Positions 1 to 59,912 of a stretch of 59,912 bases of DNA are shown one piece after another. A model generated the notes under the pieces. It worked only from the letters and a program-made list of their open reading frames with translations. It searched no databases and was not told the origin of the DNA. A program made the position numbers and the translations under genes. Position 1 is the stretch's first letter. Each line of letters begins with the position of its first letter. Source of the DNA: Myxococcaceae bacterium JPH2 (GTDB lineage Bacteria; Myxococcota; Myxococcia; Myxococcales; Myxococcaceae); the NCBI GenBank assembly GCA_016458225.1, contig JAEMGR010000008.1, forward strand, positions 1 to 59,912, in the 5' to 3' direction.

Positions 1-798
<798 letters not shown>

Positions 799-1089
799 CT
801 ACTTCTCGATCACGCCGAGCACATCCTCCTCGCGGAGGATGAGGTGCTCCTCGCCGTCCAGCTTGATCTCCGTCCCGGCGTACTTGCTGAAGAGAATGGT
901 GTCGCCCGCCTTGATGTCGAGGGGACGAACCTTGCCGTCCTCCTGCACCTTGCCGTTACCGACGGCGATCACCTTGCCCTCGAGGGGCTTCTCCTTGGCG
1001 GTGTCCGGGATGAAGAGGCCGCCCTTGGTCTTGTTCTCCTCGGCGACGCGCTTGACGATGAGCCGATCCTGCAGGGGACGAATCTTCAT
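799..1089 (-). CDS. groES: Co-chaperonin GroES (10 kDa)
   Basis: Heptameric lid of the GroEL chamber, cytosolic. The 96-residue product has the normal family length and starts [14 protein letters not shown]. The mobile-loop region ([16 protein letters not shown], about residues 20-35) that contacts GroEL is intact, as is the C-terminal [12 protein letters not shown]. The ATG at 1089 follows a good ribosome-binding site (AAGGAG, six to seven bases upstream). It is the first gene of the groES-groEL operon, with a roughly 100-base leader that contains the CIRCE element. Regulation by the HrcA repressor is inferred from that element; hrcA itself is not in the window. Confidence 0.98.
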
Positions 1090-1186
1090 GAGTTGCTCCT
1101 TGCTCCACGTGAAGGACGCCCGTTCCGGCAGGTGCCGGTCGGTGCGCCGGTGGGGGGTTGAAGAAGGGTCGTGACGACCCGCGGCA

Positions 1187-1213
1187 TTAGCACTCGAACC
1201 ACCCGAGTGCTAA
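1187..1213. promoter_or_regulatory. CIRCE operator (HrcA binding site) of groESL
   Basis: Perfect match to the CIRCE inverted repeat: TTAGCACTC (1187-1195), a nine-base spacer, GAGTGCTAA (1205-1213). CIRCE is the established operator of the heat-shock repressor HrcA, which is released when GroEL is titrated by unfolded protein. Position between the promoter and groES fits this role. Confidence 0.95.
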
Positions 1214-1229
1214 TGCCTGAGCGCGCGGG

Positions 1230-1257
1230 ATAATAACCAGGGTCTTTGACCCGTCAA
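1230..1257 (-). promoter_or_regulatory. Sigma-70-type promoter of groESL
   Basis: Read on the minus strand: -35 TTGACG at 1257-1252, a 16-base spacer, then -10 TATTAT at 1235-1230. Both boxes match the housekeeping consensus at five of six positions. The CIRCE operator begins about 17 bases downstream of the -10 box, so it would lie in the transcribed leader, the usual arrangement for HrcA repression. Confidence 0.8.
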
Positions 1258-1370
1258 GCGACGACGGGGCACCGTTCCGTGCAGCGCTAAACACCTGACC
1301 TCGTTGCGCTTTTGGGCCCCGTGGGCCCGGTGCACCCGCGCGCTCCAACCCTCGCCGCACCCACCCGGAA

Positions 1371-1397
1371 TTGGCACTCAGAGGTTGCGAGTGCCAG
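1371..1397. promoter_or_regulatory. Degenerate second CIRCE-like inverted repeat
   Basis: TTGGCACTC (1371-1379), exactly nine bases of spacer, GAGTGCCAG (1389-1397). The left arm matches CIRCE at eight of nine positions and the right arm at seven of nine, with the spacer length kept. It lies about 160 bases beyond the first CIRCE and about 80 bases before the ATG of the rightward gene at 1480. It could be a weaker HrcA site for that gene, an auxiliary groESL site, or a decayed copy. Nothing else recognisable was found in the 1090-1479 intergenic stretch apart from the sites listed here. Confidence 0.5.
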
Positions 1398-1428
1398 CGT
1401 AACCCATTGGAATCACTGGGGGTGTCTT

Positions 1429-1457
1429 TTGCGGTGCTCCAGGCCTGTTGCTAGCGT
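1429..1457 (+). promoter_or_regulatory. Possible promoter of the 1480 gene
   Basis: TTGCGG (1429-1434), a 17-base spacer, TAGCGT (1452-1457). Only four and three positions of the consensus hexamers match. The spacing and the position just ahead of the coding sequence are the main support. It starts about 30 bases after the CIRCE-like repeat. Confidence 0.25.
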
Positions 1458-1479
1458 TGCGGGAGGCTTGGAGGTGTCG

Positions 1480-2076
1480 ATGAGTGGACTGCTGGCTTCC
1501 TCTTCCCTGAAGGAATTCTTCAAGTCGTTGCTCGACGAGGTCCTGGCCCGGCAGCGGGTGGGGCTGACGGAGGGCGCGGAGTTCTACCTGGTCAACCTGC
1601 TGTCGGACTTCGCGGCCACGGACGCGCTGTTCAACCGGGACGCGGAGGGCCGCCGGGACCACGAGCCGCTCGCGCTGCTGTACCACCGGGCCCTCCAGCA
1701 GGAGCGTGAGGAGCGGATCCGCACGCTGCGGCGCCTGGGCGACGTGTCGCTCTACAAGGCCGGCTTCTTCTCGGGGGCGCTGCAGCACGGCCTGGTGGGG
1801 CCGGACTACTACATCCAGATGGGCGGCTCGGCGTATGGGCAGGTGGCGGCGCTGGCGCCCGCGTCGGGCTTCGCCGAGGTGTACCGGGAGCTGTGCGAGA
1901 AGTTCCGGGCCCTGGTGTCGCTGCTGGAGGAGATCGCCGCGCGCGGCATGGTGAGAGCGGGCCCCAGCGGCGCGCTGAAGGTCTACGAGTCCTGGGCCCG
2001 CACCGGCGACGACAAGCTGGAGCGGGTGCTGGTGGAGGCCGGGCTGGTCGCGCGCAAGGGCACCTTGCCCAACTGA
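1480..2076 (+). CDS. Unrecognised conserved-type protein, first of a pair
   Basis: 198 residues, no family recognised. No signal peptide and no membrane segment, so probably cytosolic. The N-terminal part (SSLKEFFKSLLDEVLARQRV and following) and the central part are predicted largely helical. The ATG at 1480 is chosen over an upstream GTG-type opening because GAGGT lies five bases before it and because the upstream reading is Pro/Arg-rich without coding character. The stop is ten bases before the next gene, so the two are almost certainly co-transcribed. The CIRCE-like repeat upstream hints at heat-shock control, which is inference only. Confidence 0.75.
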   Translation: MSGLLASSSLKEFFKSLLDEVLARQRVGLTEGAEFYLVNLLSDFAATDALFNRDAEGRRDHEPLALLYHRALQQEREERIRTLRRLGDVSLYKAGFFSGALQHGLVGPDYYIQMGGSAYGQVAALAPASGFAEVYRELCEKFRALVSLLEEIAARGMVRAGPSGALKVYESWARTGDDKLERVLVEAGLVARKGTLPN

Positions 2077-2086
2077 GGGAGGCCCG

Positions 2087-2734
2087 ATGATTGCCCGGCT
2101 TCAGGAGCACCTGGAGGCCATCTACGGCTTCACGTGCGAGGCGAGGGCCGAGGCCTTCGTGGTGGACACCGAGGCGGCGGTGCAACTGGGCGCCAGTGGC
2201 CAGGGCTCGGAGGAGCTGCTGGTGAGCGTGGACTCGGACGGGGAGGGGCTGGAGCTGGCCCTGTACCTGGCGCCCTCGCTGCTGGCCCGCCTCAAGCCCT
2301 ACGAGGCGGGCCCGCTGGGGCACGTGCTGGACGCGGACCTGGACGGCTACTGCCAGGTGACCGAGGGCGTCAGCCACTTCCTCTACGTGGCCCACACGGC
2401 CCACTACGGCCGCACCGTGTCCTTGCTGGAGCTGGAGGCCCAGGCGGAGGTGGACAAGTTCGCGGTGTGCCTGCTGCACCGCTGGGGCGAGGGTGCCCAG
2501 GCCTGGGCCGCGGAGCTGCTAGGCCGGCTGTTCGACCAGGTGTCCTACCAGCCGCGCCTGTCCTCCCAGGAGCGCTGGCGGTACGAGGAGGCCAACCGGC
2601 TGTCCCGGCGCTTCTGCTCGCGGCTCATGGGGCACGTCATCGGGAGGCGGTTGGATCGGCTCCTGGGCGACCTGCGCTACGCCTATCGGTTGGGGGCGGA
2701 GGCCAAGCTGCGGCACTTCGCCCACGGTGGTTGA
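2087..2734 (+). CDS. Unrecognised protein, second of a pair
   Basis: 215 residues, no family recognised. It looks soluble: no signal peptide or hydrophobic stretch. An alpha/beta N-terminal part (to about residue 110) ends in the segment SHFLYVAHTAHYGRTVSLLE. An Arg-rich helical C-terminal part follows (EEANRLSRRFCSRLMGHVIG). The ATG at 2087 has GAGGGAGG six bases upstream and follows the previous stop by ten bases. Nothing shows a catalytic motif. Its tight coupling to the 1480 gene suggests the two act together. Confidence 0.75.
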   Translation: MIARLQEHLEAIYGFTCEARAEAFVVDTEAAVQLGASGQGSEELLVSVDSDGEGLELALYLAPSLLARLKPYEAGPLGHVLDADLDGYCQVTEGVSHFLYVAHTAHYGRTVSLLELEAQAEVDKFAVCLLHRWGEGAQAWAAELLGRLFDQVSYQPRLSSQERWRYEEANRLSRRFCSRLMGHVIGRRLDRLLGDLRYAYRLGAEAKLRHFAHGG

Positions 2735-2772
2735 TTGCCCCCGGGGCCGTTCGCTTCGGGTAGGGTGGGTCC

Positions 2773-3243
2773 ATGCCGCGCGAGGCATCCGCAGGAGGTG
2801 TCGTCATCCGGGGAAGTGCCCCCACTTGGGAAGTGGCGGTCATCCGTCCGCACGGGCGCCAGCTTTGGGCCCTGCCCAAGGGCCACGTGGACCCCGGCGA
2901 GACGCCCGAGCAGACCGCGATGCGGGAGGTCCGGGAGGAGACGGGGCTCACCGTGGGGCTGCTCGCGCCCCTGGGGGAGATCCGCTACGTCTACCAGTTC
3001 CGGGGACAGCGCATCTTCAAGCGCGTCCACTTCTTCCTGTTCCGCTACGAGGAAGGGGAACTCGGGCCACTGCCCGGTCCGCGCGTGGAGGTGGATGAAG
3101 TGCGATGGGTGCCCATGGAGGGATTGGTGTCCTCGTTGGGCTACAAGGGCGAGAAGGCCGTGGCGGGGCGGGCGAGCCGCTGGATGCGCGCGCAGGGCCT
3201 GCTGCCCGAGGCTCCCCCGCCAACCGAGAGGGAGCCAGGGTAG
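2773..3243 (+). CDS. Nudix hydrolase
   Basis: 156 residues. It hydrolyses a nucleoside diphosphate linked to another group; the substrate is not visible from sequence. The complete Nudix box (G-x5-E-x7-R-E-V-x-E-E-T-G-L) spans about residues 37-59, with the metal-binding glutamates of REVREETGL intact. The preceding LWALPKGHVDPGET context is like dinucleoside-polyphosphate hydrolases, which makes that a reasonable guess. The ATG at 2773 follows GGGTGGG. It lies 38 bases after the unknown pair and may share their transcript. It converges on rpoZ with a 12-base gap. Confidence 0.9.
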   Translation: MPREASAGGVVIRGSAPTWEVAVIRPHGRQLWALPKGHVDPGETPEQTAMREVREETGLTVGLLAPLGEIRYVYQFRGQRIFKRVHFFLFRYEEGELGPLPGPRVEVDEVRWVPMEGLVSSLGYKGEKAVAGRASRWMRAQGLLPEAPPPTEREPG

Positions 3244-3255
3244 GACACGCGGGGG

Positions 3256-3498
3256 TTAACCCTGCTTCTTCTCGTCGCCCGCGTACTTGCCGGACAGCGC
3301 CTCGCGCACGTCCCGGTCGAACTTCACGCGGCCCGTGGCCACCTCGCGCAGGGCGAGGACGGGGGGCTTGTTCTTGGAGGTGTCGCTGATGGGGCGGGCG
3401 CCGGCCATGAGCTGACGGGCGCGCTTGGCACCCAAGAGGACCAGCGCGAACCGGTTGTCCACGAGGGGGAGGCAGTCTTCAACTGTGACGCGGGCCAT
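3256..3498 (-). CDS. rpoZ: RNA polymerase omega subunit
   Basis: 80-residue product, a normal length for omega. It starts [20 protein letters not shown] and contains the [10 protein letters not shown] helix that clamps the beta-prime C-terminus. The start at 3498 is preferred over the longer reading beginning at 3591 because AGAAGGA lies just upstream of it and because the protein then begins as other omega subunits do. It lies 43 bases downstream of pgm on the same strand, so read-through from pgm is possible. It ends with a charged tail (YAGDEKKQG). Confidence 0.95.
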
Positions 3499-3541
3499 GG
3501 AACATCCTTCTCTGGCGAAAAGCGGCTGAAAACGCTGAAAC

Positions 3542-5248
<1,707 letters not shown>

Positions 5249-5332
5249 GGGCCCCGACATTAAGCGGGCCGCGTGCGGGATGGAGCCCCCCTCGTGTGGC
5301 GCTGTCGTCCGCTGATCAGGCGCGGAGGTTTC

Positions 5333-6625
5333 CTAGCGCGCCAGCGCCGGGGTGGGTGCGTCCGGAGCGGGGGGCGGGTCATCCTCGACGGGCATGGCCG
5401 CGTCCTCGGGGAGGATCCGCAGCAGGATGATCGCGGGCACCGCCGCGACCATGGTGAACGAGAAGAACAGGGGCCAGCCCATCCACGTGGCCAGGTACCC
5501 AGACACCGAGCCGATGAGGCGATTGGCCACCGTGCCCAGCGCGGACAGCAGCGCGTACTGCGTCGCGCTGAAGCGCTTGTGACACAGCGACATCGTGAAG
5601 GCCGCGAAGGCTGTCACGCCCAGGCCCGTGCAGAGGTTGTCCACGGTGATGGCGGTGGCGAGCATGTAGTCGTTCTTGCCCACCAGCGACAGCGCCACGA
5701 AGCCCAGGTTGGTGAGGCCCTGGCCGATGCCGAAAATGTAGAGCGCGCGGCGCATGCTCAGCTTCACCATCACCACGCCACCGAGCAGCCCCCCGACGAT
5801 GGTGGCCACCATGCCCAGGCCCTTGCTCAGCGCGCCAATCTCCGTGTTGGTGAAGCCGAGGTCGATATAGAACGGCGTCACCATGCTGGCGGCGATGGCG
5901 TCTCCGAGCTTGTAGAGCACCAGGAACACCAGCACCGCGCCGGCGTAGCGCCGCCGGAAGAAGTCCTCCAGGGGATGGATCACCGCGTCCAGCAAGTTGC
6001 GCGGCGGACGCACCTGGGTGGGCTCCGGCGCCAGCAGCGTGGCCACGATGCCCACGCTCATGAGCAGGCCCATGCGGAAGTACGTCTGGGGCCAGCCGAT
6101 GCGGTCCGACAGCATCAGCGCTCCAGCCCCCGCTACCAGCATGCCCAGGCGGTAACCCGTGACGTACGTCGAGTTCCCCAGGCCGCGCTCCTCCACGGTG
6201 AGGATGTCCGTGCGCCACGCATCCGCCACGATGTCGTAGCTGGCGGACAGGAACGTCACCGTGAGCGCCGTGAGCGCCATGGTGAAGGGCGAGTCCTTGG
6301 GATTCACCAGGCCCATGCCGGCGATGGCTCCCATGAGGAGCACCTGTGTCAGCAACATCCAGCCGCGCCGCCGCCCCAGGAAGGGCAGCGTGTAGCGGTC
6401 CATCAGCGGGGCCCAGAGCACCTTGATGGTGTAGGGCATGGCCACGAGGCTGAAGACGCCGATGGTCTTCAGGTTCACGCCCTCGTTCTTCATCCACGCG
6501 GACAGCGTCACCCCGGTGAGCCACAGCGGAAGCCCCGACGCGAAGCCGACGGCCAGCAGCAGCCAGATGCGCGGGCTTCTCAGGACGGAGAGGAAGGACG
6601 GGGTGGGCATGGGTGCCGAGAGCAT
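5333..6625 (-). CDS. ampG: AmpG-like muropeptide permease (major facilitator superfamily)
   Basis: About 430 residues, inner-membrane protein with about 12 predicted transmembrane segments. AmpG imports anhydro-muropeptides for cell-wall recycling. Family marks include the N-terminal RIWLLLAVGFASGLPLWLTG, then LVAMPYTIKVLWAPLMDRY, the cytoplasmic loop GRRRGWML, and YDIVADAWRTDIL. It ends with an acidic Pro-rich tail. Starts at 6625 or 6610 are both possible, and neither has a clear ribosome-binding site. It lies 62 bases downstream of the caspase operon on the same strand, so read-through is possible. That would connect the operon to cell-wall damage, but only by inference. Confidence 0.85.
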   Translation of the reverse strand: MLSAPMPTPSFLSVLRSPRIWLLLAVGFASGLPLWLTGVTLSAWMKNEGVNLKTIGVFSLVAMPYTIKVLWAPLMDRYTLPFLGRRRGWMLLTQVLLMGAIAGMGLVNPKDSPFTMALTALTVTFLSASYDIVADAWRTDILTVEERGLGNSTYVTGYRLGMLVAGAGALMLSDRIGWPQTYFRMGLLMSVGIVATLLAPEPTQVRPPRNLLDAVIHPLEDFFRRRYAGAVLVFLVLYKLGDAIAASMVTPFYIDLGFTNTEIGALSKGLGMVATIVGGLLGGVVMVKLSMRRALYIFGIGQGLTNLGFVALSLVGKNDYMLATAITVDNLCTGLGVTAFAAFTMSLCHKRFSATQYALLSALGTVANRLIGSVSGYLATWMGWPLFFSFTMVAAVPAIILLRILPEDAAMPVEDDPPPAPDAPTPALAR

Positions 6626-6687
6626 AGAGATTTCACTCGACCCGTCACGTTCCCCCTTCGCGAATGTTCGACTGCTCGCTCCCTGGG

Positions 6688-7662
6688 CTACGGGTTGAGT
6701 TCGGAGAAGTCCGGGCAGCTCTTGGGGTCCCCCTCGGGGGGATTGAACCAGTCCCAGTTGCGATGGATGAAGGTGGTGTGGGCGCCGATGTCCCAGCACT
6801 CGGTGTACTTCGCCCCCTTCGCGTCCCCCTCCACGATGTCCACGCTCACCATGCCCCGTCCGTCCGGGGCCCAGCGACTGGTGAGATCCAACGTCTCCCG
6901 CAGCCCTCCGGGCACGAGGTCCGTGTCCACCAGCCGGAACACCATCTCTCCCGGCCCGTTGGGCACGGACCGATAGGCGTAGCGCGTCCCGGGCTGCGTG
7001 CGCCCCACGGCCGTGAAGGCCAGCTCCACGCGCGTGGGCAGGGCCTTCGTCTGGTAGCCGATATCCAGGCGATCGAGCAGGGCCATGTCCCGCAACAGGA
7101 ACCCGTGCGCCCGGGCCTCCTTGAGGTCCAGTGACACCGAGCCCTCGCCCTTGCGGATGCCGCCATTCGCCTGGAAGCGGCCGGGCAGGAAGGTCCACCA
7201 CTGGTCGTCCCCCGCGCCCGAGGGGCGGTACTGCAAGGCATAGGTGAACGCGTCTCCCTCGCGCTCCATCACGAAGCGCACGTCGTTGCCTCGGCGGTCC
7301 TTGTCCGCGAAGGGGCCCCAGACGCGCCGGTGCGCCTCGCGCAGCGTGGGCTGCCGCGAGCGGATGGCCTCCAGCAGCGTGAGCAGCGCGTCCACGCTCT
7401 GGTTGAACTGCGTGCCTTGCTTGAACGTGTCTCCCGCCAGCTCGGAGAGGTCGCCCAGGAGCTGGAGGCCCAGCGCGTCCTTGCGGGTCTCGATGCCGTT
7501 GCCGGTGACCGCCTTGCTCGAGGGGAGGCGGGCGGCGAGGTCCTCGCGCTGGGGCAGGGCGTTGAGGAACTCCAGGTCGTCGTTGGAGAAGTCTCCTCCG
7601 CACGCGGAGGCGAAGAGACAGAGCAGGGCAGGGGCCAGGGTTCTCATCGCGTGTGCCCTCAT
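6688..7662 (-). CDS. Lipoprotein A, last gene of the sigma/caspase operon
   Basis: 324 residues with a lipoprotein signal (MRTLAPALLCLFASACGG; lipidated Cys about residue 21). The rest looks like a secreted beta-rich domain with two notable motifs: VWGPF near the middle and YTECWD near the C-terminus. Both recur in the lipoprotein at 10588-11571 (IWGPF, VSECWN), together with a shared SRWA-x-(D/L)-GxG segment, so the two are probably distant paralogues. Family not recognised. The ATG at 7662 overlaps the stop of the caspase gene as ATGA, which implies translational coupling. An internal ATG at 7647 would also keep the signal peptide. Confidence 0.8.
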   Translation of the reverse strand: MRAHAMRTLAPALLCLFASACGGDFSNDDLEFLNALPQREDLAARLPSSKAVTGNGIETRKDALGLQLLGDLSELAGDTFKQGTQFNQSVDALLTLLEAIRSRQPTLREAHRRVWGPFADKDRRGNDVRFVMEREGDAFTYALQYRPSGAGDDQWWTFLPGRFQANGGIRKGEGSVSLDLKEARAHGFLLRDMALLDRLDIGYQTKALPTRVELAFTAVGRTQPGTRYAYRSVPNGPGEMVFRLVDTDLVPGGLRETLDLTSRWAPDGRGMVSVDIVEGDAKGAKYTECWDIGAHTTFIHRNWDWFNPPEGDPKSCPDFSELNP

Positions 7663-9254
7663 GGCTGATACGTCACCAGCGCGGCCATCTCCCAATAGCC
7701 CAGCGCGCGCTGCGCATCGACGTTGTACTGAAGGTAGTGGGCTCGGCCGCGCGTCGTGATGTTCAGTCGCGGCGTGAGCTGCCATCTCACTCCGGCGACG
7801 AGTCCCGGAGAGAGCATGTTGAAGTGTTGATCCGGCATCGCCGCGTCGCTGAAGTCTCGGCGCATCATGAGGTACGCGAGCCGTCCTCCCACGAAGGGCA
7901 CCACGCGCTCCCAGGGCCACTCTGTGACGAGGCTCGTCCCCAGGTTGATCATGCTGTAGCGATACGGCGGGCCGGACAGCGTGGGCAGCGTGAGCACCGC
8001 CTGCTTTCCACCGAGCGCCACGTCCACGCCCCAGACCCAGTCGCGGCGGAAGTAGTCATGCAGCTCCGCCTCGAAGCCCACGAGCGGCACGGAGAGGAAC
8101 AGCGACTGTCGCGTGGTGGAATCGAAGAAGGACTGGTAGCCGCCCGTGAGGCCCAGCGACCACCACGCGCCTCGCAGCGTCATCACACCCTTCACGGGGT
8201 CGTCGGAGAAGGGCGCATCCCGCAGCCGCGTCTCTTCCAACACGGTGGTTCGTCCGCGCCGCACCTCCACCTCGCCGATGCGCAGCCGGTCCGTAAGCCG
8301 ACGCTTCACGCGGTACGTGCCCGGAGCCAGTGCCACGCGCCGCTCCTGGTCTTGCGTCTTCTCCAGCTCGGCGACCACCAGTCCGCCCGGGGTGACGAAG
8401 TAGTACTGGCCCGCGGGCGCGAGGCCGGGAACGAGCAGCCCCTCGGCGTTGGCTCGGAGGTCCGTGAGCACCAGGTCTCCGTTGCCCGCGAGGTCGTAGC
8501 TGAAGGTCGGATGCTGCGGCCCCGCGCTGCTGTCGGCGGTGTCCGCCACCGTGCGCGCGTACGCGTGGGAGTACGCCTCGAACAGGGTGACCTGTCCGTC
8601 GCCGCTGCGGTCCGCGTCGCCCAGGAGGCCGCTGGCCAGGTGGTGCGAGAAGTAGCTGCCGCCCAGCGCGTCCGACTCTTGCGAGTCCTCATCCGCCGCG
8701 CTCGACGTGAGGATGACCACGCCGCGCGCCTCTCGCGCCACGCCCGAGTCGATGTCGAACGCGGGCGCCTTGCGAGCGCCCTTCGTGCGAGTCAGCGCAC
8801 CGGAACGGCACGAGTCCAGGATGGCGATGCGGATGTCCGTGGTCGCCTCCGCCAGTCGCCGCTTGAGTGCGTCAAAAGGCAGGCCGGTGTTCCCCAGCCG
8901 GAGCGCGCCATCCTTCGCGTGGCCCGAGTAGTAGACGAGCAGCGCCGTGCGCTCACCCCGAGCCTTCGCCGCGCGAGCCCGCGCCTCCAACTCGCTCAGC
9001 GCGGCCAGGAAGTCCGGCGTGCCCGAGTCCAGCAACAGGCGCATGTCGTCATCCGCCACGCCGCCCAGGCGCTCCAGCAGGTCATGCATCTTGCGCGCGT
9101 CATCGCGCGCGTAGCGCAGGGGGCGCGTGCCCTCGCCGCCCTCGTCATTGCCGGCCACCAGGGCGAAGCGGTGCACGGACTCCGCGCCCGCGACGGTGGC
9201 CCAGAGCGTGCTCAGCAGCGCGAGCGCGCGCCCCACTTGGGTGACGGCGCTCAT
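7659..9254 (-). CDS. Exported caspase-family (C14) protease with C-terminal beta-barrel
   Basis: 531 residues. A signal peptide (residues 1-25, ending VAGAES) leads to a caspase-type domain. The catalytic dyad is visible: His112 in YYSGHA and Cys149 in ILDSCRSG. A well-formed EF-hand-type calcium loop, DRSGDGQVTLFE, spans residues 215-226, just after the small-subunit-like segment. A small beta domain follows (about 305-345, LRIGEVEVRRGRTTVLEE), then alternating amphipathic strands from 360 to the end, finishing WEMAALVTYQP. That tail looks like an eight-stranded outer-membrane barrel. The layout implies a protease domain held in the periplasm at the outer membrane. ATGA overlaps join it to the anti-sigma gene upstream and lipoprotein A downstream. 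Confidence 0.88.
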   Translation of the reverse strand: MSAVTQVGRALALLSTLWATVAGAESVHRFALVAGNDEGGEGTRPLRYARDDARKMHDLLERLGGVADDDMRLLLDSGTPDFLAALSELEARARAAKARGERTALLVYYSGHAKDGALRLGNTGLPFDALKRRLAEATTDIRIAILDSCRSGALTRTKGARKAPAFDIDSGVAREARGVVILTSSAADEDSQESDALGGSYFSHHLASGLLGDADRSGDGQVTLFEAYSHAYARTVADTADSSAGPQHPTFSYDLAGNGDLVLTDLRANAEGLLVPGLAPAGQYYFVTPGGLVVAELEKTQDQERRVALAPGTYRVKRRLTDRLRIGEVEVRRGRTTVLEETRLRDAPFSDDPVKGVMTLRGAWWSLGLTGGYQSFFDSTTRQSLFLSVPLVGFEAELHDYFRRDWVWGVDVALGGKQAVLTLPTLSGPPYRYSMINLGTSLVTEWPWERVVPFVGGRLAYLMMRRDFSDAAMPDQHFNMLSPGLVAGVRWQLTPRLNITTRGRAHYLQYNVDAQRALGYWEMAALVTYQP

Positions 9255-10021
9255 GGCTTGAGCAAGGTCCACTGGGTCTGTTCTCCCGGCACGTCCAGCG
9301 CGGGCATGAGGTCCAGGTCGCGTCCCGAGACAGCATAGGCCCGGCGCGCCGCGTCTCGCAGGGCATCCATGTCGAGCGGCGCATCGGTCAGCAGCACCAC
9401 CACGCGCTCCGCGCCCGTCCCGGTGAACTCCAGGCTGCCGGGCAGCCAGTGCATCCCTTCACCGGGCTCCACGGGCAGGCTCTCTCCGGTGTCCGGGTAG
9501 AGCGCCGTCACTTCGCCCGCCGCGTCGATGGACAGCGCCGCGACAAAGCGATGCGTGTCCGCCGTGTAGCCCAGCCGCACGCGCTCACCGGGGCGCAGCG
9601 CTTCGCGGAGGTTCGCGTCCACCACGCGCTGGGGCGCATCACCCCCGCCGATGCGCAGCTCCGCCACCGCGCCACCCTTGAGGCGATTGCTGGAAGACTC
9701 CGTGTTCATCAGCGGCCGGACCAGCACGACGAGCAGCACCGAGGCCGCGAGCGAGACGAGCGGCGCCACCCAGCGAGGACGCGCCTTCGCGCGGGTCCGG
9801 TCCTCGGTGCGATGGCGCTCCAGGGCTTGCTCGATGCCGGCCTCGAAGCGCTCGAAGGGCACCTGGGCTTCGAACTGGGATTGCACCTGCGCGAAGCGCC
9901 GCAGGACCTCCGCGCACGGGGCGCAGCCTGCCGCGTGGGACCGGGCTCGGGCGGCGTCGGAGGCGGGCAGCTCCCCGGCGTGCAGGCGGCGCAGTGTCCA
10001 CTCTGACTCGTGCGCGCTCAT
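9251..10021 (-). CDS. Zinc-finger anti-sigma factor with DUF4384-like domain
   Basis: 256 residues. The N-terminal anti-sigma zinc finger has H-x3-C-x2-C (His29, Cys33, Cys36). One transmembrane helix lies at about 85-103, so the N-terminus is cytosolic and the rest periplasmic. The periplasmic part at about 140-215 (LRPGERVRLGYTADTHRF, then EVTALYPDTG) resembles DUF4384 domains, often found with caspase-like proteins. It should hold the sigma factor encoded just upstream until a periplasmic signal releases it. The ATG at 10021 overlaps the sigma stop as ATGA, and its own stop overlaps the caspase start the same way. Confidence 0.88.
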   Translation of the reverse strand: MSAHESEWTLRRLHAGELPASDAARARSHAAGCAPCAEVLRRFAQVQSQFEAQVPFERFEAGIEQALERHRTEDRTRAKARPRWVAPLVSLAASVLLVVLVRPLMNTESSSNRLKGGAVAELRIGGGDAPQRVVDANLREALRPGERVRLGYTADTHRFVAALSIDAAGEVTALYPDTGESLPVEPGEGMHWLPGSLEFTGTGAERVVVLLTDAPLDMDALRDAARRAYAVSGRDLDLMPALDVPGEQTQWTLLKP

Positions 10022-10560
10022 CGAACCGTCAACTCCTCTCCGCCCAGCGTGGCGAAGTGCTCCAACCGTTTGCGCACCGTGGGGACCGAGCGCCCCAACA
10101 GCGCCGCCACCTCTTCGAGTGTCATGCCATCCACGTGATAGTGGATCGCGGCGGCTTGGGTCTCCGCGTCCACTCGCGCCAGCAGCCTCCGCACCAACAC
10201 CCGCGTCTCCATCGCCTCGGGGCCACCATGTCCCTCGGGCCGGGCCGCGGCGTCGCGCTCGAACCACCGTCGCCACGCGGCGCCCTCGGAGCGCAACTGA
10301 TTGAGACAGTGGTGCGTGGCGATCTTCATCAGCCACGTCAGCGGTGAGGCCTCGGCCCGGAAGGACTCACCATGGGACAGGGCGCGGGCGAAGACGTCCT
10401 GCATCGCGTCCTCGGCCTTGGTCGCGTCCTTGAGCAAGTAGCGGCAGCGCTCCTGCACGCTGCCGCCGTACTTCGAATACAGCTCGCGCAGGAAGGCGCG
10501 CCGATCCTGGGAGGCACCCCCTTCGATGACCCGGAGGATCGGCTGGCTCGTTCCTGTCAC
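10018..10560 (-). CDS. ECF-type RNA polymerase sigma factor
   Basis: 180 residues. Region 2 is visible at about 22-95 (LYSKYGGSVQERCRYLL, DATKAEDAMQDVFARAL, then the promoter-melting WLMKIATHHCLNQLRS). Region 4 is at about 125-175, with helix-turn-helix MTLEEVAALLGRSVPTVRKRL. No regions 1.1 or 3. The start codon is GTG at 10560 with only a weak ribosome-binding site; no nearby ATG fits better. It lies 27 bases downstream of lipoprotein B and is coupled to its anti-sigma factor by an ATGA overlap. The target regulon is unknown; autoregulation of this operon is the usual arrangement. Confidence 0.92.
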   Translation of the reverse strand: MTGTSQPILRVIEGGASQDRRAFLRELYSKYGGSVQERCRYLLKDATKAEDAMQDVFARALSHGESFRAEASPLTWLMKIATHHCLNQLRSEGAAWRRWFERDAAARPEGHGGPEAMETRVLVRRLLARVDAETQAAAIHYHVDGMTLEEVAALLGRSVPTVRKRLEHFATLGGEELTVR

Positions 10561-10587
10561 GCGCCCGTCAGCCTACCGCGACTGGCC

Positions 10588-11571
10588 TCACGGTGAGGAG
10601 TAGACCGGCGAGGTGAACGCGCCGCAGTCCGCCGCCTCGGTGCCGTAGCGCGCGGCCAGCTCCAGGCTGAAGCGGAAGTAGGTGCTCTTGAAGTCGGTGT
10701 TCCAGCACTCGCTCACCGTGGCCTGACCGGAGAGGTCACCGCCCGACAGCTTGATGTCCGTGCGGCCGTTGCCCAGGTTCGCCCAGCGGCTCTTGATGGC
10801 GAGCTGCTCCAGCTTCGTGCGCGTCGGGTCGATGTCGATGTTCTTGTTGAGCACGTAGTCGAACTCCCCGCCCGCGCCCGGCGTGGCCTTGTAGTGGTAG
10901 TCCGCGTCCACGCGCACGTCCTGGGCATCGTTGTCACGCACCTTGCGGAAGTGCGCATCCACCGTGGTGCCCGACGTGTCGCTCAGCCGCGCGTAGTCGA
11001 TCTCCGCCGTGCCCAGGTCCTTCTGGTTGCCATTGGGCAGCGTGCGCGCCACATCCCAGTCGATGAGGATGCTGCCAGAGCCATAGCCGCGCGCGCGGTG
11101 GCCGGTCGCGTCCAGCACCACCGTCTGCGAGCCGGAGAGGACGACCTTGTAGGCGGTGTCCGCGTCGCTCTTGGCCTTGCCCTCCAGCACCCACGAGTAC
11201 GTCAGGTCGCCCGTCTTGGTGACGGTGAGCTTGTACGTGGTGGGGCTCAGCGCTCCGGTGAAGGGGCCCCAGATGGCCTGGGTGTCACTCATCGACGAGG
11301 GCACGTGCTGGGTGATGTCGGAGATGAGGTCGAGCACCCAGCGCGTCCCGCCGTTGACCGTGGCGGTCGCGGCGATGGTGAGCTGGTAGTACTCCGCGGT
11401 CTGTCCCGCGGCGGAGGCGGAGTCGAGTCCCTGGCCCGTCGAGCCGGGCGACTTCACTTCGACCATCTCCTTGGCGGGGAGGCCGTCCTTGAACGACTCC
11501 TCGTCGTTCTTCGGCGTGGAATCACAACCCGCGAACAGCAGGGCGGCACACAGCAGGCTCTTGCGCAGCAT
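10588..11571 (-). CDS. Lipoprotein B, probable first gene of the sigma/caspase operon
   Basis: 327 residues. Lipoprotein signal MLRKSLLCAALLFAGC (Cys16). The mature part is a predicted beta-rich secreted domain with IWGPF near residue 100 and VSECWN near residue 290, the same landmarks as lipoprotein A at 6688-7662. It also has a conserved-looking SRWANLGNGRTD segment. Family not recognised. The ATG at 11571 is chosen because it starts the signal peptide directly; the longer reading from 11628 adds a non-signal extension. The 27-base gap to the sigma gene suggests one transcript of five genes. Confidence 0.8.
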   Translation of the reverse strand: MLRKSLLCAALLFAGCDSTPKNDEESFKDGLPAKEMVEVKSPGSTGQGLDSASAAGQTAEYYQLTIAATATVNGGTRWVLDLISDITQHVPSSMSDTQAIWGPFTGALSPTTYKLTVTKTGDLTYSWVLEGKAKSDADTAYKVVLSGSQTVVLDATGHRARGYGSGSILIDWDVARTLPNGNQKDLGTAEIDYARLSDTSGTTVDAHFRKVRDNDAQDVRVDADYHYKATPGAGGEFDYVLNKNIDIDPTRTKLEQLAIKSRWANLGNGRTDIKLSGGDLSGQATVSECWNTDFKSTYFRFSLELAARYGTEAADCGAFTSPVYSSP

Positions 11572-11645
11572 GGTTTCGGCGTCCTCTCGCCGGCCCCCGG
11601 CGGGCCGTGCATGACGAGTTCGCCCCAATGGACACAGCGGTCGCG

Positions 11646-11693
11646 GAAAACAGAAAGCGGCTCATTTTCCTCGGTCGCCGCGCCCTGAAAACA
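11646..11693. promoter_or_regulatory. Divergent intergenic region with two direct GAAAACA repeats
   Basis: The 207 bases between lipoprotein B (leftward) and the nucleotidyltransferase gene (rightward) must hold both promoters. GAAAACA occurs at 11646-11652 and again at 11687-11693, 41 bases apart (about four helical turns), with ATTTTC between them in the other orientation. This stretch is more A/T-rich than its surroundings. No convincing housekeeping promoter was found. The repeats are a possible activator or sigma site; evidence is weak. Confidence 0.2.
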
Positions 11694-11778
11694 AGGGGTT
11701 GGGGGCCGCTCGTCTGCCCACCGGCCGCCCTCGCCCGCTCGCCCGACCGCCGGACCGAGTCATCCCTACCTTTCCGCC

Positions 11779-12636
11779 ATGGAAAAACGACACCCAAACC
11801 ACCCGGGGGAGATGGGGACGGATGCCGCGCTGGCCGAGCAGGCCCGGACTCCCGACGAAATCAACGCCCGGGCCGAGGCGGTCGGGCTCCTGCTCGATGC
11901 CGGGGTGCCGTTCGTGGTGGGCGGCGCGTATGCCTATGCCACGTATACCGGCATCTACCGGGACACGAAGGACCTGGACCTCTTCCCGCGCAAGGCGGAT
12001 GCGGTGCGCGCCCTGTCCATCCTGGAAAACGACGGCTGGCGCACCGAGCGCACCGACGAGGTCTGGCTCTACAAGGCCTTCAAGGGCGAGTACTTCGTCG
12101 ACTTCATCTTCTCCTCCGGCAACGGCGTGGCCAAGGTGGACGACGCGTGGTTCACGCACGCGCGCGTGGCCCGCGTCTTCGGACATGACTGTCTGGTGGC
12201 GCCCGCCGAGGAGATGATCTGGTCCAAGGCCTTCGTCAACGAGCGCGAGCGCTATGACGGCGCGGACGTCAACCACCTGCTCCTCAAGGCGGGACCGACG
12301 CTGGACTGGGAGCGGCTGTTACGGCGCTTCGACCGGTACTGGGAGGTGCTGCTCAGCCACCTCATGATGTTCCGGTTCGCGTACCCCTCCGAGCGCGACA
12401 TCATTCCGGACTGGGTGATGGCGGAGTTGGTGGGGCGCACGCTCCAGTCCATCCGAGACGGAGGCTGGGACGACAAGCTGTGCCGAGGCAACCTCGTGTC
12501 GCGGGTGAACTACCACGTGGACATCCACCACTGGGGCTTCCGCGACGGCCGAGCCTGGGACGAGAACGAACGAGAACTGGGGGACGAGCGTGGCGCGAGA
12601 CCCGAACTCGAGAATTCGGCTGGCGGCGGTCGGTGA
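11779..12636 (+). CDS. Nucleotidyltransferase of the Pol-beta (MNT-like) superfamily
   Basis: 285 residues, cytosolic. The fold signature is complete: hydrophobic strand plus GG (FVVGGAYAYA, Gly48-Gly49), then D-x-D (KDLDLF, Asp65 and Asp67), then a third acidic residue on a strand (YFVDFIF, Asp108). Such enzymes transfer a nucleotide to a small molecule, protein or RNA; the target cannot be told. The C-terminal half is helical and His/Trp-rich (VNYHVDIHHWGF). The ATG at 11779 opens the rightward transcript divergent from the caspase operon. Its last 47 bases overlap the metallophosphoesterase gene, so the two are translationally linked. Confidence 0.82.
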   Translation: MEKRHPNHPGEMGTDAALAEQARTPDEINARAEAVGLLLDAGVPFVVGGAYAYATYTGIYRDTKDLDLFPRKADAVRALSILENDGWRTERTDEVWLYKAFKGEYFVDFIFSSGNGVAKVDDAWFTHARVARVFGHDCLVAPAEEMIWSKAFVNERERYDGADVNHLLLKAGPTLDWERLLRRFDRYWEVLLSHLMMFRFAYPSERDIIPDWVMAELVGRTLQSIRDGGWDDKLCRGNLVSRVNYHVDIHHWGFRDGRAWDENERELGDERGARPELENSAGGGR

Positions 12637-13324
12637 CCTGCACTGTCGTGAAGACCACCACGGGCGCTTCCGGTTGTTCGTCAAGCAGGTGAACGCCTCC
12701 GCGGATCTCCTCCTGCTGTGCGGCGACCTCACGGACCGAGGGATGCTCGAAGAGGGTCGCGTGCTCGCCGAGGAGCTGTCCGCGCTGCGCGTCCCCTGCG
12801 CCGCGGTGCTCGGCAATCACGACTATGAGCACGGCCAGGTGAAGGACATCTGCGCCGAGCTGGCCAAGGTGGGTGTGCACATCCTGGACGGCGACCACTT
12901 CATCTTCGAGAAGGTGCTGGGCGTCGCGGGGGTGAAGGGGTTCGCGGGAGGGTTTGGCAACGCGACGCTGCAAGCCTTTGGCGAGGCGCAGACGAAGGCC
13001 TTCGTGCAGGAGGCCGTGTCCGAGTCGCTCAAGCTGGAGGCGGCCCTGAGTCACCTCGACACGCCCCAGCGCGTGGTCATCATGCACTACGCCCCCATCC
13101 CCGAGACGCTGGAGGGCGAGAACGTGGAGATCCGTCCCTTCCTCGGCACCAGCCGCTTGTCGATGCCTATCGACCATTACGGCGCGGCGTATGTCTTCCA
13201 CGGCCACGCGCATCACGGCTCACGCGAGGGCCGCACCAAGAGCGGCATCCCCGTCTACAACGTGGCCATGCCGCTGTTGGCCAAGTACACCCCGGAGCAG
13301 CGCTTCGTGTTGCTGGAGGTCTGA
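12590..13324 (+). CDS. Calcineurin-like metallophosphoesterase
   Basis: 244 residues, no signal peptide, cytosolic. All dinuclear-metal motifs are present in order: GDLH (Asp16, His18), GDLTDRG (Asp46), GNHDY (Asn76, His77), HYAP (His166) and GHAHHG (His206, His208). It cleaves a phosphoester or phosphodiester; substrate unknown. The start is GTG at 12590 with GGGGGA five bases upstream, inside the end of the preceding nucleotidyltransferase gene in another frame (47-base overlap). Pairing with a nucleotidyltransferase suggests add/remove chemistry on one substrate, an inference. Confidence 0.92.
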   Translation: MARDPNSRIRLAAVGDLHCREDHHGRFRLFVKQVNASADLLLLCGDLTDRGMLEEGRVLAEELSALRVPCAAVLGNHDYEHGQVKDICAELAKVGVHILDGDHFIFEKVLGVAGVKGFAGGFGNATLQAFGEAQTKAFVQEAVSESLKLEAALSHLDTPQRVVIMHYAPIPETLEGENVEIRPFLGTSRLSMPIDHYGAAYVFHGHAHHGSREGRTKSGIPVYNVAMPLLAKYTPEQRFVLLEV

Positions 13325-13337
13325 GCGGGACGCGTGC

Positions 13338-14795
13338 TCAGGGCTCGGCGGCATCCGCTGGTGCTTTGACCTCGGGCGTCGCGGGGGCTCGCACGTCGTC
13401 GGGGCGCCACGGCAGTTCGTCCACCGCCAGCGCGGGGATCTCCAGCACGTCCGGCCCGGAGCCGCGCACATAGAGGGACTCGGCTTGATGGGGGACAGCG
13501 TTCCCGACCGTGAGCCGAGCCAGCTCGTGTCCCGCCGCGTCCTGGAGCGAGATGCCGCGCGCGGTGTCTCGCAAACCATACGCCTGCCAGGACTTCTTCT
13601 GGAGTGCCTGGGATGACGTGGCTCGGAGCGCGCCCAGTCGCCCGAGGATGGAGAGGACCCGGAAGTGCTGGACGGGCTGCGGGGTCGCGCCCTCCAGCGT
13701 CCAACCCTCGCGAGCCTCGGAGGCGCGCACGAGGGCGAACGCCGGTGCGCCATCGCCTGGCGTGATGCTCACGCGTCGCACGTCCTCACGCCGGAACACG
13801 AGCACATGTCTGTCTTTCAGTTCCGTGGGGTCGAGGTCGAGCAGCGCTTGGGCCTGGTCCGGGACTTCGGCGAGCACCGCGCGCGAGCCTTCCTCCCGGA
13901 GCGCGGCCGTGCGGGAGTCGCTCGCAGCGCTCGAATGGCTCAAGCGGATCCGCACCGGCTCGCCCGTGAGCGGCACGAACCGCGCGTCCACCTCGGGCTT
14001 CTCCAAGCCCAGCGTGCGACGGGCCTCCACGCTGTCGTCGGGGAAGGCGAGCGCGGTCTGCCCCACGAGCGCGGAGAGGAGCTTCGCCACGCGAGTCGTC
14101 TCCACGCGAGCGGCCACGGGCTTCACCAACATCCAGGCCGACCCGTCCGCCGCGCGCTCCAGGACATACGCACGCGAGCGCGTCGTGACGGTGATGGTGC
14201 TGAGCCGTGGCTCCGCGAGCGGCCCCAGGACGTCCTTGCTGCGCAGCGCATAGGTGCTCTGGTCGAGCGCCACCCGCGTGGTCCCATCGGCCGAGTACAC
14301 CGTGGGGTCTCCGTCCCGCCGCAGATACACCGAGGCGTCGAACGGATTCTCATTTCCGCCGGCCAGCTTCACGGTGCGCGCATGCGTGGGCTCATGGGCC
14401 TCGAAGCCCTGGGCCTCGACCTCGAAGACGGGGGGCGCAAGGCCGTACTGGCGCAGGTCCGCCGCGGAGGGGTTCTCCGTGACGGTCGCCTTGGGCTTCG
14501 CGGTCGCGAGCTGTCGAAGCAGCGCCTCCACCGTGGACGCATCCGCCGGAGCCTCCACGGGCGCGGTGAGGCGCCAGCCCGTGGTGTCCTTCACCAGCTC
14601 CGTGGTCGCGCCGTGCGCCTTCACCGTGAGCCGCGTGAACGAGAGGGCGGGAGGGCTCGGCGCAGGAGCGGTTTCGTCGGAGGCTGGCGCGGAGGCGAAC
14701 GCGGCCGGTGTCGGTTTCGCTCGCGACGTGTCTGAACCTGGCTTGCAGCCGGTGAGCCCCAGCCCCGCGAGGACGAGCGCGAGCCCCCGTCTCAT
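13338..14795 (-). CDS. DUF4340 lipoprotein of a Gld-type ABC operon
   Basis: 485 residues. Lipoprotein signal MRRGLALVLAGLGLTGCKPG (Cys17), then an Ala/Pro-rich linker, then two or more repeats of a beta-rich domain (for example TVEALLRQLATAKPKATV followed by LRQYGLAPPVFEVE), typical of DUF4340 proteins that accompany GldG-like ABC systems. Exact role unknown; presumably an envelope partner of the transporter. The ATG at 14795 overlaps the stop of the GldG-like gene as ATGA. It is the last of four co-transcribed genes and converges on the metallophosphoesterase gene with a 13-base gap. Confidence 0.85.
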   Translation of the reverse strand: MRRGLALVLAGLGLTGCKPGSDTSRAKPTPAAFASAPASDETAPAPSPPALSFTRLTVKAHGATTELVKDTTGWRLTAPVEAPADASTVEALLRQLATAKPKATVTENPSAADLRQYGLAPPVFEVEAQGFEAHEPTHARTVKLAGGNENPFDASVYLRRDGDPTVYSADGTTRVALDQSTYALRSKDVLGPLAEPRLSTITVTTRSRAYVLERAADGSAWMLVKPVAARVETTRVAKLLSALVGQTALAFPDDSVEARRTLGLEKPEVDARFVPLTGEPVRIRLSHSSAASDSRTAALREEGSRAVLAEVPDQAQALLDLDPTELKDRHVLVFRREDVRRVSITPGDGAPAFALVRASEAREGWTLEGATPQPVQHFRVLSILGRLGALRATSSQALQKKSWQAYGLRDTARGISLQDAAGHELARLTVGNAVPHQAESLYVRGSGPDVLEIPALAVDELPWRPDDVRAPATPEVKAPADAAEP

Positions 14796-16369
14796 GCGTG
14801 CTCCCGTCGCGCGAGCCAGACCGCGAGGCCCAGTCCCAGCAGGGACAAGGGCAGGAGATCCATGGCCACAAGGCGCACGCCCTCGATGACGCCGGGGCTC
14901 AGCTTCAGCGTGGAGACGGCTCGGTCCGGAGGGCGAAGGGTGATCTTCTCGACCTGCGTGCTCGCCCACGCCAGCGAGTTCATCACGAGGTTCCGGTTGG
15001 GCTCATGTCCCCAGTTCGGATCCAGGATGAGTTCCGAGTCCCCCACCACCACGAGGCGCGCCTCATCGCTGCGCTTCGCGTTCGCGTCCCGCGTGGGACG
15101 CGTGCTGGCCGCCACGAGCGTGAGCTGACCTGTCTTCTCGCCATCGGTGGGCGTGGCGTCCTCGGCGGGGTGGGTCTCCACCCATGCATAGGGAGAGGTG
15201 AGCACCACGGGTTCTACGTGCACTCCGGGCAGCGTGCCCGTGCGGAGCAGCGAGAAGCTGCGCGCGGTGACCATCTCGACGTTCAGCGCGCGCGCCTGAA
15301 GCGGCTTGCCGATGGCGTGCTCGCTGTAGAACTTGGACACGACGACGTAGGGATTGCCGGCGTTGAACTGCGTGTCCGCCACGATGCCCTCGTCGAGCGC
15401 CACGCCATGATCCGAGAGGAGCGAGTCGAGCCCGTCGGACACGGTCGCCTCGGCGAAGTAGAGCATGCGTCCGCCCTCGGCGAGGTACGCCTGGAGCACG
15501 TCAATCTCCGGCGCGGTGTAGCGCGTCTTCGCGCCCGCGATGATGACGAGCGCGGCGTCTCGCGGGACCTGCTTCTGCCCGGCGAGGTTGAGGGACTCGG
15601 CGGTGTAGCCCTCCGCCGCGAGCTGATGCCCCAACTCCGCCAGTCCATCGCCCGGACCGTCAGCTCGCGCCGAGGGCTGTCGCTCCAGCGGCCACTCGGC
15701 ATGGCCCGTGAGGAAGTACGCCTTGCGCGTGCCCACCGCGCTCAACTGGATGAGTGCGTTGGTCAGCTCCTGCTCGGAGACACCATGGAGCGCGAGCCGT
15801 GATTCCTTCGCGCCCTCGCCGCGCACCAGCATCACCGTCGTCTGTCCTGTCTTGAGCTGGAAGCGCGCGGCGAACTCGGGGTTGCGGCTCGGGTCCTTGA
15901 ACGTGAAGTCGAAGCGCTCCGGCGCCTCCTCGTGGTAGCGCCGGAACAACGCCTCCAGCGCGTCGTAGGACGCATCATTCGGCGGGAGCAGCCCGATGGC
16001 GGTCACCTTGTCCGGGAGCGCCGCGAGCGCCGTGTGCGTCTGGGGCGCGAGGGTGAACAGGCGATCGCGCGTCAGGTCCCAGCGCGGCCCATGGCGGAAC
16101 GCCAGCACGTTGAGCGCCACCAGCGCGACGAGCGCGGCCGTGACCGCCAGCACGCTGCGCACCGCGAACGCGCCCCAGCGCACGGTGGTGAGCTGCGTGA
16201 AGAGCGAGCGGTGGAGGGCATACGCGATGCCCAGGAACAGCAGGCCGACGCCGTCCTTGCACGCGGCGGCGAGCACGCTCCCCGAGCCGAGGAGCAGCGG
16301 GAGGGGACTGGTCAGCACGAGCAGCAGTCCGAACGCACCCAGGAATCTTCCGATGGAGGGCAGTCTCAT
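14792..16369 (-). CDS. GldG-like ABC transport auxiliary membrane protein
   Basis: 525 residues. Several N-terminal transmembrane segments (residues 8-110) are followed by a large extracytoplasmic domain and a C-terminal transmembrane helix (LVAMDLLPLSLLGLGLAVWLARRE). The central domain has the family's glutamine-amidotransferase-like features (RKAYFLTGHAEWPL, LVIIAGAKTRY, LVVVGDSELI). It is thought to act with an ABC ATPase and permease. The ATG at 16369 follows AAGGGA and lies 25 bases after the permease stop. The Gld name refers to Bacteroidetes homology and does not by itself indicate a role in myxobacterial gliding. Confidence 0.88.
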   Translation of the reverse strand: MRLPSIGRFLGAFGLLLVLTSPLPLLLGSGSVLAAACKDGVGLLFLGIAYALHRSLFTQLTTVRWGAFAVRSVLAVTAALVALVALNVLAFRHGPRWDLTRDRLFTLAPQTHTALAALPDKVTAIGLLPPNDASYDALEALFRRYHEEAPERFDFTFKDPSRNPEFAARFQLKTGQTTVMLVRGEGAKESRLALHGVSEQELTNALIQLSAVGTRKAYFLTGHAEWPLERQPSARADGPGDGLAELGHQLAAEGYTAESLNLAGQKQVPRDAALVIIAGAKTRYTAPEIDVLQAYLAEGGRMLYFAEATVSDGLDSLLSDHGVALDEGIVADTQFNAGNPYVVVSKFYSEHAIGKPLQARALNVEMVTARSFSLLRTGTLPGVHVEPVVLTSPYAWVETHPAEDATPTDGEKTGQLTLVAASTRPTRDANAKRSDEARLVVVGDSELILDPNWGHEPNRNLVMNSLAWASTQVEKITLRPPDRAVSTLKLSPGVIEGVRLVAMDLLPLSLLGLGLAVWLARREHA

Positions 16370-16394
16370 GAGTCCCTTCGAGGCCAGAGGCCCG

Positions 16395-17198
16395 TCACAT
16401 CCACCGCTGCGCTTCCACCGCGCGGTGGGTGAGCAGCAGCGAGAACACGATGACCGAGGCGAAGAACACCAGGGCCCGCACATCCACCACGCCCTGGAGC
16501 AAGCCCTCCAATTGCGTGTCGAAGGACAGGTAGCTCACCCACGAGCGCAGCGGCTCCTCGAAGGTGCGCGTCAGTCCACGCAGCAGCATCCACGGCAGCA
16601 GCACCGCGAAGGTGAGGAAGGCCGCCACCATCTGGCTCTCCGTCAGCGCGGACAGGACCATGCCCACCGCCATGCACGTCGCGCCCCAGAGCAGCAGGCC
16701 GCCGTAGCCCAGCAGCACGGTGGTCCACTCCAGCGCCTGTCCCTCCTCGCCGTGGTTGAAGGCCGTGAGCAGCAGCGGGAAGGCGAGCGTGAGGCCCAGC
16801 GTGGCGCCCATCACGCCCAGCCCGCCCAGGTACTTGCCCAGCACGATGTCGAGCGGACGCACGGGCGCGGTCATCAGCAGCTCGAACGTCTTGTTGCGCT
16901 TCTCCTCCGCGAACAAGCGCATGGAGAGGAAGGGCGCCACGAACAGCGTGATGATGAGGACTGCGCCCCAGAGCTGCACCACCACGCCGTCCGTGAGGTT
17001 GCGGTAGACGACCGAGTCCGGTGGGAGCCGTTCCCAGCCTTGCTCTCGGGCCAGGTCCTGCACCTGCTGGAAGGTTTCGAGCAGGCCCACGAAGAAGAAC
17101 GACGAGAGGGCCGCCATCGCCGCCAGCACGACGTAGACCCACGGGGTGGTGAAGGAGATGGTCAGTTCCTTGCGAGCAATCGCCAGAGCGGTGCGCAT
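16395..17198 (-). CDS. ABC transporter permease (ABC-2/GldF-like)
   Basis: 267 residues with six predicted transmembrane helices. The N-terminus (MRTALAIARKELTISFTTPWVYVV) and the cytoplasmic loop MRLFAEEKRNKTFELLMTAP are typical of ABC-2 permeases, the second being the coupling segment before helix 3. It forms the membrane channel for the ATPase encoded 38 bases upstream. It is followed after 25 bases by the GldG-like gene. Substrate unknown. Confidence 0.92.
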   Translation of the reverse strand: MRTALAIARKELTISFTTPWVYVVLAAMAALSSFFFVGLLETFQQVQDLAREQGWERLPPDSVVYRNLTDGVVVQLWGAVLIITLFVAPFLSMRLFAEEKRNKTFELLMTAPVRPLDIVLGKYLGGLGVMGATLGLTLAFPLLLTAFNHGEEGQALEWTTVLLGYGGLLLWGATCMAVGMVLSALTESQMVAAFLTFAVLLPWMLLRGLTRTFEEPLRSWVSYLSFDTQLEGLLQGVVDVRALVFFASVIVFSLLLTHRAVEAQRWM

Positions 17199-17236
17199 GC
17201 GCGAGGTCCTTGTCGAGAAGAGGGAGGGCGCCCGCG

Positions 17237-17974
17237 TCAGGCGGCGGTCAGCTTGATGAAGACTTCTTCCAGCGACGTGTGCGCGGCGTGTCCATGCGCG
17301 GCGGCCAGCGAGCGGAGGTCGTCATAGGCGACCTTCTTCCCCTGATTGAGGATGAGCACCTTCTCGCAGGTCATCGTCACCTCCGGGAGGATGTGCGTGG
17401 AGAGGATGACCGTGTGCCGGCCCGCGAGGCCCTTGATGAGCGCGCGCACCTCGGCGCGCTGAGCGGGATCCAAGCCCTCGGTGGGCTCGTCCAGGATGAG
17501 CACCGGCGGCGAGCCGAGCAGCGCCTGCGCGATGCCCACGCGCTGCTTGTAGCCCTTCGACAAGTGCTGGAGGACGCGCCCCAGGACGTGCTCCACACCA
17601 GTGAGCCCCGCCACGCGCTCGACCTCGGCCTGGAGCCCTCGGCCGGGCAAGCCCTTGAGCTGCCCGACGAACTTCAGGTAGCCGTGCACCGTCAGCTCTG
17701 GATACAGCGGCGGGGTCTCCGGCAGGTACCCGATGCGCCGCTTCACCTCCATCGGCTGCGCCACCACGTCGAACCCGCCCACCTTCACGCTGCCCTCCGA
17801 TGGAGGCAGGAACCCGGTGAGAATCTTCATCGTCGTGGACTTGCCCGCGCCGTTGGGCCCGAGGAATCCAAGGATTTCTCCCTCTCGCACGGAGAAAGAG
17901 AGGTCTTCGATGGCCACTCGGTCGCGGTAGCGCCGGGTGAGCTGGCGTACCTCGATCATCGGTCCTTCGCTCAT
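17237..17974 (-). CDS. ABC transporter ATP-binding protein (GldA-like)
   Basis: About 245 residues. Walker [11 protein letters not shown]-loop region [15 protein letters not shown], signature LSKGYKQR, Walker [13 protein letters not shown] and switch His in STHILPEV are all intact. It energises the permease and the GldG-like protein of the same operon. The start could be the ATG at 17974 or the one at 17959, which has GAAGGA very close. The divergent aspartokinase gene begins only 34 bases away, so the promoters of the two must reach into each other's coding regions. Confidence 0.93.
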
Positions 17975-18008
17975 AAGATGGGACCTTACAATGGGCGGGG
18001 AGGCGTTG

Positions 18009-19199
18009 ATGCCAATCGTGGTGCAGAAGTACGGCGGCTCTTCGGTCGCTGACGTGGAGAAGATTCGCAAGGTCGCGCGGCGCGTGAAGGAGAAGCGGGA
18101 CGCCGGCTACCAGGTGGTGGTGGTGGTGAGCGCCATGGGCGACACCACGGACGAGCTGCTGTCTCTGGCCAAGCAGGTGTCGGCGGATCCCCCCCGGCGC
18201 GAGCTGGACATGCTGCTCACCTGTGGCGAGCGCATCTCCATGGCGGTGCTGTCCATGGCGCTCCAGGAGATGGGCGTCGAGGCCATCAGCTTCACCGGCA
18301 GCCAGAGCGGCATCATCACCACCGACGCGCATGCGCAGGCGCGCATCGTGGAGGTGCGGCCCTATCGCATCCAGGACGAACTGGAGCGCGGCAAGGTGGT
18401 CATCGTCGCCGGCTACCAGGGCGTGTCCTTCAAGAAGGAAGTGACGACGCTGGGGCGTGGCGGCTCGGACACCACGGCGGTGGCGTTGGCGGCGGCGCTC
18501 GACGCGGAGTCGTGCGAAATCTATTCGGACGTGGACGGCATCTTCAGCGCGGATCCGCGCGTGGTGCCGGACGCGCGCAAGCTGGAGTCCCTCGGCTACG
18601 ACGAGATGCAGGAGCTGGCGAGCGCGGGCGCCAAGGTGCTCAACGCGCAGGCCGTCGAGTGGGCCAAGGCGCGCGGCATCACCATCCTGGCGCGCACCGC
18701 GCACGGCCAGGGCACGGGTACGGCGGTGCGCGAGCTGACGGTGCCGTCGGATCCGCGCGTGAAGGGCGTGACGTCCGAGGCCGAGATGATGGTGCTCTCC
18801 GTCGCCTCGAGCGTGCCGCTGGCGGAGCTGCTGGAGTTCCTCGACGCGCGCGGGGTGCGCGGCCGCTCGCTGGGGCATGACGGGCTGGACGGCGCGTCAC
18901 GTACCTTCCTCGTGATTCCGTTGGCGGATGTGCACGGGCCGGAGGCGCTGCGGCGCGAGCTGGGCACGCGCTTCGGTGAGGGCGTGGCGTGGCGTGACGA
19001 ACTCGGCACCGTCACCTGCGTGGGCGTGGGCCTCAACGCGGACTGGGCGCCGCTGCGGCGCTCGCTGGGCGCGGCGCAGGAGCTGGGGGCGCGCGTGTTC
19101 GCGTTGCACACGTCGCCGCTTCAGCTCACGTTGCTGGTGGAGAAGGCGCACCTGAAGCCGCTGACGGCGCGCCTGCATCGCGAGCTGCTCGGCGCGTGA
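18009..19199 (+). CDS. lysC: Aspartate kinase
   Basis: First step of the aspartate-family amino-acid pathway (Lys, Thr, Met, diaminopimelate); cytosolic. 396 residues. The kinase domain starts [20 protein letters not shown] and contains [14 protein letters not shown], the [14 protein letters not shown] loop, [17 protein letters not shown] and the [15 protein letters not shown] segment. The C-terminal regulatory region (from about 260) is ACT-like but lacks recognisable consensus of the usual allosteric sites. The ATG at 18009 has GGGGAGG five bases upstream and is preferred to an earlier in-frame start at 17937 that would overlap the divergent ABC gene. Confidence 0.95.
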
Positions 19200-19306
19200 C
19201 GCGTCGGAAGTGTTGGAATTGATTCTCCGTCCCGAGCAGGAGGCTTTCTTTCTGTTCGGGCGAGCCTACCCTCCGCCACTGAACGCTGGGGACGGAGGGT
19301 CCTCTC

Positions 19307-21886
19307 ATGGGATGGGCTGGCCGTTGGGTCGCGACCGCGTGCGTGCTGGCTTGTGTGGCCATGGGCATGGCCGGATGCAAGGCCTCGAACGCGTCGCCCG
19401 CCGTCCATCCGCCCGGGGATCGCCATGATGAACCTCCCGTGAGTGGAGGCTCGGATGGCGGGACGACGGAGCCTCCGCCCACGGATGGAGGCACCTGGCC
19501 CAATGAAGCAGGTGGGCCCGATGGCGGCACGGGGAACCCAGATGCGGGGCCGTTGCCCAACCGCGACGCGGATGCGGTGCGCCAGGAGAACAAGCGCCCG
19601 GGGACCACCGCGTGGCGCCTCACGCACACCGCCAACAACCGGGAGATTGAAGGCTACGCCCTTGAGACCTCGGTGACCCAAGGGGACACGCTGCGCGTGG
19701 CGGTCTCGCTGTCCGACCCCAAGGAGTTCAGTTGGTACGTGTACCGGCTGGGCTACTACAGCGGCTCGGGCGCGCGCGAGGTGGCGCGTGGCAGCCACGT
19801 GCAGGGCATCCGTCAGCCGGACTGTCCCGTCGAGCGCGCCACGGGGGTCATTGCTTGCACCTGGACGCCCACGCTGGAGCTGCCCGTGAAGGAGGACTGG
19901 GTGCGCGGCGTGTACGTCGTGAAGCTCGTGCGCGAGGACACGTTCCAGCGCTACGTGCCCTTCGTGGTGCACGACGCGAACCCGCGCCCCGAGGTGGCGA
20001 TGATCATCCCCACCGCCACCTGGGCCGCGTACAACACCTGGGGCGGGACGAGCCTCTACGACGACCAGAACCGCGTGATGAAGGACCTGGGCGTCGCGCG
20101 CGCGTTCCAGTCTTCCTACGACCGGCCCTTCGCGCGAGGCCAGGGCACCGGGCACCTGATGGTGGACGACATCAGCGTGGTGACGTGGCTGGAGTCGCAG
20201 GGCCTGGACGTGGGCTACTTCACCGACGAGGACATGGACGCGCGCTACGACTTCTTGAGCGGCGCCAAGGTCCTCATGTTGTCGGGACATGACGAGTACT
20301 GGTCCAGCCGTCAGCGCGACGCCGCGGACCGGGCCCTGTCCGAGGGGCGCTCGCTCCTCAACCTGGGCGCGAACAACGGGTACTGGCAGGTGAGGATGGA
20401 CGCCGCGCGCGATGGTCGGACCCGGCGCATCGTCACGTGCTTCAAGGGCCATGACAGCGACCCGTTCAAGGATCAGCGGCGCACGGTGAAGTTCCGCGAG
20501 CTGCCCAAGCCGCGCCCCGAGAACGGCCTGTTCGGCGTGATGTTCAACAGCCGCTGGCACCAGTGGTCGTTCCCCGCGGTCATCACCGCGCCCAGTCACT
20601 GGGCGCTGGCGGGCACGGGCCTCAAGACGGGAGACACGCTCTGGATGTCCAACGGCTATGAGTTGGATCAGCGCGTGGACAACGGCTTCGAGCCGGAAGG
20701 TCTGGAGGTGCTCGCCGAGTCTCCCGCCTTGTCGCTCCAGGGTGCCTTCGGCTACTCGCAGATGGTGGTGCGCCAGCAGGGCAGCGCCTACGTCTTCTCC
20801 GCGGGAGGCATCGACTTCGCGCAGAAGCTGGCCGGCACGCCCGATCGTCAGCCCGACGCGAGGGCGGGGCGCATCGTGGCCAACGTGCTGTTCCGGGCGA
20901 TGGGCCACACCGTGCCGGAGGCCTTGGTGCAGTTTCAGCCCCCCGCGACGCCGTCCGCGACCGGCCCTTTCGCGAAGGATGTGCGCACCGTGGCGGGCAA
21001 GCCGGGCAAGCGCGGCGCCGCGCTTGGACGCATCGCGGAGGACTCGCTCGGCGCTCCGGTGGCGGTGGCGGTGTTGCCGGGCGGCGGCTGGGCGGTGGTG
21101 GATGGACTGGCGAACGCGGTGAAGCGCATCTCACCCGAGGGCGAGGTGAGCACGTTGCTCGGAGATCTCGCCGGACCGCTCGGCATCGCGGCGGACGCGG
21201 CGGGGAACATCTACGTATCCGACTCGGACAACAGCGTCATCCGGCGCATCACCCCGGGGGGACGCGACGAGGTGTTCGCGGGCTCCGGGACGGGGCTGCT
21301 GGATGGACCCGCGAGGTCCGCGTCGTTCAATCAGCCCGCCGGACTCGCCTTCACCCCGGATGGCAACACGCTCCTGGTGGCGGACTTGAACAATGGCCTC
21401 ATCCGCCGCATCGACATGACGACCTCCGAGCACCTCGTGTCGACCGTGGGCGGCGATTGGCTCTATCGCCCGTCCGCGGTGACGGCGGCCTCGGATGGGA
21501 CCCTGTATGTCGTTGAGTCGGGGATGTCCCGCGTGGTGCGCCTGCGTGGAGGCGCGACCACGGTGATGACCGGGAGCGTGCCGGGCTACCAGGATGGCCC
21601 GGCGTCCTCCGCGCAGCTCATGCCCTACCTGGGCATCGCGCTGCTGAAGGATGGCTCGCTCGCGATATCGGACCCGGGCAACTACCGGGTGCGCCGGCTC
21701 CTGTTCACCTCGGAGGGCGCACCGGATCGCCTGACGACGCTGGCGGGGACCGGGCGCTATGGCTTCGGGGGCGGGCCGGGGGGAGACGCAAGCCTCGTCC
21801 TCCCCGCCGGCCTCGCCCTGGGCCCGGACGGCACGCTCTACGTCGCCGACGCGGGCAACGCGCTGGTGCGCGCCATCACTCCGTGA
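19307..21886 (+). CDS. Lipoprotein: N,N-dimethylformamidase-like domain plus NHL beta-propeller
   Basis: 859 residues. Lipoprotein signal ending MGMAGC (Cys24), then a Gly/Pro/Asp linker to about residue 90. Residues about 95-540 resemble the large-subunit domain of N,N-dimethylformamidase (EVAMIIPTATWAAYNTWGGTS, VLMLSGHDEYWSSRQRDA, LLNLGANNGYWQVR). From about 555 to the end at least five NHL-type repeats appear (PLGIAADAAGNIYVSDSDN, PAGLAFTPDGNTLLVADLNN, PAGLALGPDGTLYVADAGN), predicting a beta-propeller. Enzymatic activity is not established; it is a surface or periplasmic protein. The ATG at 19307 follows GACGGAGGGT. Its last 11 bases overlap the convergent gene. Confidence 0.85.
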   Translation: MGWAGRWVATACVLACVAMGMAGCKASNASPAVHPPGDRHDEPPVSGGSDGGTTEPPPTDGGTWPNEAGGPDGGTGNPDAGPLPNRDADAVRQENKRPGTTAWRLTHTANNREIEGYALETSVTQGDTLRVAVSLSDPKEFSWYVYRLGYYSGSGAREVARGSHVQGIRQPDCPVERATGVIACTWTPTLELPVKEDWVRGVYVVKLVREDTFQRYVPFVVHDANPRPEVAMIIPTATWAAYNTWGGTSLYDDQNRVMKDLGVARAFQSSYDRPFARGQGTGHLMVDDISVVTWLESQGLDVGYFTDEDMDARYDFLSGAKVLMLSGHDEYWSSRQRDAADRALSEGRSLLNLGANNGYWQVRMDAARDGRTRRIVTCFKGHDSDPFKDQRRTVKFRELPKPRPENGLFGVMFNSRWHQWSFPAVITAPSHWALAGTGLKTGDTLWMSNGYELDQRVDNGFEPEGLEVLAESPALSLQGAFGYSQMVVRQQGSAYVFSAGGIDFAQKLAGTPDRQPDARAGRIVANVLFRAMGHTVPEALVQFQPPATPSATGPFAKDVRTVAGKPGKRGAALGRIAEDSLGAPVAVAVLPGGGWAVVDGLANAVKRISPEGEVSTLLGDLAGPLGIAADAAGNIYVSDSDNSVIRRITPGGRDEVFAGSGTGLLDGPARSASFNQPAGLAFTPDGNTLLVADLNNGLIRRIDMTTSEHLVSTVGGDWLYRPSAVTAASDGTLYVVESGMSRVVRLRGGATTVMTGSVPGYQDGPASSAQLMPYLGIALLKDGSLAISDPGNYRVRRLLFTSEGAPDRLTTLAGTGRYGFGGGPGGDASLVLPAGLALGPDGTLYVADAGNALVRAITP

Positions 21887-23504
21887 CGCCCGCGACCGTG
21901 TTCGTCGCGGGGGTGGCGCAGCCTGACTCCACGGCGCCAACGTCTGGTGCCGCGCCGCAGAAGGGCAGCCCCACGTCCGCGCCCTGATCCACCGCGCTCG
22001 GGCCTGGGGCCAGGGTGGTGGTATCGGCCAGCGCCGTGCCGCCCTCGCGCGAGTTCGCGTCCTGCCCGGACTGCTTCCAGACGGTCAGCGACTGCCCCAC
22101 CCAGTCCGCTCCAGGGACGAAGAAGCTGGCCGTGGAGAAGCTGGCGCCTTGCGCATACAGGTTGTTGTCGAGCTTCAGGCCCGGCGCCTGTCCACCCAGG
22201 CTCACGGCGCTGCGAGCGGCGAAGATGTTGTTGCGCACGGTGACGTTGGTGGAGGCCCCGCCGGTGCCATGGCCCACCACGAGCGCGAAGCCCTCGACGT
22301 CGGTGACGGTGTTGTTCAGCACGCGCACGTCGGTGCCGTTCTCGATGCGCATGGCCGAGCCCTCGGGCGCCACCACGCCATGGATGCGATTGCGCTGCAC
22401 CCGGATGTTGTTGGGCGGCGGGCCCACGCGGTTGCCACCCACCGCGACGCCGATGGACGTATCGGAGATGTCATTGTTCTCCACCACGACGTTCTTCGCC
22501 GAGTAGTGCACCACGATGGCCTCTCCACGCGAGGTGGTGGAGTTGCGGAAGCCGTGCATGCGATTGCCGCGCACGGTGACGTCGTGACACGTCTTGATGT
22601 CCGTCGCGTTCTCGCGGTTGTCGTGCAGGTGGTTGTTCTCGATGAGCACGCCCTGCGCGGGCGTGTCGTTGCTGAAGCCCTCGGGCCCCAGGCACTGCAC
22701 GGAGTCGCCGGAGTTGTCGTGGATGTCGTTGTCGCGCACGGTGATGTCGCGCGACGTCGGAGTGATGACGATGCCGTGCGAGTCGTCGTTGTCACGACTG
22801 AAGTGGTGGATGGTGTTCTTCTCGATGGTGATGCCATGAGCGCCGCCGTCGGTGCTCACGCCACTTCCGAACGACCCGTGATGGATGTCGTTGCCCGTGA
22901 GGACGGTGCCCTCGGTGTTGCCACTGAAGGCCACGGCGACCTGGCGCTGGCTCTTCCCATCGATGTCGAAGCCCTCGATGGTCCAGTAGGGGCGCTTGAC
23001 TTGCATCATCGCCCACGGTCCCGAGATGGGAACGATGTGGGGAGTGCCCTCGCCGCGCAGCGTGATGCGGGCGTCCTTCGTGCCGGCGGCCACGCTCTCG
23101 TCGATGAGCAGCTGCTCGGCGTAGGTGCCGGATTGGACGCGGATGATGTCGCCCGCGCCCACGACGGAGAGCGCCTTGGAGATGGTGCGCAGCGGGGCTT
23201 CGCGCGCTCCGGAGGCGCTGTCATTGCCCGAGGGGCTGACGTACCACTCGTGCGCGTATTGCGGCGGCGGCACGACGGGAACCTCCGGTGTGACCACGGG
23301 CGGCGGCGTCTCGGTGCTCGGCGTCGTCGTGGGCGGCGGCGTGGGAGTCACCGGCGGCGTGGGCGTGACAACAGGGGATGGCGTGGGGAGGGGTGTCTCC
23401 TTGTTGCCAGGGGTGGTGTTGGCCTCGGAATCCTTGCGTTGGCCACACCCCGCGAGGGTGAGACAGAGCGCGCCGGTGAGGTACAGGCTTCGCAGCGTCG
23501 GCAT
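21876..23504 (-). CDS. Lipoprotein with right-handed parallel beta-helix
   Basis: 542 residues. Lipoprotein signal MPTLRSLYLTGALCLTLAGC (Cys20), a Pro/Thr linker (about 33-83), then a DUF1565-type opening (WYVSPSGNDSASGAREAPLRTI) and many NxI/NxH repeats (for example VLIENNHLHDNREN, VVVENNDISDTSIG) characteristic of a parallel beta-helix as in polysaccharide lyases. A surface polysaccharide-binding or -cleaving role is likely, but catalytic residues cannot be assigned. The ATG at 23504 is preceded by AAGGAGGAG partly held in a hairpin (23509-23536). Convergent with the NHL lipoprotein, with 11 bases of overlap at the stops. Confidence 0.85.
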   Translation of the reverse strand: MPTLRSLYLTGALCLTLAGCGQRKDSEANTTPGNKETPLPTPSPVVTPTPPVTPTPPPTTTPSTETPPPVVTPEVPVVPPPQYAHEWYVSPSGNDSASGAREAPLRTISKALSVVGAGDIIRVQSGTYAEQLLIDESVAAGTKDARITLRGEGTPHIVPISGPWAMMQVKRPYWTIEGFDIDGKSQRQVAVAFSGNTEGTVLTGNDIHHGSFGSGVSTDGGAHGITIEKNTIHHFSRDNDDSHGIVITPTSRDITVRDNDIHDNSGDSVQCLGPEGFSNDTPAQGVLIENNHLHDNRENATDIKTCHDVTVRGNRMHGFRNSTTSRGEAIVVHYSAKNVVVENNDISDTSIGVAVGGNRVGPPPNNIRVQRNRIHGVVAPEGSAMRIENGTDVRVLNNTVTDVEGFALVVGHGTGGASTNVTVRNNIFAARSAVSLGGQAPGLKLDNNLYAQGASFSTASFFVPGADWVGQSLTVWKQSGQDANSREGGTALADTTTLAPGPSAVDQGADVGLPFCGAAPDVGAVESGCATPATNTVAGVTE

Positions 23505-23508
23505 GGGT

Positions 23509-23537
23509 TCGGCTCCTCCTTTTTGAGCGGAGCCGAG
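23509..23537 (-). promoter_or_regulatory. Hairpin enclosing the ribosome-binding site of the beta-helix lipoprotein
   Basis: On the minus strand an eight-base-pair stem (TCGGCTCC pairing with GGAGCCGA) with a 12-base loop ends five bases before the ATG at 23504. The Shine-Dalgarno stretch AAGGAGGAG runs from the loop into the 3' arm, so folding would partly hide it. It may tune translation; it could also be chance in GC-rich DNA. Confidence 0.35.
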
Positions 23538-23760
23538 AACGCTTCGGGGGACGAGCGGTATTCTGCCTGGCGCGAGTGCTGTCTACCGAGCGACCGGGGC
23601 GCCAAGCCCCTTGGGGTAGGCATCGCGCGGACGAATTCCTATCACGCGCGGAGCGCTACAGCAGCGCGCTCGTGCCGGGCGAGTGGGTGACACAGGGCCT
23701 GGATGTTCGCGTGTCGGGCGAGCCTCCGAGGCTCAGCCCGAACGTGATGACTTCGAGCGC

Positions 23761-24156
23761 CTACAGCGGGTGCTCGGGCTTGGGAGGCGGCGGGGGCAAG
23801 AAGAGCTTCGCCGTCCCGGGATGCAGCAGACACGCCTTGGGCACGGGCGCGGGCAAGAGCGCGCCATGCGGCGGTCGCGTGCAAGCACCTGTCGCCACGG
23901 AGGGAGCTGTCCCTGAGGTCGGTGTCGCGGTGAGCGCCTCGGTCGCGGGCTGAAGCGGCGGGGTGGAAGGGCGCTCGTCCGTCCCGTCGGCCACCGTCCC
24001 AGGCTCAGGTGGATCCTCCGGCTCGCGATCCAACCCGAGGATCGCATCGACTCGCTCGCTGTCCTCGTCGCGAGTCTCCTTCGCGCGCGCCGAGGCACAC
24101 GCCGCCACGACCGTGGCCATGGAGATGACCACCCCTCTTCGCACCCACCCGCCCAT
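23761..24156 (-). CDS. Small proline-rich lipoprotein
   Basis: 131 residues, family not recognised. Lipoprotein signal MGGWVRRGVVISMATVVAAC (Cys20). The mature part is acidic near the N-terminus (TRDEDSERVDAILGLDREPE) and low-complexity Pro/Thr/Ala later, ending KLFLPPPPPKPEHPL. The ATG at 24156 has GGAGGGG just upstream. Competing ORFs in other frames here lack signal peptides and are taken as shadows. About 250 bases on each side separate it from its neighbours. Confidence 0.6.
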   Translation of the reverse strand: MGGWVRRGVVISMATVVAACASARAKETRDEDSERVDAILGLDREPEDPPEPGTVADGTDERPSTPPLQPATEALTATPTSGTAPSVATGACTRPPHGALLPAPVPKACLLHPGTAKLFLPPPPPKPEHPL

Positions 24157-24415
24157 GCCACCCCTCCGCTGCCTGCTGTCTGGCAGGGTCCGTCGTGCCC
24201 GGGGTGGGTGCAACGCGTGCCCGGACGCTCCCCCCTGCCTGGGGAACGAGCCCGCTGTTCAGGACGCGGGTCGCCAGCGCGCGCGGGGCGGAGCGAGCTG
24301 ACGACCCCCGGACGGGGTGGAAGGGCGGACGATGTCCCGGGACCCATTGGCCATGGTCCAGCCCCAGGCGAATCCCCACATTCCGCGCGAGGCGGTGCGC
24401 GGAGGAGTGTCGACG

Positions 24416-27109
24416 ATGCTTTGCGAGAACTGCAGGTCCCGGCCGGCCGTGGTCATCCTCAAGCAGCGCGCGGGGGGGCGGGAGGCCACCCTCAACCTCT
24501 GCAACCACTGCGCGAGCGCCATGGGCATGAACTCCGGCTCGCTCGGACCCAACGGGTTCGGCAGCCTGGAGAGTCTCGTTGAGCAGATGATGGGGCCGCG
24601 TCCGAAAGGGCGCGAGAGCCTCCTGGCCCAACTCTCCGAGATGGCCCAGCAGGTCCTGGAGAACGCCGCGCGCCTCACGCTGGAGTGGGGTTACGAACGC
24701 ATGCGCAGCGAGCACCTCCTGCTCTCCATCCTGCGCAACGTCCCCGAGCTGCGGGAGCTGCTCAAGTCCATGGGCGCACCGGTGGACTCCTACGAATCCC
24801 AGCTCGAGGGCGTCATGCCTCGCCGCGAGCCGAGGCGCGCCAAGGGCGTGGGGCTGTCCTCGGGCGTCAAGCGGGTGCTCCAAATCTCCCGCTTCCAGGC
24901 CATCCAGATGGGGCACACCTTCATCGGCCCCGAGCACCTGCTGCTGGCCATCCTCCAGGAGGGAGAGAGCTTCGCGTCGCAGTTCCTCTCCGGCATCAAC
25001 GCGGATGAGCTGCGCCAGCGGCTCGCCACGGGGGGGACGCCCGCGGGCACTCCAGGCACGGGCATGGGGATGGGGGGCGGTCGACGTGGCGCGGGACTGC
25101 CGCCGAACCTCACGCGCTTCACGCGCGACCTCACCGCCATGGCGCAGGCGGGAGAGGTGGATCCCGTCATCGGGCGCGAGAAGGAGATTGAGCGCGTCAT
25201 CCGCATCCTGAGCCGCAAGACGAAGAACAACCCGGTCCTCATCGGCGAGCCGGGCGTGGGAAAGACAGCCATCGCCGAGGGGCTCGCTCAGCGCATCATC
25301 GGGGGCGACGTCCCGGATGTGCTCAAGGACAAGCGCGTGCTGTCCTTGGACCTGGGAAGTGTGCTCGGTGGTACGCGCTTCCGCGGTGAGTTCGAGGAGC
25401 GCTTCAAGGGATTGATGGACGAGGTCCGCAACCTCAAGGGTCGCATCATCCTCTTCATCGACGAGGTCCACACGGTGGTGGGCGCGGGCGGCGCGGAAGG
25501 TTCCATGGATGCGTCCAACATGCTCAAGCCCGCGCTCGCGCGAGGTGAGCTGCAATGCCTGGGCGCCACCACGCTGGACGAATACCGCAAGCACATCGAG
25601 AAGGACGCCGCGCTCGAGCGTCGCTTCCAGCCGGTGATGGTGTCCGAGCCCACGCCGGAGCAGGCCATCGAGATCCTTCGCGGCCTGCGCGACACCTACG
25701 AGGCCCACCACCGCGTGAAGATTCTCGACCCCGCGCTGACCGCGGCGGTGGAGCTGTCGGACAAGTACGTCAATGACCGCTTCCTGCCGGACAAGGCCAT
25801 CGACCTGCTCGATGAGGCGTGCGCCATGGTGCGACTGGGCGCGCGCACGTCGCCGGACCGTCTGGGCGCGCTGGAGGAGGAGCTCGCGCGCAAGGACAAG
25901 GAGAAGGGCGCGGCGGTGGCGGGCGAGCGCTACGACGAAGCCAGCCGCCTGAAGGGAGAGCTGGAGTCCCTGCGCGCCGAACTGGAGGGCCTGCGCACCC
26001 AGTGGCAGCAGAAGAAGGGCGTCACCGAGCCCACGGTGAATCCCGAGGACATCGCCACGGTGGTGAGCGAGTGGACGGGCATCCCCGCGCGCAAGCTCCA
26101 GCTCGAAGAGGGGCAGCGGCTGCTGGAGATGGAGGAGTCGCTCAAGCAGCGCGTGGTGGGACAAGAGGACGCGCTGCGCGCCATCTCCGAGGCGGTGCGT
26201 CGGGCGCGCGCGGGACTCAAGGACCCCAATCGGCCCATCGGCAGCTTCTTGTTCCTCGGGCCCACCGGCGTGGGCAAGACGGAGACCGCGCGCGCCTTGG
26301 CGGACTACCTCTTCAACGACGAGAACGCGATGGTCCGCCTGGACATGTCCGAGTTCCAGGAGCGCCACACCGTGAGTCGCCTCATCGGCGCGCCTCCGGG
26401 CTACGTCGGTTACGAGGAAGCGGGACGATTGACCGAGGCCGTGCGGCGCAGGCCCTACTCGGTGCTCCTCTTCGACGAGGTGGAGAAGGCCCACCCGGAC
26501 GTGTTCAACCTGTTGCTCCAGTTGCTGGATGACGGGCGGCTCACCGACTCGCGGGGCCGCACGGTGGACTTCAAGAACACCGTCATCCTCATGACCTCCA
26601 ACCTGGGCTCGGACATGCTGGGCAACACGCGCGGGTCGCTCGGCTTCCAGCGCACGGCGGAGGGGGTGCGGACGTCGGACGATCGCGCGAGCGAGGCGGT
26701 GATGAACGCTCTGCGCGGCCACTTCCGCCCCGAGTTCATCAACCGCATCGACGAGATCATCGTGTTCCGCCCGCTCGACGCGCCGCAGCTCCGCAAGATT
26801 GTCGACACGCTGCTCGTGTCCACCCGCCGCAAGCTGCACGGGCAGAACGTGACGCTGGAGCTGTCAGACGCCGCGCGGGACGCGCTGGCCGAGCGCGGCT
26901 TCGAGCCTCGCTACGGCGCGCGTCCGTTGCGTCGGCTCATCCAGCGGGAGATTGAAACGGAACTCAGCCGCATGTTGCTGCGCGGCTCGTTGCGAGAAGG
27001 GCAGCGCGTCCGGGTGGACTTCCAGGCCGGCCGCTTCACCTTCCACACCGAGGGCGGCGTGCCGGAGCAGGAATCGACCTCCGAGCCCGCGGCTCCGCCG
27101 CCCGCGTGA
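24416..27109 (+). CDS. Zinc-finger Clp ATPase (ClpC/ClpE type)
   Basis: 897 residues from this start. AAA+ unfoldase that feeds ClpP; cytosolic. An N-terminal C4 zinc finger (Cys3, Cys6, Cys29, Cys32) is as in Bacillus ClpE. Two Clp_N repeats follow (about 75-200: [13 protein letters not shown] and [13 protein letters not shown]). AAA-1 has Walker [10 protein letters not shown] near 277 and Walker [10 protein letters not shown] near 345. A UVR-like coiled segment lies near 485-525, and AAA-2 has GPTGVGKTE near 615. A ClpP-docking loop SLGF is present, so partnership with ClpP is likely. The ATG at 24416 has GGAGGAG eight bases upstream and starts at the zinc finger; an ATG at 24332 is an alternative. 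Confidence 0.93.
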
Positions 27110-27133
27110 CGTGACTCACCGCGCGCGAGGGGC

Positions 27134-27553
27134 TCAGGCCACCTTCGCGCGCAGCCGCCCTCGGCGCCGTTCGATGGCCGCGCGGCCCTCGGCCTCGCTG
27201 GCCACGAACTCCAACTCCATGGACGCCTTGCCGAACAGCGAGGCGCCGATGACGAGCGACTTGAGCACGGCCTTCTGGGCGAAGCCGGCCCCGTAGCCCA
27301 CCATCGCGTGGAACCAGTCCGGCGAGACGTTCTGCACCAGATGCGTGCGCGCCGCCGGCTCCACCCCCGAGCCCGTCAGGTCCACCAGCACGAACACCGG
27401 GCCCCGGCTCGCGGCCTGCCGGTACATCTCCACCACCTGCTTCGCACCGTCTACATCGAGCGTCCCGCGGAACGTCACCAGGAGCAGATCAGGCGACTCG
27501 AAACGCCCGTGACTCTCCCCGAAGGACCACTGCGTCTGGGTTGCTGTCGACAC
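27134..27553 (-). CDS. STAS/SpoIIAA-like protein
   Basis: 139 residues, soluble. It looks like the SpoIIAA-like STAS family: FESPDLLLVTFRGTLDVDGAKQVVEMY gives the first strand-helix unit, VFVLVDLTGSGVEPAART the central strand and helix. Such proteins act as regulators or lipid-binding modules; no partner is evident here. The GTG at 27553 is preferred because a GGGGGG run lies seven bases upstream; a GTG nine codons earlier (27580) is possible. Convergent with the Clp ATPase gene, 24 bases apart. It ends in an Arg-rich tail. Confidence 0.75.
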   Translation of the reverse strand: MSTATQTQWSFGESHGRFESPDLLLVTFRGTLDVDGAKQVVEMYRQAASRGPVFVLVDLTGSGVEPAARTHLVQNVSPDWFHAMVGYGAGFAQKAVLKSLVIGASLFGKASMELEFVASEAEGRAAIERRRGRLRAKVA

Positions 27554-27886
27554 GATGTTTCCCCCCTTGTGCAAAGGCACTCAATTCTAAGGCGACCCGC
27601 ACCGCGCCACGCAAGTCGTTGCCTTCGTAACGCAATGAACTCTGTCACCCATGCTGAATAGGTAATTCGTGTTCACTCGGTGTCTGAATGTGTCGTCCGT
27701 CGGTATTCCTGAGGGTTGTCTGGAAAACACCGTGTGACGTGCCGGCAGTTATCGTGGTTTGCGGTGTTTGGTCCGAGGGGAGGGCGTTGTTGTCGCGAGG
27801 CCGAGATGCTGTGCTGCGCATGTTTCGCGGCCTGAGGGTGGAGGGGGCGCTGGAGCCTTGGGGGCGTCCAGCGGGGAGGGCTGAGC
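27554..27886. other. Intergenic region between STAS gene and histidine kinase
   Basis: 333 bases without a supported gene, more A/T-rich in its first half (about 27580-27760) than its surroundings. It must contain divergent promoters for the STAS gene and the histidine kinase. A -10-like TAGAAT lies on the minus strand at 27589-27584, but no good -35 box is at standard spacing. Small ORFs here lack ribosome-binding sites. Nothing else is recognised. Confidence 0.5.
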
Positions 27887-29647
27887 ATGACTGTGCGGAC
27901 CAAGGTTCTGCTGTTCGCGGTGACGGCGATTGGCCTTGTCATGGGGATGAGCGCGCTCGTGTGGCTGGGCGCACATCAGGGCCGACGCACGAGGGATCGC
28001 GCGCTCGTGGCGCAGCGACAGGCGGAGCTGCTGCTGGGCCTGCGCGCCAATGCCACACACTATCTGCACGGGCTGGCGGACACGGCCATCGCGAAGCAAG
28101 ACACGACGGTGGTGCGCGACGAGGCGCTGCGACACGCGGAGGGAGACTTCGTGCGACTGGCGCAGCTCGCGCGCGAGGAGGCCCGCGCGTCGGAGGACAC
28201 GCCAGATGAAGAACTCGAGCGGTTCCGCCAGCTCGCGGACGGCTATCGTCGATGGTTGCGCGAGACGGAGGCGGGGCTTCGCGCCGCGGGGCCGGAGGAC
28301 CTCGCGTGGCGTCTGCACGCCGCGCTGCATGTCTTCGCGCGCGAGCCCGAGCCGGAGATCCTCCAGGCCTGGGAGGCCGAGCAGCAGGAGACGGCGGAGT
28401 TGCTCGAGGAGAGCACGCTCGCGTTCGATCGCGCGCGGTGGTTGGGGGGACTGATTCCGCTCGCGGCGCTGCTGCTCGTGGGGGGGCTGGCGCTGGCCAT
28501 CGTGGTGCCCCTGCGGCGCTCGTTTCGCACCATCCTGGAGGGCGCGGAGCGCCTCGGCCACGGCGACTTCGACTGCCTGCTCCCCGAGAACTCACGCGAC
28601 GAGTGCGGCGCCCTGGCGCGGGCCTTCAATCGCATGGCGCGAGAGCTGCGGGACACCTTGGCGGAGCGACAGCAGCGCGTGCGCCTGGAGGCCGAGGCGG
28701 TGGGCCGGGAGATCCGCAGCGACAACGCGCGCCTGGAGCAGACGGTGCGTGAGCGGACCACCGAGCTCGAGCGCGCCAACGCGAAGCTGACCGAGAGCCT
28801 TCAGGAGCTCCAGGCCACGCAGTCGCGGCTCCTCTTCGCGGACCGGCTGGCGTCCGTGGGGCAACTCGCGGCGGGCGTGGGGCATGAGATCAACAACCCG
28901 TTGGCCTTCATCATCGCCAACCTCCAGTTCGTCGCGGGGCAGCTCGACAAGGTGGATGGTGGGGGCCTGTCCGGACGCCAGCGCCTGGAGTTGCAGGCGG
29001 CGCTGGCTGAAGCAGGGGAGGGCGCCGAGCGGGTGCGGGTCATCGTCAAGGAGCTGCAGAACCTGGCGCGGCCGGACAGCTTGGACACAGGCCCGGTGGA
29101 CCTGGGCGCGGTGGCGCGCAGCGCGGTGAAGATGGCCATGCACCTCATCCGTCCCAGGGCCGGGCTGGTGCTGGAGGTGGACAGTGTTCCCGCGGTGCTC
29201 GGCAATGGCGGGCGGCTGTGCCAGGTGCTGCTCAACCTGCTGCTCAACGCGGCGCACGCCATCGAGCCGGGGCGCGTGGAGTGGAACACCATCCGACTCA
29301 GCGCTCGCGAGGAGGACGGCTGGGTGCGCGTGGAGGTGAGCGACACGGGCTGCGGCATCGCCACCGAGCACCTGGACCGCATCTTCGATCCGTTCTTCAC
29401 CACGCGGCCGGTAGGGACGGGCACGGGGCTCGGGCTCGCGGTCTGTCAGGGCATCATCGCGGCGCACGGGGGCGAGCTGTCCGTGGACAGCGAGGTGTCA
29501 CGGGGCACCACGTTCCGCGTGCGCCTCAGGACCTTCGCCCAGCCTTCGCGCGCGACAGGCGACACACGGAGCTTCACCGAGCGCGAGTCACTGCCCGCGC
29601 GACGGGACTACGAGCGCGCGGGGTTGGAGGCGGAGCAGGCCAGCTGA
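27887..29647 (+). CDS. Orphan membrane sensor histidine kinase
   Basis: 586 residues. TM1 at about 7-28, a helical periplasmic sensor region (29-185) of unrecognised type, TM2 at about 186-208, HAMP (about 209-262), coiled coil to about 315, then the kinase core. The phosphoacceptor is His333 in AAGVGHEINNPLAF. The N box is LLNLLLNAAHAI (Asn454), followed by DTGCGI and the TTRPVGTGTGLGL lid. The conserved HEINNPL form is typical of NtrB-like kinases, which are common in myxobacteria. No response regulator is adjacent, so it is an orphan in this window. ATG 27887 follows GGGGAGGG. It converges on cutA with a seven-base gap. Confidence 0.92.
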   Translation: MTVRTKVLLFAVTAIGLVMGMSALVWLGAHQGRRTRDRALVAQRQAELLLGLRANATHYLHGLADTAIAKQDTTVVRDEALRHAEGDFVRLAQLAREEARASEDTPDEELERFRQLADGYRRWLRETEAGLRAAGPEDLAWRLHAALHVFAREPEPEILQAWEAEQQETAELLEESTLAFDRARWLGGLIPLAALLLVGGLALAIVVPLRRSFRTILEGAERLGHGDFDCLLPENSRDECGALARAFNRMARELRDTLAERQQRVRLEAEAVGREIRSDNARLEQTVRERTTELERANAKLTESLQELQATQSRLLFADRLASVGQLAAGVGHEINNPLAFIIANLQFVAGQLDKVDGGGLSGRQRLELQAALAEAGEGAERVRVIVKELQNLARPDSLDTGPVDLGAVARSAVKMAMHLIRPRAGLVLEVDSVPAVLGNGGRLCQVLLNLLLNAAHAIEPGRVEWNTIRLSAREEDGWVRVEVSDTGCGIATEHLDRIFDPFFTTRPVGTGTGLGLAVCQGIIAAHGGELSVDSEVSRGTTFRVRLRTFAQPSRATGDTRSFTERESLPARRDYERAGLEAEQAS

Positions 29648-29654
29648 ATCGACT

Positions 29655-29990
29655 TCAACCCCGGCGCGTGCTGGCGAGGATCCACTCAAGATAGGGCGCG
29701 TGTCCGTCGGCGATGTCCACGCGGAGCACCTCGGGGACCTGGTACGGATGCAGCGCCACGAGGCGCGCGCGCAGCCCGTCAAAGAGGTTCGCGCGGCTCT
29801 TGATGACCAGAAGGACCTCCGACTCGTCTTGAACCTGTCCCTCCCAGCGGTAGATGGAGCGCAGGCCCGGGACGAGGTTGCAGCACGCGGCCCACTGCTC
29901 TTCCACGAGGGTTCGCGCCAGCTCCGCGGCCTTCTCCTGGGTCGGCGCGGTGGCGAGCACGAGGATGGCGTCCGTCACGGGTGAGGCCAT
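29655..29990 (-). CDS. cutA: CutA1-like divalent-cation tolerance protein
   Basis: 111 residues, the family's usual length; trimeric PII-like fold, cytosolic. Family marks are VLATAPTQEKAAELARTLVE, the WAACCNLVPGLRSIYRWEG core and the LVIKSRANLFDGLRARL helix, with YLEWI at the C-terminus. Linked historically to copper tolerance, but biochemical function is unsettled. The ATG at 29990 lies five bases after the stop of the DnaC-like gene, so the two are co-transcribed. Confidence 0.93.
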   Translation of the reverse strand: MASPVTDAILVLATAPTQEKAAELARTLVEEQWAACCNLVPGLRSIYRWEGQVQDESEVLLVIKSRANLFDGLRARLVALHPYQVPEVLRVDIADGHAPYLEWILASTRRG

Positions 29991-29995
29991 GGCGC

Positions 29996-30958
29996 TCAGC
30001 GACCGGGGCCGCGAGGGCCACCCGCGCCGAGGGACGGATGCGTGTCCATCTCCTGCCGCGTGCGGCGGCGATCCGGCGTGTCCTTGGGCAGCTCGACGAA
30101 GGTGCACATCTCGCAGAGCCGGCTGTAGATGCGCTCGCCCACGCGCTCACGCAGCAGCTCCGTCTCCTTCACCGCCGCGCGCGCGTCCTCCGTGCTGCGG
30201 TAGCCGGTGGGCGCCTGCCGTGCGTTCTTCCGCTCGGGCTCCAGCGAGTAGTTCGTCGCGAACAGCGTGGTGCGGCGCGCGTTGTAGCGGCGGGCGATGA
30301 GTTCATCGAGCGTCTCCATCTCGAAGGGACTGCCGCGCCCCTTGCCCAGCTCGTCGATGGCGAGGACCTCCACCTCGGACAGCGGCCCGATGATCTCCCC
30401 GCCGCTCTTGCCCTCCTGGAAGCCGCGCCGGATGGTGGCGTACAAGAGGGAGATCTCCACGTAGCGCGTCCGCACGCCCAGCTCGAGGACGAGGTGCGCC
30501 AGCGTCGAGGCCAGCAGGTGCGTCTTGCCCGTGCCCACGGGCCCGCTCAGCACGAAGCCCTTGGACGGATTGCCCTTCACGTACTGGTGGGCGAAGTGCA
30601 TCGCCACGCCGCGACCGCGATCCTGCGCCTCGTTGAAGGCCCGGTAGTTGTCGAAGCTCGCGTGCGCGACCACGCCCGGCATGCCCACGTCGTTGAACAG
30701 CGTCACCCGCTTGCGCCGGTGCGTGCAGACGCACGGCTCCAGCACTTCGTAGCGCCGAGAGCCCACCTTCTGGCTGAAGGTGGCCTCGCGCTCGACGAGC
30801 ACGTGCCCCTTGCCTCCGCACACGGTGCAGAGCTCCGAGCACGCGCACACCTTCGCGCCCGCCAGGTCCCCACGCCGCTCGATGACGTAGGTGCGCCCCG
30901 CGCACACGCCACAGCCTTCGCCGACATTCGCCTTCGCAGCCATCTCGCCCATCGCCAT
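29996..30958 (-). CDS. DnaC/IstB-like AAA+ ATPase with Cys-rich N-terminus
   Basis: 320 residues. An N-terminal zinc-binding region with four CxxC/CxC-type pairs (CGVC, CAC, CGGKG, CVC; residues about 16-80) precedes a DnaC/DnaA-type ATPase. Walker A is SGPVGTGKTHL, Walker B VEVLAIDELGKG, sensor-1 region TTLFATNYS. Helicase loaders and replication-associated ATPases have this layout, so helicase loading is a fair inference. No transposase is adjacent, arguing against an IstB partner. The ATG at 30958 has AGGAGG eight bases upstream. It lies 58 bases after the unknown gene upstream and five bases before cutA. Confidence 0.8.
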   Translation of the reverse strand: MAMGEMAAKANVGEGCGVCAGRTYVIERRGDLAGAKVCACSELCTVCGGKGHVLVEREATFSQKVGSRRYEVLEPCVCTHRRKRVTLFNDVGMPGVVAHASFDNYRAFNEAQDRGRGVAMHFAHQYVKGNPSKGFVLSGPVGTGKTHLLASTLAHLVLELGVRTRYVEISLLYATIRRGFQEGKSGGEIIGPLSEVEVLAIDELGKGRGSPFEMETLDELIARRYNARRTTLFATNYSLEPERKNARQAPTGYRSTEDARAAVKETELLRERVGERIYSRLCEMCTFVELPKDTPDRRRTRQEMDTHPSLGAGGPRGPGR

Positions 30959-31016
30959 AACACCGCCTCCTGGGCCCGTCAGCTCTCTGCTCGCGTGTTC
31001 AGCGCGCGCCTGCGCT

Positions 31017-31673
31017 TCAGGACTCCTGGATCCCCAGTCGGCGCCGCACCACCGCGAGCACGCGGAAGCGCCGCGACAGCCGCCGGGCACGCGACGTCAT
31101 CACCTGCTGGGCCTCCATGCCCGCCTGCGCCTCGCGCCACGCGCCCACACGCTCCACGCGGGGCAGGGCGCGCAGCATCAGCAGGAGGGACAGCGCTTCC
31201 TGGGCATCCAGGCGGGCAGGCTCCTGGGGAACCTGCGCCAGCACCGTCTGCCGCAGCCAGCGCACCCGCGGGGCGAGCGTCGCTTCCCGCTTCGCCACGT
31301 CCTCCAGCGCCGTGCACAGCCGGGCGTGGCGCGTCTCCTCCCAGGTGCGGCTCTTGCGCCTCGTGGCGGTGGGCACCTCCTCCGTGCCCACCCCCGCCGA
31401 CAGGGAGCGATACTTCTTGATCTCCGCGTCCACCGTCCGCTTGCAGGCGCGCAGGGAGCGCAACACCGGCTCACCCGGGCGCGCGTCCCACATCGCCTTC
31501 TCCGCCGAGCGCGCAATGCCTCGCGCGACCACCTCGAAGGGAACTTCTTCCCGGGCCCAGGACGTCAACAGCTCGGTGTCCAGCGCGGACAGCATCAAGC
31601 CGGCGCCGCGCACGGCGAGGAAGTAGTCCTGCACCAGCTCTTCGAAACTGGCGCTCTCGGGGAGGAGACTCAT
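31017..31673 (-). CDS. Unrecognised helical protein upstream of the DnaC-like gene
   Basis: 218 residues, predicted all-helical and soluble, rich in Arg and Ala. It starts MSLLPESASFEELVQDYFLA. The first 80 residues (WAREEVPFEVVARGIARSAEKA) vaguely recall DnaD-like or primosomal helical modules, but no family can be named. First gene of a probable three-gene transcript (this gene, DnaC-like ATPase, cutA). Its position ahead of a putative helicase loader suggests a replication-restart or loader partner, an inference. Confidence 0.7.
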   Translation of the reverse strand: MSLLPESASFEELVQDYFLAVRGAGLMLSALDTELLTSWAREEVPFEVVARGIARSAEKAMWDARPGEPVLRSLRACKRTVDAEIKKYRSLSAGVGTEEVPTATRRKSRTWEETRHARLCTALEDVAKREATLAPRVRWLRQTVLAQVPQEPARLDAQEALSLLLMLRALPRVERVGAWREAQAGMEAQQVMTSRARRLSRRFRVLAVVRRRLGIQES

Positions 31674-31832
31674 GATCCGCGCACGACTCCAAGCAATGCA
31701 GCCGGTCAGCCGGCCGGTCGCATCCCATTACCCGGTGGGTCCGACAAGGCAACCGCCGCGCGGTCTTTTTCACAGCACTTGTGGAAGATTTTCGGCTCGT
31801 TCTCCCTCGAAGCGCCCGTCCGCCAGTCTGGG

Positions 31833-31862
31833 TTGACCCGCCGCGCGGAAACCGCGCATAGT
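31833..31862 (+). promoter_or_regulatory. Probable promoter of the glt gliding cluster
   Basis: TTGACC (31833-31838), an 18-base spacer, CATAGT (31857-31862): five and four matches to the housekeeping hexamers. It lies about 95 bases ahead of the gltD ATG in the divergent intergenic region 31674-31955, which otherwise shows only a short T-run at 31766-31770. It is the only reasonable promoter seen ahead of gltD. Confidence 0.45.
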
Positions 31863-31955
31863 GGGCACCTCCGAATGGAAATTCCCGAAGATTCCCGGAC
31901 ACTTGCCAACAAGGCAACGCTCCAGGAACGCCGGTCCCCCCGCCCTAGGAAGACC

Positions 31956-34900
31956 ATGCGCCGTTCGCTCCTCGTCTGCCTCGTGCTCCTGGCCTCGGTG
32001 GCCGCCGCCCAGGAAAAAAAAGCGCCTCGCGACGCAGACCTCGGCAAGAAGTCCACCACCAACATCGACAAGTCCCTCGCTGGCGACATCACGCGCAAGA
32101 AGGACGACACCGAAGCGGCTCCCCAGCTTCAGTACGATCAGTTCCGGCTGGGCGTGGAGTTTCAGGTCGCGTCCAAGCGCCGTGAGCAGATCGAGTCGCT
32201 GAAGAAGATCATCTCCCTGTCCGCGGATCAGAAAGAGGCCCCCAGCCTCCTGTTCCGCCTGGGCGAGCTGTACTGGGAGGAGTCGAAGTTCTACTTCTTC
32301 GAGGCCAACCGCAAAGACGACGACCTCATCGGCGCGATGAACCGCAACGACGCCGCGGGTCAGCAGCGGGCCAAGGCGGAGAAGGCCGAGCTCCAGGCGC
32401 GCCAGAAGGAGTACGGCAAGCACGCCGTCGAGCAGTACACGAAGATCGTCCAGGAGTACCCGAAGTTCGAGCGCACGGACGAGGTGCTCTTCTTCCTCGG
32501 CCAGTACCTCATGGAGGACGGCCAGGACCGCAAGGCGCTGGTGGCCTTCAAGCGCCTCATCGAGAAGTGGCCCCAGTCCAAGTACATCCCGGACGCGTAC
32601 TTCGCCTTCGGCGAGTACTACTTCAACAACTCCAAGGGGAAGCGCCCGGAGCTGGAGAAGGCGCTCACCGCCTACAAGAAGGCGGCGGAGTTCCCGGAGA
32701 GCCAAGTCTACGCCTTCGCGCTCTACAAGCAGGGTTGGTGCTACTTCAACCTCGCGGACTACGCGGCGGCCAAGGACAAGTACAAGACGGTCGTCCTGTT
32801 CGGCGAGCTGGCGGGTGCCAACGCGGTGGAGAAGGACGCGGGCAAGAAGGGCAGCAAGAACTCGCTCGTGCGCGAGGCCCGCAGCGACTACGTCCGCGCG
32901 TTCGCTCGCGAGGGTGACGTGACGCAGGCGCGCGAGGACTTCAGCAAGGTCGCGACGAATCCCGAAGACCGCTTCGCCATGATGAAGACGCTGGCGAACC
33001 TCTACTACGGGGACGGCAAGGACCGCGAAGCCGCCATCACGTTCAACGCCCTCATCAAGGAGAAGCCGCTGTCGCCCGAGGCGCCTGGCTTCCAGGGGAA
33101 GATCGTCGACTGCATCCTGCGCATGGGCAACAAGGAGCGCACCGTGGCCCAGGTGCGCCGGCTCGTGAAGATCATGAAGGACGTCGAGTCCTCGGGCGTC
33201 ATCAAGGACGACAAGGACAAGAAGGCGCTCGCCGAGGCGAAGGAGATGTCCGAGCGCACGCTCTCGAACCTCGCCGTCACGTGGCACAACGAGGGCAAGA
33301 AGACGCGCAACGAGGAGACGTTCAAGTTCGCCGACGCGGTGTACAGCGACTACCTCACGCTCTTCCCCGAGAACCCCAAGGCCTACGACCTGCGCTTCTT
33401 CTGGGCGGAGTTGCTCAACGACAACCTCCAGAACTACGAGAAGGCCGCCGCCAACTACACGCTCGTCGTCCTGCAGGACGCCAAGGTGCTGGAGGCCAAG
33501 GACGAGAAGGGCAAGCCCAAGCCGGGCAAGCCGGGCAAGTGGCTGCCCAACGCGTCCTACAACGCGGTGCTCGCCTACGACGAGGTCGTGAAGGCGGCCG
33601 AGGCGCGCGGTGAAGGCAAGAGCGAGGCGGCGGGCTCGGACATCACGAAGAAGATCGCCATCCCCACGCTGAAGAAGTCGCTGCTGGACGCGTGCGAGCG
33701 CTACCTCAAGTACGTGCCCAAGGGCGACAAGCGGGTGGAGATCGCCTTCAAGGCGGCGAACATCTACTACCGCCACAACCACTTCGACGAGGCGGTGCTG
33801 CGCTTCAGCGAGATCGCGCTCGGCTACCCGGACTACAAGTTCGAGAACGGGGAGCGCGCCGCGGAGATCGCCGCCAACCTCATCCTCGACTCGTACAACC
33901 TGCTCCAGGACTTCGCGAAGGTGAACGAGTGGGCGCGGCGCTTCTACGCCAACGACAAGCTCGCCACGGGCAAGTTCCGCGATGACCTGGCCAAGCTCAT
34001 CGAGCAGTCGTCGTTCAAGCTCGTCAGCCAGTTGGAGGAGAAGAAGGAGTTCTCCAAGGCGGCCGAGGCGTACCTGAACTTCGTGCACGACTTCCCGCAG
34101 ACGGAGATCGCCGACCTGGCGCTCTACAATGCGTCTGTCGACTACTACAAGGCGAAGAGCCTGGATAAGGCCATCGAGGTGCGCAAGCGCCTGTTCGCCG
34201 AGTATCCGCGCTCGAAGTACGTGCCGGACTCCATCTACGCGAACGCCGAGGCACTGGAGGCCATCGGCGACTTCGAGGACGCCGCGGGCACCTTCGAACT
34301 CTATGTGCGCGGCTACGAGCGCAGCCTGAACGAGAAGGGCGGCGGTGTCGTCGTGGCCGCCAAGGGCCGTGGCAAGCACGCCGCTCGCGGTGGCAAGCGA
34401 GGCGCGGCGCCCGTGCCCTCCGAGTCTGGCAAGCCCGCCGTGGTGCAGAAGTGGGACGAGACCAAGGCGCAGGTGGCGCTGTTCAACGCGGCGACGTACC
34501 GCGAGGGACTGGGCCAGCTCAAGGCCGCGCTCAAGAACCGCGAGCACTACCTGGAGCTGTGGCCCAAGTCGAAGGACTACGAGCAGGTGCTCCTGTCCAT
34601 CATCGACCTGTACACGAAGCAGGGCGCGTACTCGAAGTCGCTGAAGATGCTCGAGGACTACGAGCGCGACAACGCGCGCTCGGCCAGCAAGATGCTGATG
34701 GCCGAGGGGAAGATCGTCGACATCTTCGAGAACAAGATGCACAAGCCGCGCGACACCGCGCGCATGTACAAGCGCATCTCCGACTACTACGACCAGCTGC
34801 CGAAGCGCGTGCAGACGTCGCTGGAGAAGCCGGCCCTGGCCGCCGCCGCGCAGGCCAACCTGCTGGCCATCGAGCCGGACTGGAACGAGTACAAGCGCCT

Positions 34901-35570
34901 GAAGCTCTACTGGGGGGCGCCGCCCTCGCCGGATCGCTTCAAGGCGTCCGTGGTGGACAAGAGCCGCGCGCTGGAAGTGGTGCAGAAGAAGTATGTGCAG
35001 ACGGTGGCCATGGGTGCGCCCGAGCCCGCCATCTGCGCGCTGCAGCGCATTGGCCTGGCGTACGACCACATGGCGGACCGGGTCATCAACGCGCCCATGC
35101 CGCGCGGTCTGGATGACGAGGGACAGCAGGCGCTGCGCGACGAGTTCGCCAACCAGGCCCAGCCGCTGAAGGACAAGGCGACGGAGGCCTTCGCGGGCGC
35201 GGTCGCCAAGAGCCGCGAGCTGGCGGTCTACAACGACTGCGCGGCCCAGAGCCTCAAGCTGCTGCGCACGACCTACGCGCCGGATCGCTATCCGGAGATG
35301 CCGGAGGAGAAGGCCGCGCTGAAGAACCGCGAGCTCATCATCGGAGGCGATCTGCTGGTCGCGGTGCAGGACGTGCCGCCGCCCGCGCCCGCCGCCGCCG
35401 CCGAGAAGCAGGCCAAGAGCGAGGAGCTGCGCGAGGACCTCTCCGCGCTCACCAACCAGCTGCGTCAGCAGACCGAGTCGCAGGTCGGTGCGAAGCCGGC
35501 GGCGGGTCCGCAGGACGGCAACGCGACCAAGAAGCCGGCGGATGATCAGGAGCCGGAGGACTTCCTCTAA
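31956..35570 (+). CDS. gltD: Adventurous gliding motility protein GltD (AgmU), TPR protein
   Basis: 1204 residues. Signal peptide MRRSLLVCLVLLASVAAAQ, so periplasmic. Many TPR-like helical repeats follow (for example LFRLGELYWEESKFYFFEA, VLFFLGQYLMEDGQDRKALVAFKRL, IYYRHNHFDEAVLRFSEIAL) up to about residue 1100, then a Pro/Ala/Gln tail ending PEDFL. In M. xanthus GltD/AgmU is a periplasmic part of the Glt complex spanning the envelope at focal adhesions. Just after the signal peptide it has TTNIDKSLAGDIT, a motif echoed in GltF. The ATG at 31956 follows AGGAAGA; the very long upstream extension is spurious. Its stop overlaps the gltE start as TAATG. Confidence 0.92.
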   Translation: MRRSLLVCLVLLASVAAAQEKKAPRDADLGKKSTTNIDKSLAGDITRKKDDTEAAPQLQYDQFRLGVEFQVASKRREQIESLKKIISLSADQKEAPSLLFRLGELYWEESKFYFFEANRKDDDLIGAMNRNDAAGQQRAKAEKAELQARQKEYGKHAVEQYTKIVQEYPKFERTDEVLFFLGQYLMEDGQDRKALVAFKRLIEKWPQSKYIPDAYFAFGEYYFNNSKGKRPELEKALTAYKKAAEFPESQVYAFALYKQGWCYFNLADYAAAKDKYKTVVLFGELAGANAVEKDAGKKGSKNSLVREARSDYVRAFAREGDVTQAREDFSKVATNPEDRFAMMKTLANLYYGDGKDREAAITFNALIKEKPLSPEAPGFQGKIVDCILRMGNKERTVAQVRRLVKIMKDVESSGVIKDDKDKKALAEAKEMSERTLSNLAVTWHNEGKKTRNEETFKFADAVYSDYLTLFPENPKAYDLRFFWAELLNDNLQNYEKAAANYTLVVLQDAKVLEAKDEKGKPKPGKPGKWLPNASYNAVLAYDEVVKAAEARGEGKSEAAGSDITKKIAIPTLKKSLLDACERYLKYVPKGDKRVEIAFKAANIYYRHNHFDEAVLRFSEIALGYPDYKFENGERAAEIAANLILDSYNLLQDFAKVNEWARRFYANDKLATGKFRDDLAKLIEQSSFKLVSQLEEKKEFSKAAEAYLNFVHDFPQTEIADLALYNASVDYYKAKSLDKAIEVRKRLFAEYPRSKYVPDSIYANAEALEAIGDFEDAAGTFELYVRGYERSLNEKGGGVVVAAKGRGKHAARGGKRGAAPVPSESGKPAVVQKWDETKAQVALFNAATYREGLGQLKAALKNREHYLELWPKSKDYEQVLLSIIDLYTKQGAYSKSLKMLEDYERDNARSASKMLMAEGKIVDIFENKMHKPRDTARMYKRISDYYDQLPKRVQTSLEKPALAAAAQANLLAIEPDWNEYKRLKLYWGAPPSPDRFKASVVDKSRALEVVQKKYVQTVAMGAPEPAICALQRIGLAYDHMADRVINAPMPRGLDDEGQQALRDEFANQAQPLKDKATEAFAGAVAKSRELAVYNDCAAQSLKLLRTTYAPDRYPEMPEEKAALKNRELIIGGDLLVAVQDVPPPAPAAAAEKQAKSEELREDLSALTNQLRQQTESQVGAKPAAGPQDGNATKKPADDQEPEDFL

Positions 35571-37057
35571 TGAATCGTACCCATCTCTTGCGTCCCGTCC
35601 TCCTGCTGGCGGCCACGGCGCTCGTGGCCTCGGGCTGCTCCACGACGAAGGCGGCGGCTCCCACGGGCCCCACCAAGCCCACCGTGGTCACGAAGACTGG
35701 CCCCGAGGAGGCGCCCACCATCTCCAACCGCGCCAAGCTCCTCTTCGAGGACGCGGTGAAGTCCTTCGACGCGCAGAAGAAGGCCAAGGCGTTCGACTAC
35801 CCGTCGCTGGAGCGCAAGTTCAAGGCGGCCCTGGAGGCGGACGCCAACCTCGCCGAGGCCGAGTACAACCTGGGCGTGGTGGCCGAGCGGCAGGGCAAGA
35901 ACGACGAGGCCCGCGCGCACTACAAGGCCGCGCTCACCACGAAGCCGTCGCTGCGGCAGGCCTCCGAGAACCTGGCCATCCTGAGCCAGAACTCCGGTGA
36001 CGTGGCCGGCGCCGTCGCGCTCTACCAGGACGTGCTCCAGCGCTATCCGGATGACGCCAGCTCGCGCGCCCGGCTCGCGGAGATCTACCGGCAGACGGGT
36101 GACCACGACAAAGCCATGGCGCTGGCGCGCGCTGCCCTCATGCGCGACCCGCAGTCCACCACCGCGCTGAAGGTGATGATCCGCAGCTTCCTGGACCGCA
36201 AGCAGCTCGCGATGGCCAAGCTGGTCGCGCTGCGTGGCGTAAAGATCGACGCGGCGGATCCCGAGATGCAGCACGCCGTGGGCCTCATCCTCCAGAAGGA
36301 AGGGGACAAGGAGGGCGCGCAGCTCCAGTTCAAGCGCGCCCTGGAGTCTCGCGCGGACTACGTGCCGTCGCACGTCATGCTCGCGCAGCTCGCCCTGGAG
36401 TCCGAGGACTACCCGGGCGCCGAGGAGCACCTGCGGCGCGTCCTGCAGGCGGATGGCAAGAACGCCGCCGCGCACCTCGACCTGGGCATCGCGCTCAAGG
36501 GGCAGGGCCAGTTCGACAAGGCCATGCAGGAGTACGACGAGGCGGAGAAGCTGGACCCGAACCTCGCGGCCATCTACCTCAACCGCGCCGTCATCCTGCA
36601 CCGCGTGAAGGACGCGCCGGAGCGCGCCGTGGAGCTGTACAAGAAGTACGTGGCCATGGCCGGCGGTGACGTGGCGCTCTCGGGCGAGGCGCCCGTGTTC
36701 GCGCTGCTGCGCGAGGCGGAGAGCATCGTCCAGGCCAAGCGCGAGGCGAAGGCCTCCGAGGATCAGGCCAAGCAGATGGAGGCGCTCCAGGCGCAGCAGC
36801 AGTCCGCGCTCAAGGCCGAGGAGGCCAAGCAGAAGCCGGCCCCGGCGCCCACGCCGGGTGGGGCCGCGACGCCCGTCAACTCCACGGGCCCGTCCACCCA
36901 GGCCACTCCGGCCACGGGCACGACGGGCACTCCCGCGCCCGCGGCTGCCACGCCCGCGACCTCGCCGGCCCCCAGCCCCGCGAAGTCGAAGGCCGCGCCG
37001 GAGAAGAAGAATGCAGGAGCGGCGGATTCCGAGGAGCCGTCCGACGACCTGCTGTGA
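35570..37057 (+). CDS. gltE: Gliding motility TPR lipoprotein GltE (AglT)
   Basis: 495 residues. Lipoprotein signal MNRTHLLRPVLLLAATALVASGC (Cys23), so anchored to the outer or inner membrane facing the periplasm. Residues about 60-370 are TPR repeats (AEYNLGVVAERQGKNDEARAHYKAAL, AAHLDLGIALKGQGQFDKAMQEY), followed by a coiled segment (KREAKASEDQAKQMEALQAQ) and a Pro/Ala/Thr-rich tail ending SDDLL. In M. xanthus GltE/AglT is required for adventurous motility and is part of the Glt complex. The start overlaps the gltD stop by one base. Next gene gltF follows after 127 bases. Confidence 0.92.
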   Translation: MNRTHLLRPVLLLAATALVASGCSTTKAAAPTGPTKPTVVTKTGPEEAPTISNRAKLLFEDAVKSFDAQKKAKAFDYPSLERKFKAALEADANLAEAEYNLGVVAERQGKNDEARAHYKAALTTKPSLRQASENLAILSQNSGDVAGAVALYQDVLQRYPDDASSRARLAEIYRQTGDHDKAMALARAALMRDPQSTTALKVMIRSFLDRKQLAMAKLVALRGVKIDAADPEMQHAVGLILQKEGDKEGAQLQFKRALESRADYVPSHVMLAQLALESEDYPGAEEHLRRVLQADGKNAAAHLDLGIALKGQGQFDKAMQEYDEAEKLDPNLAAIYLNRAVILHRVKDAPERAVELYKKYVAMAGGDVALSGEAPVFALLREAESIVQAKREAKASEDQAKQMEALQAQQQSALKAEEAKQKPAPAPTPGGAATPVNSTGPSTQATPATGTTGTPAPAAATPATSPAPSPAKSKAAPEKKNAGAADSEEPSDDLL

Positions 37058-37184
37058 AAACGGAAGCGCCCGCGCGTACCTTCGCTGTGGCGTGGGCGCG
37101 CGGGATGATGCGAACCTTGTGCGTCCCCGCGATCCAGGGGACGCGACGTGCATGGTGGCCCCGCGGGGCCTTCGTGGAGGCGGT

Positions 37185-37454
37185 ATGCGGAACCTGCTGA
37201 TGCTGTGTGTGGCGCTGTCGGTGTTCCCGGCGTTCGCCGCGGAAGATGGTGGCGGCAAGGGGCAGGGCGGCGAGGGCGCGGCGCGCACGCAGAAGACGAC
37301 GAACATCGACTTCGAGGACGACACCATCGAGGGTGACCTCACGAAGCCGGATGGCGAATACGTCGAGGCGCGCAAGACCGTGAAGCACTCGAACCTCATC
37401 CGCGTGCGCGAGGACTTCGAGGACAAGGTGATGCAGTCCGTGGGCGAGCTGTAG
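37185..37454 (+). CDS. gltF: Small gliding motility protein GltF
   Basis: 89 residues. Short signal peptide MRNLLMLCVALSVFPAFAAED, so periplasmic. The mature part is only about 70 residues: a Gly-rich linker, then KTTNIDFEDDTIEGDLTKPD and a charged helix ending DKVMQSVGEL. Assignment rests on position between gltE and gltG, the M. xanthus gltF slot, and on size. The TTNID...GDLT segment resembles the N-terminus of mature GltD. The ATG at 37185 has GGAGG four bases upstream; the longer in-frame reading upstream overlaps gltE and is not credible. Confidence 0.8.
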   Translation: MRNLLMLCVALSVFPAFAAEDGGGKGQGGEGAARTQKTTNIDFEDDTIEGDLTKPDGEYVEARKTVKHSNLIRVREDFEDKVMQSVGEL

Positions 37455-37524
37455 TCGCACTCCTGGGCGGGAACCTCCCGTCGAATCCGTTGTCGAAGAG
37501 CGCAAAAGCCACTCGGGAGCTCTC

Positions 37525-39453
37525 ATGGCCGTTCCGCTGACACTCAAGGTCTTCAAGGGCGACACGCTGGTTGCCTCGAAGGACTACGAGCGCGACATCA
37601 TCAAGATTGGTCGGCTGTCCTCCGCGCACCTGTGCCTGGACGACGACAAGGTCAGTCGCATCCACTCCGTCATCGAGGTCTCCACCGACGGCACCATGTC
37701 CATCATCGACATGGGCAGCGTCGAGGGCACCTACGTCAACGGCAAGCGCGTCACCAAGGGCCAGGTCGCCTTTGGAGACGAGATTCGCGTGGGTGGCACC
37801 ACCATCCGTCTGGAGAATCCGGCCGCGGTCGCGGCGGTGAACCTGGCGGCCGCGGTCGCTACCGCCGAGGCGCCCACGGACAAGAACCCCGTGGTGGCCG
37901 CCGCTCCGGCGCCTGTTGCCGCTCCGGTGGTGGCTCCCAAGGTCGCTCCGGCGCCGCCCCCGGCCGCGATGGATACCTCGTTCGCGACCACGCAGAAGCA
38001 CGCGGTCACCACCGCGGCGCCCGACGACGATGATGCCCCCGCCGCGCCCGTGGATGCCGCGCCGCGCGTGCGCACCGTGCGCCGCTCCAAGTCCAGTGGC
38101 CCCATGGGCGTGTCGCTCCGGCTGCTGTGGGGCGATCAGCGCGTGGGCGAGTTCTTCATCGCGCCAACCAAGACGAAGAAGCTGTTCACGGTGGGCTCGG
38201 CCAAGGGCGTGGACTTCGTCATGGGTGACGCGAAGCTGGGTGCTCCCAGCTTCGTCGCGCTGCAGGCGGACGGGTCGAGCTTCTCCGTGCGCTTCACGGG
38301 GAAGATGAAGGGCGAGCTCACCCGGAAGGGCGAGGCGCGCGACCTCAAGGCCGTCATCGAGTCCGGCAAAGTGTCGCACGAGGGCGAGGCGTACTCGCTC
38401 ACGCTGGAGGCGGACGACTTCTACTGGGTGGACCTGGGCGGCGTGACGCTCGAGGTCCAGTTCCAGCCGGTGCCCAAGCCGGTGGTGGTCCCGCTCGGCG
38501 AGAACCTCGACTACACGGCGCTCAACATCTTCCTGGTGATGTTCTTCATCGCCACCGCGTTCGTCATCCACTCGATGAACCGCACGGATCGCGGGGACGA
38601 GTACTCGGACGAGCTCAACGGCAACGATGCGCGCATCGCGAAGCTGATCATCAAGCCGCCCGAGACGCAGAAGAACAAGTTCCTCGAGAAGCTCAATCAG
38701 CAGAAGGAGAAGAAGTCCGGGGAGATGGCCGCCAAGAACCGCGGCGACGAAGGCCAGATGGGCAAGAAGGACGCCGCCAAGACGGGCAACAAGACCGCGG
38801 TCAAGGGTGATCCGAACAAGAAGGATCAGGCCCGCGCGCTCACCGCGAAGATCTTCGGCGGTGGCAAGGGCGGCATCTCCACCATCTTCGGCAGCAACGG
38901 CCTGGGCGGCGAGCTCAAGAGCGCCATGGGCAACATGTTTGGCGCGCGCGCGGGTGACTCGGCTGGCTTCAACGGCATGGGCCTGCGTGGCAACGGCGGC
39001 GGTGGTGGCGGCACCGGTGACAGCATCGGCATCGGTGGTGTCGGCACCAAGGGCCGTGGTGGCGGCACCAGCGCGTATGGCACCGGCGTGGGTGTGCTCG
39101 GCGGCAAGCAGAGCGTGGACGTGGGCATCACCTCGTCCGACCCGGAGGTCATGGGCTCTCTGGACAAGGAACTCATCCGCCAGGTCATCCAGCGCAACCG
39201 CGGCCAGATTCGCTTCTGCTACGAGAGCTTGCTGAACCGCTTCCCGAAGCTGGGCGGCAAGGTGGCCATCAAGTTCGTCATCAGTGCCAACGGCAGCGTG
39301 GCCTCGTCCAATGTCTCGCAGTCCACAGCTGGAAACGCGGAACTGGAGATGTGCGTGGCTGGCCGTGTGCGCACGTGGAAGTTCCCCGAGCCCAAGGGGG
39401 GCGGCTCGGTCATCGTCACGTATCCGTTCAACTTCAAGCAGGCCGGCGACTAG
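37525..39453 (+). CDS. gltG: Gliding motility protein GltG: FHA domain, one TM helix, TonB-like C-terminus
   Basis: 642 residues, inner-membrane protein. An N-terminal FHA domain (about 20-95) keeps the phosphopeptide-binding residues: GRLSSAHL, VSRIHS, and the Asn of SVEGTYVNGK. Ala/Pro linkers and a second beta-rich region (about 190-315) follow, then one transmembrane helix (about 331-350, LNIFLVMFFIATAFVIH), a Lys/Gly-rich periplasmic stretch, and an AgmX/TonB-like C-terminal domain (about 550-642, IRFCYESLLNRFPKLGGKV, WKFPEPKGGGSVIVTYPF). So phosphothreonine sensing in the cytosol is linked to reaching through the periplasm. The ATG at 37525 follows GGGAG. 70 bases after gltF. Confidence 0.93.
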   Translation: MAVPLTLKVFKGDTLVASKDYERDIIKIGRLSSAHLCLDDDKVSRIHSVIEVSTDGTMSIIDMGSVEGTYVNGKRVTKGQVAFGDEIRVGGTTIRLENPAAVAAVNLAAAVATAEAPTDKNPVVAAAPAPVAAPVVAPKVAPAPPPAAMDTSFATTQKHAVTTAAPDDDDAPAAPVDAAPRVRTVRRSKSSGPMGVSLRLLWGDQRVGEFFIAPTKTKKLFTVGSAKGVDFVMGDAKLGAPSFVALQADGSSFSVRFTGKMKGELTRKGEARDLKAVIESGKVSHEGEAYSLTLEADDFYWVDLGGVTLEVQFQPVPKPVVVPLGENLDYTALNIFLVMFFIATAFVIHSMNRTDRGDEYSDELNGNDARIAKLIIKPPETQKNKFLEKLNQQKEKKSGEMAAKNRGDEGQMGKKDAAKTGNKTAVKGDPNKKDQARALTAKIFGGGKGGISTIFGSNGLGGELKSAMGNMFGARAGDSAGFNGMGLRGNGGGGGGTGDSIGIGGVGTKGRGGGTSAYGTGVGVLGGKQSVDVGITSSDPEVMGSLDKELIRQVIQRNRGQIRFCYESLLNRFPKLGGKVAIKFVISANGSVASSNVSQSTAGNAELEMCVAGRVRTWKFPEPKGGGSVIVTYPFNFKQAGD

Positions 39454-39475
39454 CGCCGACCTGGTCTCTCGCTCG

Positions 39476-39513
39476 GCGAGCGGGCTCTGAGTGGGCCCGC
39501 TCGCGTGGTCTTT
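39476..39513 (+). terminator. Intercistronic hairpin between gltG and gltH
   Basis: A perfect ten-base-pair stem (GCGAGCGGGC at 39476-39485, GCCCGCTCGC at 39495-39504) with a nine-base loop, followed by GTGGTCTTT. The T-run is short, so it is more likely a partial attenuator or a 3'-end stabiliser than a full terminator. gltH starts 46 bases further on. Confidence 0.4.
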
Positions 39514-39558
39514 CCGACCCCCGCCCCCGCGGGTGTCGCGCAACCCCTCAGGCACCGA

Positions 39559-40191
39559 ATGAAAGTCCTCGCCCCATTTGCCCTGTGCGCCACGTTCCTC
39601 CTCCCCTTGGTCGCGGGTGCCCAGGAAACCTCCTCCAGCGTCGCCACCGCGGACCGCCCCGCCGTCACGTTCGATGAAATCGAGCGGGGCGTTTATTTCT
39701 CGGTGCTGGGGGGCCCCAGCTTCATGGTGAACCCGCCTGCGTCCCAGGGGCCTCGTCCCTTCTCCACCGGGCAGATGGCGCAGGTGGAGCTGGGGGTGGA
39801 CCTGGGCCAGCGCCTCTCGCTGGGCGTGTTCCTGATGGGCACGGTGAACCGGGCCGGCTCGGACTACGTGGGCAACTCCCAGGGCGCCGCCTCGGGCGAC
39901 TTCTCGACGATCGTCCCGGGCGCGGTGCTGCGGGCCCATCTGGTGGGCTTCGCGGACAGCCAGGAAGTGAAGCGGACGTGGATCTATGCCCGCGCGGGCG
40001 CGGGCTATGCGATGTTTACGCCGAAGAAGCTCCTCCCGGATTCCGACATTCTTGTGTTTGCCGGGCCCGGAGTGGAGTACTACACACGGCTGCGCCACTT
40101 TTCCGTGGGTCTTGAGGTGACGGGGAACTACCTCGTCTCCGCGGGCACTTTCGGGTTCGCTGTGGCGCCGAACATTCGCTACGCGTTCTAG
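39559..40191 (+). CDS. gltH: Outer-membrane beta-barrel gliding protein GltH (CglE)
   Basis: 210 residues. Signal peptide MKVLAPFALCATFLLPLVAGAQ, then alternating amphipathic strands (YFSVLGGPSFMV, MAQVELGVDLGQRLSLGVFLMG, WIYARAGAGYAMF, FSVGLEVTGNYLV) ending in NIRYAF with a C-terminal Phe as in barrels recognised by Bam. In M. xanthus GltH sits in the outer membrane of the Glt complex; I believe this locus was also named cglE, with moderate certainty. The ATG at 39559 has only a weak ribosome-binding site. The next gene begins 12 bases later. Confidence 0.85.
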   Translation: MKVLAPFALCATFLLPLVAGAQETSSSVATADRPAVTFDEIERGVYFSVLGGPSFMVNPPASQGPRPFSTGQMAQVELGVDLGQRLSLGVFLMGTVNRAGSDYVGNSQGAASGDFSTIVPGAVLRAHLVGFADSQEVKRTWIYARAGAGYAMFTPKKLLPDSDILVFAGPGVEYYTRLRHFSVGLEVTGNYLVSAGTFGFAVAPNIRYAF

Positions 40192-40203
40192 CGGGAGATT
40201 CAC

Positions 40204-42024
40204 GTGGCTCAGGAGAATGGAAGCGGTGGGCCGCGCCCAGGTGGGCGCGGTCGGGATGGGGGTGCGCCGGGCCAGGGGCCGCGCCGCGATGGTCCTGGCG
40301 GATTCGGTGGCCGGGGTGGACCGGGCGGCCGAGGCGAAGGACGTGGCCGGGGTGAAGGCCGAGGGCGCGACCGCGACGCGGGGCCGGTGGGGCCTGGGCA
40401 GCGAGTCATCGCCGAGCTGAGCACCCTGGAGAAGGCCCTGTCCAAGTCGGACTTCTCCGCGGAGAAGGGGCCACTCGAGGCGATTGTCCGGTCGCTGAAG
40501 CCCATGCGGCTCAAGTCGCTGGAGGACCTGGACCTCAACACCCGAGGCCGCCTCATCACCACGATGCTGCGCGTGCAGCGTCAGGTGAAGCCGGCGCTGC
40601 CGGAGAGCGTACCGGCCGAGGCCGCTGCTCCCGCGGAAGCTCCCGCACCGGAGGCCGAGGCCACCGAGGCCGCCGCCCCGGCTGAGGGCGCTGCGCCCGC
40701 CGAGGCCGCTGCCGCCGAGCCCTCGCCGGCCGAGCAGGCGCGCACGAAGTTCAATGCCTGGACGGACGTCATGTTCCTGGTCGGTCGCGTGTGGCGCGCC
40801 GCCGGTGACGCGGACCGGGCCGAGACGGCCTTCACGGCCAGTGGTCGCCAGCCGACCGCCGAGGCCGAGGAGCCGGCGCCGCGCACCGAGGAGCGTCGCG
40901 AGCGTCCCGCCGAGCGGGGCGAGCGTCGTGACCGCGGTGAGCGTCGCGAGCGCCCGGAGCGCGGTCCCCGCCCGGAGCGGAGTGCCGCGGGCGAGCGTCG
41001 CGAACGCCCTGAGCGGGGTCCCCGCCCGGAGCGTCCGGAGCGCGCGCCGATGCCCGAACTCACGGGCGAGTGGCCGGAGCAGGCCAAGCAGCTCGAGGGC
41101 ATGGGGCGCACGCGTGACGCGGCCCGTCTCCACGAGCGCAACAACTCCTACGCCGAGGCCATCCGCCTGTTCGAGGCGGGCGGCGACCTCAAGAGCGCCC
41201 TGCGCAACGCGCTGGCCGGTCAGGACAACGACGCGGCCCGCCGCTTGGTGGGAACGCTCCCGGCGGAGCAGATCGCCGCGACGCTGGAGAAGGCGGGCGC
41301 CTACGAGCTCCTCATGGAGCACTACGTCGCCAAGGGTGACTTCGAGAACGTCGCCCGGCTGTACGAGCGCGCGCGCCAGTTCGACCAGGCGGCGCTCGCG
41401 TACGAGCGCGCCAACAAGCTGACCCTGGCGCGCAAGGCGTACGAGCGGGCTCGGGACATGGCGAGCGCCAACCGCATCCGCGGCCTCGAGGTGAAGAACC
41501 TCGTGGAGCGCGGCGACCGCCTGGGCGCGGCCACCCTCCTGGTGGCGGTGGGCCAGCGGCGCGAGGCCGTCGAGGTGCTCGGCACCCTGCCGCCGCCCAA
41601 GGCCTTCCACTTCATGCAGCGCCTCAAGCTGGATGAGGAGGCCAAGACGCTGGCGCAGCGCGAGCTGGCCCGCGCCGAGCAGGAGCAGAAGCCGGCGGGC
41701 CGCGCCCGTTGGCTGGAGCTGCTGGGTGACACCGCCGCCGCGGCGGAGACCTGGGAGCAGGCTGGCCGCAAGGACAAGGCGCTTCCGCTGCACGAGAAGA
41801 TGGGCAACATCGCTCGCGCGGCGCAGCTCGCCGAGGAGCTCCAGCTGCGCGAGAAGGCCCTCGCGCTGTACACCCAGGTGGGCGATGCCGCCGGGGTGGA
41901 GCGCGCGAAGGCGCTGCCCGAGGCTCCGGCCTCCGCGCCTGCCGCCGACAAGTCCGATGCGAGCGACGAGGGCGACGACAGCGCGTCCGCCGCCTCCCCG
42001 TCCGGAGAGCAAGAAAGCCAATAA
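40204..42024 (+). CDS. Unnamed Arg/Gly-rich, TPR-like protein inside the glt cluster
   Basis: 606 residues, no signal peptide, so probably cytosolic. The first 65 residues are almost wholly Gly, Arg, Pro and Asp (RGG-like: GGRGGPGGRGEGRGRGEGRG). An Ala/Glu-rich linker follows, then an Arg/Glu/Pro repeat region at about 225-280 (units like ERRERPERGPRPE). Residues about 290-575 form helical TPR-like repeats (YERARQFDQAALAYERANKL, LARKAYERARDMASANRI). It occupies the position between gltH and gltI, where M. xanthus also has unnamed genes. RGG tracts often bind RNA or phase-separate. Start GTG at 40204, with GGGAG upstream. A weak five-base-pair hairpin with a T-run follows the stop (42028-42046). 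Confidence 0.8.
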   Translation: MAQENGSGGPRPGGRGRDGGAPGQGPRRDGPGGFGGRGGPGGRGEGRGRGEGRGRDRDAGPVGPGQRVIAELSTLEKALSKSDFSAEKGPLEAIVRSLKPMRLKSLEDLDLNTRGRLITTMLRVQRQVKPALPESVPAEAAAPAEAPAPEAEATEAAAPAEGAAPAEAAAAEPSPAEQARTKFNAWTDVMFLVGRVWRAAGDADRAETAFTASGRQPTAEAEEPAPRTEERRERPAERGERRDRGERRERPERGPRPERSAAGERRERPERGPRPERPERAPMPELTGEWPEQAKQLEGMGRTRDAARLHERNNSYAEAIRLFEAGGDLKSALRNALAGQDNDAARRLVGTLPAEQIAATLEKAGAYELLMEHYVAKGDFENVARLYERARQFDQAALAYERANKLTLARKAYERARDMASANRIRGLEVKNLVERGDRLGAATLLVAVGQRREAVEVLGTLPPPKAFHFMQRLKLDEEAKTLAQRELARAEQEQKPAGRARWLELLGDTAAAAETWEQAGRKDKALPLHEKMGNIARAAQLAEELQLREKALALYTQVGDAAGVERAKALPEAPASAPAADKSDASDEGDDSASAASPSGEQESQ

Positions 42025-42134
42025 TTTCCGTCGGTTGACGGGTTTTGCATGATTGCCCGGGGGCGCCCGCGGCCGGTAGAGTCCGGTCGCTGGCGCCCTC
42101 GTTTCATTCCTCCTATCCCTGGCCCGCGACTCTC

Positions 42135-45100
42135 ATGGAACAGACGACCTCCCCGCGTCCCACGCTGCGTGTGAGCGATGATCGGACCTTCATCGAGGCC
42201 GAAGCGGCCTTGGAGAAGGCCGGCCGTGTGGAGGAGCTGATCCGCCTGTACGAGGGGCGCTCGCGCGACGTTCCGGCGGACGAGGCCGTGCGTCTGTTGT
42301 GCCGCGCGGGAGAGCTGGCCCACGAGCGGCAGCGCAACGCGCCACGTGCGGAGGAACTCCTCAAGCGCGCGCTGCTGGTGGCGCGTGACCCACTGCCCGC
42401 ATTGCGGGGCTTGAAGCGACTGAACGAGATTCGCCAGGACTCGGCGGCGCTCGCGGACGTGCTCGAGCGGCTTGGCGCCGCGACGCAGGGCGAGGAGAGC
42501 GCGAGCCACTACCTGAAGGCCGCGGACCTCTACGAGCAGAAGCTGTTCCGGCGGGACCGCGCGGTGCTGTGCCTGCAGCGCGCCGCGCGAGCGAAGCCGG
42601 AGCGCAACACGTTCCGGCGCGTGCGTCAGCTGTTGCTCTCGGAGGAGCGCTTTCAGCCCGCGTTCGAGGCGCTGCAGCGTGAGCGCGCGGCGCTCGGTGA
42701 CACCGGCATGGCCGAGGAGTACGCGGCCCTGGCGGAGCGTCTGGTGGATGACCCCACCGAGCACGCGCTGACGCAGCAGGTGCTGGAGGTCGCGCGGACC
42801 CTGGAGCCGCAGAACGCGCGGGTGGAGAAGGCGACGCGCGCGCTCCAGCGCTTCGAGCAGCTCTGGCGCGACAAGGTCCGCATGCTGCGCTCCATGTCGC
42901 TGGAGGAGCGCGACCGCAAGAGCGCGGCGCGGCTGTCGCTGCTCGTGGCCAAGCTGTTCGCCTGGTACGACCCAGGCGCGGCGGGGAAGGTGAAGGAGGC
43001 GCTGGATCGCTGCTTCCTGCTGTGGCCCGCCATGCCGGAGGCCCTGACGCTCATCGAGAAGCTGGCCGAGCGCGCCGGAGACTTCGCGCCCGCGATGGCC
43101 CAGTTCGAGGCGATGGCGGGCGAGGCGAGGGATCGCACCGCCCAGGTCGACCTGTGGCTGCGCCTGGGCATGCTGCGCCTGGGGCGGATGAACGACGCGG
43201 CGGGCGCGCTGGCGGCCTTCGAGAAGGCTGTCGCGGCGGACGCGTCGCGCGCCGATGCGGCGAGCCTCGCGGCGGAGCTGATGCTGGAGCAGGGACGCTC
43301 CGCGGAAGCGGTGGCCACGTTCGAGCGCTACCTGGCCACGGTGAAGGACCGCTCTGTCCAGGCCGGGCTGCGGCTGCGGTTGGCGGATCTGTGTCTCTAC
43401 CAGGTGAAGGATCCGGACGCGGCGCGCGGGCACCTGGAGACGGCGCTGAAGTTGGATCCCACGAACGCGCTGGCGGCCTTCCAGCTCGCGCGACTCCTGG
43501 CGGAGGACGACAAGCCCGAGGAGGTCCTTCCGCTGTTGGATCTCGCCATGCTCGCCCCGCGTCCGCGCGCGGAGCGGGTGGCCTTCTGCGAAGCCCTGGC
43601 GCTGATGTTCGAGGAGCAGGAGAACGCGCGCGGCGCGTTCGACGTGCTCGCGCGAGCGCTGGAGTTGGATCCGGCGCGGCCGCTGCTGATGAACTCGGTG
43701 GTCGAGCACGCGCAGACGGCGGGCGCGCAGCCGGCGCTGGCCTCCGCACTGCTCCGCGCGGCGCAGGCCGCGACCACCGCGCCCGAAGTGGCTTTGGCGA
43801 TGTGGCGCCACCTGGCCCAGTTGCTCCAGGGCGCGCTCGCGGATCCTGTTCGTGCAGAGGCGGCGTGGCGCGAGGTGCTGTCGCGTGCGCCGGGGGATGC
43901 CGCCGCGACGGAGGCGGTGCGCTCGCTGCAGTCGGCGGCTGCGTTGGCGGATGATCCGAAGGTGCGGCTGGAGACGGACATTGGCCGGCGCGAGGCTGCC
44001 GGTGCGCCGCCCGAGGAACTCGAGCCGCTCGTGCGTCAGTGGGTGCAGCTCGCGCCCGAGGACGCCGCGCCGGTGCACAAGCTCCAGGCTCTGTGCGTGG
44101 CGCTGTCCAAGTTCGACGAGGCCGCGGCGCTGGCAGGCCGTCTGGTGACGCTCGCGGAGTCGCAGCTCGAGCGCAACGAGTGGACCGCGCGACAGGCGAA
44201 GCTCTATGCGGAGCGGCTCGGCCGTCAGGAGGACGCGGCGGATCTGTTCCTCGGGCTGCTGTCGGAGAACGTGTCGTCGGGAGTCGTCGTGGGTGGCCTC
44301 GAGCGGCTCGCGACGAATGGCATCCGGACCGGGGAGATCGCCGCGGCCCTCGCGGCCCACTACGGACGCACGGGTGACCACCAGCGACAGGTGGCGGCGC
44401 TGCAGCGGCAGCTCGACGCGGTGACTGAGCCCGCGGGCCGCAAGCGGCTGTTGGGGCTGCTGGCGGGGATCCACGAGAAGCAGCTCGCGGACAGCCGGGC
44501 CGCGTTCGACGTGCGGTTGCGCGCGCTGCGCGAGGACCCGCGCGATGACGCGAACCGCGCCGAGTCGCAGCGGCTGGCGCGTGACTTGTCCGCGCACGCG
44601 GAGCTGGGACGCGCGCTGCGCACGCTCGCGACTGAGTCGGAAGAGCCGACGCTCGCGGTGCAACTGCTGACCGAGGCCGCGACGCTGGCTGAAGAAGGCG
44701 GCATGGTCGCGGAGGCCGTGGCCGCCCTCGAGGCGGGCCTCACGCGCGCGCCGGAGTCGCCGCAGGTGCTGGAGCGACTCGTCCGCCTGTACGGCCGGGC
44801 AGGGCGCTCGGCGGATGCTGAGACGCTGCTGCGCAAGCGCATCCACGCGACGCGAGGCCCCGAGCGGTTGGAGATGCTCCTGCGGCTGGTGGACCTGAAC
44901 GTGGAGCTGGGGCGCCCCGCGCAGGCGGCAGAAGCGCTTCAGTCCGCGATCTCGCACGGCGCGGAGGAGGGCCGCCACCTGCCTCGTCTGGCCGAGCTGT
45001 ATGAGAAGGCCGCTCAGACGCGTGAGCTGGGCGAGACGCTGGCTCGGATGATTGCGCTGGCCGAGTCGGCGGGGAACGCGGACACGGTGTCCCGCCTGAA

Positions 45101-48100
45101 GCTGCGCCGCGCTCAGCTCCTCCAGGGCTCACAGGACGGCAGCGACGAGGCGGTGCAGAGCTACGCGGACATCCTGCGCCAGCGGCCGTCGGATCCAGAC
45201 GCGCTGGCGGCGCTGGAGGCCATGCTCGCCGAGGGCCCGTCGCGTGAGGCCGCGGCGCGCGCATTGGTTCCCGCGTACGAGCGCACCAAGGACCACCGCA
45301 AGATGGTGGCCACGCTCGACATGCTGGCCGAGGTGGCGCGCGATGATGCTCAGCGAGTGCAGGCGCTGCGGCACGCGGCGCAGGTTCACCTCTCGCACCT
45401 GCGTCAGCCCGAGCTGGCGTTCTCTGCCTTGGCGCGCGCCCTGCGGTTGATGCCGGCGGACGCGGGCCTGAGGGCCACCGCACGGCAGGCGGCGGAAGAC
45501 GCGGACGCGCTGGACAGCTACGCGGAGATCCTCTCCGAACTCACGGAGGAGGGCGAGGTGGGCACGGCCCGAGGCGCGCTCCTGCGCGAGCTGGCCGAGG
45601 TCCAGGAGAAGAAGCTCGACGACAAGGCGGGCGCGGTGAAGGCCCTGCGCGCGTTGCTCGCACTGGAGCCCGGCAACCTCGACTGTCTGCGCGCGCTCCA
45701 GCGACTGCATCGCGCGAGCGAGGAGTGGGCGGCGCTGGCGGAGGTGTTGGAGAAGCTGGCCGGCGCTTCGAGTGAGGCGTCGGAGCAGCTCGCGTATCTG
45801 CGCGAGGCCGCGCTGCTGCACGACACGAAGCTCACCGACAAGGAGAGCGCCGCGGACGCGTGGCGCGCCATCGCGGAGCGTGACCCCGCGCAGCGCGAGG
45901 CCGCCGCTGCGTTGGATCGGCTCTACACGGAGATGGAGCGCAACGCGGACCTCGCCTGGGTGCTGGCGCTGCGGCGCAACCAGGAGGGGCAGAGCCCCCA
46001 GGGCCGCGAGGTCTCCTTCCGGCTCGCGGAGCTGCAGCGCACCGTCCTGGACGACGCCAACGCAGCGCTGGGACTCTACAAGCGCATCCTCGCGGAGGAC
46101 CCGGGCCATCCGGGGGCTCGCGCGGCGCTGGAGTCCTGGGTGAAGGCGGCGGTGCCCATGAGCGGCGCCGCGCTGGAGGTGCTCGACAAGGTGCTGGAGC
46201 AGGTGGGCGACCACGCTCGCCGCGTCAGCCTGCGCGAGACGCGGATGGAGTCCGCGCTCACCGTCGAGAAGATCATCCTCGCCGGAGAGGTGCGCCGCAT
46301 CTACGAGCGCGACATGCAGCAGCCGTCGCTCGCCTTCATGTCGGCCGTGAAGACCTTCGCCGCGGGCCTGGACCGCGACGGCGTGCGCGCGGACCTGGAG
46401 CGCCTCGCGCGCGAGACGGGCAGCCACGAGGTGCTCGCGGAGATCTACGAGACAGCGGCGGTGGACCTCACGTCCGGCGACCCCGCTGCGCTCGAGCTGC
46501 TGCGCCGCGCCGCTGAGCTGCGCGAGCAGTTGGATCAGCCCGAGGAGTCCACGCGCCTCTGGAAGAACCTGCTCGCGGACGCGCCGCAGGACCGGCAAGC
46601 GCTGGAGGCGCTGTCCCGACTCTACGAGAAGGGCCAGAACGCCAAGAGCCTCTCCGAGGTGTACGCCAAGCAGGCGCTGCTCTCCACGGACCCCGAGGCG
46701 CGCCTCGGGCTGCTTCTGAAGGCTGGTGAGGCGTACGCCAACGCAGGCGATGACGCGAAGGCCATCGAGGCCCTGCGCTCCGCGCTCGCGTTGCGCAAGG
46801 TTCCTGAAGGATTGCTCGCGCTGGAGAAGCTGTATGCCAAGACGCGGCGCTTCGCGGAGCAGGCCGACGTGTTGGAGCAGCTCGCGGAGGCGGCCCCGGA
46901 CGAGCCCGCGCGGCGCGGGTGGCTGCTCAAGCGCGCGCTGCTCCTGGAGAAGGAAGTGGGCGCCGCCGAGTCGCTGCCGGTGTACCGGCGGCTGCTGGAG
47001 ATTGCCCCCGGTGACAATCAGGTGGTCGCGGGCCTGGAGCGCCTGCTGTCGCATGAAGGGCCGCGCATCGAGGCGGCGCGCCTGCTCGAGCCCGTCTATC
47101 GCGGGCTGAACGACACGCGGAAGCTGGTCGACGTGCTCGAAGTCCTGCTCCCGGGTGTCCAGCCCGAGAAGCGGCTGGAGCGCATCCAGGAGATCGCCAC
47201 GCTGCGCGAGGCGTTGGGACAGACCTCGCTGGCGTTCGTCGCACGCCTGCGCGCCTTCAACGAGTTCCCTGGCGAGACGTCGGTCCGGGACGAGTTGGAG
47301 CGGCTCGCTGCCGACTCGGGCTCCTTCGAAGAAGTGTCGGCGGCCTACGAGGATCAGCTCGAACGGGACGCCACCGAGCCGCTCGCCGGAGACTTGTGGC
47401 GCCGTCTCGCGGGCATCTACGACAACCGCCTGAAGCGTTACGACCTGGCGGTGCGCGCGCTCGAGGAAGTGAGCCGGCGCGATCCGAAGAACAAGACCGT
47501 GCTGGAGGCCATCGCCCGCGTGCATCGCCGCACCGGCGCGCACCGTGAGCTGGCGCTGGTGATGCGGCGACAGGTGGCGGTCGAGCAGAACGCCAGCTCG
47601 CAGGTGAACCTGCTCTTCGAGCTGGCGCATCTGGCGGAAGAGACGCTCGCGGACAAGTCGCTGGCCGCTCAGGCCTACCGCGAGGTGCTGGGGCTCCGGC
47701 CGGAGAACACCAACGCGCTGAAGCTCTTGGGGCGCGTGCTGGCGGAGATGGAGCGCTGGCCGGAGCTGGCACAGCACATCGAGCGAGAGATTCAGCTCGC
47801 GGACGCGCGCGGCGCGCAGGAGGAGGCGTCGGATCTGCGCGTGCGGCTCGGACGGCTCAAGGTCGGCCGCCTGGACGACCCGCGTGGCGCGCTGGAGCTG
47901 TACCAGACGGTGCTGTCGCGTCGCTCGGGGCACGCGGGCGCGGTGGGTGCGCTCGAGGAGATGGCCCGCTCGGAGAGTCCGCTGCGCGGCGCGGCGGCGC
48001 AGGCCCTGGAGCCTGTCTTCGCGTCGGTGGGCAACCACCTCAAGCAGGTGGAGATGCTGGAGTCGCGCGCCTCCGCGGAGCCCGTGCCGCAGGAGCGCGC

Positions 48101-51100
48101 CGCGCTGTTGCGCCGCATCGCGGAGACCTACGCCGGGCCGCTGGAGAACCCAGAGATGGCCTTCCTGGCCGCCACGCGCGCGCTGCGCGAGCTGCCGGAC
48201 GACCTGCGCTCGCTGGAGCTGTGCGTCTCGCTGGTGGACAAGGCCGAGGCGCCCGAGGAGCTGTGCGCGGTGTTGCTGGAGGTGGCGCCCAAGGCGAGCG
48301 ACAGCGCTCGCGCGGAGCTGTACCGCGCCCTCGGTCGCATGCAGGTGGACCTGGGCGAGCCCGCCGAGGCGCTCGCGTCGTGGAAGAAGGTCCTGGAGCT
48401 GAAGCCCACGGATCAGGAAGCGCTGGATGGCACGGCGCGGCTGGTCGCCTCGCAGGGCAAGCCGACGGAGCTGCTGGAGGTCCTGCGCCGACAGCTCGCG
48501 CTGTCGGAGGAGCCTGCGCGTCGCGCGGCGGTGCTGCTTCAGATCGGCACCGTGCAGGACGAGCAGCTCAAGGACTCGCTGGCCGCACTGGCCACGTTCC
48601 GGCGCTTGCTGGAGCTGAAGCCGGACGACACCGCGGCGCTCGAGAAGATGGAGGCGCTCTGCCAGAAGCAGGAGCGCTGGCCGGAGCTGGCGGACGTGCT
48701 GGCGCGGCGCATCGCGCAGCTTGGGCCCGAGGAGGGATTGGAGCTGAAGTTCCGGCTCGCCTCGGTGCGCGAGACCAAGCTGATGGACAAGTCGGGCGCA
48801 CTGGCGCTCTACGGCGAGGTCCTCGCGGTGCAGCCGAACCATGCGGGCGCGGTGGGCCGCATGGAGGCGCTGGTGAATCGCGAGCCGCAGAACCTGCTCG
48901 CGGTGGAGACGCTGCTGCGTGCCTTCCGCGCGAGCGGTGACGTGGCGCGTCTGGCGCAGGTCATCGAGGTCCGCGTCGGCGTGTCGCGTGACGCGCTGGA
49001 GCGCAAGCAACTGCTGGGCGAGCTGGCCACGTTGCGCGAGGCGCAGGGCGAGTCGGAGCTGGCCTTCCTGGCCCTCTTCCGCGGCTTCAAGGAGGACCCG
49101 AACGACGCGGAGGTTCGCCGGCGACTCGAAGACGCCACGGATGCCTCGGGCAGCTACGACGAACTCGTGGTGGCCTACGAAGAGGCCCTCCCGCGCGTGG
49201 CCGAAGCGGCCGATGCCGCCGACGTCTGCCTCAAGCTGGGCCAGATGTTGGAGACGAAGCTGCGGGATCCCGACCGCGCCGTGTCGTACTACGAGCGGGC
49301 GCGCACCCTGCACGCGTCGGTGCAGGACAAGGCGCTGGTCGCGTTGGATCGCCTCTACGTGGAGCTGGAGGCGTGGCCGGAGCTGGCGGGCGTGCTGGAG
49401 GCGCTCGCGGCGGGCGGCGCCAACGTGGCGGACCGCGTGGGCTTCCTCTTCCGGCTCGGTCAGCTCTACCACGAGCGGCTGGACAGCCCGGACCGCGCGG
49501 CGGGCGCGTACGAGTCCATCCTCGCGTTGGAGCCGGGGCACCTCGCCTCGGCGCGCCTGCTCGAAGGCATCTACGAGGCGGCCAATGCCTCGGAGAAGCT
49601 CTACGGCATCCTGAAGTTGCAGGCGGACAAGGCCACCGGCGCCGAGCGCGACCGGGTGGTGGCCAAGATGGCCCAGGTGTCCGCCGAGGGCCTCGCGGAC
49701 CTGGATCGCTCCATCGAGCTGTACCGCGAGCTGCTCGCGAAGAACGCGCGCAACGAGCAGGCGTTCTCCGCGCTGGAGTCGCTGTACGAGCGCGCCAATC
49801 GCCCCGAGGACCTTCGTGCGTTGTTGGAGGGCCGGCTCGCGCTGACATTGGATCCTCGCGAGGTGGTGCGGCTCAACGAGCGGCTCGGGCGCGTGGTGTA
49901 CCGCCTGCTCAAGCAGCCCGAGGCGGCGGTGCCGTTCTTCAAGGCCGCGCTGGACCGCGACGCGCGCCACCGCGGCGTGCTGGATACGCTGCGCGAGCTG
50001 TACGACGAGACCGGGCAGCGCGAGGAGTTGGTGGGAGTGCTCCGCCGCCTCATCCCGCTGCAGGAGAGCAGCGAGGGCGTCAAGGCGCTGCGCCTGCGAC
50101 TGGCCGAGGTGCTCGCGGGGATGGGCCGCCGCGAGGAGGCGCTGGACGCGGCTCGGCGCGCGCTGGAGGTGGAGCCGCACGCGGTCGCGGACCTGGAGCG
50201 GGTCAACGCGCTCTTCGCCTCGCTGCGGGCCTGGAACGACGCGGTGCGCGCACTGGAGCTGAAGGTCCAGGTGCACCTCGGCGCGGAGGAGCGTGAGCAA
50301 GCGGTCGCCACGTACTTCGCCGTCGCCGACCTGTGGGAGGGCCCTGGCGCCAAGCCGGAGCTGTCCGCGGGCGCGCTGGAGCGCGTGCTGGAGCTCGACC
50401 CCGCCAATCGCACCGCATACGAGCGGGCGTGCACGCTGTATCGCTCGCACAATGACTGGCGCGCGTATGCCACGGTCATGGACCGGTACATGCCTCACCT
50501 CGTCACGGACGAGGAGAAGCTGGCCGCGTTGCGCGAGCTGGCGCGCGTGCAGGAGGAGCGGCTCGGTCAGAAGGACGTCGCGTTCCTCGCCTTGTGCCGC
50601 GCGCTGCAGCTCGATGCCTCGGACGACTCGCTCCGCGAGGAAGTGGAGCGGCTCGCCGACGAGACGGGGAGCCACGAGGAATTGGCGGCGGTCTACGACC
50701 AGGTGGCGGACGACCTGCCTCGCGGCCCGCTCGCCGAGCGCATCTACGCCACGTTGGCGCGCGTGCACGACACGCGGCTGGATGATCCGCAGGCTGCGGA
50801 GGCCGCGTTCCGGAAGATCCTCGAGTTCGACCCGACGAACGCCACCGCGTTGGACGGTCTGGCGGCGGTGTTCCAGCGCCGGGGACGGGATCGCGAGTAC
50901 GTGGTGGCGCTCGAGCAGAAGCTCGAAGCGGCCGGCTCCATCGAGGCGCGCAAGCCCATCCTGCGGGAGATCGCCCGCGTCTGGGACGAGAAGCTGGAGG
51001 ACCCGACGGAGTCCGCCAGTGCCCTCTTGCGCGCCCTGGACCTGGAGCCGGACCTGGAGACGCTCGGGGTCCTCACCGCGCTGTATCGGCGGGGCCGGGC

Positions 51101-54100
51101 GTACGCGGACGTGGCGTCGTCGCTGCTTCGCGCGCGGGACCTCGCGGACTCGAACGAGGCCCGGGCACGCATCCAGGTCGAGGTCGCCGGTGTCTATGAG
51201 CGCGACCTGAAGGATGACGAGGCCGCGGTGGCTGCCTATCGGCAGGCCCTCGAGTTCGAGCCCGACAACCGCGAGTCACTGGAGTCGCTGGAGCGCCTGC
51301 ACACGCGCTTGGATCAGCCCGCGGACCTGCTCGCCATCTACGAGCGGATGCTGGAGCTGAGCCAGGACTGGCGCGAGAAGGTCCGCGTCCTGTTCCGCAG
51401 CGCGACCATCTGGGAGGACACGTACCAGAACCCGGCCAACGCGGACGCGTGCGTGGAGGGCGTGCTCTCCATCGACCCGACGAACGTGCAGGCCATCAAG
51501 GCCCTCATCCGCCTGCGCCGCGCTCAGGCGCGCTGGGAGGACCTCATCGCCGCCTTCGAGCGACAGCTCGCCCTGGCCACGAGCCCGCAGGAGCAGGCGG
51601 AGCTCTACGTCGACATCGGCAACGTGCAGTACCAGCAGCTCAAGGCGCTGAACAAGGCCGTGAACAGCTACCACGCGGCGCTCGCGGCGGACCCCACGAG
51701 CCGACCCGCGCTGCACGCGCTGGGCACGCTGTACGAGCGCAGCGGCAACTGGCCCTTCGCGCTGGAGATGCTGCAGAAGGAGGCGGAGCTGGCCGGCCAG
51801 TCTCCCGAGGCGGTGGAACTCTGGTACCGCCTGGGGAAGATCAACGAGGACATGCTGATGGACTCCGGCAGCGCCCGGAACGCCTATCAGCAGGCCCTCG
51901 CCGTGGACGCGAGCCACCTGCCGAGCATCCGCGCCCTCAAGGGCATCCAGGAGCAGGAGAAGGACTGGGGCGGCTACGAGCAGACGCTCTTGCAGGAGGC
52001 GCGTCAGACCGAGGACCCCGAGGCGAAGGGACGCGCGCTGCTCGACGTCGCGCGCTACCACGCCGAGACGCGCGAGGATCGCGATACGGCCACGGGCTAC
52101 TGGGAGGAGACGCTCAAGCACATCCCGGACAGCCTGGAGGCGGCGAGGCCCCTGGCGGACATCTACATCGCTCGCGAGGACTGGGCCGCGGGCGAGCGGA
52201 TGCTCGACATCGTCACGCGCAAGATGGCCGAGAAGGCCATGGCCGAGAAGGACGGCGCGCTCGCCGCGGAGCTGTGCCGCCAGCTCTACCGCCTGGGCTA
52301 CGTGGCGGAGAAGCTCGGCCGTCGCGACAAGGCCCTCAAGGTCTACGAGAAGGCGTACGAGCTGGACGCCACGTACCTCCCGGCGCTCGAGGGCTACGGC
52401 AACCTGCTCGTCCAGGCCCGTCGCTTCGAGGACGCGCTCAAGGTCTTCCAGACCATCCTCATCCACCACCGCGAGGAGCTGACCGACCTGGAAGTGGTGG
52501 AGGTGTACTGGCAGCTCGGTGACGTGCACGCGGCGCTGGGACAGGCCGACCGAGCGCAGAACCACTTCGAGAAGGCGCTCGCGCTGGATCCGGGGCACGA
52601 GCCCACGCTGCGTGCGCTCGTGGCGCTGATGGACAAGGCGAGCAAGTTCGAGAAGTCCGCCGAGCTGCGCCAGCAACTCGTCAACGTGGTGGAGGGAGAC
52701 GCGAAGATCCGCGTGTTCCTCGAGCTGGGTCGCATCGCGCGGGATCAGCTCAATGATCCGTACATGGCCATCGACGCCTTCAGTGGCGCGCTCAAGGTCG
52801 ACCCCACGTCTCCCGAAGTCATGGACGCGCTCTACGTGCTCCTGCGGGAGACGCGACAGGGGCAGAAGGCGGCCGATGTCCTCACGCGGATGCTCGCGCT
52901 GCCGGCGCTGTCGTCCGAGCCGCACAAGGCCAAGCGCGTGTGGTTCGCGCTGGGCGAGATTCGTCGCGACGAGCTGAAGGACGTCGAGGGCGCGACCCAG
53001 GCCTTCAACGCCGCGCTCGACCTGGACCATCGCTTCGTGGAGGCCTTCAGCGCGCTGGAGGCGCTGCTGGGCGGCGCGCGCCAGTGGAAGGTCCTCGAGG
53101 AGAACTACACGCGGATGCTGGGCCGTCTGCCCAAGACGCCGGACACCCATGCCGCGCGCATGACGTTGTGGCGGGCGCTGGGCGATCTGTATCTCCAGGT
53201 GCTCAAGAGCCCGGAGGGGGCGGTCGCGGCCTACGGCGTCGCGGCCAAGGGCCTGCCGGACGATGCGAGTGTGCAGGAGACCTTCGCCGAGATCGCCGGC
53301 GCCATGCCTGGCAAGGAGGATGAGGCCATCGCCGCGCTGCGCCGCGCGCTGCCGCACACCCAGAACGCGCGCAAGGTGGTGGGACACCTCGTGCGCCTGT
53401 CCGCCCTGCGCAAGGACTACGACGCGGCCTGGCTCGCGGCACAGGCCGTGACGGGGCTGCTCGGTGAGGCGGGGGAGGATGAGCAGGAGATCCTCACCAA
53501 GCTCGGTCCCTACGCGAAGAAGAAGGAGCTGGCGCAGCGTCCGTTGACGGATCGCCTGTGGCAGACGCACCTGTTCCACCCGAAGGTGCGCGGGCCGTTG
53601 TCCGAGCTGCTGGGCCTGCTCTTCGAGAAGGCGGGGCACCAGTACGCGGTGCCCGTCACGCAGTACCAGCTCGTGCCCAAGAAGCACCGCATCGACGTGG
53701 CGACGGCGCAGGAGTACCACGTCAACCACTACCGCTACGTGGCACGCCTGTTCGGCATGGAGGCGGTGGAGCTGTACTCGGCCTTCCTCGTGGCGACGCG
53801 CGAGCGCCTCGCCAAGCGCTCCAACGATCCGGCGCCCGAGCCGCTCATCAACGTCGAGCTGCTCCAGACGCATCCGGCGTCGGTGCGTGTGGGTGGCAAG
53901 TACTTCGCGGAGCAGGGACAGAAAGAGGTCTACTACCTGCTGGGTCGCACCCTGGCGCTGGCGCGTCCGGAGCTGTCGTTCAGCCAGCGCGTGGCCCCCG
54001 AGCGCCTCGAGGCCGTGGTCCAGGCCGCGCTCACGCTGGTCGTGGGCAACGTGCGGCTGACGGTGGACCCGCGCGCGGTGGACGCGGAGCGTCGCTTGCT

Positions 54101-54410
54101 CGAGAAGAGCCTCAGCGAGCCGGACCGCGCGGCGCTCGCGAAGGTGGCTCGGGCCTACCTGCCCACGGCGACGCCCCAGGACGTGAAGAACTGGCTGGAG
54201 GGCGCCGAGCTTACGGCGTCACGCGCTGGACTCTTCGCGGCAGGCGAGCTGGAGCCGGTGCGCCGCATGGTGCAGGGTGAGACGGGCTCGGCATTCCGCG
54301 TGCCCTCGCGCACCAAGCTGCGAGAGCTGCTGGTGTTCGCGACCTCCGAGGATCTGCACGACTTGCGAGTGGCGGTGGGGACGCACGTGGAGGTGCAGGT
54401 GCGACGGTAG
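42135..54410 (+). CDS. gltI: Giant TPR protein GltI (AgmK)
   Basis: 4091 residues, one of the largest proteins a myxobacterium makes. It starts [20 protein letters not shown] with no signal peptide or transmembrane segment, suggesting a cytosolic location. Nearly the whole length is degenerate TPR-type units, often with the signature (D/E)-x-AGALxAFEKAV or LALYxxVLxxxPxxxxALxxLExL and pairs such as [19 protein letters not shown]. The last roughly 600 residues change in character ([38 protein letters not shown]) and may form a distinct C-terminal domain. In M. xanthus AgmK is needed for adventurous motility. The ATG at 42135 is used; the reading before it lacks coding character. No frameshift seen over 12.3 kb. 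Confidence 0.92.
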
Positions 54411-54472
54411 CGCCAGACCCGGACTCTGGGTTCATGCGTTGAGTAGCATTCGGGCAATCAAGGCGCGCGACC

Positions 54473-54501
54473 TTGATCTCCCCGGTGGGCACTTCTACGA
54501 T
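54473..54501 (+). promoter_or_regulatory. Possible internal promoter for gltJ
   Basis: TTGATC (54473-54478), a 17-base spacer, TACGAT (54496-54501), four matches to each hexamer. It lies in the 134-base gap between gltI and gltJ and would give a leader of about 37 bases. It could let gltJ be expressed apart from the 12.3-kb gltI transcript. Confidence 0.35.
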
Positions 54502-54544
54502 TCCGACGGGATTTCTTCCGTCATTTCTGAGGGTTGCGGGAAAG

Positions 54545-56680
54545 ATGCGTTTCGTCTGCGACAGCTGCCGCGCGCAGTACATGATCAGCGACGACAAAGT
54601 TGGCTCCAAGGGAGTCAAGGTTCGTTGCAAGAAGTGCGGTCACACCATTCTGGTGAGGCCCGCGGGAGCACCGTCGGTGAAGGAGGGCTCGCCGGAGATT
54701 GCACCGGTCGAGACCACGCCTCCCGCTGCCGGTACGCCACGCGGGGCCGAGCCCGCCGGAACGGGGTTGCCCGCTTCGCTGGGCACGCCTCCGGAAGGTG
54801 GCCTCTTCACGGACGTGGAGGAGGACGAGATCGGCGCCGTGTTCGATCAAGTGCTGAGCTCCGGCTCGCACAAGATTCCGGCGGGCGAGGCCGTGGGCGC
54901 GACGAAGGATGCCGCGTCCGAGACGGTGCGCCGTTTGGCCGAGGCCGAGGAGACCGAGTCCGCGAAGGAAGACGCCAAGCCCAACGCCGCGGCCCACGAG
55001 TGGTACGTGGCCATCGAGGAGAAGCAGGTCGGGCCTTGGTCGGTGGAGAAGGTGAAGGACGCCTGGGAGCGCGGAGAGGTCGGGCCGGACAGCCTGTGCT
55101 GGCGCTCGGGATTCAGTGATTGGATTCCGCTGTCCGAGACCGCCGAGCTGGCCTCGGTCCTCGCGCCGCGTCCGTCCAAGCCTGTCATTGTCGCGCCCGC
55201 GCCGGTGTCCTCGTCGTCGCCCTCCGTGGTGGCTGGCCCGGTCGAGTCAGCCTTCAGCGCGGGCAGCTCCAAATCGGGTCGCACGGACACGGGTGTGGGA
55301 GTGCCGTTGGCGCCGGCCGAGGAGTCCGTGGGCTGGAAGCCGTCGGCGGCCAGCGTGCTGGCGTCTCTGGTGAAGGAGGAGAACGAGGCGCTGGCGAAGC
55401 CGCCGCCGCGTCCTGCTCCGTCGCTGGAGAAGGAGCCGGTGTCCCAGTCTCGGCTGCTGGACGTGCCGATTCCGCCTCCCGAGCCGTTGTCGTCGCCAGG
55501 TGCGCCCATGCCGATGATGGGTGCGCCCATGGCTCCGGCGCCCATGGCCTATCCGCCGCAGCACGCGGCGCCTGCGTATGCCCAGGCCGCGCCTGCCTAT
55601 GCGCAGCCGGCGTACGCGCAGCCCGCGCCCGCCTATCCGCCCCCGGGTTATCCCGTGGGCTATCCGCCTCCGCAGGCCGCGCCTCCCGCGGGCAAGAGCA
55701 AGATGCCGCTCATCGCGGGCGGCATCGGCGGGGTGCTCATCGTGGGCGTGTTGGCGGTGCTGGCGTTCTCGCGCGGTGGCAACGCGCGCGGTGAAGAGAC
55801 GCCCGTGCCGTCGGCGTCTCCCTCGCAGGTGGCGGCCGCGACGCCTCGTCCGAGCGCGGAGATGCCGCCGATGCCTGCGGCTCCGGTGGGGACGGTGCAG
55901 ACGCCGCCCCCGGCGACGGCTCAGGCCACCGCGACTCCGCCTCCAGGCACGACCGCGCCCGCGGGTGGGGCGCCAGTCGCCGCTGCCGGTACGCCGCCGG
56001 TCGCGGCGGCTGTGACGCCTCCGGCGGGCGGGACGAGCGCTCCGGTCGCGGCGGCCACGCCGCCTGTTCCAACTGCGACTGCGGCCGTGACACCTCCGCC
56101 GGTCGCTGCGCCTCCGACTCCGGTGGCTGCAGTGGCGCCGGCCAATCCAGGCACGCCGGTGGCGCGTGTGGATCGCACGCCGACGACCCGTCGCACGGGC
56201 ACGTCGAGCCGCGCTGGGGGGCACGAAGAAGAGACGCACAGCAGTTCGCAGCACACGGCTTCGACTTCATCCAATGCGGGCGGCGGGGATGATGAGTTTG
56301 ATGATCTCTTCGGCACGAAGAAGGCGCAGCCGGTGCCGAAGCCGGGAGGCAAGACTCCGACGACGTACATTCCGCCCGAGCCTGGCGGCTCGATGCCAGA
56401 CACGCTTCAGCAGTCCGACATCATGCAGGTCGTGTTGTCGAACAAGCCTGCCATCGTGAAGTGTGTGAGTGAGCAGAAGAAGAAGGACCCGGCGCTGAGT
56501 GGCAAGCTGGTGATGCGTTGGACGGTGCAGACGAGCGGTAAGACAACCGCTGTGTCATGTCGCACGGATGAATTCCGTTCGAGCTACATGGCGAGCTGCA
56601 TTTCGGGCCTCATCAAGGGCTGGACGTTCCCGCGGCACAAGCGCCAGGGCGACCCCATCGATTTCCCGTTCACGTTCTAA
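54545..56680 (+). CDS. gltJ: Gliding motility switch protein GltJ (AgmX): zinc ribbon, GYF, TM, TonB domain
   Basis: 711 residues. An N-terminal zinc ribbon (Cys5, Cys8, Cys28, Cys31) and a GYF-2 domain at about 152-205 (WYVAIEEKQVGPWSVEKV, DSLCWRSGFSDWIPL) lie in the cytosol. A linker with Ala/Tyr/Pro repeats (PAYAQ units, about 335-385) precedes one transmembrane helix at about 388-408 (LIAGGIGGVLIVGVLAVLAF). A Pro/Ala/Thr-rich periplasmic stretch follows, then an AgmX/TonB-like C-terminal domain (about 620-711, ending PIDFPFTF). In M. xanthus the zinc ribbon and GYF domain read the polarity GTPase MglA to assemble and disassemble adhesions. The ATG at 54545 starts exactly at the zinc ribbon. 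Last gene of the cluster. Confidence 0.94.
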   Translation: MRFVCDSCRAQYMISDDKVGSKGVKVRCKKCGHTILVRPAGAPSVKEGSPEIAPVETTPPAAGTPRGAEPAGTGLPASLGTPPEGGLFTDVEEDEIGAVFDQVLSSGSHKIPAGEAVGATKDAASETVRRLAEAEETESAKEDAKPNAAAHEWYVAIEEKQVGPWSVEKVKDAWERGEVGPDSLCWRSGFSDWIPLSETAELASVLAPRPSKPVIVAPAPVSSSSPSVVAGPVESAFSAGSSKSGRTDTGVGVPLAPAEESVGWKPSAASVLASLVKEENEALAKPPPRPAPSLEKEPVSQSRLLDVPIPPPEPLSSPGAPMPMMGAPMAPAPMAYPPQHAAPAYAQAAPAYAQPAYAQPAPAYPPPGYPVGYPPPQAAPPAGKSKMPLIAGGIGGVLIVGVLAVLAFSRGGNARGEETPVPSASPSQVAAATPRPSAEMPPMPAAPVGTVQTPPPATAQATATPPPGTTAPAGGAPVAAAGTPPVAAAVTPPAGGTSAPVAAATPPVPTATAAVTPPPVAAPPTPVAAVAPANPGTPVARVDRTPTTRRTGTSSRAGGHEEETHSSSQHTASTSSNAGGGDDEFDDLFGTKKAQPVPKPGGKTPTTYIPPEPGGSMPDTLQQSDIMQVVLSNKPAIVKCVSEQKKKDPALSGKLVMRWTVQTSGKTTAVSCRTDEFRSSYMASCISGLIKGWTFPRHKRQGDPIDFPFTF

Positions 56681-56683
56681 AGG

Positions 56684-56735
56684 ACACTTGGGTCGAGGGT
56701 GGTGCATGACACCCTCGACCCAAGTGTTGGTTTTT
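56684..56735 (+). terminator. Strong intrinsic terminator of the glt cluster
   Basis: A perfect 18-base-pair inverted repeat: ACACTTGGGTCGAGGGTG (56684-56701), an eight-base loop, its exact complement (56710-56727), then TGG and TTTTT (56731-56735). It begins three bases after the gltJ stop. Two T-rich bases flank it on the far side only, so it favours the rightward transcript. Confidence 0.9.
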
Positions 56736-56776
56736 GAAGAGGTTGAATATCTGCGGAGTGAGGCCGTCGACACTGA

Positions 56777-56805
56777 TTGACACGTCTGGACGGGGGGGGC
56801 TAAAG
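56777..56805 (+). promoter_or_regulatory. Possible promoter of the Cys-rich lipoprotein gene
   Basis: A perfect -35 hexamer TTGACA (56777-56782), a 17-base spacer including a run of G, and CTAAAG (56800-56805) as a poor -10. It lies just after the gltJ terminator and about 80 bases before the ATG at 56887. Confidence 0.4.
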
Positions 56806-56886
56806 CCCGCTCAGTCGGTGGCGTCGGGGCTTGGAAGTTGAGGCCGGAAGCCCCGTGCGACGTTCAAACAGAGGAGGAAGTGCCGA

Positions 56887-57774
56887 ATGCAGCTTCGCAA
56901 GATGATGGTGCTGTTCGCCGCGCTGGGTGCGGTGGGGTTGGCGGTCAGCGGGTGTGGTGACGACACGAATACTTCGACGACGTGCGCGGCCAATTCAGAC
57001 TGCGCTGGAACGGAGATCTGCCACCCGACCGCGAAGGTGTGTGTGGCCACGTGTACGGGGGCCTCGGACTGTCCGGACACGGCGAAGAACTGCGCCGCGT
57101 TGACGGTGTCGGGTGCGGACCCGAGCGTGAAGGTGTGCCAGTGCCAGACGGACCAGCTGTGCAACAAGGATGGTAGCCAGGTGTGCTCCAACCTGGACAA
57201 GGTGTGCGCGAACAAGTGCACGGCCGACGCTGACTGTGGTGTGGGCCGCACCTGCGACACTGCCTCGGGCCAGTGCAAGGCCGGTTCGACGACGGGCGAC
57301 ACCTGCTCCGGCGAGGGCCAGGCGACCTGCAGCTACGGCAGCTTCTGCAACTCGAGCAAGTGCGCCGCGGTTCCCGCGCCGACCTGCGACAACTTCCAGA
57401 ACTTTGGCAACAAGTCGGATTTGGGCACGACCGGTCCAATCATCTTCAAGGCCGCAACGACCAGTGCAACGACGGATACTTCGTTCTGTGGCGCATCGGC
57501 ACCGAAGCGAGTCAAGATTACGATTTCTGCCTACTCGAACACCCCATTCCCTCAGACGGCAGCGGAGCTGAACGGACTCTTCTATGTGCTGGTTAATGGT
57601 TCGAAGCAGGCGCCATCAATTAGCAGCTCCTCTGGTAACTATACTGTGACCGGGGTGAATCGGGAGCGCGCAGATATTGTTGCCAATCTCTGTGTTTCGG
57701 CCACGAGCACGACTACGTCACTGGGCTACTACTTCACGGGCGGAAACTTCTTCTGCTTTCAGTCTGCGTATTAG
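56887..57774 (+). CDS. Cysteine-rich lipoprotein
   Basis: 295 residues. Lipoprotein signal MQLRKMMVLFAALGAVGLAVSGC (Cys23). Residues about 30-160 hold some 20 cysteines in repeated C-x5-C-x5-C-type units (TCAANSDCAGTEICHP, KCTADADCGVGRTC), likely disulfide-bonded small domains. The C-terminal third is Cys-poor and Ser/Thr-rich, predicted beta. Function unknown; surface-exposed lipoproteins of this kind are common in myxobacteria. The ATG at 56887 has GAGGAGG upstream. Base composition falls within the last third of the gene, with more A/T at third positions than in the glt genes. Confidence 0.85.
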   Translation: MQLRKMMVLFAALGAVGLAVSGCGDDTNTSTTCAANSDCAGTEICHPTAKVCVATCTGASDCPDTAKNCAALTVSGADPSVKVCQCQTDQLCNKDGSQVCSNLDKVCANKCTADADCGVGRTCDTASGQCKAGSTTGDTCSGEGQATCSYGSFCNSSKCAAVPAPTCDNFQNFGNKSDLGTTGPIIFKAATTSATTDTSFCGASAPKRVKITISAYSNTPFPQTAAELNGLFYVLVNGSKQAPSISSSSGNYTVTGVNRERADIVANLCVSATSTTTSLGYYFTGGNFFCFQSAY

Positions 57775-57822
57775 TCAGATCTGCGCAAGGGGCTATTCTC
57801 AATTAGCCTTGCGATGAGTTTC

Positions 57823-57865
57823 AAGGCCTCGCTCGAGATACCGTCGAGCGGGGCCTTGTCGTTTC
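57823..57865 (+). terminator. Intrinsic terminator after the Cys-rich lipoprotein gene
   Basis: A 14-base-pair stem with one G-T pair: AAGGCCTCGCTCGA (57823-57836), seven-base loop, TCGAGCGGGGCCTT (57844-57857), then GTCGTTTC. The T-run is weak but the stem is strong. It lies about 50 bases after the stop. Confidence 0.6.
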
Positions 57866-57983
57866 GGCCTAGGGCACTTGGGTTGTAGTTGCATTTGCGG
57901 GCGGCCGTTTGCTGAATTGCGCCGACGCTTTTGCGTCTTAGGGATATGCGCATGAAATCCCATGCGTGCGTGGAGGAGCGTTC

Positions 57984-58466
57984 ATGTCTGTAAGTTCAGT
58001 TGTTCATGCGTGTCTGCTCGCGGTTAGTCTCTGGGCGGGAACGGCAGGTGCTCTTGATGTTGACTCAGGCCTGCGGTGTCCGAACGGAACGATTCAGTCA
58101 GGTTCTAAGGCGGAAGGCCTGTTCTGTCGCAAGCAGGAGCTGCGCGGTGGCGGCATGGTTGCGCATGGCCCGTATCGTTCGTTTCATGCAAATGGCCAAG
58201 TAGCTGCCATTGGCCAGTATGCGGACGGTTTCAAGACGGGGACGTGGTTCTTTTATGATGAGCTGGGTAAGGAGTATTCTCGGACTGAGTTCCGGGAAAA
58301 CAAGTACCACGGACAGCGAATCCTCTTCTATTCAAGTGGGCAGCGGCACTTTGTCGAAGAGTACCGTGATGGGGTGAAGAACGGCGTTGTCCAGGAACTG
58401 AGTGAGGATGGGCGGGTCGTTAGTGAAGCTAGGTTTGAGAACGGGAATTTCATGCCAGCTAAGTGA
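57984..58466 (+). CDS. Exported YwqK/MORN-repeat-like protein
   Basis: 160 residues. Signal peptide MSVSSVVHACLLAVSLWAGTAGA, then MORN-variant repeats of the YwqK kind: HGPYRSFHANGQVAAIGQYADG, TGTWFFYDELGKEYSRTEFREN, HGQRILFYSSGQRHFVEEYRDG, NGVVQELSEDGRVVSEARFENG. Such proteins are often annotated as YwqK-family antitoxins, but no toxin partner is next to it, so that label is not adopted. The ATG at 57984 has GGAGGAG six bases upstream and is preferred to an in-frame ATG at 57966. Codon use is clearly less GC-rich than in the glt genes. Confidence 0.8.
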   Translation: MSVSSVVHACLLAVSLWAGTAGALDVDSGLRCPNGTIQSGSKAEGLFCRKQELRGGGMVAHGPYRSFHANGQVAAIGQYADGFKTGTWFFYDELGKEYSRTEFRENKYHGQRILFYSSGQRHFVEEYRDGVKNGVVQELSEDGRVVSEARFENGNFMPAK

Positions 58467-58495
58467 TGCCCTGAGTCCGCTATGTGTGGAAAATG

Positions 58496-58530
58496 AAATG
58501 GCTCTCTCGCTTGGCGAGGGAGTCATTTTG
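58496..58530 (+). terminator. Intrinsic terminator after the YwqK-like gene
   Basis: A stem of about 15 base pairs with a TTG loop: AAATGGCTCTCTCGC (58496-58510) pairs with GCGAGGGAGTCATTT (58514-58528) with a few G-T pairs, followed by TG and TTCTT. It lies 30 bases after the stop and 48 bases before the next ATG-type start. Confidence 0.7.
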
Positions 58531-58578
58531 TTCTTAGGTCGCCAATTTGATGCACGGTAGTAGAAGAGGAACCTGGGT

Positions 58579-59676
58579 GTGACGGCTCCCTCCTTGTCCC
58601 CATTCTTGCCCGCTATCCCTGTTCGCCCTGTGGCGGAAATGGGCCTGCGTGAACTAGAGCGTATTCGTCTTATCCTGCGGGGGGGGTCCGTAATTGACTG
58701 GCGTAGAATGCATTTCTCGTCGCGCGATGAGGTGGATGGATTCCTACGGCTTTGTCAGATCGATGTTTCGCGCGCATTTGATGATGCCTGGGTTCGGACG
58801 ATCCTGGCCGATGCTGTGTCCTATCTGCGCAGGACGTTTGACTATCGCGTAGCTGATGCGGTGGCTCAGCCCAGAGAAGTTCACGACTTGTTTCTTTATG
58901 CGTCCGGCGTGGGTGGTGGGCGGTACAGGCGAATTGCGTGCATTGTTCTTAAGGTGATGCATGTGATTCAGCACATTGAGGGACGAGATCTGTTGTTTCG
59001 ACTGGCGGCATCCGAGGCGGAAGTGGCCGAGTTGGTAACGCAGCGGGTGCTTGGTGTTGCGAGAGAGATGCGAGAGCGAGATCTTCCTGTGGTCGAGTTC
59101 GCGCACTCATTAAAAACGCGCGAATCACTCGTCACTAAGTTGATTGCCAAGAAGGAAACTGTTGCGGCACAGGTTTATGATCGCACCCGGTTTCGCATTG
59201 TAACGAAGCATAGAGATGATCTGTTGCCAGTTTTGTATTTTCTGAGTCAGCGCTTGTTTCCTTTTAATTTCGTGGTCCCAGGGCAAACTGAGAATAGTCT
59301 AATCTCATTTCGGGAGTTGCTGGAGGTTTATCCGAATTTTGAACGATGCATTCCGGACCTGCATCTTGATCGTGATTTTGAGGATCGGGAAGAGCGTGCA
59401 GGGAATGTTTTTTCGGGAAGTGGTTACCGAGTATTGAACTTCGTTGTCGATCTTCCCCTGCGGATGGATGCATATCTCCCGCCGCCAGCGGAGGACGTGC
59501 GCGATCGTAAGGGGCGCATAGTTTTTTCTTTGGTCGAGTTTCAGATGATGGATGAGCGCACTGCAAAGGAGAACGAGCAGGGAGAAAATGCACATGAGAA
59601 CTATAAGCGTCGCCAGCGGCGACGAGTCCTTGGGCGTCTCTCTCGTGGATTGGTTGTGCCGAAGCGCAGGCCTTAA
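58579..59676 (+). CDS. Divergent RelA/SpoT-synthetase-like protein
   Basis: 365 residues, soluble, start GTG at 58579. The N-terminal half is helical and unrecognised. The C-terminal half follows the order of motifs in (p)ppGpp synthetase domains: SLKTRESLVTKL (residues 177-188, like RVKSPYSIWRKM), YDRTRFRIV (Asp201, like the DIYGFRVI strand), VPGQTENSLIS (233-243, like VPGRFKDYIS), GYRVLNFVVD (282-291, like GYQSLHTTV), VEFQMM (Glu320, like VELQIRT) and AHENYK (338-343, like AAHWKYK). The two metal-binding acids are kept, but the conserved Gly and His are not, so activity is uncertain. It may belong to a myxobacterial family I recall as TIGR04552, not verified. Low-GC codon use. Confidence 0.7.
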   Translation: MTAPSLSPFLPAIPVRPVAEMGLRELERIRLILRGGSVIDWRRMHFSSRDEVDGFLRLCQIDVSRAFDDAWVRTILADAVSYLRRTFDYRVADAVAQPREVHDLFLYASGVGGGRYRRIACIVLKVMHVIQHIEGRDLLFRLAASEAEVAELVTQRVLGVAREMRERDLPVVEFAHSLKTRESLVTKLIAKKETVAAQVYDRTRFRIVTKHRDDLLPVLYFLSQRLFPFNFVVPGQTENSLISFRELLEVYPNFERCIPDLHLDRDFEDREERAGNVFSGSGYRVLNFVVDLPLRMDAYLPPPAEDVRDRKGRIVFSLVEFQMMDERTAKENEQGENAHENYKRRQRRRVLGRLSRGLVVPKRRP

Positions 59677-59912
59677 CGCCGAGCGCAGTTGAGATGAAGG
59701 ATGTCGATGTAGTGGTGAATCCAAGCCGCGAGATCCTCGAGCGGAGTGCTCGCGCGTGGCTGCCTCACCGGTCGTGCCAGATCTTCAACGCTCTGAGGAG
59801 CGAGCCGATGAAGCTACCCGTCTGGATGAACTCCTACCAGGTCCCTGGAGTCGTCGCCTCGTCACGAACATCTCCTGAAGCTCACGGCGGACCTTCATCC
59901 CATCCAAGAGCG
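59673..59912 (-). pseudogene. Possible remnant of a transposase C-terminus
   Basis: The last 236 bases hold no convincing gene. On the minus strand an open frame of about 46 codons ends at 59673 with TPLEDLAAWIHHYIDILHLN, which is reminiscent of the C-terminal helix of DDE transposases. An in-frame stop lies just upstream near 59812. On the plus strand a frame open from 59694 runs off the window without a ribosome-binding site. Both are weakly supported; the neighbouring sequence is needed to decide. Confidence 0.2.

Follow-up and report, generated by a model that had tools for sequence, protein, structure and literature searches.

Gene content of the G1 cluster

The window analysed here is a stretch of 59,912 nucleotides from Myxococcaceae bacterium JPH2, and lies on contig C8 of a 9.0-Mb genome in 144 contigs. 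On its forward strand, from the ATG of gltD at 31956 to the stop codon of gltJ at 56680, lies the G1 cluster of the Agl–Glt adventurous gliding machine. The cluster opens with gltD (agmU; 31956–35570), encoding an exported TPR protein of 1204 aa with TPR/YbgF-type repeats, and gltE (aglT; 35570–37057), encoding a TPR lipoprotein of 495 aa. These are followed by gltF (cglF; 37185–37454; 89 aa), gltG (pglI; 37525–39453; 642 aa), whose product carries an FHA domain (PF00498) and a TonB-like tail (PF03544), and gltH (cglE; 39559–40191), which encodes a predicted outer-membrane barrel of 210 aa. An extra gene of 606 codons with a GTG start (40204–42024) separates gltH from gltI (agmK; 42135–54410), which encodes a giant TPR protein of 4091 aa, and the cluster closes with gltJ (agmX; 54545–56680; 711 aa), containing a zinc ribbon (PF13717), a GYF domain (PF14237) and a tail. 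Two start codons were corrected and are most likely the ATGs at 39559 (gltH) and 54545 (gltJ). Directly upstream of gltD, two genes occupy the reverse strand (29996–31673), one of them with a P-loop ATPase-like sequence as judged by eye, and a 12-pair hairpin with a weak T-run is found between gltG and gltH (39476–39504).

Five products pass the curated cut-offs of NCBIfam equivalog models: GltE (NF033758, gliding_GltE; 769 bits, cut-off 225), GltF (NF033764, gliding_CglF; 134 bits, cut-off 90), GltG (NF033760, gliding_GltG; 1033, cut-off 650), GltH (NF033755, gliding_CglE; 177 bits, cut-off 70) and GltJ (NF033761, gliding_GltJ; 897, cut-off 450). CglF and CglE are taken here to be alternative names of GltF and GltH. 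No gliding model of the NCBIfam scan matched GltD or GltI, GltI being recognized by TPR models only, and both were assigned because their position, length and identity to Myxococcus xanthus agree. GltD is 83% identical to its counterpart in M. xanthus AM003 over residues 1–1205, the second-best location in the AM003 genome reaching 30%, and the first 1200 residues of GltI are 82% identical; the M. xanthus proteins measure 1191 aa (GltD) and 4132 aa (GltI) in Table 1 of Luciano et al. (2011; PMC3169522). GltJ shares 67% identity with that of AM003. Among named relatives, Citreicoccus inhibens is the closest, with 92% identity in GltJ and 95.2% in the DNA of the extra gene. The G1 cluster of M. 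xanthus (gltD–gltJ, MXAN_4870–4862; Luciano et al. 2011, PMC3169522) has the same order of genes, with proteins of like size and domain layout, and in both organisms gltC and the MotA-type genes lie at other loci. A sequence-only reading of this DNA had proposed a colinear gltD–gltJ series belonging to the Agl–Glt system; its gene order, strand and ends are right, and the model scores and alignments bear out the identity.

Other motility loci and a paralogous cluster

The same reading had gltC and the motor genes missing from this stretch, which agrees with the rest of the genome. Separate loci are expected for the G2 (gltC, gltA, gltB and gltK) and M1 (aglRQS) genes, and the GltC equivalog (1063 bits) is encoded on contig C13, whereas none of the eight matches to MotA/TolQ-type proteins genome-wide falls on C8. 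Ahead of gltC on C13 are two frames, one of 276 aa and one of 244 aa, whose length and order alone match those of gltB (275 aa) and gltA (256 aa). Candidate places for M1 include an ExbB–ExbD–ExbD triad on C5 (L066) and C15, which carries an ExbB and an ExbD frame (L085).

Because the genome also holds a paralogous cluster (C10:430–447 kb; L065), with two barrel proteins and GltC-, GltD-, GltE-, GltG- and GltH-like proteins, the genes in the window could in principle belong to a paralogous TPR/TonB-type system, for example one for Nfs sporulation, rather than to G1. We presume that the C10 cluster is of this Nfs type. The paralogues, however, score far below the cut-offs of the GltC, GltE and GltG models: the GltE model gives 769 bits in the window vs 117 on C10, and the GltG model 1033 vs 347 bits. 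These scores reject an Nfs-type identity for the window cluster, and GltD, with its 83% match in M. xanthus AM003 far above the runner-up place there, points the same way, so that we regard this alternative as having next to no chance of being correct. The gliding_CglE model does not discriminate: a C10 barrel (L065:4836–5435) reaches 212 bits and outscores the GltH of the window, and therefore this NCBI name cannot separate the two. At 1e-10, seven C10 proteins scanned with the GltJ model gave no match, and the C10 stretch contains no frame of gltI size. A profile of the extra gene has its sole match in this genome in the window, with none in the C10 cluster.

For the Myxococcaceae, the cluster itself is ordinary, adding one more species to a known system. 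The point of interest within it is the extra gene.

A conserved gene at the position of agmV

The sequence-only reading had mentioned an unnamed extra gene between gltH and gltI. The gene is present, and it is neither unnamed nor incidental: by position, it appears to correspond to M. xanthus agmV (MXAN_4864/65). This equation is made because of the arrangement in M. xanthus AM003 (not DK1622), in which a 623-aa frame lies between gltH and gltI (L022:3251–5122). According to Luciano et al. (2011; PMC3169522), agmV was among the G1 genes hit by transposons in a gliding screen; MXAN_4864 and MXAN_4865 were then termed likely pseudogenes, “probably not actual genes,” and dropped. Two genes were annotated and discarded in DK1622, whereas a single intact frame is found here. 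A second study reports AgmV (MXAN_4865) among the proteins that mass spectrometry identified in outer-membrane vesicles (PMC4158809). Passages of PMC4488436 do not name MXAN_4864, nor do those of PMC12288465 name agmV. Among the open-access papers searched, only PMC3169522 and PMC4158809 proved relevant to agmV or MXAN_4864/4865.

A scan of named genomes recovered 30 loci, from Citreicoccus, Corallococcus, Myxococcus (including M. xanthus AM003), Pyxidicoccus, Hyalangium, metagenome-assembled genomes of Archangium and further myxobacteria, as well as a record labelled Comamonas. In the last of these (L020; BNCN01000006.1, “Comamonas sp. KCTC 72670”), myxobacterial gltG and gltH accompany the extra gene on a contig of 603 kb; the record is apparently misnamed. 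The order gltG–gltH–extra gene–gltI holds at all loci reaching these genes: gltH is directly upstream in 27/27 loci that extend that far, and the start of gltI is found about 17–349 nt downstream in 29/29 (extrapolated in the six most distant loci). The gap between gltH and the extra gene is 12 nt in the window, 12–18 nt in 23 of the 27 loci and about 95–144 nt in the other four. The GTG start is preceded by GGGAG.

Long chance open frames are plentiful in this GC-rich DNA, and the view of Luciano et al. (2011; PMC3169522) would make the frame a pseudogene or non-gene, in keeping with the two genes annotated at this place in DK1622. A split frame is also seen in one single-contig, Corallococcus-group genome (G086; L062), where the gene is divided within its R/E-rich linker into frames covering residues 1–255 and 244–606; this perhaps resembles the split annotated in DK1622. 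Against a chance frame, the reading frame is open in 30 of 30 loci, M. xanthus AM003 among them. The gene is complete at both ends in 27 of these (L023, L028 and L032 run off the contig), and in nine the stop lies four codons short of the forced-alignment end, which suggests that the C-terminus is a little shorter there. For nine close pairs, the pN/pS of the extra gene is 0.06–0.18, and it exceeds 1 in the two other forward frames and in two of the three reverse frames; the third reverse frame, which shares the third codon position, has values of 0.13–0.29 but contains 5–13 stops. In the RG-rich N-terminal tract, synonymous sites vary but the amino-acid sequence is maintained (pN 0.03 and pS 0.56 against L006, for instance). 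Over 11 pairs, pN/pS of the extra gene is below that of gltG in nine, below that of gltH in six and below that of gltI (first 1200 codons) in three, mostly differing little from the gltI value; the comparison with L030, the most distant pair, gives high ratios throughout (0.56–0.70). Constraint on the extra gene is about like that on its neighbors. The chance-frame reading was rejected on the open frames and the low pN/pS, and a pseudogene or non-gene at this place is highly improbable. That the extra gene is a genuine, conserved protein gene is well supported.

Hairpin and promoter-like element upstream of gltI

Directly after the stop codon of the extra gene, a terminator-like hairpin followed by TTTT is found on the forward strand (42027–42042). 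Pairing was counted on 24 sequences including the window (15 distinct), with 7 of 31 lacking the anchor left out. In these sequences, 96.7% of cells are paired, vs 28–52% for slid versions of the hairpin, and two of the six pairs show changes on both sides. In none of 500 shuffles did the share of paired cells, the covariation score or the two-sided cell count come up to the observed value; the two-sided pair count was reached in 102 of 500 and the pair-type count in all of them. The hairpin after the extra gene is conserved.

Further downstream, a promoter-like element, TTGCCC-18-TAGAGT (42053–42082, forward strand), precedes gltI and was recognized by consensus match only. The corresponding pattern (TTGCCC, TTGCTC or TTGATC, 18 nt, then TAGAGT or TACACT), drawn up after viewing the alignment, occurs in 25 of 31 sequences; the six most distant sequences do not have the full pattern, with the TAnAnT box kept in five of them. 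A stricter promoter scan did not list the TTGCCC-18-TAGAGT element. If both elements are real, the extra gene ends the gltD–gltH unit and gltIJ have a separate start, and therefore a transposon insertion in the extra gene need not be polar on gltIJ.

Architecture of the extra protein

In the whole-protein structure model, the extra protein begins with a disordered RG-rich tract (residues 1–61), which is followed by a helical domain (residues 64–125), a disordered A/E/P-rich linker, a second set of helices (residues 175–213) and a disordered R/E-rich linker (residues 220–279). Next comes a confidently modeled alpha-solenoid of 21 helices (residues 290–569), C-terminal to which is an acidic tail; modeled alone, the solenoid has a pLDDT of 93.8. 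The protein has no signal peptide as judged by eye.

Among 21 alignment members, the clathrin-type Pfam model PF00637 matches 19 and the IFT140/IFT172-type model PF24762 matches 16. On the isolated solenoid, PF00637 scores 33.7 bits (cut-off 29.6), over 59 residues only, and on the full protein 29.4. The extra protein has helical-hairpin repeats in common with clathrin and IFT140/IFT172, but these matches span only about 60–110 residues and carry no sign of coat function. Comparison with known structures returned many repeat proteins with middling Z and high rmsd. Such matches indicate a helical-repeat architecture and no particular function, and Z values of this size may mean only a common arrangement of helices. 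Four weak matches came from a profile search against solved structures: one to a designed repeat protein, two to IFT122 and one to IFT144. NCBIfam assigns no family name to the extra protein of the window, and 3 of 19 relatives match collagen-like adhesins, which is taken as a reflection of the glycine-rich tract. Relation to GltI was not detected in a weak test with a single GltI sequence (34 aligned columns, probability 1.8).

Distribution across the Myxococcota

A profile of the solenoid was run against 195 Myxococcota genomes, 96 of them from the family of the window, and matched 113 in all and 89 of the 96 in the family. Among family genomes at least 90% complete (rounded completeness values), the gene is found in 85 of 86. 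In the single exception (G091), the contig begins 10 nt before gltI, which places the gene in an assembly gap; completeness is 78–88% in the six remaining family genomes without a match.

Outside the family, 24 genomes match. Sixteen of these matches score at most 46.1 bits and are taken for generic repeat matches, and eight score 75–152 bits (families f4, f7, f8 and f9). The profile matches none of the 24 genomes of the related family f3 and none of the three of f6, and in one genome of each (G040 and G057), gltD, gltE, gltF, gltG, gltH and gltI are present with a gltH–gltI gap too small for the extra gene. Seven of the eight f4, f7, f8 and f9 genomes (G159 excluded) have no glt gene beside the relative, although one of these seven contigs spans only 4.2 kb; the RG-rich N-terminus is visible in two of the relatives (L080 and L081). 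Because relatives elsewhere stand without detected glt genes, the ancestral role of the extra gene need not be gliding. The distribution suggests that the gene was either taken into the G1 cluster along the lineage leading to the Myxococcaceae or moved out of it in other lineages.

Proposed role of the extra gene

We consider it probable, taking all parts together, that this is the G1 cluster with a genuine gene at the agmV position, that the gene closes the gltD–gltH unit, that its product serves as a cytoplasmic scaffold aiding focal adhesions, and that its linkage is a trait of the Myxococcaceae. The extra gene would be the last of a gltD–E–F–G–H–agmV transcription unit, and gltIJ would have a separate promoter. 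Its product would be a cytoplasmic scaffold in which the solenoid binds partners and the RG-rich tract supplies multivalent contacts, and, in the vicinity of GltI and GltJ, it may contribute to the assembly or tuning of focal-adhesion complexes at their cytoplasmic side. The detection of AgmV in outer-membrane vesicles fits badly with a cytoplasmic protein. Linkage of the gene to the cluster would mark the Myxococcaceae rather than the Myxococcota at large. A more specific proposal, which we put forward tentatively, is that AgmV belongs to the gliding machine as a true subunit that has been overlooked. It would act as a scaffold in the cytoplasm, nucleating focal-adhesion complexes through multivalent contacts of its disordered RG-rich tract and clathrin/IFT-like solenoid with GltI, GltJ or AglZ, and it would have joined the machine when a free-standing gene was recruited in the Myxococcaceae ancestor. 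We know of no clean-deletion phenotype of agmV.

A less probable alternative is that the gene is real and only a passenger, with a housekeeping or RNA-related role, sharing the gltD–gltH transcript in the Myxococcaceae. RG-rich tracts are common in RNA-binding proteins, the relatives in the seven inspected genomes lack a nearby glt gene, and G1 clusters without the extra gene exist. A passenger is harder to reconcile with the tight spacing to gltH in most loci, with the same placement in every locus that could be judged, and with a transcription unit that seems to end after the extra gene; the transposon hit recorded for agmV in the gliding screen (PMC3169522) also speaks against it. Participation of the extra gene in gliding is likely but unproven, its role being inferred.

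Implications for focal-adhesion gliding

The Agl–Glt machine is a leading case of bacterial focal-adhesion gliding, and the glt parts list of 2011 (PMC3169522) was drawn up without the extra gene. If agmV does work as a component, models of the machine miss a conserved cytoplasmic part; if it is a passenger, the cluster exemplifies the capture of a gene by a motility operon. The extra gene, which was dismissed in the model species as probably not a gene, merits a motility test.
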